From the NCBI GenBank assembly GCA_948144175.1, contig CANXME010002055.1, positions 62,001 through 126,000 on the forward strand: a stretch of 64,000 nt of DNA, given 5' to 3'. Source of the stretch: Closterium sp. NIES-65. Its lineage: Eukaryota > Streptophyta > Zygnematophyceae > Desmidiales > Closteriaceae. The notes below the pieces were generated by a model that saw only the letters and a list, made by a program, of their open reading frames with translations, did not search any database and was not told where the DNA came from. Position numbers and translations under genes: made by a program. Shown here in pieces: positions 1-64,000 of the stretch; position 1 is the stretch's first letter, and each line of letters opens with the position of its first letter.

Positions 1-1524
1 GTCGCCTCGGTGGTAGGCTCTACCGCCAGCGAATCCTCCCCCGGCTCTTCGCAAGTCGGCTCCATGTCGTCCAAGGCGACAAACTCTGCCGCCGCCATGG
101 CGCTCGGCCCGAGGTTGAGGTGGCGGATCAACGCGCGGACGTCGCCAAGCTCCTCCTCGAGCTCGTCCCCGGCCTCCTCGTCGACATCAGCAGCGGCCCC
201 TACATGCTCTAGCTGCATCTCCCACGCAGCCGGGAGGCAGCCGGTCCGCCACCAGCACCGCTGAATCGTCTTCGGGCTGATGGTGATCCACAAATCGCTG
301 AGCCACGAGAGCGAGTCGCGGAGGTTGGGACGATAGCGCGTCATCGCCCCCCGCGCTCCGCGTGCGTTCCAGTCGGCCGTGAAAGCGCGAAGCCAGTACG
401 CCCGGTACCGCGCCTTAGCCATAGCGATCAACCCCTGATCAAGGGGCTGCGTGAAACACGTGGTGTTCGGGGGGAGGTAAACGAGCCGGATATTGGATAG
501 CGAGCGGGTGCGAACCTGAACAAGTCCTCGGCCGTCGCCGTCTCTGTCTTTAGCACGTGACTGCTCGCGTTGTCGAGCAGGATGATGATGTGCTGCTTCT
601 CGGCATACATCGCAGCGTTGAGGTGCTCCGTGAAAGCGGTGAAGAGCTGAAGGTGACGGGCGGGTGGGGAGTTGGAGGGAGAGAATTAGATGAAATGACG
701 ACGTCAAAGATGTTGATGCACATAAGCAATCTAGAAAAAACAGAAACAATTCACACACCTTTGACGTCATCCACCCTTTCTTGTTGGACCTCCAGCAGCA
801 CAACATCTCGGGGTCGTATTCCGGGCGGAAGTCGTGCAGGCGCTTCGACTTCGAGATAACAAGGGGACGAAACGGGTGGGTGCCGTCCGCGTTGATAAGG
901 AAGCCCACCGTGAGCCTCTCCTTGGGGATCTTGCGGCCAGCCACGCGCGCCGTGCCATACGTCTTGCGAGGGAGCACCGAGATGTAAAGGGCGGTTTCAT
1001 CGAAGTTGAAAACATCCGTCGGCACCACCGCGAGATGCATGAGAAGCTACGGCAGCTGCGTCCGGCATGTTGTAACCGCCGCGAGATCTTGGTCGGCAGC
1101 CTCACCGCACGCCATGGCGCTGCAGTGTGCGGCGCACCCACCCGACCGAGCACCGGAAGGACGCGGGAATGCCCACGTCGCGGGCGATTCCGGCAGCGTG
1201 ATGGCGGATGGTCGCCAATGTCAGAGGAACGCCGTCCTCCCCCGCGTGGTGAATCCAACGAATGATGCGTTGCTCCAGCTGCGGGTGAGCCCCACCACGC
1301 ACTCGAGGGGTATTGGTGCTCTCAGCCGTGCGGCTCCATCGGGCCTCGTTACGAAGCACGTGCCCGATCGTCGTGCGATCGGAACGGACACTGTACCGCG
1401 TAAAGCACCATCGGGCGATGTCTTCCTGGCGCAGGTGAGGGTGGTTGGTGTGGTAGCTACATACCGCGCGCTTAACATACAGAGGAAGCTGTGAGCGTTT
1501 GAGTAAACGAGGCATGCTAGGCAA
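1..1524 (-). pseudogene. Pogo/Tigger-like (Tc1/mariner superfamily) transposase, decayed, runs off the left edge
   Basis: Read right to left. The N-terminal part (1524-1102) has a basic helix-turn-helix/CENP-B-like DNA-binding region. The catalytic DDE part follows: FNFDETALY near 1010-980, LLDNASSH near 590-565, and LPPNTTCFTQPLDQG near 480-435, the block typical of pogo/Tigger transposases. A probable 112-bp intron (758-647, GT-AG on the minus strand) separates the first two catalytic blocks. The frame breaks at least twice: a TGA after LQRHGVR at about 1102 with a shift before the first DDE block, and a one-base shift at about 510 inside AEDL/VQVRT. I therefore call it a pseudogene, although sequencing indels cannot be excluded. 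An acidic, Ala-rich tail continues to base 1. Terminal inverted repeats were not found. Confidence 0.75.
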
Positions 1525-2545
1525 ATGTTGGTGTGAGAGAGGATGATTAGAGTGGGAAATTCGTCGGGTTTATATTGTGGCAGGGGATGTGATACACTAG
1601 TCCCGGGGCTTGTTTCGTGCTGTGGTGTGTGTTCATGGTGTCACTCCCTGCCAATGAACCTGAGCGTGGTTACGCCTCTGTGACAGCATGTAACCAAGGT
1701 TGGTTGCAGGCGTGCTGTGTTTGTGAAAGGAGGGTGTGACATTTGGGTTTGAAATCGAACATTGCGACACCGTCAACTTTCGACAGCGTGGCACATTGCT
1801 GCCGCTGCACAGCGCGTTTGAAACACCTTGCCCGAGCTACGTGGCGTACGAGCGAAGGCGAAAGCATGGCGAGGAGCAAATGCTCTTCGCTAAGGGCTTC
1901 GCCAGGGTGGTTTATATAGCGCGGTTTGTCAATTCTTGGGAGCAACAAATGCTGTCCCCATCCCCATGTCGCGAAATTGACGAGCCGCGCTCGCCAAACC
2001 ACTTGTCCAGGGGGTCTGTAAGATGAGGGCAACTGCCCGTCCGTACCTGCAAAAGGGCAAGCGATCGGGATTGGACAGACCAGATGCGCGGGCATTGGCT
2101 GCGCATCACGTGTATGTACTGTTGACTGACAAGCGACGGCACAAATAATTTTCGTACGGTACCTACCTACCGACCGACCTAAAGAATGCTTTCTTTCCCT
2201 TCCTCTCTGCAGTTTAGCACCACTAACTTAGGGTTTCGCGAACTTGCTTGCTGAGACGGACGGGACGTGCTGCTGAAATTGGCATAGTCACCTATTTATT
2301 GCCTTGTTCGTATGGCAACAAGATGCCGGGATTCCTGAGATTTGGAAGCGACGGGTAGTCTCTATTTTAACTCGTCGTGACAGGGGCTGTCCTGGTGTCC
2401 CATTGGCAGAATAGCCGGCTAAGTAGTCCGGCGTCCTGCTGTTCCGGCATTCCCTTCGGCGTCCTGTTCCGTCCTGTTCTTTCTGCTATTCGTAATCAGG
2501 AGTCAGACTTTTGAGTCGACTCAAGAGTCAGACTTTGTGTGAAGG
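1525..2545. other. Intergenic region and GLR upstream region
   Basis: No convincing coding sequence. The short open frames here show no recognisable protein. It should hold the right end of the degraded transposon and the promoter of the GLR gene. Just before the GLR start codon, 2501-2534 carries a core palindrome (TTTTGAGTCGACTCAAGA) flanked by direct copies of AGTCAGACTT. A short CGTCCTGTTC repeat occurs at about 2459-2480. No TATA box could be assigned with confidence. Confidence 0.4.
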
Positions 2546-5500
2546 ATGGACCTAATCAAGCATTCGTGTTCATGTCATCAACAGAAGCTGCTCGTTTCGT
2601 TAGGGTTACCAGCCATGCTGTGGCTAGCACTCACATTGTCCTTTCTAGGGTTGCCAGCCACCGCTACAGCCGATTCCTTTGCTCCTGTCGCCTCGTCCGA
2701 AGCGTCCTCGTTAGCAATCGCAACGTCAACTGTCTATAATGTAGCAGCTGCAGCGGATAATGGCGGGAAACAGGTTATCAAAGTGGCTTGCTTCGTGCCG
2801 CTGGAGATTCCTTTCGGCCAGGCCATATACAGAGGTGAATTTTATTATGATGTATCAAACGTAATATAACCGCATTCGCCATTGTAGCAGCAAATGCCGT
2901 GCCGAGGTGAAGTGGAGGGGGAAAGGGGGGGTGGTGGGGGGACATGGTGCGTGCGTGCGTCTTGCCGTCAGAGATGTGACGGTCAACACTGCCGCAGTCG
3001 ACAGTGCAGCAGCTGGCTTGCTGGGAAGGGTGGGAAGCAGGTCCTTACGGTTGCGTGCAGTCCCTTTCCGCGCACCCGTTGTTACTCTTAGTCGTCAAAC
3101 CTGAAAGTTGTGAAGTTCAAAGCTCAGCCGCATAGTTGTTCTGGGAAATTCATTCTCAAAGCTCACAGCAACTCTCTATTTGCTCCAATAAGCATTCCTC
3201 TCACCTTCGCCTGTTTTCGCCTTCCTTTCCCCATCTTCCTTCCGTCCCTGTCCACGTGTAGCCGTGCGATTGGCCGAGGCGCAGGTCAACGGCAACGACC
3301 AGCTGCTGCCAGACTACAGGATTGAGGTCGTGCCAGTCAACACGAGTCTCTCCACCACGCAGGCTGCCGCCGCAGGTACAACCCTCTCTCCCGCTCCCCC
3401 TGTCCATGCGAGTGTGGTTGAGTCTCTCTCACACCCCCCTTGCAGTGGTGCAGACAATGCTGGCAGAGAGGGTGGTCGAAGCAGCGAGCCCTCCCTTTCC
3501 CACCCTCCCTCCTCTCCACCCACCTTCCCCCATTGGCATTCTTCCACACCTCCTGCAGTGGTGCAGACAATGCTAGCAGAGAGGGTGGTGGCAGCAGTGG
3601 GTCCAACGACCTCCTCCCAGGCGCACGTGCTCTCGGCCATCCACACACAAGTGCAGGTGCGCGCAGCGTGCTTGCAGTGCTTGATTGCATTGCGTGCTTG
3701 TGGCGACCCATAAGGGCACAATGCTAGCTAGCAGAGAGGGTGGTGGCAGCAGTGGGGCCGATGACCTCCTCCCAGGCGCTCGTGCTGTCCGCCATCCATA
3801 CGCAAGTGCAGGCGGGTGCTTGCCTGTGTGCGTGCGTGATTTAGTTGCGTGTGTGCTTCTGTGCGTGTTCGATCGCGTGCGTGTGTGTGCCCAATCCCCA
3901 GGGACTATTGGGTTGAGCCGACTCTCATGAGTCACAATGCCGCCTGCCTCCTGTCTGTATGTTCCTCACTCAAACCACCCCCTTGTCTCACCCTTTCATA
4001 ATTCATTCCCTCTTCGCCCGTCCTACCTCCTCCCGCCCCATCCATCAGGTCCCCATGATAGGGCTCCCTCCCCTCTTCGGCCTCCTTCCGCCACGGACCC
4101 CTCCCTCTCAGCCGCGCCTATCTTTGTTGCCTCTCGCTCATGTATTTCGCCTTCTGTATTTCCCCCCTCCTCTCCTCGCTCACCCCCCCTTTCAACCCCC
4201 TGTCTCCCAGGTACCAATGGTCTCCTATTCTGCCACGGATCCCTCCCTCTCTGCCGCCTCCTACCCCTTCTTCACGCGCACCATCCGCAGCGACGCTCTC
4301 GAGATGCAGGCCATAGCGGGTGAGTGAGACGTGATGTGCTGATGGGCGTGGCACGGTAGCAGCACGTGACGGCTGACTGATTATAGCAGTGTGGGGTGGG
4401 GATGTGGGTCCCGACCCCTCCCTCTCTGCCGCCTCCTACCCCTTCTTCACTCGCACTATCCGCAGCGACGCTCTCGAGATGCAGGCCATAGCGGGTGAGT
4501 GAGACGTGATGTGCTGATGGGCGTGGCACGGTAGCAGCACGTGACGGCTGACTGATTATAGCAGTGTGGGGTGGGGATGTGGGTCCCGACCCGACCCCTC
4601 CCTCTCTGCCGCCTCCTACCCCTTCTTCACTCGCACTATCCGCAGCGACGCTCTCGAGATGCAGGCCATAGCGGGTGAGTGAGACGTGATGTGCTGATGG
4701 GCGTGGCACGGTAGCAGCACGTGACGGCTGACTGATTATAGCAGTGTGGGGTGGGGATGTGGGTCCCGACCCGACCCCTCCCTCTCTGCCGCCTCCTACC
4801 CCTTCTTCACTCGCACTATCCGCAGCGACGCTCTCGAGATGCAGGCCATAGCGGGTGAGTGAGACGTGATGTGCTGATGGGCGTGGCACGGTAGCAGCAC
4901 GTGACGGCTGACTGATTATAGCAGTGTGGGGTGGGGATGTGGGTCCCGACCCGACCCCTCCCTCTCTGCCGCCTCCTACCCCTTCTTCACTCGCACTATC
5001 CGCAGCGACGCTCTCGAGATGCAGGCCATAGCGGGTGAGTGAGACGTGATGTGCTGATGGGCGTGGCACGGTAGCAGCACGTGACGGCTGACTGATTATA
5101 GCAGTGTGGGGTGGGGATGTGGGTCCCGACCCGACCCCTCCCTCTCTGCCGCCTCCTACCCCTTCTTCACTCGCACTATCCGCAGCGACGCTCTCGAGAT
5201 GCAGGCCATAGCGGGTGAGTGAGACGTGATGTGCTGATGGGCGTGGCACGGTAGCAGCACGTGACGGCTGACTGATTATAGCAGTGTGGGGTGGGGATGT
5301 GGGTCCCGACCCGACCCCTCCCTCTCTGCCGCCTCCTACCCCTTCTTCACTCGCACTATCCGCAGCGACGCTCTCGAGATGCAGGCCATAGCGGGTGAGT
5401 GAGACGTGATGTGCTGATGGGCGTGGCACGGTAGCAGCACGTGACGGCTGACTGATTATAGCAGTGTGGGGTGGGGATGTGGGTCCCGACCCGACCCCTC

Positions 5501-8500
5501 CCTCTCTGCCGCCTCCTACCCCTTCTTCACTCGCACTATCCGCAGCGACGCTCTCGAGATGCAGGCCATAGCGGGTGAGTGAGACGTGATGTGCTGATGG
5601 GCGTGGCACGGTAGCAGCACGTGACGGCTGACTGATTATAGCAGTGTGGGGTGGGGATGTGGGTCCCGACCCGACCCCTCCCTCTCTGCCGCCTCCTACC
5701 CCTTCTTCACTCGCACTATCCGCAGCGACGCTCTCGAGATGCAGGCCATAGCGGGTGAGTGAGACGTGATGTGCTGATGGGCGTGGCACGGTAGCAGCAC
5801 GTGACGGCTGACTGATTATAGCAGTGTGGGGTGGGGATGTGGGTCCCGACCCGACCCCTCCCTCTCTGCCGCCTCCTACCCCTTCTTCACTCGCACTATC
5901 CGCAGCGACGCTCTCGAGATGCAGGCCATAGCGGGTGAGTGAGACGTGATGTGCTGATGGGCGTGGCACGGTAGCAGCACGTGACGGCTGACTGATTATA
6001 GCAGTGTGGGGTGGGGATGTGGGTCCCGACCCGACCCCTCCCTCTCTGCCGCCTCCTACCCCTTCTTCACTCGCACTATCCGCAGCGACGCTCTCGAGAT
6101 GCAGGCCATAGCGGGGGAGTGAGACGTGATGGGGTTGGGGCTGATGGGTATGTGGGTGGGTGGGGCGAGTTGAGGGACATAGCTGTGAGAAAACGAGAGG
6201 AAGAACCATTGAATTCATTAGGAGAGAGGGAGGTATACATAGTAGTGCTAAGGGGGGAGGGGTTGGTTGGGAACCAAGCCAACATTATTGGCCCCCACCA
6301 ATAAGTTGGGTTGAGGGATGATAGGGGGATCAATAATGTTGACCAAGTTGGTTCAACATTATTGGGGGGACCAATAATTCCCAACCCAACCTTGGGGCCA
6401 AGGTTGGAGTTCCAACCCCCAACTAGGGTTATCCCTAGTTCTACACCCAAACTAAGTTTGGGTGGCTATCTCTAGCCTAAGCTTATAGGATTGATGTAGG
6501 TTACAATGAGGATGGTAATCTGACACAACCCCTTAACCTACAGAAATCCATAAGCTAGGGAAGAGAGAGAGTAACAACCCCTGAGTCAGCCACCGCGGGG
6601 AGCAAGTCCCTGGAGACGCAAAAGCGCAGAGTGGTCGGAGCGGTGGAGAGCCTTGGTGAAGAGATCGGCGAGGTTGTCGGAGGAGGCGATTTTGCGAACG
6701 GTGATGTGACCATCTTGGACAAGGTCGCGAACAAAGTAGTAGCGAAGCTCGATGTGTTTAGAGCGACCATGAAAAACTGCTTCCTTGGTGAGGTGGATGG
6801 TACTGTCGTTGTCACACCACAGGGCGGGGCGGGGCTGTGGAGAGCCAAGGTCGGTGAGCAGATAGCTGAGCCAACGTGCTTCTTGAGCCGCCATCGTGAC
6901 CGCGTACAGTTCGGCTTCGCAGGATGAGAGGGCAACGGAGGAGGAGCGGGTGGAGCGCCAACTGATGAGGCCGCCCCCAAGTGTGAAGCCATATCCCTGA
7001 GAGCTGCGACGGTCGGGCTGTGCGTCGGCCCAAGATGAGTCGCTGAAGCCTTGAAGAATGGGCGGATTCACACCACCCAGAGTGAGGACATGGTCCTTCG
7101 TGCCTTGAAGGTAGCGAAGAACACGCATGGCCGCCTTCCAATGCTCTTCACCATGCCTGCCGGTGCCAACGAACTGCGCCAGAACACTGACTGGGTATGC
7201 AAGGTCGGGACGAGTGCAGACCATGGCGTACATCAGGGCCCCAACAAGTTCTGCGTAGGGATGAGGGGAGGTGACGGGAGTGGTGGGAGGGGCGAGCTGA
7301 TGCCCGAATGCAAGTGGTGTGGGGATGGGTTTGCAGGTTGTCATGCCAAACCTCTCAAGAATCTTCTCGATGTAAAATGACTGAGAGAGGGTGATGGTCT
7401 TGGCAGTGAGGTCGCGAGTGATCTCCATGCCGAGGTAGTTGCGAACCTCCCCTAGGTCCTTGCAGGCAAGGCGTTTCTGCAGCGCATCCTTGACCTCCTG
7501 TAGGTCAGCAGTTGTGTCAGCGGCCAACAGCATGTCGTCGACGTAGACGAGGATGAAGAAGGGTGATGGGGTGAGGCGCAGGAAGAGGCATGAGGCGGCA
7601 CGGGAGGGGCGAAAGCCAAGTTCGCGAAGGGTGGAGGAGAGTTTGGCGTGCCATTCCCGAGGTGCTTGTTTGAGCCCGTAGATAGGACGTAGCAGCTTCC
7701 AAACAGTGGTAGGGTCGTGAGGAGCATGGAAGCCTTTGGGACGTTCCAGGAAAATGAGCTCATGAAGGTCGCCTTGCAGAAAGGCGGTGGTGACGTCCAT
7801 GGAGTGAAGAAGCATCCCACGTCTGCCAACAAAGTCCAAAAACACGCGAATGACCGGTGGAGTGGCGGTGGGTGAATAGGTCTCGAAAAAGTCTGAGCCA
7901 TAGGTCTGTGTGAAGCCTTTTGCCACATATCGAGCCTTGTACACCGGAGCGTTGCCAGGGAGTAGTTTGACTCGAAAGAGCCACTTGCCTTGGACCACGT
8001 TGTGCTTTGAGGGACGAGGGACGTCGATAAACGAGCGGTTGCTGATGAAGGCATTGCTCTCCTTGACCATGGCCTCGATCCAGAGAGGTGCATCAAGGCA
8101 GGCAAGTGCTTGCTCATAGGTGGTGGGTTCGTAGATGGTGGGGGTGGTGGAGAAGAGAAGAACAGTGGTGCCAGCCATTGTGCGGACGACGGGGGCGACG
8201 GTTGGTGAGAGGAGGTGGAGGAACATTAGCTCATCATGAGAATCCTCAGTGAGGTCCGGAGTGAGAGGAGGAGGAAGAGGAGGCGGTGAAGTTGCAAGAC
8301 AGCTGCGCTGGTGGGTCGGGCTGATGCGGGGACACAGGTGCACTCGTGCTCTGCTGCGCTGAGGGTCGGGGCGAGGAGACAGCTGCATTGCAGCTCGGCT
8401 TCGCTGGGTTGCCGTGAGGGGCAGAGAGACGGGAGCGCGACTGCTGAGAGAACCTGAGGTGCTGGTGCGGGGGGGAGGGGAGGTGCTATGGTGGCGGAGA

Positions 8501-11500
8501 AGGGGGATGGATGTGAGAGACTGGAGGGAGGGGGGGTTGGACCTTGGGGTACCAAGAATGGGGACCGTGGAGCGGGTGTGAGGGTAGTGGCGGAGTATGA
8601 GAGGGGGATTGGGAAGTAGGGGTCGTGAGGACGGAGGTGGAGTGAGTGGGGGAGGGCGTGGGGAGGGGGGAGGCGGGGGATGTTCTGCACAAAGGGACGG
8701 AGGGGAAGGAGGGGGGGGAGGGGCAGCGGGTGGGGAGGAAGGGGGAGGGGCAGCGGGTGGGGAGGAAGGGGGAGGGGAAGCGGATGGGGAAGGAGGGGGA
8801 GGGGCAGCGGGTGGGGAGGGAGGGTGGACGGGGTCAAGGATGTCTCCTGACGAGGCGGGGGGAGAGGGGGGAGGGGGTGCAGGGGGGACAATGATGGGGG
8901 GGGGGGAGAAGGGAAGGGGAGGGGAGAGGGGGTGGGGGGGGAATGGTGTCAGTCCAGAGGAAGGGACGGGTGGTTAGAGGGAGGGGGTTAGGGGCTTTGG
9001 GGGAGGTGTAGTACGGGTGGGCTTCATCGAATTCCACATCCCGACTACGAATGAGGCGACCTGAGGGGGGATGGAGGAAGAGATAGTCCGGGGAGGAGGT
9101 GTTGTGACCAAGGAAAATGCAGGGGAGAGTGCGGGAGGCTAGCTTTCCAGCTTTGCGTGAGCGGTCGGCAGGGTGTATGAGAACATACGCCATGGAACCC
9201 CACACGCGCAGGGGGGTGATGTCGGGCTTTTTGGATGTCCAGAGTGCGGTGGGAGTGGTGGTGGGCCGGGAGGGATGAGGGTACAAGTTAGCGAGGATGG
9301 CAGCGTGGAGGATGGCATAGCCCCAGAGAGAGGGCGGGCAGGAGGCATGGACCATGAGGCACCGAGCTGTTTTGGTGACCTCACGGACCCTACTCTCCGC
9401 CACGCCATTCTGCTGAGGGGAATGAGGTAGGGTGTGGGTGTGAATGATACCACGAGTGGTGCAGTAGGATGAGAGCATGTTGTTAAGGAACTCACCACCG
9501 CCATCAGAGTGGAAGCGGGAGACAGGCCGTTTGAAATGGGTGCGTGCTTGTTCAGCCCAAGCAATAATAGCAGCCGGGGCCTCCGCCTTCGTGCGAAGGA
9601 GGGAGACGGAGGAGTAGCGGCTGTGGTCATCCACCAGGATGAGCAGGTATTTATGACCTTGTCTGGTGGGGGAAGGGTTGGGGCCCCAGAGGTCCATGTG
9701 GACGAGATCAAGAGGCTGGGGAGAAAAGGAGGGATGACTCTTGTGGGGGGCCTGTTTCAGTTTGCTTTCAACGCATACTGAGCAGGGAGGGGAGGGTGAT
9801 GGGGGGAGAGGGGGAAGGGTGAGGGGGAGTCCGTCGAGGAGTTGGGTGGAGACGGTTTGACGGAGGGTGGCAAAGTTGGGATGACCCAACCTGTGGTGAA
9901 GGAGAACTGCGGGGTGGGTGAGGTCACGACAGTGACAGGAGGAGGAGGAGGTGGGGGAGGGGGGGGGGGAGGGGAGGGGAGGAGGGGGGGAGGGGATGGG
10001 GGAGGGGATGGGAGGTGGGGAGGGAGGGGGGAGCGGAGGTGAGGGGAGGGGAAGGGGTGAGGTGGGGGCGATGAGGTGGTGAGTGGAGGTGCGAGGGGTG
10101 CGGTACGTGTACAGATTTGTGCGAGGGCAGAGGGGAATGCGACAGATGAAGTGACCAGTGGTGGTTTGAAAGAGGTCGCAGTGGCGTGCATGACCGGGGA
10201 AGAGGGCGGTGATATTGAACCTGGTGAGGTCACACAGTGCTACCTGATTGTTGCGTAGGGAGGGGATGTATAGACCTGTGACTGTACCTGAGGGGAAGAT
10301 GGGACAGGGGAGGGTGGAGGTGTGACTACTTGTGATGGTGAAGCTGGAGTCAGCTCCGTGGATAGTGGAGGGAGTGGGGAGGGGTACCAGTGTGCCTGCA
10401 TCACGCAGAACAGTGTGTGTCGCGCCACTGTCAAGGATAAACTCAAGGCATGAAGAGGAGGAGGAAAAGGCGGAGTACTGGAAGAGAGACTCATTAATAG
10501 CATGTGCATACATAGAATCAGCAGGTGGAGTGCTAACATGTCCTATGAATCCAGCAGAGGGGAATGGAGTAAAGCCAGGAGGGTTGGAGGAGGAGGATGG
10601 TGGTTCAGCAGGAGTGGCAGCAGGTCCAATAGGTGCATGACCATATCCAGGAGGTGGGTAAGGAGGGTAAGGCCAGCCAGCATAGGGTGGAGGGTAGTGA
10701 GGGGGAGGGGCTTGAGGCGGAGGTGTGGATGGGGGAGGAGTGGGTGTGGTGGGAGTGGAGGGGAGAAGATGCTGAACTTGTTGAAGGATGTGAGATGGGA
10801 GATGCTGAGTGAGGACATTGTGAAGGTTGGGAGTAGAGGGCTGATATGCGGGGAGGGTGCGGATGTCATGAATGGAGGGGCGTGGGAAAACAGTGTTCCA
10901 GCGAGGTGGAGTGCCAACGTTGCCACGTGCAAACCACTCGTCCGTGAGGGCTTTGAAGCACGTGTCCGTGGTGTGAGTGGTCTGAGAGCATGGCTGACCT
11001 TTGTTGGAGCCATAGCGGATGATGTACTGACACGGGGGGAGGGTGCCTGAAGGTGAGGGATATCCGCCGCGTCCGCCACGGCCACCACTGCGACCACCAC
11101 CGCGTCCTCCGCCTCGGCCGCCACCACGTCCACCACCACCACCACCGGCGCCACCTGGGCCGCCACCTGTTCCGCTATTGTGGTTGCCTGTGGTAGCTTT
11201 GCGGGTCTGGACAGCATTGACGGTGGCGGAGTCACGTTGAATGTCCGCTTCGCTGTCAAGGAGCCACTCGATGGTGTCAGCCACAGGAGGAGGATGACGG
11301 TAGCGAGAGGTGAAGGTGATGCGGTAGGTGTCATATGTGGGAGGGAGGCAGTCAAGGATGCGTGCAGTAAGAAGGGACTCAGAGATGACAATGCCGCGGT
11401 CATTGAGGCGTTGCACAGTGTCAATGAGGCGACGGGTGTAGGCAGCAGCAGTGGGGGAGGAGTCAAGAGTGATGTCTTGGAATTTGCGGAAAAGGGCGAG

Positions 11501-14500
11501 GAGGGAGCGAAGGTCCTGACGATCGTACTGAGTAGAGAGGGTTTTCCAGAGTCCAGAGGAGGAGGTGGGACGAAGGTCGCGTTTGAGGTGGGAGGGGATG
11601 CAGGAGAAGATGATGGCGAGTGCACGACGATCAGCAATGCGCCATGCTGCAACATCCTTGTGGATCTTGCGAAGCTCCTCAGCATAGTCTTTTTCGTCTT
11701 GAGCGTAGGAGAGGAGGCGTGCAGTAGCATCAGTGTGTGCTGCTTCAGCAACACGGTGCGCCTCACGCTGGAGGGTGTAAGTGTCGCGAAGCCTGTTGTA
11801 AGCGTTCAGGTTGGCCCCCCAGCGATCCGGGTTGTCATCATGAACTGGGGCACGCGGGGGGTCGGGAAGAGGCTCGGGTGGAGGAGGGGCATTAGGGGGA
11901 GGAGGTTCAAGGGGAGGGGGGAGTACAGGTGGGAGGCCATTAGGGTGCTCGAGGACGACATCAAGAAGGCAATAATCTTGAATGATGACGGAGCCAAGGT
12001 GTGTGTGAAGCGTATCTTCAAACGACGCCCAGTTTACGGCCGTGGTGTCATGGAGGAGTTCGAGCTTGTCAATGGCTCCGAGCTCGATGGGAGTGGAGTC
12101 GTCCGCCATGAGGAGGTGGAGGGGAGGGGGTGACGACACCGGCTTGAGGGCGGGTGCGGTCAAAGAGGACGACACCACTTGGAAGGGTGGTGCGGTCACG
12201 TAACGTATGGTGGCGCCGGGTTACTCGCAGCTGCGTTTGTGTCGCCCGTGATTGCGCCTCGTGGCCCGCGGGTGCGCGTCCGTTCGCGGGTGCGCGTCCG
12301 TCCGCGGATGCGCCTCGTCGCTCGCGGGTGCGCGTCCGCCCGCGGATGCGCCTCGTCGCCCGCGGGTGCGCGTCCGTCCGCGGATGCGCCTCGTCGCCCG
12401 CGGGTGCGCGTCCGTCCGCGGATGCGCCTCGTCGCCCGCAGGTGTGCGTCCGTCCGCGGATGCGCCTCGTCGCCCGCGGGTGCGCGTCCGTCCGCGGATG
12501 CGCCTCGTCGCCCGCGGGTGCGCGTCCGTCCGCGGATGCGCCTCGTCGCCCGCGGGTGCGCGTCCGTCCGCGGATGCGCCTCGTCGCCCGCGGGTGCGCG
12601 TCCGTCCGCGGATGCGCCTCGTTGCCCGCGGGTGCGCGTCCGTCCGCGGATGCGCCTCGTCGCCCGCGGGTGCGCGTCCGTCCGCGGATGCGCCTCGTCG
12701 CCCGCGGGTGCGCGTCCGTCCGCGGATGCGCCTCGTCGCCCGCGGGTGCGCGGCCGTCCGCGGATGCTCCTCGTCACCCGCGGTAGCGCGTCCGTCAGCG
12801 GAAATCCGCCGCGGTGGTCGCGTCCGCCCTCGTCGGCGGAATGCGCCGCGGTGGTCGCGTCCGCCCTGGTAGGCGGAATCCGCCGCGGTGGTTGCGTCCG
12901 CCCTCGTAGGCGGAATCCGCCGCGGTGGTCGCGTCCGCCCTCGTAGGCGGAATCCGCCGCGGTGGTCGCGTCCGCCCTCGTAGGCGGAATCCGCCGCGGT
13001 GGTCGCGTCCGCCCTCGTAGGCGGAATCCGCCGCGGTGGTCGCGTCCGCCCTCGTAGGCGGAATCCGCCGCGGTGGTCGCGTCCGCCCTCGTCAGCGGAA
13101 TGCGCCGCGGTGGTCGCGTCCGCCCTCGTCGGCGGAATGCACCGCAGTGAGGGAGGAGAGGGGAGGGGGGAGGGAGCAGGCTGCCAATCGTAACTCGTGC
13201 GGGGGAGGCACGGGAACGTGCGTGAGTGCAAGGGGGGAGGGGGGCCGTGAAGGCGTACTAGCGCAACTTAAGCGCGAGTGAGAGAGGGGGGCGTGATACG
13301 GCACGCGTTAAGTGTGGTGAGACGGTGTTAACCGTTGTAGCTCTGATTACCATGTGAGAAAACGAGAGGAAGAACCATTGAATTCATTAGGAGAGAGGGA
13401 GGTATACATAGTAGTGCTAAGGGGGGAGGGGTTGGTTGGGAACCAAGCCAACATTATTGGCCCCCACCAATAAGTTGGGTTGAGGGATGATTGGGGGACC
13501 AATAATGTTGACCAAGTTGGTTCAACATTATTGGGGGGACCAATAATTCCCAACCCAACCTTGGGGCCAAGGTTGGAGTTCCAACCCCCAACTAGGGTTA
13601 TCCCTAGTTCTACACCCAAACTAAGTTTGGGTGGCTATCTCTAGCCTAAGCTTATAGGATTGATGTAGGTTACAATGAGGATGGTAATCTGACAATAGCA
13701 GTATGTGACTCGTGGCTGATTGTCGCAATGTGAGCTCCCCAACCCTTGTTCACTCGCACCATCCGCAGCGATGCTCTCGAGATGCAGGCCATAGCGGGTG
13801 AGTGAGGTCTGTTGAATGGTGGGGTGGGGCGTGCTGATGCACAGCAGCATGTGACTGAGTGAGCCCTCCCAACCCTTGTTCACTCGCACCATCCACAGCG
13901 TCGCTCTTGGAAGGTTGGCCATAGCGGGTGAGACGTGATGGCGGGCGAACTGATGGGCATGGGGGGTGGGTGGGGCGTGATCAGTATTTCAGCTGGCTGG
14001 CTTGAGATGATATGTGTCGACAGACCTAGTGACGACGACTAAGGCGGGAACATCCATCCATGCACACACCCACCATTCCCTTTCTACATTCCCCTCCTCA
14101 CACCGCAACCTGCCGACACACTTCAGCTTGCTGGAGGCAATCACCATCTACAGTGGCTTACTTTCTACACACACTCACACTCACACGTAACCAACCCCCA
14201 CGTCCTCCCGTCCCGTCCCCCCATCCCCCTCTCTCCTCTCACTGCAGAAGACCTGGTGACGCACTTCAGCTGGTTGGAGGTGATCACCATCTACAGCGAT
14301 GACGACTACGGCCGAAACCACCAAAGCCAAACCTACCCCCTTTCCCCCCACCCGCCCCATCCCTCTCCCCCCATCCCTCCCCCACTGCAGACCTGGTGAC
14401 GCATTTCAGCTGGTTGGAGGTGATCACCATCTACAGCGATGACGACTACGGCCGAAACCACCAAAGCCAAACCTACCCCCTTTCCCCCCACCCGCCCCAT

Positions 14501-17500
14501 CCCTCTCCCCCCACCCCTCCCCCACTGCAGACCTGGTGACGCATTTCAGCTGGTTGGAGGTGATCACCATCTACAGCGATGACGACTACGGCAGAAACGG
14601 AGTCAACCAGCTGGCAGTGCTGCTGGATAAGGTGAGCTGGCAGATGGCGTGAGCTGGTGGATAGGATGAGCTGGCAGATGACGTGAGCTGGCGGATAGGG
14701 TGAGCTGGTAGTGATTCCTTTTCCTCCAGGCGTCTGTGGACTTGATAAAGAGAGCATCATTGGAGTGACTTTTGAGAATTCTCAAAAGCATCCCACCCCC
14801 TGGTCGTTCTCGCTCTTGACTAGTAAATATTGCAACCCCCTAACCCCCCCTTCCACTCTGGTTCCCCTAGCCACTTCCCCCCTTCCCCCACCACCCTTCC
14901 TCTTCCCCCCACCAGGCGTCAGTGGATGGGTGAAGAGCATCGTTGTGCCTGCTGCTCCTTCACCCCACCCCCCACTCTCATCCCATCCGCCCGACCCTCC
15001 CCCTCCCCCTCCCCCTCCCCACCAGGCGTCAGTGGACATGGTGAAGAGCATCGCTGTGCCACTAGATGCCTCTCTTTCAGACATCATCGTGCGTGCGCCT
15101 GCTCTTACAACTTGTACCCCACCCTACCCGCGCAACCCTCTTACCCCCGCCCCGCTTCCACCAGGCGTCAGTGGATGTGGTGAAGAGCATCGCTGTGCCC
15201 CTGGACGCATTTCTCTCCGACATCATCGTGCGTCTGCTATGCCTTCACCTTATACCCCACCCCCACCGCCCAATCTCCCCCCCTCTCTCTCCCACCACCA
15301 GGCGTCAGTGGATGTGGTGACGAGCATCGCTGTGCCGCTGGACGCCTTTCTCTCCGACATGATCGTGCGTGCACCTGCTGCTCCTTCACACCACCACCGC
15401 CCACTCTCCCCTCTCCACCCTCGGCCCACCCCCTCTCTCTCCCACCACCAGGCGTCAGTGGACGTGGTGAAGAGCATCGCTGTGCCCCTGGACGCGTCTC
15501 TCTCCGACATCATCGTGCGTCTGCTCGCCGCTCAGAAGCTCGAATCCACCGTCTTCATCCTGCAGCTCAACCTCGCACTCATCGTGCCCGTGCTCACTGC
15601 TGGTATGTCACGTAGCTGACTGCTGTGTAGACTGAGTGCTGGTAGGGAGGGAGTGCTGGTGTGCTTGTCGTGTGGTCTAGGGTCCCGCTGTTGTCTGCTC
15701 GCCGCTCAGAAGCTCGAGTCCACGGTCTTCATTCTGCAGCTCAACCTCGCACTCATCGTGCCCGTGCTCACTGCCGGTAGGCTGGGTGCTGCTGTGTGGG
15801 CAGTGAGCACAGTATGATGAGTGCTGGCTTTGGTATGCATGTCGCTTGGTTCTCTCTTCTTCCTTCTCTCTCCTGCCTGCTCGCCGCTCAGAAGCTGGAG
15901 TCCATGGTCTTCATCCTGCAGCTTAACCCTGAACGCAGGGTTGAGCTCATCGTGCAACTCCTGCTCATTGCTCTACATGCGTCTACACTACATTGTTCTC
16001 TCTCTGTGTCAGCAGCGTCTCAAGTCGGCATGATGACGCCGGGCTACGTGTGGATAGCCACAGAGGGAGAGACGTCGGAGCTGGAGAACCTGCCGGAGCT
16101 CTCCACCCTCTCTTCCCATGCCTTCACCCCCCATGCCTTCTCCACCTCCCTCTCTCACAACAACAGCATCCGAGGTGGGCATGATGACGCCCGACTATGT
16201 GTGGATAGCCACAGAGGGAGTGGTGTTGGAGTTAGAGAACCTGCCGGAGCTCTCCACCGAAGGGATGATCAGCACACGCGTCCTCGTGCCGCCCAACCCC
16301 CAGCCTTGGGGGCTGGAGAACCTGTAACGAAAAGCACAGCAACAAACAAACACCTCCGTGCCTCTCTCTGCCCGCTCTCTCCCTCACCCGTGAGCAGCTT
16401 CAGAAGTTGGAATGATGACGCCAGGTTACGTATGGATCGCAACCGAAGGGGTGGTGTCGGAGCTGGAGAACCTGCCGGAGCTCTCCACCGAAGGGATGAT
16501 CGGAACGCGTGTCTTCGTGCCGCCCAACCCCCAGCTGTCTGAGTTTGAGCGCGCATGGCAGGTGGACGGGGACGTGAACATGACCAATGGTGGTGCGGCC
16601 GCTGATCAGGTGAGAAACGAAGGGAGATGGGGGGGGGGGGGGGGGAGAGGGGGAGGGGGGGGTGCCTCAAGAGCTGTCTGAGTTTGAGCGCGCAGACGGA
16701 TGGGGAGGGGAATGCAACCAACGGTGGTGCGGCCTTTGATCAGGTGAGAAACGAAGGGAGAACGGAGGGGGGGGGGGGGTTGAGGCGCCTCAAGAGCTGT
16801 CTGAGTTTGAGCGCGCGTGGCAGGCGGATGGGGAGGGGAATGCAACCAACGGTGCAGCCGCGTTTGACGAGGTGAGAACGAAGGGGGGAAGAGGGCGGGT
16901 GGAGTTTTGAGGCGACACCCACGACTCTCTCTCCCTCATCGCCTGCGCCATACACTCGCTGGTCTACCCCAAGCTGTTTCCCATTCCCAGCCCTTCTCTC
17001 TTTCTCACCCCTCCCTCCCCACCATTCTTCCCTTTTTGTTCCCCCTGTCACCCCTTTTCCCCCATGCTCCCCCCTGCGGACCACTCTCTACACGCTCTTT
17101 GCCTACGATTCTCTCTCCCTTATCACACACTCCATCCACGCGCACCTCTACCCCAACTCCCCGCCTTCCTTCCCAACTCTTCTCTCTCTCATCCCTGTCC
17201 CCCCACTGGTCCCTCGATCCTGTCCCCCTTTACCCCAAACCCCCCACTCCCCCACCTGCAGACCTCTCTCTACATGCTCTTTGCCTACGATTCCCTCTCC
17301 ATTATCGCACACTCCATCCACGCTCTTCTCTACCCCAACTCCCCACCCCCCATCAACGCCCCTCCTCCTTCTGCTGCCAACGGCAACGCCAGTGACAGTG
17401 GCAGCAGCGTTAATAGCACCGGGAGGCTGGCAGGAGCAGAAGCAGCAACAGGGGGAGTGGGGGCGGTGGCGGGGGGTACGAGTGGGGGAGTGGTGGGTTT

Positions 17501-20500
17501 AGAGCGGTGGCAAGCGGTGGAGTTGCCAAAAGGAGGGGGGGCGTCTACTGACCTGGCACGGCTGCTGGAGAATCTTGGTGCGTGCATGATAGGGAGTGCG
17601 AGTGAGTGCATGATATGGAGTGCGAGTGAGTGCATGATAGGGAGTGCGAGTGAGTGCATGATAGGGAGTGCGAGTGAGTGCATGATAGGGAGTGCGAGTG
17701 AGTGCATGATAGGGAGTGCGAGTGAGTGCATGATAGGGAGTGCGAGTGAGTGCATGATAAGGAGTGCGAGTGAGTGCATTATAGGGAGTGCGAGTGAATG
17801 CATTATAGGGAGTGCGAGTGAGTGTACGACCACCCACTCCCTTGCCATTCTGGCTCGCATGTGTGCTTCCTCCTCCTCTCTCCTTCTGTCTGAGGCGGAC
17901 CCTCTCAGATGGTTCGGATATTTTGTTTGCCACTCCCATCATGTGAGCATGGTTGCTGACTGGACGTGACTGCTGCGGTTACTCAGTAACATGCTAGTCC
18001 GTTCTCCTTGTTCCCTATGCCTTCACCTGTCCTCTCAAATGGTTTCGAATCTCATGTTTGCCACTGCCATCAGGCGAGCATGGTTGCTGTGTTTTGAGTT
18101 GACTCAAAAAGAAAAGACTGAGTCGATTCTGACGGGACGTGGCTGCTGCGGTCGCACTGCGACTTTTGAGGCGCCTCAAAACTCAAAAAGACTGAGCCGA
18201 TTCTGACGGGACGTGGCTGCTGCGGTCGCACTGCGACTTTTGAGGCGCCTCAAAACTCAAAAAGACTGAGTCGATTCGGACGGGACGTGGCTGCTGCGGT
18301 CGCACTGCGACTTTTGAGGCGCCTCAAAACTCAAAAAGACTGAGTCGATTCTGACGGGACGTGGCTGCTGCGGTCGCACTGCGACTTTTGAGGCGCCTCA
18401 AAACTCAAAAAGACTGAGTCGATTCTGACGGGACGTGGCTGCTGCGGTCGCACTGCGCGCTGTTGTTGTTGCCTGCCTTGCCTTGCCTGCCTGCCTGCTG
18501 TGACTCGACTGGCTGTTGCTGTTGTTTGCTGTGGTTGCTCAGTAGCATGCCTTTCCGTTCTCCTTGCTCCCTATTAATCTCTTCACCTGTCTGTCCCTCT
18601 TTCAGACGGTACAAAGCTCATGGCGGCTCTCACACGCACGACAATCGACGGGGTCACAGGGAGGTGAGCAGTGCATGCTAGTGGTGGCTTGGCGCTGTGC
18701 CCTGCACCAGACTGACAGAGGGTTCATACATTTATGTTTCCACGCTGCTCATGGCGGCGGCGGGCAGTCACACGCACGGCAATCGACGGACGTGGTCACA
18801 TGGAGGGAGGTTAGCGGACTAGCCAAGGTTTGCATTTCAGAGGCATCTTAAAGAGAGTCTGTGCAATGATACTGGTGGTGGTGGTGGTGGTGGTGGTGGT
18901 GTGCGTTGAGTTATGGCTTGAGACGAATAGCGAGTTTGGAGTGCAGCTTTTGCAGTCAGCAACAAGTTGCACCCTACAATCCTCCCACCGCACTCGTTTA
19001 AGGTGCCTCAAAAGTCGTTCAGTTCTGGATTGAGACGTCAAGAAGAGTGTTTGGACTGCAGCTTTTGCAGTCAGCAACAAGCTGCACCCTACAATCCTCC
19101 CACCGCCCTCCATCATTCACCCTTTCCCAGCCTCCCCCCCCACCAACAGAGTGTCGTAGGACGCACAGGGCGATCGTGTTGGCACGTCGTTTGAGATAGT
19201 CAATGCGGTCAATGCAGTCAACGGCAGGCTGTGCCCTGCGACATAATCACGCTTTTCCCCCATTTTCCCTCCCCTCCCCCACCAACATAGTGTCACTGGA
19301 CGCTCAGGGCGATCGCATCGGCATGCCGTTTGAGATAGTCAATGCGGTCAAAGGCAACAGACTTCACTCTACAAACCTCTTACCCCCTGTCTTCATTGGT
19401 CCATTCCCGTCCTCCCCCCCACCAACAGAGTGTCACTGGATGCACAGGGCGATCGCATCGGCACGTCGTTTGAGATAGTCAATGCGGTCAACGGCCGGCT
19501 GCGCTCCATTGGCTACTGGACCAAAGAGAACGGCCTCTCCTCCTCGCTCGAGGTGAGGGGAAGCACTCTAATAGTGCATGCATGCACGCACCCTATCGGG
19601 TACATTCAGAGCACCCAACTCCTCCACACCGCTCCTCCAATGGCCGGCTGCGTTCCATCGGCTACTGGACCACAGAGGGCAGCCTCTCCTCTTCTCTTGA
19701 GGTGAGGAATCGCACTTGTGCTACAAGTCTTGTAGTAATGCACCCAGCCCAGCTCCTCCGCACCGCTCCAACGGCCGGCTGCGCTCCATTGGCTACTGGA
19801 TCACAAAAAACGGCCTCTCCTCTTCTTTCGAGGTTAGGGGGAGTGGAGTTATATTACTAGCCTACTAGCTAGTGGTACTGGTACTCACACCAGCCTGCAG
19901 TGTTCCGTTTTTTTTTTTTTTTTTTAGTCGAATCGAAAGGTGAGGGTAAGTACGGTGATACTACTAGCTACTCACACCAGCCTGTAGTGTTCTTTGCTTT
20001 TTTCTTGTTAAATGGTTATTATTATCCTCACAAACGCGCCAGCAGGCGTTTTAGAAACCTTTTGCTTGTTTCCGAGTCAGCTTTCCGTCCCTTACAATGA
20101 TCCAGCTCTTTTCCCGTGTGTCACCCACACACATACCAGCCCTCATCGACAACCAAGGATTCCAGCCAATCGGTGCTGGCAGGCGTCATCTGGCCCGGCG
20201 GGGTTTCATTTGTGAGTTTCTGAATCACATTCTTGAGATTTTTCCAAAAGTGATGCACTTTCTGTGTGAGTCGCTCGCATCGCAGTTGCACACACATCTT
20301 TAGCTGAGTAAGGCTGAGCCAGATAGATACCACATACAGGTTACACGCATTTTTATCTGTCAGTCACTTTTCCAAATGTCATTTTACACACATTCGGTCT
20401 TTATGCGCTCTTCTTTTTTTTCCTTCGAATCCGTGTTTCTCCTGCCCGTCCACTTGTTCGTTGTTTTTTCCGCACAGCTGCCACGTGGCTGGTTCCCGCG

Positions 20501-23500
20501 TGCGCACACACCATTGAAAATCGCTGTGCCGTTCAAACAGGTAAGCTTGTTTTGTGCATGCAGTGCTCCAAACCCACGTTTTTCTCTCCGCAGGTACGAG
20601 TTCGGTATGTGACACGGCACGGCAGCCACGCTCTAACTTGAACCCGCCCCGCCCCACGAACGGCCCATCAGGAAGGAACCCATGAGTCGACTCCAAAGCG
20701 CAACGCCCCACGAACGGCCCATCAGGAAGGAACCCATGAGTCGACTCCAAAGCGCAACGCCCCACGAACGGCCCATCAGGAAGGAACCCATGAGTCGACT
20801 CCAAAGCGCAACGCCCCACGAACGGCCCATCAGGAAGGAACCCATGAGTCGACTCCAAAGCGCGACGCCCCACGAACGGCCCGTCAGGAAGGAACCCATG
20901 AGTCGACTCCAAAGCGCAACACCCCACGAACGGCCCATCAGGAAGGAACCCATGAGTCGACTCCAAAGCGCAACGCCCCACGAACGGCCCATCAGGAAGG
21001 AACCCATGAGTCGACTCCGAAGCGCAACGCCCCACGAACGGCCCATCAGGAAGGAACCCATGAGTCGACTCCAAAGCGCAACGCCCCACGAACGGCCCAT
21101 CAGGAAGGAACCCATGAGTCGACTCCAAAGCGCAACGCCCCACGAACGGCCCATCAGGAAGGAACCCATGAGTCGACTCCAAAGCGCAACGCCCCACGAA
21201 CGGCCCATCAGGAAGGAACCCATGAGTCGACTCCAAAGCGCAACGCCCCACGAACGGCCCATCAGGAAGGAACCCATGAGTCGACTCCAAAGCGCAACGC
21301 CCCACGAACGGCCCATCAGGACGGAACCCATGCTGCCGGAGCCGACTTTTGAGGCGCCTCAAAGGGATCGCAGCCTGCTGCTGAGCTGAGCGCGCTGACG
21401 GACCCTTGTGACTTTTGAGGCGCCTCAACTAACGACCCATCAGGGAAACCGTGCGGCCGGAGCCGCCCAGGTGCCTTCTGAGTCAGGCCTTCCTCGCTCG
21501 CTCTCGTCTGAGGCTGCCGGTCCAACAGGATAGCCTCCTGTTGCTATCTACGGGATTGACACGCAGTTCGTGCAGATAGCAGCCAACCAACGGCAGTTAG
21601 CAGCCAACCAACGACACCATCACTGGCTTCCTCTCCTTCTGCGTGGAGTTCTTTCGAATGCCCCCCCCTCTCCCTCCCCCCTTCCCTCTTGCTCTCCCCA
21701 TCTTCCTCTGTAAACCCTCATCCTTACCCGCAATAGGACTTCACGCTGTTTGTGCAGATCGCCACCAACAACACCATCACCGGCTTCTGTGTGGAGGTTC
21801 TCTCATATGCCCCTTCTCCCTCCCCTTCTTCCCTCTCTTCCTCCCCTAATCCTTCTCCCCACAACAGGACTTCACGCAGTTTGTGCAGATAGCCACCAAC
21901 GACACCATCACCGGCTTCTGTATGGAGTCTTTCAAATGCCCCTTCTCCCTCCCCTTTTTCCCTCTCTTCCTCCCCTTATCCTTCTCCCCACAACAGGACT
22001 TCACGCAGTTTGTGCAGATAGCTAGGGATGAGCAATATGACGAACTCCTGTTCGGTTCGCCTCGAACGTGTTCGAGGCGAACCGAACAGGATATTTTTTT
22101 GGCCTAAATTGTTCGGGGCGAACGTGTTCGGTGTTCGCCCGAACACGTTCGCCGTTTGCCCGGCTCAGCTCGCCGAGGCGCGTCAAACACGAACGTGTTC
22201 GTGTTCGACACGGGCCTTCGACAAACACCAATGTGTTCGTCGACAAAGAGGCCCGCGACCAATTTTTAGGTCGCGGGCCTTGGTGTTTGGGCTCAGATCT
22301 GGCCTTTCGCAGTTAGTAAAGTGCAGATCTAGCATTTTGCCATTGCTTAAGTGCAGATCGAGCATTTCGCCGTTGCTTAAGTGCGGATCGAGCATTTCGC
22401 CGTTGTTTAAGTGCGGATCGAGCATTTCGCCGTTGCTTAATTGCGGATCGAGCATTTCACCGTTGCTTAAGTGCGGATCTAGCATTTCGCCGTTGCTTAA
22501 GTGCGGATCGAGCATTTCGCCGTTGCTTAAGTGCAGATCTAGCATTTCGCCATTGCTTAAGTGCGGATCTAGCATTTCGCCATTGCACGCTGGCACTAGA
22601 TGGATGAAGCAGGGCGGGACTGGCTTGGGAGGTGGGGGGAGAGAATGTGCGACGATTTGAATTTTACTCTATATTGAATTTCCCCCTGGGCGAACACGAA
22701 CATGTTCGCCACGAACATGTTCCTGTTCACCTGTTGCAGCAATTCGTTCGCCTCCTAGGGCGAACGGCGAACACCTATTTTCACTCAAGTCGTTCGCCGA
22801 ACCGAACACTGTTCGGTTCGGCAGAAGGCCATGTTCGTCAGGGGGCGAACACGAACATGTTCGAGTTCGCCCCCTGCTCATGCCTGCAGATAGCCACCAA
22901 CGACACCATCACCGGCTTCTGTATGGAGTCTTTCAAATGCCCCTTCTCCCTCCCCTTTTTCCCTCTCTTCCTCCCCTAATCCTTCTCCCCACAACAGGAC
23001 TTCACGCAGTTTGTGCAGATAGCCACCAACGACACCATCACTGGCTTCTGTGTGGAGGTCTTTCGGGCGGCGGTGGGGCTGCTACCCTACACGCTGGACT
23101 TTGAGTTTGTGCCCTATGGCGTTGGCAACCAGTCTCTCAGCTACACCGACATGCTCCGACTTGTTGCAAACAAGGTGGGACGCTGGAACAAGGGATGGGA
23201 CATGCTTGGGTAAATAACCAGGGCTTGAGTTGAGTCTTTCGGGCGGCAGTGGGGCTGCTACCCTACACGCTAGACTTGGAGTTTGTGCCCTATGGCATCG
23301 GCAACCAGTCCCTGAGTTACACTGATATGCTCCGACTGGTGGCGAACAAGGTGAGCAGGAAGTGACAGAGTCAAGTGGATTGAATGGCAATGAATGAATG
23401 ACTTTCGGGCGGCGGTGGGCCTGCTGCCGTACACGCTGGACTTTGAGTTTGTGCCCTATGGCGTCGGCAACCAGTCTCTCAGCTACACCGACATGCTCAG

Positions 23501-26500
23501 GCTGGTTGTAAACAAGGTGGGATGGGGGAACAGAAGAGGGGATGCTGGGATGGGGGAACAGAAGAGGGGATGCTGGGATGGGGGAACAGAAGAGGGGATG
23601 CTGGGATGGGGGAACAGAAGAGGGGATGCTGGGATGGGGGAACAGAAGAGGGGATGCTGGGATGGGGGAACAGAAGAGGGGATGCTGGGATGGGGGAACA
23701 GAAGAGGGGATGCTGGGATGGGGGAACAGAAGAGGGGATGCTGGGATGGGGGAACAGAAGAGGGGATGCTGGGATGGGGGAACAGAAGAGGGGATGCTGG
23801 GATGGGGGAACAGAAGAGGGGATGCTGGGATGGGGGAACAGAAGAGGGGATGCTGGGATGGGGGAACAGAAGAGGGGATGCTGGGATGGGGGAACAGAAG
23901 AGGGGATGCTGGGATGGGGGAACAGAAGAGGGGATGCTGGGATGGGGGAACAGAAGAGGGGATGCTGGGATGGGGGAACAGAAGAGGGGATGCTGGGATG
24001 GGCAGCCAGGGCGTGAGTTGAATGAATATTATGGGCTGGCTGGCACTGGCACTGGGTGGGGCTGCTGCCGTACACCCTGGACTTTGAGTTTGTGCCCTAT
24101 GGCATTGGGAACCAGTCCCTGAGCTACACTGATATGCTCAAGCTTGTTGCAAACAAGGTAGGTAATAACACTGTAGCCTTTCAACTTTCCTTTTCAACTT
24201 CACCGTGTGTGCAGACATTTGACGGGGCAGTAGGGGACATCACCATCACACAGGAGCGCCAGCAGCTCGTTCAGTTCACACAACCAGTGCAGGTACACCT
24301 TCCCCTCCTTGCAGGTACACCCGGTGCAGGTACAGCCAGTGCAGGTACAGCCAGTGCAGGTACACCTTCCCCTTCTTGCAGGTACACCCAGTGCAGGTTT
24401 TAGGTAATACGTTGCTTTCATTGCTTGCCACGTCTCTCAATCGTATTTCCATGTTGTTTAGAAGATACGTTGTTTTACACATCCATCCCTCTCCCCGGTT
24501 CCTTCCTTACCTCCAGTCTGCAAGCCTGTCAATGGCGGTGGCACAGGAACCCACGAGCAAAAGCGCGTGGTCGTTCCTGACGCTCTTCTCGTGGTGACTT
24601 TAGAGTCGACTCAATAGTCGACTCAATAGTCAACTCAATAGTCGATTCAATAGCCGACTCAGTAGTCGACTCAATAGTCGACTCAATAGTCGACTCAATA
24701 GTCGACTCAATAGTCGACTCACCCCGTTTCCCCCTTAACTTTAGTCTGCAAGCCTGTCGATGGTGGTGGCCCAGGAACCCACAAGCACGGGCGCGTGGTC
24801 GTTCCTGTCGCCCTTCTCGCTCACCATGTGGCTTCTGAGGCGACTCAAAAGTCAGTTCACCCCGTTCACCCCGTTCACCCGTTCCTCCCTTACCTCCAGT
24901 CTGCCAGCCTGTCAATGGCGGTGGCACAGGAACCCACGAGCACGGGCGTGTGGTTGTTCCTGTCACCCTTCTCAAGGTGGCTTTAGAGTTGACTAGAAAT
25001 TCTGTTCAACCCCTTCACTCTGTTCCCTCCATCCCTCTAGTCCGCAAGCCTGTCCATGGCGGTGGCACAGGAACCCACAAGCACGGGCGCATGGTCGTTC
25101 CTGATGCCCTTCTCGAGATGGCTTCAGAGGCAACGCATAAGTCTGTTCACTCCACATCCCCATACTGTGCTCTCTCCAGTCTGCAAGCCTGTCCATGGCG
25201 GTGGCCCAGGAGCCAACGAGCACGGGGGCGTGGTCGTTCCTGACGCCCTTCTCGAGGTGTTTTCTGAGGCGACTCATACGTTAGTCCACACCCTCTCTTC
25301 ACACCCCTCCCTTGCCTCCAGTCTGCCAGTTTGTCAATGGCGGTGGCGCAAGAGCCAATGAGCACGGGGGCGTGGTCGTTCCTGACGCCCTTCTCGAGGT
25401 GGTTTCTGAGGCGACTCATACGTTAGTCCACACCCTCTCTTCACACCCCTCCCTTGCCTCCAGTCTGCCAGTTTGTCAATGGCGGTGGCGCAAGAGCCAA
25501 CGAGCACGGGGGCGTGGTCATTCCTGACGCCCTTCTCGCTCACCATGTGGCTGGTCATCCTCGCATCAACCGTCTTCACCGTCTTCGCCGTCTGGTTCCT
25601 CGAGAAGAACCAGAACGAGGACTTTTACGCCCACGGCAAGCTCTCCAGCCAGATCATCGATAGTGTCTGGTAAGTCAGCTATTTGAGACGACCCAGGAGC
25701 TGAGGCGCCTCACTATCTTCTTGATAAGAACCGGAACGAGGACTTCTGCGCCCACGGCAACCTCTCCAGCCAGATCATCGACAGCGTCTGGTGAGCCAAC
25801 CTGATCTGACTACTATTTCCTCAAGCTCTGTTGTCAGAAGACTTGCAGTGGGGATCCCCGATTGATCCTAGGAAGGTTCACATGCATGTTAGCATGGGGA
25901 GTTATAGGCGCACTGACTCGCTACTGAAACAAGACCTTTTATCCCAGTGGTCTAGTGGCTGAGATTCTGACACCTGTTTTAAAGCTACCCTTCTCCCTTC
26001 TCCGCCCACGGCTAGCTCTCCAGCCAGATCATTGACAGCGTCTGGTAAGCCATGGCCTGTTGGGTGGCATATAGACATGAATTGATCCCAAGGTTTATCG
26101 CCGAAGTGAGTCGAATGGACCGTGGTCCCTCCAGTCTGCACCTGCAAGCAAGCATGTTGACTTGTGGCCTAAGTAGGAGCCAACAAGCAGGGGTGCGTGG
26201 TTCAAGCATGGGCGCGTGGTCATTTTTTATAAAGGGCCTATCTCCTTCCCTTTAATTAAGATTTTCCTTACCCTCCCCGTTTTAAGCCCGGCCGTATCCT
26301 CTCCCCCTGTTCCGCCAAAGCAACCCTTGTAACCCCAGTCGATTCCTCTTCCCCTGTGCCACCCCCCGTGTTCCTCTCTTGTGCGTTGCAGGTATGCGCT
26401 CACCACGATCGTCTTTGCACAAGGTATACCTTTGACCACTGCCCCGCATGGTGGAATGCTGAATAATTTCTCTCACCCACCTAACTTCGTTGGCTTGGCA

Positions 26501-29500
26501 CCCAGAACGCCACCTTGCTTGCTAAGCGTTTGGCCACCTTGCTTGCTACACCTTCGGCCACCTTACTTGCTGCGCCTTTGACCACCTTGCTTGCTGCGCC
26601 TTTGACCACCTTGCTTGCTGCGCCTTTGACCACCTTGCTTGCTGCGCCTTTGACCACCTTGCTTGCTGCGCCTTTGACCACCTTGCCTGCTGCGCCTTTG
26701 ACCACCTTGCTTGCTGCGCCTTTGACCACCTTGCTTGCTGCGCCTTTGACCACCTTGCTTGCTGCGCCTTTGACCACCTTGCTTGCTGCGCCTTTGACCA
26801 CCTTGCTTGCTGCGCCTTTGACCACCTTGCTTGCTGCGCCTTTGACCACCTTGCTTGCTGCGCCTTTGACCACCTTGCTTGCTGCGCCTTTGACCACCTT
26901 GCTTGCTGCGCCTTTGGCCACCTTGCTTGCTGCTCTTTTGGCCACCTTGCTTGCTTGCCCCATGTTGGAATGCTGCATGTTCCCAACCACCCTCCTTCAC
27001 CTGCTCGTTTGTGTCACTTCATTCATGTTATTCGCATCCATACACCACACGTTAACTTTACGCACATCACCACACTCTGCGTGCTAATCCATGACATGAT
27101 GGCCCTTCATTATAAGCTACCTTGTCAACCCTTCTATTGCCTTATTACAGAACCACCCCTCCCCTCTCTCTCTCCTTCCCGTTTCCCCTCTGCTTACACC
27201 CCTTATTTCCCTACTTGATGCGTGATGTGATGTGAGCAGACAAGCCCATTCAGACCACCATGGGCCGCCTCGCCATGATGTGCTGGCTCTTCCTCGTGCT
27301 CATCGTGACCGCCAGTTACACCGCCTCCCTCTCCTCCATCCTCACCGTTCAGAACCTCGCTGCAACCCCTGATGTGAGCACTTCTAGCACCCTAAACCCG
27401 AAATGCCAGTCCATCCACAATACACCTCCAGTTACACCGCCTCCCTCTCCTCCATCCTCACCGTTCAGAACCTCGCTGCAACCCCTGATGTGAGCACTTC
27501 TAGCACCCTAAACCCGAAATGCCAGTCCATCCACAATACACCGCCAGTTACACCGCCTCCCTCTCCTCCATCCTCACCGTTCAGAACCTCGCTGCAACCC
27601 CTGATGTGAGCACTTCTAGCACCCTAAACCCGAAATGCCAGTCCATCCACAATACACCGCCAGTTACACCGCCTCCCTCTCCTCCATCCTCACCGTTCAG
27701 AACCGCGCTGCAACCCCTGATGTGAGCACTTCTAGCACCCTAAACCCGAAATGCCAGTCCATCCACAATACACCGCCAGTTACACCCCCTCCCTCTCCTC
27801 CATCCTCACCTTCAGAACCTCGCTGCAACCCCTGATGTGAGCATTCCTGGCAGCCCTCCCCCCTCCTAGCACCTGGAAACCCAAGTCCTCATCAACCCCA
27901 AGGATTCAAGTTCATAGTGGACTGGAGTAGCAGCAATCCTGGGAATTCAGTCTCGTTCCTTTGTTGCTTAAGCATTTCCTTCAGGATTGCTGCTACTCCA
28001 CTATGAACTTGAATCCTGGCAGCCCTCCCCCCTCCTAGCACCTGGAAATCCAAGACCTCATCAACCCCAATTTGTATGGCTGGTCTATCCACGATACGCC
28101 GCCATGCCACCCGCTCGCTCTCCCCCATCCATCCCCATCACCCCCTCCCCCTGCCCACCAAACCCCTTCCACCCCCACACAGAGCCTTGCTGTGGCAATC
28201 TCTTTGAAGCTTCCTCTCGGTTACCACGAGGGGTCCTTCACCTACAACTACCTCCTGGCCATCGGCATCCCCGCTGTAAGCAGGCCCGCTACTACTCTCC
28301 ATTGTAGTTGTAAGCAGTCTTGCTATCCATGGCAATCCCTCGGTTACCACAAGGGGTCCTTCACCTACAACTGCCTCCTGGCCATCGGCATCCCCGCTGT
28401 AAGCAGGCTTTCTCTTTCTCCAACTTTCTCGTTGAGCAGTCTCTCTAATCCCCACTGTAGCTATCGGCAGTCTTGTTATACCTGCTTCCCACTGTAGACA
28501 GTCTCTCGGTTCACCTGCAACTACCTCCTGGCCATTGGCATCCCCGCTGTAAGCAGGCCCGCTATTCCCCACAATCCACTCCCGCCAACTCTTGTTTTCA
28601 GCACTTTTATCCCCTTTGTGAGCAGGCTGTGCTGTCTAATTCCCACTGTATGCATGCTGCAGTCTCATTCACAAGCCCAATCATGCTATCCACATCCACC
28701 CTGTCTCCACCGCTATTGACTTTTGAGTCGACTCAAAAGTCTTCCCCATTGTACGCACGCAGTCTCATTCACAAGCCCAATCATGCTATCCACATCCACC
28801 CCGTCTCCACCGCTATGGCTCCCCCTTTGCTCTCTGCCTTCTCCCAACCCCCACCCACCCCCACCCCCTCCCCCCCCCTCCTCAACAGTCAGTGCTGTAC
28901 GCGCTGGGTTCCATGGCTGAATTTGTGGACGCCTTGAGGTCGGTCTGGCAAGGTGAAGGCCGTCATTGACGACGCTCACCACTCGTGCTGCTCCCATACT
29001 TCCTTTCCCCCTCCCCCCCAACCTCACTGTCCCCCCAAACACAACAGTCAGCGCTGTACCCGCTGGGGTCGATGGTTGAGTTCGCGGACGCCCTGGGGTC
29101 AGGCAAGGCGAAGGCCGTGTATATGGAAATCACTTTTGAGAATTCTCAAAAGTGATTTCCATACGCCCTGGGGTCAGTCAGGCAAGGTGAAGGCCGTGAT
29201 CGCCGAGGCTCATTCCCTCATGCCCCCATCCCTCCCCTCGCCTGAAACCCTCCACCCACCGCCCCACCCCTCCCCGCCCCCAACAGTCAGTGCTGTTCCC
29301 GCTGGGGTCGATGGCTGAGTTCGCGGACGCCCTGGGGTCAGGCAAGGCGAAGGCCGTGTATATGGAAATCACTTTTGAGAATTCTCAAAAGTGATTTCCA
29401 TACGCCCTGGGTTCAGGCAAGGTGAAGGCCGTGATCGATCGACGAGGCTCATTCCCTCATGCCCCCATCCCTCCCCTCGCCTGAAACCCTCCACCCACCG

Positions 29501-30757
29501 CCCCACCCCTCCCCGCCCCCAACAGTCAGTGCTGTTCCCGCTGGGGTCGATGGCTGAGTTCGCGGACGCCCTGGGGTCAGGCAAGGCGAAGGCCGTGTAT
29601 ATGGAAATCACTTTTGAGAATTCTCAAAAGTGATTTCCATACGCCCTGGGGTCAGGCAAGGTGAAGGCCGTGATCGATCGACGAGGCTCATTCCCTCATG
29701 CCCCCATCCCTCCCCTCGCCTGAAACCCTCCACCCACCGCCCCACCCCTCCACGCCCCCCCCCAACAGTCAGTGCTGTTCCCGTTGAAATCCATGGCTGA
29801 GTTCGCGGACGCCCTGGGCTCGGGCAAGGTGAAGGCGGTGATTGACGAGGCGCCGTATCTTGATGTGTTCAACTCGCGCTTCTGCAGCTACACACGGGTC
29901 AAGGAGCAGCTCTCCACCTTTAACTGGGGCTTTGTGAGTGCTGCTGGTTGTCATATTTCATTTGCCCTGGTACCATTGTTGCGCCGTATCTGGACGTGTT
30001 CAACTCGCGCTTCTGCAGCTACACACGGGTCAAGGAGCAGCTCTCCACCTTTAACTGGGGCTTTGTGAGTGCTGCTGGTTGTCATATTTCATTTGCCCTG
30101 GTACCATTGTTGCGCCGTATCTGGACGTGTTCAACTCGCGCTTCTGCAGCTACACACGGGTCAAGGAGCAGCTCTCCACCTTTAACTGGGGCTTTGTGAG
30201 TGCTGCTGGTTGTTATATTTCATTTGCCTTGGTACCATTGTTGCGCCGTATCTGGACGTGTTCAACTCGCGCTTCTGCAGCTACACACGGGTCAAGGAGC
30301 AGCTCTCCACCTTTAACTGGGGCTTTGTGAGTGCTGCTGGTTGTCATATTTCATTTGCCCTGGTACCATTGTTGTGCCGTATCTGGACGTGTTCAACTCG
30401 CGCTTCTGCAGCTACACACGGGTCAAGGAGCAGCTCTCCACCTTTAACTGGGGCTTTGTGAGTGCTGCTGGTTGTCATATTTCATTTGCCCTGGTACCAT
30501 TGTTGCGCCGTATCTGGACGTGTTCAACTCGCGCTTCTGCAGCTACACACGGGTCAAGGAGCAGCTCTCCACCTTTAACTGGGGCTTTGTGAGTGCTGCC
30601 GGTTGTCATATTTCATTTGCCCTGGTACCATTGTTGTGCCGTATCTGGACGTGTTCAACTCGCGCTTCTGCAGCTACGCACGCGTGAAAGAGCAGCTCTC
30701 TACATTCAACTGCTGCTGTGTGTGGGAGAGTTGAAAAAATTTGCATGCATGAGAAAT

Positions 30758-30851
<94 letters not shown>

Positions 30852-33800
30852 CAGTCATGCATTTATATGGGTCACAAGGTACAGGCATGGCAGGTGGTGG
30901 TAACTAGCTTGCCTAGATATTGGAGCAGCCAGGGAACCAGAACTAAACAAGCAAACAGAGCAAGCCCATCCATCCTAAAGCACCCCTAACTCTCAGAGCA
31001 GCCCGATCCCCGGTAGCTCAGGACCATGAGAACCCCCCTTCTTCCACCTGTCCCCTGTCCCTCCCATACCACACAACCTCCCCTTATCCTCCTCCGACCC
31101 GCCGCTTCCTCGCACCTTCCCTGAGACGCCCTTCCTTATCCCTGTTCCCTCTGACCCACACCGACTCAGCACACCCCCCCCTGCTTCTCACCGCGCCCAT
31201 GTATCCCTCCCCTGCCGCCACCCATCCTCCTCCTGTCACCATGTTCCTATCTCCCCGGCCCCCTCAACCCCTCAGGCCGCCCTGGCAGGGGCGTGTCTCT
31301 ATTCGTACTCGTCCTCCAAGGTCTGCCATAGGTCACCTAGCCGAGGTGCCCAAGGGTCCGCCACTGTCTGTGGGAAAGCTTACGCTGCTCGGTTTGACTT
31401 GGAGAGGAGGGAGATCGCTTGGCTGCGCTGGAGCACCACGGACCACCGTTGCCTGAAGTGTGCATTGAGGCGGGCGGCAGTCGTCGTGAGGCGTCCCTTC
31501 CTGTACTTCGTCTTGGCGGCATAGGTGGCTAGCATACGGATGAATTGCTGCGTGTCCTTAGCCAGAGCCCCGTAAGTCTCTACCGCTAGCCCAAAGAAGC
31601 TGGCATAGCTAGGGCGGCCCTCGTAGAGCCTGTGCTTACCCTCGGAGGCTTCCTCTGCTGCCCACCCCGGCGGCTTCCTAGCTCTCTTATCCCGCTTCTG
31701 CAGTACGGGATCTGTGACCGTGACATCGGTTACCCACGTTTCCCCCGACTCCTGGTCCCGAATGGCCAGGTCTGCTCGCTTCCGGAGGACCGGGGGAGAG
31801 AATGCCGTGGTCTCATGGAACGTCCTGTAACTCGCATCCTTGGCCATTTTGAGAGCTGCAAAGACCAGGGTGTTGTGGGTCCTCACAACGTCACCGCCAT
31901 CCCCACACCGCAGGAGGTGGTTGGGGAGGCTCTTGTCGGAGATGGTCGAGTTTTCCCGCTTGCAAGGGCACACCTCGGCGACCGGCAGCTCCATGCCCAA
32001 ACGCAGGCCCAGGGCCATCGAGAATTGACTAGGGGATAAGCTAAGGTCTCTTCTCGTTGGCATGGCATGGAGCCAGTCACCCGCGCCCACCCCCTTTAGG
32101 CTGATGAGGCGGATGGCATGACCCCTGTCCTCCCCCGGCCGGTCCTGCAGGGTGTCCGCTAGGAGTTCCAAGGCCCGCCGCTGGTTAATAGACTTCGACA
32201 GCCCCAGCTGTAGGTTCCCTGTGCCTGGACTCCCCGCCCTGTACTGCTCCAGTGTTGCTCGGGCTTCAGCAGTGAGGGCACCCTCCATAGTGGCTCTGGG
32301 GTTGAACTCTGGTGGCGGTGGGACCCAATCGTGGGAGAGGAGCTGAGTCGCTCGGCTCAGGAGGCAGTCAGTTGGCAGGTCCAGCTGCCTCAGTAGGATG
32401 TGTGCTGCCGCGACTGAAGCCAGGTAGGCAGCGGGTGCTTCAGAGATAGGGTCAATCACTCCGAGGCCACCCAGGCGCATAGGGAGTGTCCCTGACGTCA
32501 CAGTAGGCTCTGTTCAAGCTCGGAGGAGGGGATCCGAAGTTTCGCCGCAGTGAGTGCCGAGCCCAGGAGAGCCTCGCTCCACTCCATCCACTCTCGTGTG
32601 CTTAGTGTTGATGCCGAGGTCGTCCTAAGCATATATGAGATCCGCCGAGAGATGCTGCGCGAGACCATGAGAAGCGCGCGTTGCGGGTTTAGTTGCGAGA
32701 TGAGGAGGAGTGGCGACGCCGCTTCTCCCAGTGCCGCCCGTACGTGGTCAGTGCACAAGCCATCGTTCCCCACTGGACTGCCCAGCACTTTGATTCCCCC
32801 CTGGTTCATGGTCAGCCCAAGTGGCAGCTCCTCCTGCTGCCCGCTCGCGTTCCGTCCCCATGCTGATGATTTGTCTATGTTGCAACGCAGTCCCACCGCT
32901 CTCAGAGCCGAGGCGATCGTGTTGAAGGCGGTGCAGGCAGCCTCTCGTGAGCCGACGATCGTGATGTCGTCCGCGTAGGCGACGATCGCCACCTCCGGCA
33001 GTGTAGTGGCCACGCTCAGCAGGGCTGGCTGGATCGCAGCTGCGAACAGAAGCGGGCCGAGCGGATCTCCCTGGCGAACTCTGCGGGTGCTCAAGATGTG
33101 GTCTGTGCCGAAGCGTTGGTCAACTAGTAGCCGCGACGGGCCATCGTAGAGGTTTCGGACCAGGGGGAGGAGGGGACTAAGGTTGGACCACTGCAGGGCC
33201 TCAAAAAAATGCTCTGCGTTCAACGCTGTTGAACGCATTCTCTACGTCCAGCTGCAGCGCAATCCGTGCTTCGTCCTCCTGAAGTGGTGCTCTGACTGAG
33301 TGGATGATACACTCCGCTCCCCCCGGGATAGCCACTCCGAACTGGACCGGAAGAAAGAACTCTCGGATCTTAGGACCAAGTGAGTGAAGAGCCGCTTTCG
33401 CTACTACACGGAGTAATGTTTCGCCAATCGCGATAGGCCTGACCCCACCCCCTGGTTTCTCTAAGGCTATCAGGCGTGAGGTTAGGGTGAGGTCGCGCAA
33501 CTCCTGAGACTGGAATGTGCTAAGGAGTGTGTTGACTGTCCTAGCGAGTAGGATTAAGATCTCCTCGTTGGCTAGAGCTGGATCTCTCAGGTGCTCGAAA
33601 CATGTTCCAGAGGGCCCCCCACCCACTCCATTCGGGCATTTCGCCAGGATTTCGCGGAGAGCGTCAACCGGGACGGCGAGTTCAGAAGTTGCTATTCCTG
33701 TTACCCAGGCCGGGATATCGTCTTTGGCAGGTGGGTGTTTCGCCTGAAGTGCAGCGAGGGTTGACGAACTAGGCTCAGCGAGTGGGCTGGTGCGTAACGC

Positions 33801-36004
33801 AGCAACCGCCTTCGAGATATTCCCCTTCTTCATTAACCCTTCGGCGCGTGCACAAACCCCTTCGTCGTCAGGTTGGTGTCGTAGCGGGGCGTCGGTATCG
33901 GGGGTGGTGCCGGCTTCCTCGAAAAGGTCATCCCATTTCCCTTGCTGAAATTGATGTAGCTGAGCCTCAATTCGAGCCCAGCGACTCCCAACCACAGGTT
34001 CGGGAGAGGGTCGGAGTGTAAGCCTCGGTAGGAACAGCAGAATCTTCCACGCACCAAGGCACGTAGGGGATTTTTCCAGCCTCAGGAGTGGTGCCAGCAG
34101 ACAGAGGCAGTATTTGTCCAGAATTTGTGGGGGCAGGCGGCGGACGAGGAAAGGCTGGTCCCCACGTTGCAGTTGCTTCACATCCCAACCCTCAGCTCCC
34201 TGCCAGAGGGCCTCTTCCTTCGCCATGTCAGAAGGCGAGAAGACATCTGTCACCTTAGTTTCTCCTGCTGTATCTCCCACCGCCCGTTGGTTCTGTGCAA
34301 TCCCGCTCGGCCCTCTTCCACGTGTGTTTGGAGCATTCCTGTCCACCCCAGTTTCCTCCTCCAGGGAGACCTCCTCAGATTCAGCTTCTTCACCACACAT
34401 AAACTCTGGGTCGCCGGCGTTATCTTCAGAGCCCGCTGCCTGTTCCTCATTCGTTGGCACTTCCACCGCTTCTGGCCTATCGTGGCGTTCCCGCTAGGTG
34501 CCAGTACGCACAGGGATCTCAGATCCCCCCACCAGTGCCCTTCCCCCTCGTCCTCCGCGCGCTCCCCGTGCACCGACCCCCCGCTGAGTCCGTCCCGTGC
34601 CTGTTGGCGCTCTCGTCCCCTCACCCATAGCTCCACGTCCCGCCGGCAACCAAGGCGTCCGGCCTCCCCGGGGCGGTCCCCAGGTTATTGCCGCTCGTCG
34701 CGTCGCGTGGCGGGTGTTGTGCGCGACGGCGTTCGTTGTGTTGGGCGCCTCAGCGTGTGCCGCCGTCGCTGGTGTCGCGTTGAGTGCAGGAGCACCACGG
34801 GTGTTTCCTAGCGGGCGGCTTCCAGCTTCGGCCTCCTCGCGCACCTCCCGCTGGCTCAACGATGACGACCGATGCGCTCGCTCTGATGGCGGTTGCCCTT
34901 GCACAAGCCAGCCCCGGAGGGGTCCCGGGGAGCCAGGTCCCAGCCCTGCTCCGGGCCGTCTCGGCGCTGGCTGGGCCCGTAGCCTTGTCTTCGACTTCGC
35001 ACGTGCAGCGCCGGAAGAAACGCCGCTCGCGGGTCCCGGAAACTCTCCCTCCGCCTGGCCGTGCTCCTGCCTGCTTGCGGCCACGACAGCGGCAGTCGTC
35101 GCGCCTTCCACCGTCGGGGCATGGCCCCGCTCCCCAGTCGCAGCAGACACCGCCGCCGCCAGCACAGTCGGCGTTACCGGTGCCGGTGACGCGGACATCG
35201 CCACCTCCGCGGTCAGCTCCGGATCCGCGCCCAGCCTCGTCTCCTCAACCTCCGTCTGTGCATCCCGCGGGATGGCAGAGGGCGAAACTGAGCCGCCGTC
35301 AAAGGCAGCGGCAGGACCTCCAGCAGACACCGGGATTGCCTCCGTCTCCGCCGCAGGCACATCAGCATCAGCCACCGGAGGCCTCCCCGCAGCCGCCATT
35401 GAGGGTAGCACAGCAACTGCCAGTTCAAACTCCACTCCGTCGTTTTCCATTGCCCCTCCGTCCGCAGCAGCCTCTCCCCTCGGTATTCCATGCTCCTCCG
35501 TCTCCTCTCCTGCACGTACGAAACCCTCAGTCAGTACCTGGCCCGCCGTCGTTCCATCGGTACCCCTATGGCGGTCCCCCTGTGCAGCATCAGTGGGGAC
35601 CGGTGACGCCTCCTGCCCCGCCTCCTCCCTCAGCGGTGGTTCCTGGTGAGCCTCCGTCTCTCGTCGAGCAGCGCGTGATGCACGTGGGGACTTGCTTGAC
35701 GCTCCTGTCGTACGTGCTCGACCAGCTTCACGTGACCCTGGTGCAGCAGGAGGTGCAGATCGAGGCGATGCAGCCCGCGGAGCAGTCGGCGGCAGTGTCG
35801 GCCGCGGAGGAGTTGCAGCAGTACCTCCCCCTGATTGGCTTCGTGCCTGGCTCCCCCGGGGCTGCCCTTGGCCCTGGCCCTGGGGCTTTGGCACGGCTTG
35901 CCGAGTCTGCTCAGGAGGACCCGCTTGACCTTGTAGCCGCAGCCGCGTCCGTCCTACGCTGGCTGGACGGGCGGCTTTGTTGGATCTTGCTTGAGTAGCA
36001 GATG

Positions 36005-36103
<99 letters not shown>

Positions 36104-36270
36104 CCTCCCTCCCTCCCTCCCTCCCTCCCTCCCTCCCTCCCTCCCTCCCTCCCTCCCTCCCTCCCTCCCTCCCTCCCTCCCTCCCTCCCTCCCTCCCTCC
36201 CTCCCTCCCTCCCTCCCTCCCTCCCTCCCTCCCTCCCTCCCTCCCTCCCTCCCTCCCTCCCTCCCTCCCT

Positions 36271-36355
<85 letters not shown>

Positions 36356-39300
36356 CGCATACTGAATCTGGCTACTGCAGCAGCTGCAGAGCATGCACAA
36401 CTTCTGGATCAGGGCTCCATCTCCTGCTCCCTTCTGGATCAGGAGGGAGGAAACGGAGGGACCAAGGGCTCCATCTCCTGCTCCCTTGGTCCCTCCGTCT
36501 CCTCCCTCCTCCCCCTCCCCCCTGCTGATATTTTCCCTTCTCCTCCCCTGCCCACCTGTTCCTGCTCCCCCGCCCCCTGTTCCCCTGCCCCTCCCCAAAC
36601 CCCCGTCCTCCCCCCACCTCTCAACAGGCGTTCCACAAGGACACGCGCGTGCCCTACGATCTCTCCATCGCCATTTCAAAGCTGTTCCCACTCCCCTTGT
36701 TCCTCTGCCCCCTGCCCATCTCCTCCATCAGGCATTCCACAGGGACATGCGCATGCCCTACAAATCTCTCCATTGCCATCTCAGAGCTTTCCCTACTCAC
36801 TCCCTGCCCAATCCTGCCCCTGCTTTCCCTTTTCCATTTCCCTCCCCATCCTTACCCCCCAGGCGTTGCACAAGGACATGCGCATACCATACGATCTCTC
36901 CATCGCCATCTCAAAGCTGGCGGAGTCGGGGCAGCTGCAGAGCATGCACGACTTCTGGATCAAGGGCTCCACCTCCTGCTCCCTCGGGCCCTCCGTCCGT
37001 CTCCTCCCTCCTCCCGCTCCCACTCGCTGACACTTTCCTCTTCCCTCTTTCCCTTGCTCCCCTGCCCCCCTGCTCCCCTGTCCCGCTCCCTCCCTGCCCC
37101 CCTGCCCCTGCCCCCCGCCTCTTCCTTCCCCCCAACACCTCCCCAGGCGTTCCACAAGGACATGCGCGTACCATACGATCTCTCCATCGCCATTTCAAAG
37201 CTGGCGCAGTCGGGGCAGCTGCAGAGCATGCACGACTTCTGGATCAAGGGCTCCACCTCCTGCTCCCTCGGGCCCTCCGTCTCCTCCACCAGCCTTGGCC
37301 CTGAGAATTTCTGGACGCTCTTTGTGATTTATAGCGCGGTCGCGGTGCTGTGCTGCCTTGTGTACTGCGCGATGTCGGCTTATACGGGGTACAGGATTCT
37401 GAGCTACTGCCGGAAGCTGGAGAAGGAGCTGAAGGAAGAACTGGAGGGAAGCAAAGCAGGGTGAGTTGTTTGGTTGAGGAGGTGAAAAATCAGGTGTACT
37501 GCACTGTGCCGGGTTGGCTTATACTGCACTGTGCCGGGTTGGCTTATACTGCACTGTGCCGGGTTGGCTTATACTGCACTGTGCCGGGTTGGCTTATACT
37601 GCACTGTGCCGGGTTGGCTTATACTGCACTGTGCCGGGTTGGCTTATACTGCAGGTCGTCCAGGAGTAGCGAGGTTGTTTTTGAGACGTCTCAAAAACAA
37701 CCTCGCTACATGTGCCGGGCTAGCTTATACTGCAGGTCGTTTTTTAGAATTCTCAATAACTCCCTGCAAGGTTTAGGAGGTGAGAAAGCAGGTGTACTGC
37801 ACTGTGCCGGTTGGCTTATACTGCAGGTCGTCCAGGAAGGAGAAGGCATGGCATTGACTTTGACAACCACGGTTTCTCCCTCTTCCCTCTCCCCCACCCC
37901 GCCCACGTTCCTCCCCTGCGCTGATTCTCACTGCAGGATCTCCAGGGAAGGGCAAGGCAGAGGAAGGAAGCACGGAAGGCAGAGGAAGGAAGCACGGAAG
38001 GCAGAGGAAGGAAGCACGGAAGGCAGAGGAAGGAAGCACGGAAGGCAGAGGAAGGAAGCACGGAAGGCAGCAAGGGAGCAAAAGAGGGAGGCGCAGGCGG
38101 AGCGTGGGGCAGCATTCGCTCGGGAGTGCAGACGATGATGGAAATTAACTTCTTCCACGCGCTGCTCGTGGGGCTGGCTGGGGTGGAAGGAGGGTCCGAC
38201 CCAACAGACCCCCCTGACGTGCACTCCTCTCTCTGCCTGCTTTCCTCCCCCCCCCCCCCCCCCCCCCCTTCCCACCTACCCCCTTTCCGCCCCTTTGCTG
38301 ATACTCCCTCCCTCCAGGTCCAGGAGGGGCAAGGCAGAGGAAGGAAGCACGGAAAGCAGCAAGGGCACGAAGGGTGCAGGCGGGGTGTGGGGCAGCATTC
38401 GCTCGGGGCTGCAGACGATGATGGAGATCAACTTCTTTCACGCGCTGCTCGTGGGGCTGGGGTGGAAGGATCCCCCTGACGTGCACTCTGCTCTGGTCAC
38501 CAACCAGCTGCAGCACATTGAATTTGACAGCTACGGCGCTGCTGCTGGGTATGGTGGTGGTGGTGGTGCTGGCGGGTATGGTGCTGCTGCTGGGTTCAAC
38601 GGTGGTGGTCCTGGAGAGGAAGGGGAGATAGCGGGAGTGTTTGCCCGAGTTGGTAGCATGGGTGGGAGGAGTTTCAAGAACGCTGAAGGCAGCACCAGCA
38701 CCAGTCAACTTGTGAGGCGCCTCAGAAGTTTTGGAGAAGAAGGGGAGAGAGGGGGTGCAGGATTCGACCGAGGTGGTAGCATGGGCGGGAGGAGTTTCAA
38801 GAATGCGGACCGACCAACCAGCAGCGGCAGCGGTCATCTCAAGTCAAGCAAGTCACTCAAGAGGCGGTTCGCCAGGGGAAGCGCGTCGCAGGGAGGTTCT
38901 TTCAAAAACGGCGAATTTAGGGCAGGCTCTCTCAAGTCAACAACCTCATTTAAAGCAGATCTGTTCCGAAAGCAACAGTCTTTCCAGCAGTCTAACCTTG
39001 GCAAGGAGGGGGCGAGAGAAGCAAGAGAGGCAAGGGAGGGAAGGGAGGGAAGGGAGTCAACGCCAGTCAAGAGGGCAGCGTCGTTCCGGGCAGAGTCAAT
39101 GCGGTCAGCCTCGCTCAAACAGTCCAACGCTTTCCAGGGGGGGCCTGTGGCTCGGGCTGGAGGGTTCCGGAGCGCTTCTGTGCCTGGAGGTGAAGGGATC
39201 AGGGAGGTGACGGGAGAGCGGGAGCAGCAGAGGCAGGAGTATGGGCAGGAAGGGAGGGCGAAGCAGTTTGTACGGCTGGAGAGTAAGAAAGGAAGCTTCA

Positions 39301-39884
39301 TGAAAGCAGAGAGTTTCAAAAGGCCTGGGTCTGGTGGGACTGGTGGGTCGGGTGGTTCTCGAGATAGGGATGGGGCTGGAAGCCTGGGTGCAGGAGCGGG
39401 CTTGGCTCAGTCGGGCAGCTTGAGCAAAACGGGCAGTTTTAAGAGATCGGGCAGTGCACTCCGTGCTCCCAGCTTCAAGCGTCCTGCCAGCAGTCGAGAG
39501 GAGGGGAGTGAGAGGGACGGGAGTGGGATAGCAGAGCAGCAGCCGCAGCCGCCGCCGCAGCAGCAGGGGCCGATATTGAAGCCCGAGGGGCTGTTTAAGA
39601 AGCTAGTCAGCTTTAAAGGGGCTGAGGCTGGGTCGAGCACTGGTGGAGGTTCTGAGAGCACGAGCAGAGGGGGAGTGGAGAGAGGGGCAGGAGGGGGAGC
39701 AGGAGGGGGAGCAGGAGGGGGAGCAGGAGGGGGAGCAGGAGGTGCAGGAGCACGGGGAGGAGGAGGAGGAGGGCAAGGGGGTGGGGGAGAGACGAGGCCG
39801 GATATCAGGTTTGGCGGCAGTGCAAGGGCCAAGTTTGAAGGGGGGCTGGTGTGGCGATCAACTTGGTGGGGGAAGAAGGGGTGA
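2546..39884 (+). CDS. GLR: Plant-type glutamate receptor-like cation channel (GLR), about 22 exons over 37 kb
   Basis: Ligand-gated cation channel of the plasma or endomembrane, about 1,490 residues. Exons as read: 2546-2834, 3262-3375, 3559-3656, 4211-4319, 14531-14631, 15452-15602, 16404-16609, 17262-17577, 18606-18663, 19429-19552, 20140-20211, 20478-20540, 22998-23174, 24215-24292, 25464-25669, 26392-26423, 27240-27373, 28183-28275, 29769-29933, 37147-37460, 38318-39884. Phases match and the total is a multiple of three. An extra start at 28039 ([10 protein letters not shown]), open through to 28275, is possible. Domain order: signal peptide ([11 protein letters not shown]), ANF-receptor amino-terminal domain ([34 protein letters not shown]), ligand-binding S1 ([19 protein letters not shown], whose Arg aligns with the carboxylate-binding Arg), M1, pore loop ([10 protein letters not shown]), M3 ([13 protein letters not shown]), S2 ([11 protein letters not shown]), M4 ([18 protein letters not shown]), then a tail of about 520 residues. 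The family is clear; ligand and ion selectivity are unknown. Choices among duplicated exons are my inference. Confidence 0.88.
3421..3815 (+). repeat. Partial copies of GLR exon 3 ([10 protein letters not shown] block)
   Basis: The exon with acceptor at 3558 has an upstream copy of its first part with its own acceptor (3440-3480, [14 protein letters not shown]) and a downstream copy of most of the exon (about 3718-3808, [26 protein letters not shown]). The downstream copy ends CAG|GCGGGTG, so its donor is damaged. Only the middle copy has both an intact acceptor and an intact donor. Confidence 0.7.
4390..6120 (+). repeat. 180-bp tandem array derived from the 3' end of GLR exon 4
   Basis: About ten near-identical 180-bp units follow the real exon (4211-4319). 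Each unit contains the last ~28 codons of exon 4 ([12 protein letters not shown] to EMQAIAG), its GTGAGT donor and the first ~90 bases of the intron. The first unit is 6 bp shorter (it lacks one CCGACC). The array is open on the minus strand for 648 codons, but only because the unit length is a multiple of three. More diverged copies resume at 13730-13930, on the far side of the copia insertion, so copia entered the edge of the array. Confidence 0.95.
6184..6525 (-). repeat. Copia 3' LTR
   Basis: 342 bp, about 99.4% identical to the copy at 13353-13694; the two differences lie near 6321 and 6329. It contains an internal inverted repeat built on CCAATAATGTTGA and TCAACATTATTGG. Confidence 0.95.
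6586..8388 (-). CDS. Copia pol, reverse transcriptase and RNase H part
   Basis: 600 codons open. The RT_copia domain starts near residue 100 ([34 protein letters not shown]), with catalytic aspartates at [11 protein letters not shown] and at YVDDM near residue 281. RNase H_copia follows from about residue 450 ([36 protein letters not shown]). It lies in a different frame from the upstream gag-integrase frame. The likely cause is one or more indels in the G/C homopolymer-rich linker at about 8390-8890. Such tracts are prone to sequencing error, so the element may be intact in the living cell. Confidence 0.93.
   Translation of the reverse strand: MQLSPRPDPQRSRARVHLCPRISPTHQRSCLATSPPPLPPPLTPDLTEDSHDELMFLHLLSPTVAPVVRTMAGTTVLLFSTTPTIYEPTTYEQALACLDAPLWIEAMVKESNAFISNRSFIDVPRPSKHNVVQGKWLFRVKLLPGNAPVYKARYVAKGFTQTYGSDFFETYSPTATPPVIRVFLDFVGRRGMLLHSMDVTTAFLQGDLHELIFLERPKGFHAPHDPTTVWKLLRPIYGLKQAPREWHAKLSSTLRELGFRPSRAASCLFLRLTPSPFFILVYVDDMLLAADTTADLQEVKDALQKRLACKDLGEVRNYLGMEITRDLTAKTITLSQSFYIEKILERFGMTTCKPIPTPLAFGHQLAPPTTPVTSPHPYAELVGALMYAMVCTRPDLAYPVSVLAQFVGTGRHGEEHWKAAMRVLRYLQGTKDHVLTLGGVNPPILQGFSDSSWADAQPDRRSSQGYGFTLGGGLISWRSTRSSSVALSSCEAELYAVTMAAQEARWLSYLLTDLGSPQPRPALWCDNDSTIHLTKEAVFHGRSKHIELRYYFVRDLVQDGHITVRKIASSDNLADLFTKALHRSDHSALLRLQGLAPRGG
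8834..12199 (-). CDS. Copia gag, protease and integrase
   Basis: 1,121 codons open; the better start is probably the Met at 12109 ([11 protein letters not shown]). The gag region runs over the first ~330 residues, followed by an RGG-rich stretch. A cysteine-rich segment near residue 390 (CQYIIRYG...C...H...C) is a variant zinc knuckle. The aspartic protease motif DSGAT is near residue 590, the GAG-pre-integrase block (HHRLGHPNF) near 770, and the integrase core ([24 protein letters not shown]) from about 830, keeping the D-D-E residues. It ends in a proline-rich tail where the frame is lost. Confidence 0.93.
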   Translation of the reverse strand: MTAPPFQVVSSSLTAPALKPVSSPPPLHLLMADDSTPIELGAIDKLELLHDTTAVNWASFEDTLHTHLGSVIIQDYCLLDVVLEHPNGLPPVLPPPLEPPPPNAPPPPEPLPDPPRAPVHDDNPDRWGANLNAYNRLRDTYTLQREAHRVAEAAHTDATARLLSYAQDEKDYAEELRKIHKDVAAWRIADRRALAIIFSCIPSHLKRDLRPTSSSGLWKTLSTQYDRQDLRSLLALFRKFQDITLDSSPTAAAYTRRLIDTVQRLNDRGIVISESLLTARILDCLPPTYDTYRITFTSRYRHPPPVADTIEWLLDSEADIQRDSATVNAVQTRKATTGNHNSGTGGGPGGAGGGGGGRGGGRGGGRGGGRSGGRGGRGGYPSPSGTLPPCQYIIRYGSNKGQPCSQTTHTTDTCFKALTDEWFARGNVGTPPRWNTVFPRPSIHDIRTLPAYQPSTPNLHNVLTQHLPSHILQQVQHLLPSTPTTPTPPPSTPPPQAPPPHYPPPYAGWPYPPYPPPGYGHAPIGPAATPAEPPSSSSNPPGFTPFPSAGFIGHVSTPPADSMYAHAINESLFQYSAFSSSSSCLEFILDSGATHTVLRDAGTLVPLPTPSTIHGADSSFTITSSHTSTLPCPIFPSGTVTGLYIPSLRNNQVALCDLTRFNITALFPGHARHCDLFQTTTGHFICRIPLCPRTNLYTYRTPRTSTHHLIAPTSPLPLPSPPLPPPSPPPIPSPIPSPPPPLPSPPPSPTSSSSCHCRDLTHPAVLLHHRLGHPNFATLRQTVSTQLLDGLPLTLPPLPPSPSPPCSVCVESKLKQAPHKSHPSFSPQPLDLVHMDLWGPNPSPTRQGHKYLLILVDDHSRYSSVSLLRTKAEAPAAIIAWAEQARTHFKRPVSRFHSDGGGEFLNNMLSSYCTTRGIIHTHTLPHSPQQNGVAESRVREVTKTARCLMVHASCPPSLWGYAILHAAILANLYPHPSRPTTTPTALWTSKKPDITPLRVWGSMAYVLIHPADRSRKAGKLASRTLPCIFLGHNTSSPDYLFLHPPSGRLIRSRDVEFDEAHPYYTSPKAPNPLPLTTRPFLWTDTIPPPPPLPSPSLLPPPHHCPPCTPSPLSPRLVRRHP
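12240..13150 (-). repeat. Two GC-rich tandem arrays in the copia leader
   Basis: Between the 5' LTR (13353) and gag (12199) lie a 38-bp array (about 12270-12790, unit containing CGTCGCCCGCGGGTGCGCGT) and a 37-bp array (about 12800-13145, unit containing GGCGGAATCCGCCGCGGTGG). They are internal to the retrotransposon, in its untranslated leader. They leave long open frames in several frames, none of which I regard as genes. The unit of the second array is self-complementary around GGCGGAATCCGCC. Confidence 0.9.
13353..13694 (-). repeat. Copia 5' LTR
   Basis: Partner of 6184-6525. Same 342-bp length and same ends, followed by the ATAGC target duplication. Confidence 0.95.
14230..14640 (+). repeat. 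Three tandem copies of GLR exon 5 (YSDDDYGRN block)
   Basis: Acceptor plus exon start occurs near 14247, 14391 and 14531. The first two copies stop matching after DDDYGRN and run into HHQSQTYPL-like sequence without a donor. Only the third (14531-14631) continues to a GTGAGC donor. The copies of the unit starting near 14391 and 14531 are almost identical over about 140 bp. Confidence 0.85.
14905..15780 (+). repeat. Copies of GLR exon 6 ([14 protein letters not shown] block)
   Basis: Acceptor-bearing copies start at about 14916, 15025, 15165, 15302 and 15452. The last is full length, to a GTATGT donor at 15603. Two further copies of the exon end ([17 protein letters not shown]) lie downstream at about 15695-15780 and 15880-15930. 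Starts are copied upstream and ends downstream of the functional exon. Confidence 0.85.
16010..16880 (+). repeat. Copies of GLR exon 7 ([14 protein letters not shown] block)
   Basis: Partial copies of the exon start precede the complete exon 16404-16609 (about 16020-16105 and 16172-16320). Two copies of its end with donor follow (about 16672-16745 and 16795-16872, [17 protein letters not shown]). Confidence 0.85.
17578..17830 (+). repeat. 24-bp minisatellite
   Basis: About ten copies of a 24-bp unit (GAGTGCATGATAGGGAGTGC and flanks) begin at the donor of GLR exon 8. It is intronic and apparently seeded by the donor-proximal sequence. Confidence 0.9.
18095..18470 (+). repeat. 74-bp tandem array with a palindrome core in each unit
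   Basis: About five units of 74 bp. Each has the 18-bp palindrome TTTTGAGGCGCCTCAAAA (18164-18181, 18238-18255, 18312-18329, 18386-18403) followed by a conserved GACGGGACGTGGCTGCTGCG block. It lies in the GLR intron before exon 9. Confidence 0.92.
19135..19840 (+). repeat. Copies of GLR exon 10 (DAQGDRIG / [14 protein letters not shown])
   Basis: Start-side copies at about 19140-19225 and 19288-19350 precede the full exon 19429-19552. End-side copies (RLRSIGYWT...GLSSSLE with donor) follow at about 19637-19702 and 19775-19835. Confidence 0.85.
20640..21335 (+). repeat. 54-bp tandem array carrying GAGTCGACTC
   Basis: About twelve 54-bp units. Each holds the palindromic core GAGTCGACTC and CACGAACGGCCCATCAGGAA. 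Because 54 is a multiple of three, both strands are open for hundreds of codons; this is not evidence of a gene. The array ends in a palindrome of the TTTTGAGGCGCCTCAAA type at 21347-21363, followed by another at 21413-21428. Confidence 0.93.
22015..22894. mobile_element. Non-autonomous hAT-like element with 8-bp target duplication
   Basis: The 864-bp element (22023-22886) is flanked by CAGATAGC on both sides (22015-22022 and 22887-22894). Its ends are imperfect inverted repeats: TAGGGATGAGCA on the left, and the right end read in reverse is CAGGCATGAGCA. TIR form and 8-bp TSD fit the hAT superfamily. There is no transposase frame. The interior has many CGAACA/TGTTCG motifs in inverted pairs and a 30-bp tandem array. 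It interrupts a non-functional copy of GLR exon 13. Confidence 0.8.
22310..22590. repeat. 30-bp tandem repeats inside the hAT-like element
   Basis: About nine units of a 30-bp sequence containing GATCGAGCATTTCGCCGTTG. Confidence 0.9.
23515..24005 (+). repeat. 27-bp minisatellite
   Basis: About eighteen near-perfect copies of a 27-bp unit (GGGATGGGGGAACAGAAGAG and flanks). It begins at the donor of an end-side copy of GLR exon 13. Length is divisible by three, so it gives spurious open frames on both strands. Confidence 0.95.
24596..24725 (+). repeat. 15-bp repeats of GTCGACTCAATAGTC type
   Basis: A tandem run of TCGACTCAATAG units. It looks like a degenerate expansion of the GAGTCGACTC palindrome core seen throughout the window. 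Confidence 0.85.
24750..25800 (+). repeat. Copies of GLR exon 15 (M1 region)
   Basis: Five or more start-side copies ([20 protein letters not shown] with acceptor) occur at about 24520, 24755, 24900, 25042, 25183 and 25323. They precede the complete exon 25464-25669 that encodes M1. End-side copies ([11 protein letters not shown] with donor) follow at about 25715-25795 and 26010-26050. Confidence 0.88.
26505..26960 (+). repeat. 24-bp minisatellite in GLR intron 16
   Basis: About eighteen copies of a 24-bp unit containing CTTGCTTGCTGCGCCTTTGA. Open in all frames because the unit is a multiple of three; no gene inferred. Confidence 0.95.
27312..27842 (+). repeat. 116-bp tandem array of the M3 exon end
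   Basis: Four further copies of the [20 protein letters not shown] coding stretch with the GTGAGC donor and ~50 bp of intron follow exon 27240-27373. The unit is 116 bp. The copied segment encodes the channel gate motif. Confidence 0.93.
27845..28075. repeat. Stem-loop inverted repeat between two direct duplications
   Basis: Arms of about 35 bp (left about 27900-27941, right about 27982-28018; the left arm has a 5-bp insertion) enclose a loop of roughly 40-55 bp. About 51 bp of flank (GGCAGCCCTCCCCCCTCCTA onward, [10 protein letters not shown] block) is present on both sides. This is the same A-hairpin-A layout as the short palindromes. Confidence 0.8.
29040..29768 (+). repeat. About 239-bp tandem units carrying an EcoRI-centred palindrome
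   Basis: Three units precede GLR exon 29769-29933. Each contains an acceptor, a partial exon ([12 protein letters not shown]), a 42-bp perfect inverted repeat centred on TTTTGAGAATTCTCAAAA (29122-29163, 29361-29402, 29600-29641), then the same partial exon sequence again. Confidence 0.92.
29845..30700 (+). repeat. 131-bp tandem array of the GLR S2 exon end
   Basis: About six extra copies of the [20 protein letters not shown]...NWGF coding segment with its GTGAGT donor and ~45 bp of intron follow exon 29769-29933. Period 131 bp. The last copy is diverged and lacks the donor. Confidence 0.95.
30756..30848. repeat. (CT)n microsatellite, left side of the LINE
   Basis: Uninterrupted CT repeat of about 90 bp that abuts the 3' end of the minus-strand LINE. 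Confidence 0.95.
31380..32501 (-). CDS. LINE ORF, C-terminal thumb, CCHC-like knuckle and restriction-like endonuclease
   Basis: 373 codons. The first part ([18 protein letters not shown]) is the post-RT region. A C-x-C...H-x3-C cluster follows ([14 protein letters not shown]). Then comes a PD-(D/E)XK-like endonuclease: RADLAI and [11 protein letters not shown] supply candidate acidic residues. This order is as in REL-bearing LINEs. It continues the RT frame after a one-base shift at 32498-32501. Confidence 0.75.
   Translation of the reverse strand: MTSGTLPMRLGGLGVIDPISEAPAAYLASVAAAHILLRQLDLPTDCLLSRATQLLSHDWVPPPPEFNPRATMEGALTAEARATLEQYRAGSPGTGNLQLGLSKSINQRRALELLADTLQDRPGEDRGHAIRLISLKGVGAGDWLHAMPTRRDLSLSPSQFSMALGLRLGMELPVAEVCPCKRENSTISDKSLPNHLLRCGDGGDVVRTHNTLVFAALKMAKDASYRTFHETTAFSPPVLRKRADLAIRDQESGETWVTDVTVTDPVLQKRDKRARKPPGWAAEEASEGKHRLYEGRPSYASFFGLAVETYGALAKDTQQFIRMLATYAAKTKYRKGRLTTTAARLNAHFRQRWSVVLQRSQAISLLSKSNRAA
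32498..33238 (-). CDS. LINE reverse transcriptase core
   Basis: RVT_1 core with [12 protein letters not shown] and the catalytic YADD in [12 protein letters not shown] (about 32967-32985). It is joined to the upstream frame (33201-34466) by a frameshift in an A/T homopolymer at about 33205, where [12 protein letters not shown] should continue into EALQWSNL. Confidence 0.85.
   Translation of the reverse strand: MRSTALNAEHFFEALQWSNLSPLLPLVRNLYDGPSRLLVDQRFGTDHILSTRRVRQGDPLGPLLFAAAIQPALLSVATTLPEVAIVAYADDITIVGSREAACTAFNTIASALRAVGLRCNIDKSSAWGRNASGQQEELPLGLTMNQGGIKVLGSPVGNDGLCTDHVRAALGEAASPLLLISQLNPQRALLMVSRSISRRISYMLRTTSASTLSTREWMEWSEALLGSALTAAKLRIPSSELEQSLL
33201..34466 (-). CDS. LINE reverse transcriptase, N-terminal part
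   Basis: 421 codons. An acidic N-terminus is followed by RT motifs 0-2: [32 protein letters not shown] and the first catalytic Asp in LDVENAFNS near the end. It is contiguous with the RT core apart from one homopolymer shift. The annotated Met is the first in frame; translation could begin elsewhere. Confidence 0.82.
   Translation of the reverse strand: MEVPTNEEQAAGSEDNAGDPEFMCGEEAESEEVSLEEETGVDRNAPNTRGRGPSGIAQNQRAVGDTAGETKVTDVFSPSDMAKEEALWQGAEGWDVKQLQRGDQPFLVRRLPPQILDKYCLCLLAPLLRLEKSPTCLGAWKILLFLPRLTLRPSPEPVVGSRWARIEAQLHQFQQGKWDDLFEEAGTTPDTDAPLRHQPDDEGVCARAEGLMKKGNISKAVAALRTSPLAEPSSSTLAALQAKHPPAKDDIPAWVTGIATSELAVPVDALREILAKCPNGVGGGPSGTCFEHLRDPALANEEILILLARTVNTLLSTFQSQELRDLTLTSRLIALEKPGGGVRPIAIGETLLRVVAKAALHSLGPKIREFFLPVQFGVAIPGGAECIIHSVRAPLQEDEARIALQLDVENAFNSVERRAFF
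34494..35894 (-). CDS. Possible LINE ORF1 (Ala/Pro-rich), uncertain
   Basis: 466 codons open upstream of RT, Ala/Pro/Gly/Arg-rich, with no recognised domain. The GC-rich sequence keeps several frames open. It competes with a plus-strand frame over most of its length (34859-35998) that looks more protein-like at its end. Which of the two is coding is not settled by eye. Confidence 0.35.
   Translation of the reverse strand: MPKPQGQGQGQPRGSQARSQSGGGTAATPPRPTLPPTAPRAASPRSAPPAAPGSREAGRARTTGASSKSPRASRAARRETEAHQEPPLREEAGQEASPVPTDAAQGDRHRGTDGTTAGQVLTEGFVRAGEETEEHGIPRGEAAADGGAMENDGVEFELAVAVLPSMAAAGRPPVADADVPAAETEAIPVSAGGPAAAFDGGSVSPSAIPRDAQTEVEETRLGADPELTAEVAMSASPAPVTPTVLAAAVSAATGERGHAPTVEGATTAAVVAASRQEHGQAEGEFPGPASGVSSGAARAKSKTRLRAQPAPRRPGAGLGPGSPGPLRGWLVQGQPPSERAHRSSSLSQREVREEAEAGSRPLGNTRGAPALNATPATAAHAEAPNTTNAVAHNTRHATRRAAITWGPPRGGRTPWLPAGRGAMGEGTRAPTGTGRTQRGVGARGARGGRGGRALVGGSEIPVRTGT
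34859..35998 (+). CDS. Antisense open frame in the LINE, unknown function
   Basis: The frame is open from 34784; the Met at about 34862 ([13 protein letters not shown]) is an alternative start. The protein has a hydrophobic-helical start, a basic patch (QRRKKRRSR), a Pro/Gln-rich middle and an ordered-looking C-terminus ([37 protein letters not shown]) that stops 10 bp from the (CT)n tract. It points away from the RT frames. No family recognised. Confidence 0.35.
   Translation, partial: TMTTDALALMAVALAQASPGGVPGSQVPALLRAVSALAGPVALSSTSHVQRRKKRRSRVPETLPPPGRAPACLRPRQRQSSRLPPSGHGPAPQSQQTPPPPAQSALPVPVTRTSPPPRSAPDPRPASSPQPPSVHPAGWQRAKLSRRQRQRQDLQQTPGLPPSPPQAHQHQPPEASPQPPLRVAQQLPVQTPLRRFPLPLRPQQPLPSVFHAPPSPLLHVRNPQSVPGPPSFHRYPYGGPPVQHQWGPVTPPAPPPPSAVVPGEPPSLVEQRVMHVGTCLTLLSYVLDQLHVTLVQQEVQIEAMQPAEQSAAVSAAEELQQYLPLIGFVPGSPGAALGPGPGALARLAESAQEDPLDLVAAAASVLRWLDGRLCWILLE
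36008..36354. repeat. (CT)n - (CCCT)n - (CT)n microsatellite
   Basis: About 90 bp of CT, then about 180 bp of CCCT units, then about 75 bp of CT. It marks the right side of the LINE insertion. Confidence 0.95.
36370..37146 (+). repeat. Start-side copies of the GLR M4 exon
   Basis: Partial copies of the segment [18 protein letters not shown] and of [12 protein letters not shown] occur at about 36380-36500, 36628-36680, 36732-36790 and 36862-36995. The 36862 copy carries acceptor and the first ~45 codons but no donor before the sequence diverges. The full exon is 37147-37460. Confidence 0.85.
37495..37655 (+). repeat. 25-bp minisatellite after the M4 exon
   Basis: Six copies of a 25-bp unit with CTGTGCCGGGTTGGCTTATA. 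A 44-bp perfect inverted repeat (37666-37709) centred on TTTTGAGACGTCTCAAAA follows, and then another copy of the same unit sequence. Confidence 0.92.
37925..38240 (+). repeat. Upstream copy of the GLR terminal exon start
   Basis: An earlier copy of the start of exon 38318-39884, with an acceptor near 37936, a 22-bp internal tandem repeat (GGAAGGAAGCACGGAAGGCA, about five copies) and the conserved [15 protein letters not shown] block at about 38130-38175. It has no donor that joins in frame by eye, so it is probably a decoy. Confidence 0.75.
38318..39884 (+). other. GLR terminal exon: long cytosolic tail with repeated SFK/SFR motifs
   Basis: 522 codons including stop. After a conserved [17 protein letters not shown] block the tail is low-complexity and basic. 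SFK/SFR-type motifs recur more than ten times (GGRSFKNA twice, GGSFKNG, TTSFKAD, AASFRAE, AESFKRP, TGSFKRS, APSFKRP, LVSFKGA). A Gly/Ala-rich end reads GGGAGGGAGGGAGG. Known plant GLR tails are usually far shorter. A palindrome copy (TGAGGCGCCTCA at about 38712-38728) lies in the coding sequence between two [11 protein letters not shown] repeats. Confidence 0.8.
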
Positions 39885-41173
39885 TTTGGGAGCTGTGGTG
39901 ACATGGGTATTGTTGTGGGAACTGATGGTTGTTGTCATTTGTGGTGTGGAGTGGCGATGGCGGTGCGAGAGGCAAGTTTGAAAGGGGGCCGGTGGGGCGA
40001 TCAACTTCCTGGGGAAAGAAGGGGTGAGTGGTGACATGGATATGGGAGTACTGGGGGGACTGGGGGCGGGAGTTGTGGTGACAGGGGGAGGAGCAGGGCA
40101 AGGGGGTGGGGGAGAGGCTGACATCAGAGGCAAGCTTGAAGGGGGGCCGGTGTGGCGATCCACTTCCTGGGGAAAGAAGGGTTGAGGTGAGGGGTGAGCG
40201 GTGACATGGATATGGGAGTGCTGGTGGGAGGGACTGAGGGTGGTGTGTGATATGCAGGGACAGAAAGGAAGGATTATGAGTTGAAGAGGTTTTGGAAGAA
40301 GGAAGGGCATGATAGGAACTGATAGGTTTTGGCATGATAGGAGCCCTGGTGGGAACTGATGGGCGTCATTTGTGGTGGCAGGAGGGCGTCATCTGTAGCA
40401 AAAGGGGTTTGTTTGTGCAGCTAAATGCCCCCTTTGAGTTGAGAGTTTTACTTAGACAAAGCAAGCAGGGTGGTTGGTGCGGTGGTGTGAGGGTGTGAGT
40501 GTGAGGGTGTGAGAGTGTGAGGGGGTGTGAGAGCCAGGCTTGAAAGGGATTGAGTGTGGAGGTCAACGCCTTATTGGGAGAGAGGGCGAGGCCAAAATGG
40601 GGGGATGGGAGGGGTGGGGTGCACCGATGGGAACAAAAAAATTTAGGAGGCACCTCGGGGAAAACAAGGCTCACGTTTTCTTGTTTGAGATGCCTCAGTA
40701 GCTAGACTCCCACAGGAACAAGTTGCGACTCAAAATTTGGTAATCTTACAGGAGCTGGAATTCTTATGCATGCTTCATGGGAGCATTCTCAGTTAGCATT
40801 CTTGTTTTTCCATGAGGTGTTCATGAGCTTTCCTTCATTTTGTTTGGACACTGCAAATATATGTTAAAAAGTTAACAATGTTTTAATAACAGTGGAATTT
40901 GCTTACCACTTTACCATTAATGTGCCTATTGCCACACCGAGCTTCAATACATCGATGTCGGATGTGCCTATTGCTTAGTTCTGTTTATGTGTACGTTGTG
41001 TATGATGGTGTCAACTTATATTTTCACCTCAAGTACTAATCGCTGAATTAAAGCGTACAGACGGCAATCGGCTGTGACCGTAATTACCGTGCGACGACCA
41101 TACCTTTGCGACGACCATACTTTTGCGACGACCACCTCCCGTGCGACATCTTTCGTGCGACGACCTCTGAGCG
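39885..41173. other. Intergenic region between GLR and eEFSec
   Basis: The first part (39950-40190) holds two degenerate copies of the last ~60 bp of the GLR coding end (GGGGGCCGGTGTGGCGATC type), probably the 3' UTR. A GTGTGAGGGTGTGAG stretch is at 40487-40535. 40690-41040 is noticeably AT-richer than the rest and probably holds the eEFSec promoter. 41080-41160 contains a GCGACGACCATAC repeat just before the start codon. No gene seen. Confidence 0.5.
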
Positions 41174-44100
41174 ATGGAGCCGCCGTCGCCATCGAGTGAT
41201 CCTCCACCTGTCGTAGCGAGTAATACCTCGCCACGTGTCTTCAACGTGAATGTTGGCATTCTGGGGCACATCGACAGCGGCAAAACTAGCCTCGGTGAGC
41301 CGAGCCGACACGTACCGAATTGATTGAGAATTCTCACAAGACATTTAGACCTTAAAAAAAAAAACAAGAAGAGACCCCGGTGAGAGCCGAGTAACACGTG
41401 GCAACACGACTCGAAATTCGTCCCACGTAAGCCGGAGTAGTATTATGCCCCCCTCCCCATGACGTCCCACCCTCTCCCCCCTCCACACGCCCCCCCCCCC
41501 CTTCCCCAGCCAGGGCGCTCAGCACGCTGCTGAGCACAGCCGCGTTGAAAAGAGCGCAGAGCGAGCGGAGAGAGAGAGAGGGGGAGGGCAGTACACCCGA
41601 GTCTGTTCCCATGCTCCATGCTCCCCAGTCCATATACCCCTCCGCATTTCTCCCCTCACCACCCCAGCCAGGGCGTTGAGCATGCTTCTGGACGGTCGCG
41701 TTGGACAAACGTGATTGAAGAAGGGTTTTGAGACGTCTCAAAACCCTTCTTCAATCCCAGGGCGTTGAGCATGCTTCTGGACGGTCGCGTTGGACAAACA
41801 CCCGCAGAGCGCGGCGAGGGGGAAAGGGGAACAAACTCTGCCGTTGCAGTGGACTTAGAGCTCAGTTTAGATCTTGTTTTTTGAACTGGCAACACAAGGC
41901 TAGCGGAAAGGGGAAAAAACTCTGCCGTTGCTTGCGTACACTGTGCCCGACTCTCTCCCCATGCCCCCATGCCATATCTCCATGCCATGCCGCCATCTCC
42001 CAATGCCCCATATCCTCTCAAATGTCCCCACCCCAGCCAGGGCGCTGAGCACGCTGCTGAGCACCGCCACGTTGGACAAACACCCGCAGTGGGAAACGAG
42101 GGAGAGGGGGGGAGTATGTCCGTGAGTGTATCCCCATGCCCCCGTGCAACACCCGTGCAACACCCGTGCAACACCCGTGCAACACCCGTGCAACACCCGT
42201 GCAACACCCGTGCAACACCCGTGCAACACCCGTGCAACACCCGTGCAACACCCGTGCAACACCCGTGCAACCCCCTTACAACCCCCATACCCTCCCTATA
42301 TACCCCACCCCAGCCAGGGCGCTGAGCACGCTGCTGAGCACCGCCGCGTTGGACAAACACCCGCAGAGCGCGGAGAGGGGAAGAGGGAGAGGGGGGAACT
42401 GCCTGCGCACTTACCTGAGTCTGCCGTGTCTCCCCATGCCCCCTCCGACCACACACCCCCCCAGCCAGGGCGCTGAGCACGCTGCTGAGCACCGCCGCGT
42501 TGGACAAGCACCCGCAGAGCGCGGAGAGGGGGATCACCCTCGACCTCGGGTTCTCCGCCTTCCAGGTACCTTACTGGCAGCTTCCGTGCGTCTTCCAAGT
42601 AGCTTCTCCAGTGGTTTTCGTGCAGCCCATCTGCGCTATCCTGTCACTGCACCACTCCTTTGCGCTCCTATCCACTCCTTTCCACTCCTTGCTTCGCACC
42701 CTTTTGCCAGGTGGACGTCCCTCCATCCCTTGTTGGTCAGCTGCCATTCGAAAAGATTCAATTCACTCTCGTTGACTGCCCCGGCCACGCCTCCCTCATC
42801 CGCACCATCATTGGAGGTCCGTCCCTCACCTCCCGTCAGCATTTTCATGTTTTTCAAGTATGTCGGAGCATTTTCATGTTTTTCAAGTATGTCGGAGCAT
42901 TTTCATGTTTTTCAAGTATGTCGGAGCATTTTCATGCTTTTCAAGTATGTCGGATAATGCCTCAATGCCCCCCTCCTCACCCGCATCTTCACATTACTCG
43001 TAGACTGCCCCGGCCCCCGGCCATGCCTCCCTCCCTCATCCGCACCATCATTGGAGGTCCGCCTTTCACCTGCTGTCATGCTGTTACAGATTGGATATCT
43101 GTAATATCTGTTACAGTCCCGGCTGTCATATCTGCCTGAATGATGTTGACTTATCAAGTTGACTAGAACAGGGAGAGTTGGAGCGAGTGAGCGAGCGAGC
43201 GAGGAGGAATGCTGCTTATGCCAGCAGCAATCCGTTATGACAACGGATATATCGCTCGTGCCCCATACCCGTTGTGGTTTCATGTTATCATGCTTTTCAG
43301 TTGTCGTCATTTGAGGCGCCTCAAATGTGGTTTCATGTTATCCCCACAACGGGTATATGCTTTTCAGTTGTCGTCATCCCCACCCCCCATTCCCTTAACT
43401 CCCCACACTCCAGCCCATCCCATCTCGCACAGATTATCGATATGATGCTGCTTGTGGTCGACGTCACCAAGTAGCAAGCTATCCCCGTGTATGACTTGTT
43501 AGTTTTCCTCGCTTCGTCACTCCCCCTTTCCCCACACACCGCATCCCATCAGGCGCACAGATCATTGATATGATGCTGCTTGTGGTCGATGCCACCAAGG
43601 GCATTCAGACGCAGACTGCAGAGGTGAGAAAACCTACCCCCCCCCCTCCCCCCCCCCCTCCTCCCCTCCCCCCCATAAAAATTAATAATAGCAATAAGGT
43701 TATTACAATAACCCTCCGAAACTAAAGAAAGGACGTCAATGACAGTTTATACATCTGTAACGCATTCTTTCTCCTCCATTCTCTTCTCAGCTCCGGCGTT
43801 TCTCTCCGTGATTACAACCCTTCTTTTTTTCTTGATTATTCCTGCTTCTTCCCACTTCTTCCCAATTCTCCCCGCCTCTCCCCTGCTCATGTGCAGTGTT
43901 TGGTGGTGGGCGAGGAGTCTCCCACCAAGGAGATGGTTGTTGTGAACCACACATGCCCTCAAGTCCCGTCTTCCTGCCTGGTTCTCCCTGTTTCTCCCTG
44001 CTTCTCCCCGCCTCTCCCCTGCCCCTGTGTGCGTGTGCAGTGTTTGGTGGTGGGCGAGGAGTTTCCCACCAAGGAGATGGTTGTTGTGAACCACGCATGC

Positions 44101-45686
44101 CCTCAAGTCCCGTCTTCCTGCCTGGTTCTCCCTGTTTCTCCCTGCTTCTCCCCGCCTCTCCCCTGCCCCTGTGTGCGTGTGCAGTGTTTGGTGGTGGGCG
44201 AGGAGTCTCCCACCAAGGAGATGGTTGTTGTGAACCACACATGCCCTCAAGTCCCGTCTTCATGCCTGGTTCTCCCTGTTTCTCCCTGCTTCTCCCCGCC
44301 TCTCCCCTGCCCCTGTGTCCATGTGCAGTGTTTGGTGGTCGGTGAGGTGTCTCCCACCAAGGAGATGGTTGTCGTTCTCAACAAAACGGTAAGCATGCAG
44401 GGCGATTTCAGGCGACAATTGATTTGGGGCGGCTCAAAAGTAGTGGGTGAGGTGTCTCCCACCAAGGAGATGGTTGTTGTTGTGCTCAATAAAACGGTAC
44501 CCCATAGGCTCATACACTCATTATGCTGTCTCATTTTTTGACATGCCATGCCATTCCCTGCCATTACATGCCATGCCATACCAACCCATGCTATGCCATG
44601 GCGTGCCATGCCATGCCATGCCATGCCATGCCATGCCATGCCATGCCATGCCATGCCATGCCATGCCAGCTTTCCTCCCTTCTTTCTAACTCCTTTCCCC
44701 TTCTCCATGAATCCTCTGCTCTCCGTTCCGTTCCCCTTGACCAGGACCTGTTGCCTGCTGCCACGAAGCAAGCACAGATCGATAAGGTAAGGCCATGGAT
44801 GGCTGATGGGTAGATTAGTTCACCCTTTTTTTTTTTTTCCTCCCCCATGAGCCGTATGGCAACTGGTGGCCAGTATTCTGGGTTTTCTACCATGGCAGTA
44901 TCCGTATCAGGCTCGTTGTTGCCTTTCCATGCAAGAAGTTGATGTGGATTGGATTTATACGGATAGATGGATTCATATTGATTAATTTGGATTGATGTGC
45001 ACATCGCACAAATTACTGCGCAATAACCCCCTTGTCCCTCATGTTGCTTCGAAGCACATCCCTCCCTCACGCTGCTTTTACACATGTCTCTTGCTCCTAT
45101 CAACCACTTGCACTCTTTCAAATTCTCAAACTGTTTCTCTAATTGCACCATGTATTACATCCCTCGCCCTTCACTCTTGCAGATGAGGAAGAGCCCTGCG
45201 AGCCACGCTGAAAGGCATCAAGTGTGCTAGTGTGCAATCAACCACTTGCAGTCTTCCAAACTCTCAATCTGTATCTCTAATTGCACCAAGTATGGCACCT
45301 CACTCCTTCACTCTCGCAGATGAGAAAGAGACTGCAAGCCACGTTGAAAGGCACCAAGTTTGCCTATCAACCACTTGCACTCTTTCAAACTCTCAAACTG
45401 TGTCTCTCATTGTACCTCTTTCCCTCACTCTTACAGATGAGGAAGAGACTGCGAGCCGCGTTGAAAGGAACCACGTTTGCCGACGCTGCCATGGCTGCTA
45501 CAACAGCAGCAGCCGTGCAATCAGCCAAAGCAGCACAAGCAGCAGCATGTCTCTGTCCTAAATGGAGCTTACATCTCTCTCCCATCTCTTTCGCAGATGA
45601 GGAAGAGACTGCGAGCCACGTTGAAAGGAACCAAATTTGCCGATGCTGCCATGGTTGCAACAGCAGCAGCAGCCGTGCCATCAGCG

Positions 45687-45721
<35 letters not shown>

Positions 45722-48700
45722 GGGCATAGCTAACGTCATTAACGAGCTAATGGCACGGGTGTCCTGTGAGTGAAATTTCAAACCCCTCAAACTCTGACAC
45801 CCCTCAGAAGTAGCAGCAGCAGGACCAGCAGCAGCAGAGGGCATAGCTGACGTCATTAACGAGCTCATGGCACGAGGTACCTTGTGAGTGATAGGCGTCC
45901 GTTCTCCTTTCATACGGCCAGAAAGGAAGGGAAGAAGAGACCTTGTTGGTTTCCTCCCTTTCGCTGCACTCCCTTTCTCTTCCTTTTGCATTACCCTCCC
46001 TTTCCTTTCCTCTCCCTTCCTTCCCGTAAACTTTTCATTTCCCCCCTTTCCTTTGATTTCTTTTTCCAGCCATATCTCGGTCGTCAGAGGGGCCTTTCCT
46101 ATTTGCCATAGACCACTGCTTTCCGATCAAAGGCCAGGTGATTTCAACCAGCCATCAGGTTATCTCAACAAGCCGTCAGGTGATTTCAACCAGCCGTCAG
46201 GTGATTTAACAGGTGCATGTAAGTCAGGGGTTCCTACATGCATATGCATGCACACGTCCTCTTGAAGGTGTATTCTTGAGGCATCACGCTCACCCTTATG
46301 CGTCCTCTTTACAGGTATCCTCTTAACGCCTCACACTCTTCTTGCCACGTCCTCATTTGCCAAACACTTGTTTGCAACTCAGGGCACAGTGATGACAGGG
46401 ACAGTGCTGAGAGGCCACGTGGCAGTGAATGATTCGCTGGAGCTCCCTCTCCTCAAGCTGCAGAAGAAGGTACGTCAGATTTTCAATTCGACTTACAAAT
46501 CAGATGTTGTGCAGAGGTGACTTTTGAGTCGACTCAAAAGTCAATTCGATACGAATCAGATGTGGTGCAGAGCATGTCTTAGGAGTCATCACAGCATGTC
46601 TCATCACAGCACTTCATCTCCCATGATCCTTACCTCTCAACATGTGATTCTTAACAGTGCCAGCATCCCATCCCACCCACCACGTGATATCCTTCCTCCT
46701 GCATGTAGGTCAAGAGCATGCAGATGTTTCACAGACCAGTCACTCTCGCCTCTCAGGTGCGTGCGAGGTGACCTTTGACTCGACTCAAAAGTCACGCAGG
46801 TCAAGAGCTTGCAGATGTTTCACAGACCAGTCACTTGGGCATCCCAGGTGCGTGCGTGCGACCATGCATGTGGCTGGTGTGTGTGTGTGCTTCATTGGAG
46901 ATGCATCAGAGCTGCTCTCCTTCCCAGGTCAAGAGCTTGCAGATGTTTCACAGACCAGTCACTTGGGCATCCCAGGTGCGTGCGTGCGACCATGCATGTG
47001 GCTGGTGTGTGTGTGTGCTTCATTGGAGATGCATCAGAGCTGCTCTCCTTCCCAGGTCAAGAGCATGCAGATGTTTCACATACCAGTCAGTCGTGCATCC
47101 CAGGTGCGTGTGTGCGTCCATGCATGTCAGGCATGTGACTGGTGTGAGGCATGTGACTGGTGTGTCAGGCATGTGACTGGTGTGTCAGGCATGTGACTGG
47201 TGTGTCAGGCATGTGACTGGTGTGTCAGGCATGTGACTGGTGTGAGGCATGTGACTGGTGTGTCAGGCATGTGACTGGTGTGTCAGGCATGTGACTGGTG
47301 TGTCAGGCATGTGACTGGCGTGTCAGGCATGTGACTGGTGTGAGGCATGTGACTGGTGTGTCAGGCATGTGACTGGTGTGTCAGGCATGTGACTGGTGTG
47401 TCAGGCATGTGACTGGTGTGTCAGGCATGTGACTGGTGTGTCAGGCATGTGACTGGTGTGAGGCATGTGACTGGTGTGTCAGGCATGTGACTGGTGTGTC
47501 AGGCATGTGACTGGTGTGTCAGGCATGTGACTGGTGTGTCAGGCATGTGACTGGTGTGTCAGGCATGTGACTGGTGTGTCAGGCATGTGACTGGTGTGAG
47601 GCATGTGACTGGTGTGAGGCATGTGACTGGTGTGAGGCATGTGACTGGTGTGTCAGGCATGTGACTGGTGTGTCAGGCATGTGACTGGTGTGTCAGGCAT
47701 GTGACTGGTGTGTCAGGCATGTGACTGGTGTGAGGCATGTGACTGGTGTGTCAGGCATGTGACTGGTGTGTCAGGCATGTGACTGGTGTGTCAGGCATGT
47801 GACTGGCGTGTCAGGCATGTGACTGGTGTGAGGCATGTGACTGGTGTGTCAGGCATGTGACTGGTGTGTCAGGCATGTGACTGGTGTGTCAGGCATGTGA
47901 CTGGTGTGTCAGGCATGTGACTGGCGTGTCAGGCATGTGACTGGTGTGAGGCATGTGACTGGTGTGTCAGGCATGTGACTGGTGTGTCAGGCATGTGACT
48001 GGTGTGTCAGGCATGTGACTGGTGTGTCAGGCATGTGACTGGTGTGAGGCATGTGACTGGTGTGTCAGGCATGTGACTGGTGTGTCAGGCATGTGACTGG
48101 TGTGTCAGGCATGTGACTGGCGTGTCAGGCATGTGACTGGTGTGAGGCATGTGACTGGTGTGTCAGGCATGTGACTGGTGTGTCAGGCATGTGACTGGTG
48201 TGTCAGGCATGTGACTGGTGTGTCAGGCATGTGACTGGTGTGTCAGGCATGTGACTGGTGTGAGGCATGTGACTGGTGTGTCAGGCATGTGACTGGTGTG
48301 TCAGGCATGTGACTGGTGTGTCAGGCATGTGACTGGTGTGTCAGGCATGTGACTGGTGTGTCAGGCATGTGACTGGTGTGTCAGGCATGTGACTGGTGTG
48401 TCAGGCATGTGACTGGTGTGAGGCATGTGACTGGTGTGAGGCATGTGACTGGTGTGAGGCATGTGACTGGTGTGTCAGGCATGTGACTGGTGTGTCAGGC
48501 ATGTGACTGGTGTGTCAGGCATGTGACTGGTGTGTCAGGCATGTGACTGGTGTGAGGCATGTGACTGGTGTGTCAGGCATGTGACTGGTGTGTCAGGCAT
48601 GTGACTGGTGTGTCAGGCATGTGACTGGCGTGTCAGGCATGTGACTGGTGTGAGGCATGTGACTGGTGTGTCAGGCATGTGACTGGTGTGTCAGGCATGT

Positions 48701-51700
48701 GACTGGTGTGTCAGGCATGTGACTGGTGTGTCAGGCATGTGACTGGCGTGTCAGGCATGTGACTGGTGTGAGGCATGTGACTGGTGTGTCAGGCATGTGA
48801 CTGGTGTGTCAGGCATGTGACTGGTGTGTCAGGCATGTGACTGGTGTGTCAGGCATGTGACTGGTGTGTCAGGCATGTGACTGGTGTGTCAGGCATGTGA
48901 CTGGTGTGAGGCATGTGACTGGTGTGTCAGGCATGTGACTGGTGTGTCAGGCATGTGACTGGTGTGTCAGGCATGTGACTGGTGTGAGGCATGTGACTGG
49001 TGTGTCAGGCATGTGACTGGTGTGTCAGGCATGTGACTGGTGTGTCAGGCATGTGACTGGTGTGAGGCATGTGACTGGTGTGTCAGGCATGTGACTGGTG
49101 TGAGGCATGTGACTGGTGTGTTAGGCATGTGACTGGTGTGTCAGGCATGTGACTGGTGTGAGGCATGTGACTGGTGTGTTAGGCATGTGACTGGTGTGTC
49201 AGGCATGTGACTGGTGTGTCAGGCATGTCACTGGTGTGTCAGGCATGTGACTGGTGTGTCAGGCATGTCAGGCCATCTCAGGTCAAGAGCATGCAGATGT
49301 TCCACAGACCAGTCACTCGTGCATCCCAGGTGTGTACATCCGACATGCATGTCAGGCATGTGGCTGGTGTGCGTGTGTGTGTGCTTCATTGGAGGTGCAT
49401 CAGAGCTGCTCTCCTTCCCAGGTCAAGAGCAGGCAGATGTTCCGCAGACCAGTCACTCTCTCGCCTCTCAGGTGCGGGTGCTTCTCTGCAGGGTTTTTTT
49501 TTTACCTTATTCCATGTGCTGCAGGGTGTTTTTTTAGCTTATAAATGCCGTTTGTTCATGTGCTGGCAGGGCGACCGTGTGGGTCTGTGTGTCACCCAGC
49601 TTGACCCGAAGCTCATCGAGAGAGGAATTGCAGTTACGTGCCATGCTGCTCACCTAAGAGGTTTTTCTAGGGGATGGGAGATGGGAGCGGGAAGGAGGGA
49701 AACGTTACGTTATTTACATGCCGTGCGTACTAAAGGCAGGCAGCATGTGTTTGTTGTGATTTATTTTGAGGCGCCTCAAAATACACCTCAATACTAAAGG
49801 CAGCGCAGCATGTGTCTGTTGTGATTCAATGTGCTCTTTAGAAATCTTAACACTGTCTCACACACTCTTTAACCCCACACAACACCCACGTGTATGAAGA
49901 TCGGTTTTGAGACGTTTCAAGACACGTGTATGAAGATTGGTTTTGAGACGTCTCAAGACACATCTATGAAGATTGGTTTTGAGACGTCTCAAAACCAATC
50001 TTCATACACGTGGCTACTCTTTAGAAATCTTAACATGGTCTCACTCTCTCTTCAACACCACACAACACCCCCCTGCCTTGTAGCATGCAGGCTGCTCCAG
50101 GTTCAGTCCCTCTTCTCTCTGCTGCGATCGCAGCCGTTCATCCCATCCGATTCTTCAAAGGGCCCCTCACGTCAAACTCTAAGTTTCATGGTAAGTCCAG
50201 CCCAGCTCTCACTTTCCCCCTTTCCGACTCTCGTGATTGAAGAAGAGTTTTGAGACGTCTCAAAACTCTTCTTAAGTCCAGCCCAGCTCTCACTTTCCCC
50301 CTTTCCGACTCTCTCACCCGCTCTTCTCTGTGATGCTGCCTTTGTTTGGGTTGACTCAATTCAGGCAGTTCAAAAGACTCTGCTTCTGTCTACCTCCCTC
50401 TTATCACCCTCCCCTTTCTTCCTTTTGAGACGTCGGATCTCAAAAGTCGTCTACCTCCCTCTTTTGAGAATTCTCAAAAGTCACTCCCATATATCGGGTC
50501 TCAAAAGTCGTCTACCTCCCTCTTATCACCCTCCCCTTTCTTCCCCGCGAGATCCGGACATGGCTCACTGAGTCGTCTACCTCCCTCGTATCACCCTCCC
50601 CTTTCTTCCCAACGCAGTAACGGTGGGTCACTTCACTGCTATGACAACTTTCACCCTTTTTTTTAGCTGATTCCGATCAAGACTCCCTCTCCTCACTTCC
50701 TCGTGAGTTGAGTCGATTTTTGAGTCGACTAAAAAATCGACTCAACTCACGCGCTTTTTTTGAGCTGATTCCGATTCAGACTCCCTCTCCTCACCTCCTC
50801 CTGTAATGGGGGGGGTTGAGGGATTCCCCCTCCCCACCTCCGACCACACGCCCCACCTCCTACCCCTCAACCCCCCCATTACAGTAACGGTGGGTCACTG
50901 CCATGACAACTGTCACTATATTTTGAGCTGATTCAGACTCCCCTTTCCCTACCTTCTACCTCCCTCCCCCCACCTCCCACCTCCCTTTCCCTCCTTCCCT
51001 CTCCCAACTCCCCACCACAGTAACGGTGGGTCACTCCACGGTCATGACAAGTGTCACCTTCTTTTCAGCTGAATCCTTTCCCCCACCTCTCCCAACCCCA
51101 CCCCCTGCTTCTCTCTCCGTCCCTTTCCCCCACCTCTCCCAACCCCACCCCCTGCTTCTCTCTCCGTCCCCTTCCCTCTCCCTCCACCCAACCCCCACCA
51201 CAGTAACGGTGGGTCACTCCACGGTCATGACAAGTGTCACCTTCTTCGCTCATCCCTCTGTACATTCATCTACAGCATCAGGTGAAGTGCATCAGGTGCA
51301 TCATCAGGTGCATCAACCGGTGCATCATCAGGTACATCCATCAGGTGAAGTGCATCAGGTGCATCAACAGGTGCATCAACAGATGCATCATCAGGTGCAT
51401 CATCAGGTGCATCATCAGGTGCATCATCAGGTGCATCAACAGGTGCATCAACAGTGCATCAGATGCATCAGGTACACCATCAGGTGCCTTTTTCCTGTGC
51501 TGCTGCTCTTGGTGCTGCATCTTTCCCAAAAAGCACTGTGCTCGGCATTCGTTTAAGCTGTCTTCTTTCTCACCTTGGCCCGCTATTTGTCAGATCGATG
51601 CACAGACAACCACCCCTCTCTCCCCTGTGCCTCTCTTTCTTTCCCCCTCTCCAACCCCTCCCCTCTCTCCCTCCTCGCTTCCATTTCCACATGCCAGACA

Positions 51701-54700
51701 CGCCGTTTGATTTCTCCCTTGATTACCCTCACATGGTGAGAGAAGAACTCGAGCTTGACCTATCCAATTAGCTCTTACCCTCACCAGGGTTATCGGGAGC
51801 AAGAGGGTATGTTCTTGCAGATACAGCACCCGGTGCATCTATGTTGGAGTGACTTTTGAGAATTCTCAGAAGTCACTCTTTCAGATACAGAACCCTGTGC
51901 ATAGAACTCCCGAAAATGGTAAAAAACAAATAACTTTTCACTGTAGAAACCGCGTGTAATGAGTCTGCTTTTGAGGCGACTCAAAAGCAGACTCTTTCAG
52001 ATACAGAACCCTGTGCATAGAACTCCCAAAAATGGTAAAAACAGAATCTTACACCAGAATGGTTCTGTGAGGTGTATAAGAGTTATCATCGCAAATCTTT
52101 TTCCCTGTGAGAACACGAAATCGTTCCGCCTCTCCTATGTTTTCTTCCTTGCATATGTGGGAAGAAGTCGTTGTTAACGGCGGCAAGCAGTCCAGGCAAG
52201 CAGTGCTGCCTGGCTGGACCAATCACCGTAGCGCCTCACAGATCCTTCGTTTCTGCTGCTGCATGCATGCATGTGGTTTGCAGGATAATTTACAAGATAG
52301 TGACACGCTCTCAGCACTGTCAGGCGCAGAGCAGCAACTAAGGACTGGTAAGTAGGCTGATGCTTTGTGAATGTGCTGCTTAGGCATTGTGCTGCTGCAA
52401 AAGCAACTCCATAGCAGCACAGTGCAACACCACTCTCGTGACTTCTTAGCTGACTAAAAAACCATGAAGTTCTGTGCTGCCGTTGCAAGAGAGCTGCAGC
52501 TGCTGCTGCACTGCTGCTGCCATTACAAGTGAGGAGCAGGACAGGTCACAGCAGTTGTGCATGCAAAGTGGTTTTGTACCACCTCTAAGCTCACAGAGAT
52601 TTTCTGTGAACCACCTCTAAGCTCAGCAGCCCACAGAGATTTTCTGCCATCGGAGTGAGCTGCTGGAGCTGCTGTGCTGCCTCCCTTCCTCCCCCCTTTA
52701 CAGTACCATCTCAAGGCCAGCAGCAGCCCGAGGAGCAAGCAACTGAGGCTCCATCGCGCACACACTTTGCCCTCCTAGTGTTTGAATCCGAGGTGCGCAC
52801 ACACACATCCGATGTGCACACACACACATCCGAGGTGCACACACACACATCTGAGGTGCGCACACACACATCCGAGGTGCACACACACACACCCGAGGTG
52901 CGTATACCTCTATGACAATGAACTGAATTTCTAGTACAAAAATGGTGAGTCAAGATATTCTCAACTGCCATCTAACACTTTCCTTGCATGTACCTTGGCA
53001 TGTCGTGACCTCAGTGACCTCCTGGTATGTTATGACATCACATCACATCACATCACATCACATCACATCTGGCATGGCATGGCATGGTATGGCATGGCAT
53101 GGCATGGTATGGCATGGCACGGTATGGCATGGCATGGCATGGCATGGCATGTGCATGCAGATTGCATGTCCAAGTGATGCTTTGCTCATAGCATCTCGCC
53201 TCGACTCTGACATTCGTAAGTTGCAACCATGCCCTTGGAACACGGCCTTAAAAGATGGTCATGTCCTTGTATGTCCTTGTCTTAAAACACGGCCTTACGG
53301 CATTTCCTACGGTATGTTTCTCATACGGGCGGTATGTTCCTATGGTAAAGATAGCTGCTCATCTTTACTTAATGCGCCATCCTTCCATGATCCATCCATC
53401 AATCTCTAATTGACATCCATCCACCTCCCTCCATCTCCACACATGCAGACACCAACACGTGCCGCATGGCCTTCCATGGCCGTATCCTCGCCCCCATTGA
53501 TCCCACCACCATGCACTCAGGCTCTCAGGTACGGCACACAGGTACGGCACACAGGTACGGCAACTGTATGCTGTATATCCATCCACCTCTCTCCTCCCAC
53601 GTGCAGACAACAACACGTGCCGCATGGCCTTCCATGGCCGTATCCTCGCCCCCATTGATCCATCCACCATGCACTCTGGCCCCCAGGTATGTATGGGAAT
53701 GTACGGCACTCAGTTGATTTTTTAGTCAACTCAAAAATTCACCCAGGTATGTATAGGACTGTACGTCACTCAGGTGCTGTATTCTGGTAGGCACACAGGC
53801 ACAGTACAGTGACGGTATGGCACATATCCATCCACCTACTTCTCCCCGCATGTTCCATGGCTGCATTGATCCTTCCACTATGCACTCTGGCCCCCAGGTA
53901 TGTATGAAGCTATGTTGGCTCTCAGGCTCGGCAATAATTATGTTAATAGTTACAGCTCTGAAGCCTGGCAATAGGAATTATAAGCAGGTTGATTCCCATT
54001 CCCTCATCTTTCCCAGTCTCACTCACTCCCCATCCCTCCATCGCTCTGCATTCCCTCTCAGCCTCTGTGTGCATTCAAGCTCAAGACTAGGAAGGGAGTG
54101 ATTGACCAAGTGGTTAACTCTCGTTTCCTCATCTTTCCCACTCTCGTTCACCTTTTTACCTCTCCAACTCGCCTCACTCCCAATCAGCCTCTGCGTGTAT
54201 TTAAGCTGAAAACTAGAGAGGGAGTGATCAACCGAATAGAAATTTCTCACCTCTTATCTCACTCCCTTACCCCTCTCACTCTCACACTCTTTCTCCACCT
54301 CTCCACCTCACATCACTCCCTCTCAGGCTCTGCGTGTATACAAGCTGAAGACCAGGGAGGGAGTGATTGACCGGGTGGTTGACTCGCATTCTCTCATCGG
54401 CCGGGGGCTCTTCAAGAAGGAAACCGACATCTCCAAATTCGTGGGGCTTAAAGTCACTACAGTGGAAGGTGGGTGGTTAAACGGGTGGACACGGGCACTG
54501 ATCGGGAGGGAGTGATCGACCGGGTGGTTGACTCGCATTCTCTCATCCGCTGAGGGCTCTTCAAGAAGGAAACCGACATCTCCAAATTCGTGGGGCTCCA
54601 AGTTTCCACAGTGGAAGTTGGGTCAAAGTGACTAGAGGACTTTTGAGGTGCCTCAAAAGTGACAAGGTCTTTTGAGGCGCCTCAAAAGTGACAAGGTCTT

Positions 54701-55486
54701 TTGAGGCGCCTCAAAAGTGACATGGACGGGGGGGCTGAGTGTGTGGCAGAGGACTCTTTGGGCAGCCCCTGCAGTAAAATGCAGGTGGGTCACTGGCCGA
54801 GCCGAGGGCTCTTCAAGAAGTAAACCGACATCTCCAAATTCGTGGGTCTCCAAGTTTCCACAGTGGAAGGTGGGTGTATCATAATGTTGACAGAAAGGAT
54901 TAGGAGAGATCAGAAGAGGACAGGAGAGGACAGGAGAGATCATATGAATGGGTGTACAATATGGGAAATCAGCACGACAGCACATTTTGCCCCCTCTCTC
55001 CTCCGCCTCTTCCGCTCCTTTCCTATTTTTGGGCAGGAGCACAAAAGTCAACTCAAAAGTCTCCGAGGTGACTTTTGAGTCGACTCAAAATTCACCTCGT
55101 TACCATGGCACACTCCTCCGCCTCAACCACCCCTTTTTCCTTTCTTTGGGCAGGAGCACAAGGAACAATTCAGTCTCCGTTTGGCAAGTCAGGCAAATTC
55201 AAGGCAAGCTCGCATGAATCTGTGCCACCCTGCACTGTCAATTTCTCATTTTCATTATGCTATCTGTTTCCCGAATCCCGTGTGTCTCTCTGGAAGTGAG
55301 CGGCGATAGCTGAACCACCCACCCCTTTTCTCGCTCCTCACTTCAGGTGCCCTATGATTTCTATCCTCTTCTCTTTTACAGGTGGTGTTCCAGTCCGCAC
55401 TACCCAAAGAGGCCATAGCTGGTGCGCCGCTACATCTCGTTTTCAAGCGACTGCTGTTTGATAAGACAAAGCAAATGCTACAGTAG
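41174..55486 (+). CDS. EEFSEC: Selenocysteine-specific elongation factor eEFSec (SelB-type GTPase), about 20 exons
   Basis: Delivers Sec-tRNA to UGA codons. Exons as read: 41174-41294, 42465-42565, 42711-42816, 43553-43623, 44329-44388, 44745-44786, 45597-45765, 46070-46137, 46383-46469, one of several 48-nt exons (e.g. 49281-49328), 49570-49637, 50084-50190, 51204-51281, 51698-51735, 51788-51832, 52284-52347, 52704-52792, 53161-53215, 53449-53528, 54327-54468, 55154-55203, 55382-55486. Phases fit and the sum is 597 residues, close to the animal protein. GTPase motifs: G1 [10 protein letters not shown]2 region [10 protein letters not shown]3 DCPGH, G4 NKTD (split over two exons). Then domain 2 ([26 protein letters not shown]), domain 3 ([21 protein letters not shown]) and the eukaryotic domain IV ([38 protein letters not shown]). 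The GKSGKFK exon uses a GC donor. Exons 51788-51832 and 52284-52347 are the least certain. A polyalanine run (about 45700) lies in the linker after G4. Confidence 0.88.
41500..42465 (+). repeat. Start-side copies of eEFSec exon 2 ([18 protein letters not shown])
   Basis: Copies with acceptor occur at about 41506, 41665, 41757, 42033 and 42311 before the complete exon 42465-42565. Two of them (41668-41710 and 41757-41799) are identical over 43 bp and are separated by a 44-bp inverted repeat. A 12-bp array (ACACCCGTGCAA, 42143-42270) lies between later copies. Confidence 0.88.
41711..41756. repeat. Example hairpin of the TTTTGAG-NNNN-CTCAAAA family between 43-bp direct repeats
   Basis: Perfect inverted repeat 41713-41756 with core TTTTGAGACGTCTCAAAA (41726-41743) and arms GATTGAAGAAGGG. 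It sits between two identical 43-bp sequences (41668-41710 and 41757-41799). It is the cleanest example of the family described in the findings. Confidence 0.95.
42835..42958 (+). repeat. 29-bp tandem repeat
   Basis: Four copies of a 29-bp unit containing TTCATGTTTTTCAAGTATGT, just after the donor of eEFSec exon 3. Confidence 0.92.
43885..44500 (+). repeat. About 144-bp tandem copies of eEFSec exon 5 ([16 protein letters not shown])
   Basis: Start-side copies at about 43898, 44041 and 44185 (ending ...MVVVNH) precede the complete exon 44329-44388 (VVVLNKT, GTAAGC donor). An end-side copy with donor follows at 44442-44497. Only copies carrying LNKT complete the G4 motif with the next exon. 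Confidence 0.9.
44535..44668 (+). repeat. (CCATG)n microsatellite
   Basis: 5-bp repeat of the ATGCC type in the intron before the [11 protein letters not shown] exon. A similar (GGCAT)n tract is at 53070-53150. Confidence 0.93.
45180..45596 (+). repeat. Start-side copies of eEFSec exon 7 ([15 protein letters not shown])
   Basis: Copies with TTGCAG/CGCAG/TACAG acceptors start at about 45181, 45320 and 45437, before the full exon 45597-45765. The 45437 copy extends through [20 protein letters not shown], so it is nearly complete but lacks the donor half. Confidence 0.85.
46695..49490 (+). repeat. Array of six alternative 48-nt eEFSec exons around a 2.1-kb minisatellite
   Basis: Near-complete exons with acceptor and donor: about 46709-46756 ([16 protein letters not shown]), 46800-46847 ([16 protein letters not shown]), 46928-46975, 47056-47103 ([11 protein letters not shown]), 49281-49328 ([11 protein letters not shown]) and 49422-49470 (MFRRPVT, altered end). 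Four or five have both splice sites and a length of 48 nt, so each could be used singly in frame. The block is the conserved domain-2 segment of eEFSec. Confidence 0.85.
47120..49268 (+). repeat. 2.1-kb minisatellite of 18-bp and 16-bp units
   Basis: More than 110 copies of GTGTCAGGCATGTGACTG (18 bp) interspersed with GTGAGGCATGTGACTG (16 bp), plus rare GGCGTG and TTAGGC variants. The order of the two unit types is partly periodic, which points to higher-order duplication. Confidence 0.97.
50193..50313. repeat. Hairpin between identical 40-bp direct repeats
   Basis: Inverted repeat 50241-50272 (core TTTTGAGACGTCTCAAAA, arms AGAAGAG) lies between 50193-50232 and 50274-50313, which are identical. 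The extra 5' bases GTGATTGA match those of the hairpin at 41711. Confidence 0.95.
50610..51290 (+). repeat. Copies of eEFSec exon 13 ([14 protein letters not shown])
   Basis: Acceptor-bearing copies at about 50619, 50885, 51021 and 51204. The last, with donor at 51282, is the one used in the model. The two last copies share nearly identical preceding ~100-bp pyrimidine tracts. Confidence 0.85.
51281..51465 (+). repeat. 12-bp (CAGGTGCATCAT)n repeat
   Basis: Tandem CAGGTGCATCA units beginning at the donor of eEFSec exon 13. Every unit contains a CAG|GT that resembles a splice donor. Confidence 0.9.
52793..52905 (+). repeat. About 19-bp repeats at an eEFSec donor
   Basis: Units of ACACACACATCCGAGGTGC type. 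Each reproduces the GAG|GTGCGC/GTGCAC donor of the exon 52704-52792, giving up to six competing donors. Confidence 0.85.
53440..53900 (+). repeat. Alternative copies of the eEFSec [10 protein letters not shown] exon
   Basis: Two complete copies of 80 nt with both splice sites (53449-53528 and about 53609-53688, [20 protein letters not shown]...) and an end-side copy at about 53850-53897. The first two give nearly the same peptide. Confidence 0.85.
54056..54870 (+). repeat. Copies of the eEFSec [13 protein letters not shown] exon
   Basis: Start-side copies at about 54060 and 54184 ([12 protein letters not shown]), the complete exon 54327-54468, and end-side copies with donor at about 54510-54620 and 54805-54870. 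Three palindromes of the TTTTGAGG-GCC-TCAAAA type lie at 54641-54716. Confidence 0.85.
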
Positions 55487-55962
55487 GCAATAGTATTGTA
55501 CACCATCATACCATATTTTCGCCTCAAAACAGCCATATGTTTCATCAACATGTGTACTGATGCACATAAGTGTTTCTCTGTAGCATTGAGTACACGTTCG
55601 GGCAATGGCAAACTGGATCATTGCTACCATAAGTGCGTGTTTTCCTGTACGGTTCAGCTTCCCTCTTACCAAAAATCAACTTTTGTGCTTCTGCTTAGTC
55701 ATTTCAAAGCCCACAATGTTACAACACAATCTAACCAAGTCCCAACTAGCCACTCTCAGCATGTCCCATGCCAGATTATGATGAGGCATAGTAGTTGTAC
55801 TAAGCATGGTTCATATCACAACTGCATTACATATGTGTGTTACACACTTCTCTACACCCACCTTGTTTCACCTGTTACACACTGCATGTTTCACACTTTC
55901 TGAGAGATGTTTCCCAGTGTGTTACACACAGTAGTGCACGCGGTTACACAGCTTCAGAAAAT
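55487..55962. other. Convergent intergenic region
   Basis: Between the eEFSec stop (TAG at 55484) and the last-exon copy of the acetohydroxyacid synthase gene. Relatively AT-rich and free of tandem arrays, presumably the two 3' UTRs. No gene seen. Confidence 0.5.
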
Positions 55963-56053
55963 GGAATGCTGAGGCTCCATTTGCCCAAGATACTCTGTGC
56001 TGACTCCGCTGTCTCGCGACAACGCCACACGGCCTGTGCGCGCCACCTGGTGG
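55963..56053 (-). repeat. Duplicate last exon of the regulatory-subunit gene
   Basis: Complete copy of exon 11 with acceptor and stop. It reads [15 protein letters not shown]...QHSIF against [15 protein letters not shown] in the proximal copy, so either could terminate the protein. Confidence 0.8.
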
Positions 56054-59000
56054 AGTGAGGAGGGAAAGAGGGAAGAGAGCAAGAGAATGTTACACTGCGA
56101 GCTTCAGAAGATGGAGTGCTGCGGCTCCATCTGGCCAAGATACTCCGTGCTGACTCCACTGCCTCGCAACAATGCCACACGGCCTGTGCGCGCCACCTGG
56201 TGCAAGCAAGGAGGAAAGAAGCAAGCAAGGAGCGGTGAGAGGGAGAGGTGGCAACTGGATGACTTCACATAACTTAAGAAACTGAACTGACCCTGGAAAC
56301 GAGTTATCACACCAGAAATGAGTCAGCTTACCTCGAGGATGCTGTAGTCGTCCAAGAGACTTTGCAGCACTTGTGTCAGCTTACCTTGCCTTGTCTAAGA
56401 TTTAACCCCCTTCATCCCAAGAAACGAGTCAGCTTACCTCGAGGATGCTGTAGTCTTCCAACAGCCCCTGCAGAGCCGCCATCTTCTTGAGCGTGCCCGT
56501 GAGCTGAGGGGGGAAAGAGGGAGGGAAGGAAGAGGGGAAGGAGAAGAAGGATGCATGCAAAAGGAAGAGAGAGGGAGATGAGGATGCTGTGGTCTTCAAG
56601 AAGCCCCTGCATCGCAGCGCAGCCATCTTTGAGTCGACTCAAAAGTCGACTTATCACTTGCAAAGGGGAGAGGGAGATGAGGATGCTGTGGTCTTCAAGA
56701 AGCCCCTGCAGCGCAGCGCAGCCATCTTTGAGTCGAATCAAAAGTCGACTTATCACTTGCAAAGGGGAGAGGGAGATGAGGATGCTGTGGTCTTCAAGAA
56801 GCCCCTGCAGCGCAGCGCAGCCATCTTTGAGTCGACTCAAAAGTCGACTTATCACTTGCAAAGGGGAGAGGGAGATGAGGATGCTGTGGTCTTCAAGAAG
56901 CCCCTGCAGCGCAGCGCAGCCATCTTCATGAGCGTGTCCGTGAGCTGAAGGAGGGGGGAAGGGGAGGCGCAGCGGGGGAGAGGAAGAAAAGGGCGATGAA
57001 GCATTGCATTCCAGCAGCTTCTGCAGCCCTGCCATTTTCTTGAGCGGGCACGTGAGCTGAGTGGGGAGCAATGGGGGGGAATCGGGTGGAGGCGGATGGA
57101 AAGGGTAGCCTTTACGCGAGCAAAGGAGAGAGGACACAAGCGAGATCGCTCACAGTGCGCGAGAAAGACTTTTGAGTCGACTCAAAAGTCTCCTTTACGT
57201 GAGCAAAGGAGAGAGGACACACGCGAGATCGCTCACGGTGCGCGAGAAAGTGAGGGAGAGCATGGGAGCGAGGGAGAGAGGGAACACGCGGATTCTTCAC
57301 TTCATAAGACTATTCATACCTCAAGCGTCATGGTTCGCCGTGAGATGTCGATCACACGCGCCCGGAAGACAGATGCAATGTCCATCACCTCCCGCCGAGG
57401 CTCCCCCCTCCCAGCCGCCACCTTGATGAGCATCAGCTCGCGCTGCACATAGGGGATGTACGTCAGATCCTCCACCTGAGAGGGAGAAGAAACAACAAGG
57501 AGTAAGGAGAAGACAATGGGGGGAGAGAACAGTCAGCTCCCCACCCATCCCTGCTTGCTACCACCTTGATGGAGCATCAACTTATGCGGAAAAAAAAAAG
57601 AAGCAGGAAAAATGACCACAAAAAAGAACAAAATGATTGTGCACTGGCTGACACACGCTTCTCCATTCCCACGCGTGTGAACCAAGAACATAGCATAGCA
57701 TCAACAGAGGATCTATTCTACGGCAGATCGTTCATGTTGATCACTTCAATGAGCATGAGAATCTGCCGCAGAGGCTTTCCGATGGACTGCTCTGTGCTCA
57801 AGCAGCTGACTTGTTAGTCGGCTCAAACATAAATCACGGATGAGTGCTTTCTATATATTATATACATATATGTATATATAAATATATGCATTCCTTCCCG
57901 CCACTCACGCTGATCACTTCAATAAGCTTGAGAATCTGGCGCAGAAGCTTGCCAATGGACTGCTCCGTTCCAGGCACCACCATGGTGATCCGTGACTCCC
58001 CTGGCTTCTCCGCTGGCCCCACCGCCAGACTCTGCCAGAGGAAATGAGAGATGGGAATGGGTACAAGGGATTTAGAGTGTGAGGGATGGGGCAGGGCCGA
58101 TGGACTGCTCTGACCTTGGAACGGCACCACCATGGTGATGCGCGACTCCCCTGGCTTCTCCGCTGGTCCCCCCGCCAGACTCTGCCGGACAAAAGGGAGG
58201 AGGGGAGGAGGAGAAGGGTGAAACAAGGGAGAGGACAAGAGGTCACCGATGGCCTGCTCTGTCCCCCGGCGCGGTACCACCATGGTGATGCGCGACTCCC
58301 CTGGCTTCTCCGCTGGTCCCACCACCAGACTCTGCAACGTGATACGAGAGGTGTGCGCGATGGGGAGTGAAAAGGGAACGGTAAAAGGATTGGTTGATGT
58401 CCCCAGCCCGGCACACCCATGGTGATCCGCGTGTTTGAGGAAGTGTTTTGAGACGTCTCAAAACACTTCTTCATGTCCCCAGCCTGGCACACCCATGGTG
58501 ATCCGCTCCGCGACTCCCCCCGCTTCTCTGCTGGGCCCACCGCCAGACTCTGCCAGACGAAAGGGCAGAACAAGTGAAGAGAAACAAGTGAAGAGAAACA
58601 AGTGAAGAGAAACAAGTGAAGAGAAACAAGTGAAGAGAAACAAGTGAAGAGAAACAAGTGAAGAGAAACAAGTGAAGAGAAACAAGTGAAGAGAAACAAG
58701 TGAAGAGAAACAAGTGAAGAGAAACAAGTGAAGAGAAACAAGTGAAGAGAAACAAGGGAGAGGACAAGGGAAAAGAGGTTATCGACGGATTGATCTGTCC
58801 CTGTCACCACCATCAATAGACGAGAGAGATGTGATTCGCTGGCCACGGCATAAGGGAAGGAAAGAGAAGAGGGAAGGGGCAGGGCAGAAGGGAAGGAAGA
58901 AGGAAGAGGGGAGCGCGACAACAGCAGGGAGAGGAGCAGAAAGTAGAAAAGCGAGCGAGAGGACACACCTGGATGCTGTAGCCGCGGCGACTTTTGCGTC

Positions 59001-62000
59001 GACTCAAAAGTCAACAGCAGGGAAAGGAGCAGCAAGTAGAAAAGCGAGCTGACTTTTGAGTCGACTCAAAAGCGAACGAGAGGACACACCTGGATGCTGT
59101 AGCCGCGGCGAGCAAAGACACCCGTGATGTGATTCAGCACACCAGCCGTGTCAGAGACGAGGAGAGAGAGCGTGTGAGGCTGGAAGCCGCCCTCCTGTGA
59201 GACAGACATGTTGGGAGGGGGTGGTGATGGGGGTGGGGGAGGGGTTTAGAGTTATTCTTGAGGGGTTTAGAGTTATTCTTGAGGGGTTTAGAGTTATTCT
59301 TGAGGGGTTTAGAGTTATTCTTGAGGGGTTTAGAGTTATTCTTGAGGGGTTTAGAGTTATTCTTGAGTTGATTTAAAAGCGCACCGGCAGTGTCAGAAAC
59401 GAGGAGAGAGAGTGTGTGTGGCTGGAGGCAGCCCTCCTGTGAGACAGAACAGTGGGGAGTGAGGGGTGGTAGAAGTGGTCATCATAAGCACATGTCAGAA
59501 TTCATTACAACAGGTCAGTATTCATTACAAGCACAGGTCCGTATACAAGCACAGGTCAGTATTCTCTAAGAGCTGTATGATTGAATCATTACCATGGTGT
59601 CAAAGAACTGAAATGGTGTAAGGGTTCTCATTGCCCCATGTGGAATGAGAGTGTTTCTGAGACGACTTTTGAGTCGACTCAAAAGTTGCCCCACGTGAAA
59701 TGAGAGTGTTTCTGAGACGTCTCAAAAACGAACTCAGGGTTCTCATTGCCCCCCACGCGGGCGACAGCACAGGAGGGTTCCGCTTATAAGCACAGTCAGG
59801 TGCTCATTATAAGGACAGGCAAGGTACAGATTATGGGCTTATGGGCTTTTTTCATGAATCATTACCATGGTGTCGAAGAACTCTGGGTTCTCATTGCCCC
59901 ACGTGGGCGTCAGCACAGATAGGTACTCATTACAAGCACATGCATGTGCTCATTATAAGCACAGGGGAGTATTCATTATATCGGCTGCACTCCTCACCAT
60001 GGCGTCGAAGAACTCAGGGTTCTCATTGCCCCACGTGGGCGACAGCACAGGCGGGTACTCATTACAAGCACATGCATGAATTCATCACAAGCACATGCGG
60101 GTATTCATTGTGTCTGTACTCCTCACCATAGTGTCGAAGAACTCCGGGTTCTCATTGCCCCATGTGGGCGACAGCACGGGCGGGTACCACACAGCATCGC
60201 CATCAGAGGGGGTAGCATACACATCGCCCTGGGAGTGGCAAGGGGACGAGGGGGGCAAAGGGTTTCGGGTTTAGGACAGACGTTGCCAAGCAGTGGCACA
60301 GGCGGGTACCACACAGAACCGTCATCGGGAAGGGACAGCACACACGTTATTGAAAAGCATGTAGGGACAACTGAATTCGGGTTTAGGGTTTTGGGCTTAG
60401 CGCAGACGATGCAGGGAGGTAGTGTCCAACAGGAGGGTACCGCACAGGACCATACTCCGTGAAAGAGCATATCCCAACTCACATCCCTCCACTCCCATCC
60501 CCCAACGCCCATTCCCCAACGCCCATCCCCCAACGCCCATCCCTCAACTCACATCAGAGTCGGCATTGGCAGCAGCAGCACTCCCCCGCTTTGCCACAGT
60601 TCGCCGCCCAGCCAGCGCCAGCGCAGCAGCCTGCCGGGCGGCCTCAATGTCGTCCTCCACGTCCGTCGTCACTTCGCCGCCCAGAGTGGTGAGGTACACC
60701 CGCTCGTCCTTCTCCCTCCGCAGCGCAATCTGTTCAAAAAAGGGGTGGGTTGGACGAGTTTGTGAGTGATTTTCCGTCAGTCTTATAAAAATCCTCATCT
60801 TTCCAGTTTCTTTCAAAACATATGCAAGTTCCGTTCCCCCCTCAAAAGAAGAGCACAATTGAAACATGGGAGCCCAGGATTTGGGGAAGCAAAAGAGGCA
60901 GGAGCTTGAAGCATTTAGGGTTAGAGAAGCTTGAGCATGTGCAGGGGCACTTTTACCAGCCTCAACAATGCTGGTGGGTTTCGGGTTTAAGATATCCTCC
61001 GGCTCGTTCAGTTTAAGAGCCTCAGGCTCGAGTGTGCAAGCTTACATTGCCATGATCCAAGGTTCAAGCTTTCAGCACATGAAGCTTTGGGTCAGAACTG
61101 ATGGATATAGGTTCACCAATGCGTTACTCACCTTGCCTGTACGCGCCAGCTGCTTGAGAGGAAACTTGCTGGTGGCTTTTGAGGCGCCTCACTGGGTGAT
61201 TTTTAAGGCGCCTCAAAAACCAGCAAGTTCAACAATGCCTCACCTTGCCTGTGCGCGCCAGCTGCTTGAGAGGGAACTTGCTGGTGGCGCGCTGGAAGGC
61301 TGCTATCTTGCCGGGGTCCCCTGTCACCTGGAGGGGCGAAAAGGAGGAAGAAGAGAAGGAATGCCTTGTAATGGGGAGTGGGAAGAGGGGGGAATCGAGG
61401 GGAAGTTGCTGGTGGCGCGCTGGAAGGCTGCTATCTTACAGGTCCCCCGTCACCTGAAAAGACACGGGGCGAGATGAAAATGCGTTAAAAAAGGGGAGGA
61501 GGAGGGAATGAGAGGGAACTTGCTGGTGACGCGCTGGAAGGCAGCTATTTTGCCGGGGTCTCCTGTCACCTGCAAAGCAGGGAGAGAGAGGGGAAGAGGG
61601 AGGGGAAGAGGGAGAGAGAGAGGGAGGGAAGGAGAGAAATGGAAGGAAAAGAGTTGGATACAACGAGAGGGACGGTTGACGGAACGCTGGTCGCGTGCTT
61701 GAAGGCTGCTACCTTGCCAGGTTCTCCTATGCGGCGACACCACTGTGACTCGAAGACTTCACAACCCCCTGACACTCACCCACCCACAACCCCCTGACAC
61801 TCACCCACTCACCAGGTGAGTCTCTATCTCACTCATTCATGCACTCACTCGCTCACTCGCTGATGGAGTTGGGTGCAACATCCATCCACCACGCGCCACC
61901 TCCAGCACCTCGTAAGGCTGCTGCGGCGCCTATGCGCGTCACGAGTCAAGACACCCAATCTTCGAGTTCCATGCTCATTCTCACCCCTCACTAGAAGATC

Positions 62001-63712
62001 TGCACCAGCTCCAGCACCTCGGAGTCAAGGGCTACTCCTCGGAGTCAAGGGCTGCACCTTGGAGTCAAGGGCTACTCCTCGGAATCAAGGGCTGCACCTT
62101 GGAGTCAAGGGCTACTCCTCGGAGTCAAGGGCTGCACCTCGGAGTCAAGGGCTGCTCCTCGGAGTCAAGGGCCGCACCTCGGAGTCAAGGGCTGCTCCTC
62201 GGAGTCAAGGGCTGCTCCTCGGAGTCAAGGGCTGCTGCGGCGCGACCTCGAATCAAGGGCTACACTACGCCAAACCTCATACTCACTCACTCATTCTCTC
62301 TCTCACGCACAACGCGCTCACCTCAACGGTGATCGAGTTGGGAGCGACGTCCACAACCCCGGCGCGGAAGATCTGCACCAGCTCCAGCACCTCGAGCGCA
62401 GCTGCGGCGAGACGGGGCCTTAGAAACACACCACACCCACTTACAATCCCTCGCAAACACCCACAACGCGCTCACCTCAACGGTAATGGAGCTGGGAGCA
62501 ACATCCACGACGCGCGCGCGGAAGATCTGCACGAGCTCCAGCACCTCGGAGCGCTGCTGCGGCGTGACGGCGAGCTTGATGAGCATCAGCTCGCGATCCA
62601 CGCGGCTCTCGTGCGTCAGATCGTCCACCTGGCGCACGTTGATTAGCTTGTACAGCTGCTTCATCACCTGTTGGAAAAAATACACAGTCGGGCGGAGGAC
62701 TTCTTTTGACAGGTCTCGAAGTTCGTGTTTCTTCACCTGGCACACGTTGATTAACTTTGACACGTCTCAAATGTACTTGCGTTCGAGCTGCTACTGCTGC
62801 TCGCATCACCTGTTGCTGCTGCGGCTGCTGCTCGCATCGCCTGTTGCTCCGATCCGAAAGCAGCTATGACTTCCTTCAAACGCGCCTAAGTCATCACCTG
62901 CTGCAGCAAACGCTCCGGTCTGAACACGACAGTATGACTACTTCTAACGCACATCATAAGACCTCACCTGCTGCAGAACGCGCTCCGATCCGGAAACGAC
63001 AATGGTGAACAGTGCCTTGTTCTTGTTCAGCCCGACGGCGAGCGATTCGATGTTGAAGCCGCGTCGCGCGAACACGCCCGCGATGCGGTTGATCATGCCG
63101 CTCTCGTCGCCGACAAACACGGAGACCGTGTGACGGAGGACGCTGAAAGATCGGGTCCAGGTGAGGAGGGGGGGAATATGTTCACGCATTGAGGGACATT
63201 TGCGCAATGCCGACAAACACGGATACGTGTGACGGACAACATTTTGGAATAGGGAGACAGAGAGGGAGATCGTAGAGACTTGGAGAACCAAGGTGAGGGG
63301 AGAAGTGGAAACTGTTGCAGGCGCGCAGGCGCCTCAAAAAAGGGTTAAGTCCACCAAAAAGGATCGAAGCACAGAATTCGCACGCTAAACCCCAGCAACC
63401 ACAGGAACTTGAGGTGACAAGATCGCACCCTGGAGGAGCCCTAGCGATAGCTTTGTCTGGCGTGGCCGTGGCTGCGTCAGAAGCGGCCTGCGACACTATC
63501 GAGCGTCGCTGAACCTGCGGTGCGCGAAGCGCCGTCGCGTTTTGCGTTGCCATTTCCAGCCGTGATCCGGCGAGATCGCTGGTTTTACACCATCCTGCCA
63601 CACTGACACATTTTCTGTGGCTAGCGGAGAGCGTATGCGATCCTGCATTGTTAATCAAGGTCAATCGAAAACCACCCTCCGAAGTCTGCGCTGTCACAGC
63701 TGCAGCCGCCAT
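55963..63712 (-). CDS. Acetohydroxyacid synthase (acetolactate synthase) regulatory subunit, plastid, 11 exons
   Basis: Binds the catalytic subunit and confers branched-chain amino acid feedback on the first common step to Val, Leu and Ile. Exons (minus): 63712-63429, 63142-62968, 62667-62476, 61327-61244, 60729-60553, 60228-60127, 59194-59090, 58031-57909, 57475-57320, 56503-56438, 56196-56104. Phases fit; sum 518 residues. Exon 1 is a Ser/Thr/Ala/Arg-rich transit peptide. Two ilvH-like halves follow, as in plants: ACT 1 ([34 protein letters not shown]) with [19 protein letters not shown], then after a linker ([14 protein letters not shown]) ACT 2 ([32 protein letters not shown]) with [17 protein letters not shown]. 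It ends [12 protein letters not shown]...QHSIF. A second last exon at 56053-55963 encodes almost the same end. Confidence 0.9.
56500..57065 (-). repeat. Start-side copies of exon 10 ([17 protein letters not shown])
   Basis: Read on the minus strand, copies begin at about 57059 and 56944, with three ~91-bp units between 56930 and 56580, before the full exon 56503-56438. The ~91-bp units ([23 protein letters not shown]) are separated by TTTGAGTCGACTCAAA palindromes at about 56628, 56728 and 56827. Confidence 0.88.
57914..58560 (-). repeat. Start-side copies of exon 8 ([20 protein letters not shown])
   Basis: Copies with acceptor at about 58556, 58334 and 58184 precede (in minus direction) the full exon 58031-57909. 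A further end fragment lies near 58430-58397. A hairpin (58440-58469) separates two 34-bp direct copies that differ at one base. Confidence 0.88.
58397..58506. repeat. Hairpin between 34-bp direct repeats
   Basis: Inverted repeat 58440-58469 (core TTTTGAGACGTCTCAAAA) between 58397-58430 and 58473-58506, with one mismatch between the direct copies. It lies in an intron of the regulatory-subunit gene. Confidence 0.95.
58565..58760. repeat. 15-bp minisatellite
   Basis: About thirteen copies of AAGTGAAGAGAAACA. Confidence 0.96.
59235..59368. repeat. 21-bp minisatellite
   Basis: Six copies of a 21-bp unit containing GGGGTTTAGAGTTATTCTTG; telomere-like GGGTTTA is embedded but the unit is not a telomeric repeat. 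Confidence 0.93.
59850..60330 (-). repeat. Copies of exon 6 ([12 protein letters not shown])
   Basis: End-side copies on the minus strand ([13 protein letters not shown] with GTGAGG or GTAATG) at about 60050-60000, 59925-59870, 59770-59735 and 59645-59590, plus a start-side fragment (GSVWYPPVP) at about 60325-60300. Complete exon 60228-60127. Confidence 0.82.
61240..61750 (-). repeat. Copies of exon 4 ([20 protein letters not shown])
   Basis: Start-side copies on the minus strand at about 61720, 61570 and 61452 precede the full exon 61327-61244; an end-side copy ([14 protein letters not shown]) is at 61175-61130. The two sides of the latter junction are separated by a palindrome pair (61177-61216). 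Confidence 0.85.
62010..62240. repeat. 20-bp minisatellite (GGAGTCAAGGGCTGCTCCTC)
   Basis: About ten to eleven copies of a 20-bp unit with variants CACCTT and TACTCC, in an intron of the regulatory-subunit gene. Confidence 0.93.
62240..62476 (-). repeat. End-side copies of exon 3 ([20 protein letters not shown])
   Basis: On the minus strand, copies of the exon end with its GTGAGC donor at about 62400-62320 and a weaker one at about 62030-61990, downstream of the complete exon 62667-62476. Confidence 0.8.
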
Positions 63713-64000
63713 CTGTCTCTACGTAGCAGTATCAGAAAGACGGGAGCGAAAGGAAAGAGAAGGCAAACAGCACGTGAGGAGCGTGCCTCAAGATCTTATA
63801 GATGAAAGACAGACCTGCAAAATGAGGTGGAGGCGCTAAGCAGCAAGCATTTATGATGAAGTGAAATCCCTGTGAAGTATCTTGGACAAGGTGAGGCAGC
63901 TAGTAGGTTCCTCCTGTTGAGAAAGAATCGAGGGAAAGCAAATGAGGGGATGACGAAGCCGAACTGACCAATAAGATTGAAGTAACTTGTCAACGCATAA
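63713..64000. other. Upstream region of the regulatory-subunit gene
   Basis: Promoter side of the minus-strand gene. No coding sequence or recognisable motif was found before the window ends. Confidence 0.4.

Follow-up and report, generated by a model that had tools for sequence, protein, structure and literature searches.

A palindrome family in the non-coding DNA

The 64-kb stretch of Closterium DNA analysed in this study (the window) is nuclear, judged by its genes, and comes from an alga close to strain NIES-64. A family of hairpin repeats, TTTTGAG-N4-CTCAAAA, is dispersed through its non-coding DNA, as is typical of short palindromic repeats of the organellar type; several copies fall between matches to eEFSec exons and several lie inside larger introns. 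More than 30 copies with a shared 18-bp core had been proposed from the letters alone (the sequence-only reading). We counted 26 exact copies, 12 more with one mismatch and 10 more with two, giving a total of 48. By comparison, 100 dinucleotide shuffles of the window gave a mean of 0.17 palindromes and a maximum of 1. When each array is counted once, the 48 palindromes make 37 loci. The family also supplies 28 of the 41 window palindromes with arms of at least 9 and a loop of at most 8.

The centre is self-complementary at 30 of the 37 loci and in 23 of the 26 exact copies, where the types TCGA, GCGC, ACGT and AATT are the only ones found, as had been reported. The palindrome coordinates reported before were also correct, with two mismatches at 43309 and one at 51854. 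IMG/VR viral contigs, used as a control set, gave 26 matches to the pattern, some of them near-duplicates of one another, and 5 of the 26 have a self-complementary centre. The family had no match in the prokaryote genomes scanned, and scans of the window against Rfam (gathering scores) and for tRNAs returned nothing.

The outer parts of the arms are not random. Of 36 loci, 7 carry CGTG at exactly 15 nt to the left of the core, where 0.18 would be expected, and 9 carry GTG at 5 nt to the left, where 1.0 would be expected; no other left offset between 3 and 25 has more than two GTG at these loci. Offsets 5 and 15 had been noticed before counting; the 36 loci omit 44422, and a repeat on 37 loci, one per array, gave nearly identical figures. 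The GTG at 15 nt is lopsided, being found left of the core at 8 of 36 loci and right of it at 1 of 36. The GTG end is preceded by C at four loci, and the opposite end is variably short. Within the 5 nt beyond the core, arm pairs match at 62–63% within loci vs 38% between different loci (37 loci compared), a covariation that 0 of 20,000 permutations reached and that would be expected were one arm the template of the other. The earlier description of the arms as locus-specific holds only in part: many have fixed outer ends in common. Unpaired half-sites in the window number 6 for TTTTGAG and 12 for CTCAAAA. All six window matches to one long-arm pattern lie at hairpins, and no longer element was recognised by eye in the window at the half-sites or with this pattern.

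Direct duplications at the palindromes

Many hairpins (h) separate two direct copies of a local stretch (A) lying between outer flanks L and R (Table 1). Copies of A vary in length from 19 to 96 bp. It had been claimed that most palindromes are flanked in this way: 18 of the 30 non-array hairpins pass a strict test for standing at a duplication junction (score of at least 17, slack of at most 40) and 12 fail it. With arrays masked, 1.6% of 3,000 random positions across the window pass the same test, as do 101 of 4,000 positions (2.5%) in the same regions as the hairpins, which in this window runs counter to the possibility, raised in the sequence-only reading, that such flanks are no commoner than at random. 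A same-region control carrying a 46-bp placeholder passes at 8.75% of positions, and under alternative cut-offs 13 to 27 of the 30 hairpins pass vs 1.5% to 12.3% of the window-wide control positions. The window is repeat-rich, tandem arrays masking 29% of it. We used masked controls because, with the arrays left in, as many as one third of random positions matched hairpin scores, which set too low a bar; the 18 of 48 hairpins within arrays are excluded from the masked controls. Four of the 48 hairpins (2509, 14770, 24599 and 54641) lack a flanking duplication scoring 15.

The individual duplications listed earlier were all recovered: 43 identical bp at 41668/41757, 41 identical bp at 50193/50274 where 40 had been given, the pair at 58397/58473, and the remaining 12, which are 19–59 bp long and 84–100% identical.

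Table 1. Hairpins, flanking duplications and arrays in the window (positions within the 64-kb stretch)
Feature	Position	Details
Hairpin	2509–2526	TCGA, 1 mismatch; no above-threshold duplication
Hairpin	14770–14787	AATT; no long duplication
74-bp tandem array	18112–18457	one GCGC hairpin per unit: 18164, 18238, 18312, 18386
A-hairpin-A	28659–28816	core TCGA at 28721; copies 58 bp, 98%
A-hairpin-A	29088–29198	core AATT at 29134; 239-bp tandem array, more copies at 29373, 29612
A-hairpin-A	37630–37740	core ACGT at 37679; copies 30 bp, 93%
A-hairpin-A	41668–41799	A 41668–41710, insert 41711–41756 (GTG, core ACGT), A 41757–41799; copies 43 bp, 100%; within spare copy of eEFSec exon 2
A-hairpin-A	43290–43375	core ATTTGAGGCGCCTCAAAT at 43309; second A copy split by another insert, reverse-complementary to upstream sequence (by eye)
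A-hairpin-A	44341–44499	degraded core at 44422; A overlaps end of eEFSec exon match
A-hairpin-A	46483–46572	core TCGA at 46522; GTG 5 nt left
A-hairpin-A	46707–46856	core at 46773, 2 mismatches; 48-bp eEFSec exon match inside A
A-hairpin-A	49728–49826	core GCGC at 49764
36-bp tandem array, long-arm ACGT hairpins	49887–50009	cores 49905, 49941, 49977
A-hairpin-A	50192–50313	A 50192–50232, core ACGT at 50248, A 50273–50313; 41 bp, 100%; A begins 3 bp past end of eEFSec exon match
A-hairpin-A	50656–50800	core TCGA at 50718, 1 mismatch; GTG...CAC, both 15-nt arms complete
Two successive hairpins	51813–52041	AATT at 51854, GCGA at 51969; three copies of one A
A-hairpin-A	53682–53773	core at 53719; A overlaps exon-copy match end and GTATGT
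29-bp tandem array of hairpins	54625–54722	54641, 54670, 54699
A-hairpin-A	54998–55161	core TCGA at 55073; copies 47 bp, 84%; fails strict slack test
99-bp tandem array	56569–56926	one TCGA hairpin per unit: 56627, 56726, 56825
A-hairpin-A	57109–57250	core TCGA at 57170; copies 59 bp, 95%
A-hairpin-A	58397–58506	A 58397–58430, core ACGT at 58446, A 58473–58506; copies 34 bp, 97%; GTG 15 nt left
B-A-h(58992)-B-h(59054)-A	58919–59111	two insertions in succession
A-hairpin-A	59631–59719	core TCGA at 59667; by eye, hairpin appears nested within a second one (59710, ACGT), at its centre
A-hairpin-A	61111–61288	core GCGC at 61201, 1 mismatch

The search was also run from the duplications. Among 41 non-array A-x-A pairs in the window, 19 hold a hairpin (18 distinct hairpins) and 22 hold none; a possible eroded hairpin is seen in four of the 22 (P < 0.03 each) and none in the rest, indicating that duplication can occur without a hairpin. 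The association is particular to the family, with 0 of the 13 other window palindromes (arms of at least 9) at a duplication junction, one of which, at 50422, belongs to the family but has a changed centre. None of the 26 IMG/VR matches has a flanking duplication (best score 12). In another gene, the predicted NIES-65 protein P0121 carries four copies of a 17-residue repeat, one with a substitution, followed by GADYPS; on a weak match (E = 0.066) made with the protein only, it reads as what may be a translated A-palindrome-A array.

Origin of hairpins and duplications

The order of events was studied at 23 loci selected by hand for a clear A pair, with hairpins limited to two core mismatches; 29134 and 24833 lie in arrays, and the selection omits other duplicated loci, such as 50462, 21347 and 59054, as well as most arrays. 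For two of the 23 (41726 and 29134) there are paralogues that cover both junctions, have a single A and lack the hairpin; no paralogue was found for 10. At 41726, three other exon copies (72–86% identical) span both junctions and a fourth spans one junction only, and at 29134 there are two such paralogues (78% and 83%). By these empty sites the duplicated stretch was single before at the two loci, as in paired-nick duplications. The A copies of a locus differ by 0–13.5%; pooled divergence is 6.7% between A copies and palindrome mismatch is 8.7% per pair. The two measures are correlated across the 23 loci (Spearman 0.48, p = 0.02), more weakly so when core deviations are substituted for pair mismatches (Spearman 0.38, p = 0.08). 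Given the empty-site paralogues, the arm covariation and the similar divergence, a single event most likely produced both the hairpin and the duplication. The same three lines of evidence support the earlier idea of a very small hairpin that duplicates a long target on insertion, but they do not separate its two versions, an element and a repair filler.

We favour, with a probability of about one half, a non-autonomous mobile unit that inserts at staggered nicks and has its second arm copied from the first. The tests support a loop-less palindrome built on TTTTGAG-N4-CTCAAAA as the unit, often ending in GTG 5 or 15 nt out and measuring ~28 or 48 bp when complete, which entered pre-existing sites L-A-R. 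In the proposed mechanism, an activity in trans would nick both strands 19–96 bp apart, and the unit would become attached to the 3′ end that lies at A's right edge. The second arm would then be synthesised by fold-back on the first, often incompletely, and A would be doubled by fill-in followed by end joining to give L-A-palindrome-A-R. Arrays of the form (A-h)n may come from repeated events at one place or from unequal exchange. No enzyme or donor for the unit was found in the 64-kb window, and the empty sites are paralogous, none of them a polymorphic orthologous site. Also counting against this reading are the 12 non-array hairpins that fail the strict test, the 22 hairpin-free duplications, the small number of loci with empty sites and the lopsided GTG ends. 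More tentatively, the palindromes could represent a new class of mobile element, moved in trans with nicks 19–96 bp apart and passing through a single-arm intermediate in each cycle, as a consequence of which both arms would mutate together. A pure template-switch origin was judged unlikely, since 37 loci share one palindrome core.

The hairpin could instead be a passenger of repair, with a common palindromic DNA or RNA captured where nearby opposite-strand nicks with long overhangs are closed by fill-in and classical end joining. In mouse ES cells, classical end joining of paired-nick breaks with protruding ends does produce tandem duplications; the same paper cites like duplications in Arabidopsis, human cells and rice (PMC5730883). 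The 22 hairpin-free duplications agree with this explanation, the spread of A lengths suits random nick spacing, and the snap-back insert at 43309, seen by eye, suggests fold-back synthesis in the Closterium genome. However, filler should be diverse; instead one family occupies 19 of the 41 junctions and other palindromes occupy none, and the recurrent outer ends suggest a defined unit. We consider repair filler the main rival, though less likely than the mobile unit. Target-primed reverse transcription of a small hairpin-ended RNA, with 5′ truncation and target duplications of variable length, by an enzyme of LINE or Penelope type is an improbable source: a GTG end that is often fixed opposite a variably short end fits it at a few loci, and there is a weak reverse-transcriptase match at 33.2–34.5 kb (RVT_1, 22.4 bits, under the Pfam cut-off), but truncation at one end alone would not preserve arm complementarity. 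Moreover, no tail or longer copy was seen by eye in the window, all six long-arm matches sit at hairpins, and Rfam gave no match at gathering score.

We give still less credence to the hairpins being older fragile sites around which duplications formed later. Arrays with one hairpin per unit do show local multiplication of hairpin units, and the 59667 hairpin seems by eye to lie within the centre of another, yet the hairpin is missing from the L-A-R paralogues of two loci, its divergence is similar to that of A, and a hairpin already present would usually be copied along with any duplication formed around it. Ordinary MITEs, or remnants of terminal-inverted-repeat transposons without their interior, look alike in their palindromic inserts and direct repeats, and sub-families exist. 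The target duplications of such elements are typically short and of fixed length, whereas those in Closterium are variable and span 19–96 bp, and no longer element was seen by eye among the unpaired half-sites of the window. We regard this origin as very unlikely. An assembly or sequencing artefact is scarcely credible despite the dense repeats and the long-read assemblies in this Closterium complex (PMC10407611): the A copies have diverged, a similar array is read in P0121, and chimeric palindromic reads would give inverted flanks, not direct repeats.

Related systems and meaning for the genome

We found no described mobile element that matches a hairpin with a long duplication; the related systems discussed here come from the best matches listed. 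No literature on Closterium palindromes as transposable elements was found in a search confined to papers outside subscription, and palindromes and hairpins go unmentioned in the main text of one paper on a Closterium genome. The tyrosine transposase associated with bacterial REP/REPIN sequences acts in trans, and a long target duplication is not known as a REPIN feature. REP/REPINs resemble the Closterium family as tiny palindromes multiplying in a genome, and are associated with that transposase, but they are bacterial (PMC2817692, PMC8049555); for the Closterium family no enzyme was found in the window. In Volvox carteri organelles, hairpin repeats of ~50 nt on average, with loops generally of 3–5 nt, occupy introns and intergenic DNA and are considered selfish, while their nuclear copies are judged inert (PMC2670323). 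Like the Closterium palindromes they form a hairpin family with no coding capacity, but they are organellar and looped, and the cited passages describe no long direct duplications (PMC2670323).

Introners of Amoebophrya and other eukaryotes are likewise non-coding elements in genes, many with inverted and flanking direct repeats (PMC7789003, PMC9860276). Their duplications, where present, are of 3–9 bp and the elements are spliced introns, whereas in the Closterium window duplications span 19–96 bp and several copies lie within larger introns. In paired-nick duplications the stretch between the nicks is also doubled in one repair event, although the cited account describes no recurrent palindromic family at the junctions (PMC5730883). 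Symmetrical stwintrons of Hypoxylaceae share with the Closterium family the proliferation of non-coding sequences with terminal inverted repeats, but they are longer spliced units, without flanking tandem duplications in the source cited (PMC8469720).

If the mobile-unit reading is true, a unit too small for coding, whose target duplication often exceeds its own length, is reshaping the genome of an alga related to land plants. It would provide a natural read-out of paired-nick repair and a direct test case for the replication of non-coding palindromes, and through it exons and splice sites could be duplicated locally. Should the palindromes prove to be a new class, they would rank with the smallest known mobile units and would generate exon and intron duplications locally.

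A palindrome family at duplication junctions

The core TTTTGAG-N4-CTCAAAA occurs in the window as 26 exact copies and as 48 copies at up to two mismatches, with 0.17 in shuffles. The dispersed family with self-complementary centres described in the sequence-only reading is borne out; 23 of the 26 exact copies have such a centre, of just four kinds. Viral contigs served as a control in which some matches are near-duplicates of one another; their 26 matches to CTTTTGAG-N4-CTCAAAAG include five with a self-complementary centre and none with a flanking duplication.

Tandem arrays make up 29% of the window and were therefore masked before junctions were scored by a local alignment score of at least 17 and no more than 40 unaligned bases. 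Outside arrays, 18 of 30 hairpins stand between two copies of local sequence (A), as do 1.6% of control positions window-wide. The same reading had asked whether flanking duplications are more frequent than at random positions in the same introns; measured against the surrounding regions, they are: 18/30 hairpins vs 101/4,000 positions in the two regions holding most hairpins, where the control rate rises to 8.75% with a 46-bp placeholder. Listing from the duplications instead yields 41 non-array A-x-A pairs, with a hairpin in 19 (18 distinct) and a possible hairpin remnant in 4 of the 22 hairpin-free pairs. None of 13 palindromes listed outside the family (arms >=9 bp) is at a junction, although one of these, at 50422, does belong to the family and has a changed centre.

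Insert anatomy and a probable shared origin with the duplication

Across 23 tabulated duplications the A copies span 19-96 bp (median 44) and differ by 0-13.5%. At 41726 (loci are named by core start) the outer flanks and one A were joined without the insert and compared with paralogous copies by blastn. Four further copies of eEFSec exon 2, each with a single A and lacking the hairpin, align with this construct; in three of them the alignment spans both junctions (72%, 79% and 86% identity) and in the fourth one junction. Two paralogues span both junctions at 29134, a paralogue spans one junction only at 11 further loci, and none was found for 10 of the 23. Pooled divergence is 6.7% between A copies and 8.7% per pair between palindrome halves, and the two are correlated (Spearman 0.48, p=0.02), as expected if hairpin halves and A copies began identical simultaneously; the test is approximate, because loci were hand-picked and hairpins cut at two core mismatches, and it weakens when core-consensus deviations replace pair mismatches (Spearman 0.38, p=0.08).

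The left arm often ends in GTG, exactly 5 nt from the core at 9 of 36 loci and exactly 15 nt at 8 (CGTG in 7 of these), with at most two GTG at any other offset from 3 to 25 nt. At 41726, 50248, 58446 and 50718 the final C of the A copy directly precedes GTG. The right arm complements the left one and is often shorter (7 nt at 50248, 9 nt at 58446, 13 nt at 41726). Complete right ends are rarer than left ones, at 5/36 for 5 nt and 1/36 for 15 nt (2/37 if 49977 represents its array). Since the plus-strand eEFSec gene holds left-GTG loci and others lie just past the minus-strand frame near 58 kb, this asymmetry, based on small numbers, does not seem to follow transcription.

Arm sequence varies between loci. 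Over 5 nt outside the core, arm pairs match at 62-63% within loci vs 38% across loci (37 loci, one counted per array); a sum as high as the observed one did not arise in any of 20,000 permutations. If a palindrome were copied as ordinary double-stranded DNA, each mismatch should arise in a single arm; most simply, we infer, one arm templates each new copy, via fold-back synthesis or a single-arm intermediate.

Possible mechanisms

It is established in mouse cells that fill-in and end joining can duplicate the sequence lying between two nicks, and the report on this also cites work in Arabidopsis, rice and human cells (PMC5730883). Because nearly half of the counted junctions hold a member of one palindrome family, we favour a mobile unit that either exploits paired nicks or causes them, with a probability of roughly 0.5, over the two other readings. 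That a common palindrome was captured as filler during repair is rather unlikely, and target-primed reverse transcription appears improbable. The literature already describes selfish palindromic repeats, introners and duplications from paired nicks; new relative to paired-nick duplication is the presence of one palindrome family in nearly half of counted junctions. No nuclear palindrome family with 19-96 bp duplications was recognised among the matching open-licence papers, several of the searches covering only the best-ranked of many.

Genomic setting and a related protein

Features of the window
Feature	Position	Strand	Remarks
Copia-type retrotransposon	6386-13633		RVT_2, rve, gag
Receptor-like gene (identity by eye)	~13-31 kb		
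Second palindrome family, GAACGTGTTCG-type	22046-22880		Arms up to 22 bp; packed within ~800 bp; not at duplication junctions
12-bp tandem array AGTCGACTCAAT	24604-24721		Looks like half a TCGA hairpin, repeated ~10x
(CT)44 tract	30760-30848		In the region of the weak RVT_1 match
Region with a weak reverse-transcriptase match	30760-34466	minus	RVT_1, below cut-off; match at 33.2-34.5 kb
eEFSec gene	41174-54874 (41.2-54.9 kb)	plus	
Second small insert	43276-43356		Reverse-complementary to the adjoining upstream sequence, a product expected of fold-back synthesis (by eye)
Acetohydroxyacid synthase small-subunit ACT-domain frame	57.9-58.3 kb	minus	
Apparent hairpin within hairpin	59631-59736		TCGA hairpin with its own duplication, seemingly in the middle of a second hairpin, of the ACGT kind (by eye)

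A copia-type reverse transcriptase frame matches a Closterium sp. Yama58-4 protein over its whole length at 91% identity. A query joined from the eEFSec exons matches a protein of Closterium NIES-64, which belongs to the C. peracerosum-strigosum-littorale complex (PMC10407611). This protein has the eEFSec Pfam domains, and when it is mapped back on the window several exons agree at 100% and others differ slightly. On these matches and the ACT-domain frame, we take the window to be nuclear DNA from a Closterium close to NIES-64.

The Copia-type element carries matching palindromes at a spacing of 7.2 kb, probably in its terminal repeats. The core scan of the window placed no family hairpin inside this element, and none lies within the weak RVT_1 region. 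Extra partial copies accompany many eEFSec exons (five copies of exon 2, six of a 48-bp exon), and the receptor-like gene is filled with similar diverged tandem copies; many of the duplications in both genes are now without a hairpin.

A peptide translated from the hairpin was searched against 5.8 billion proteins, and of 7,991 candidates scored, one reached E<=10, the weakly matching Closterium NIES-65 P0121 (E=0.066). This protein has a Methyltransf_8 domain and contains four copies of a 17-residue sequence, one of them with a substitution, then GADYPS again, and MGADYPSFLSEAHR later. As read from the protein itself, these repeats are what an array of A copies alternating with the hairpin would encode in another gene and strain.
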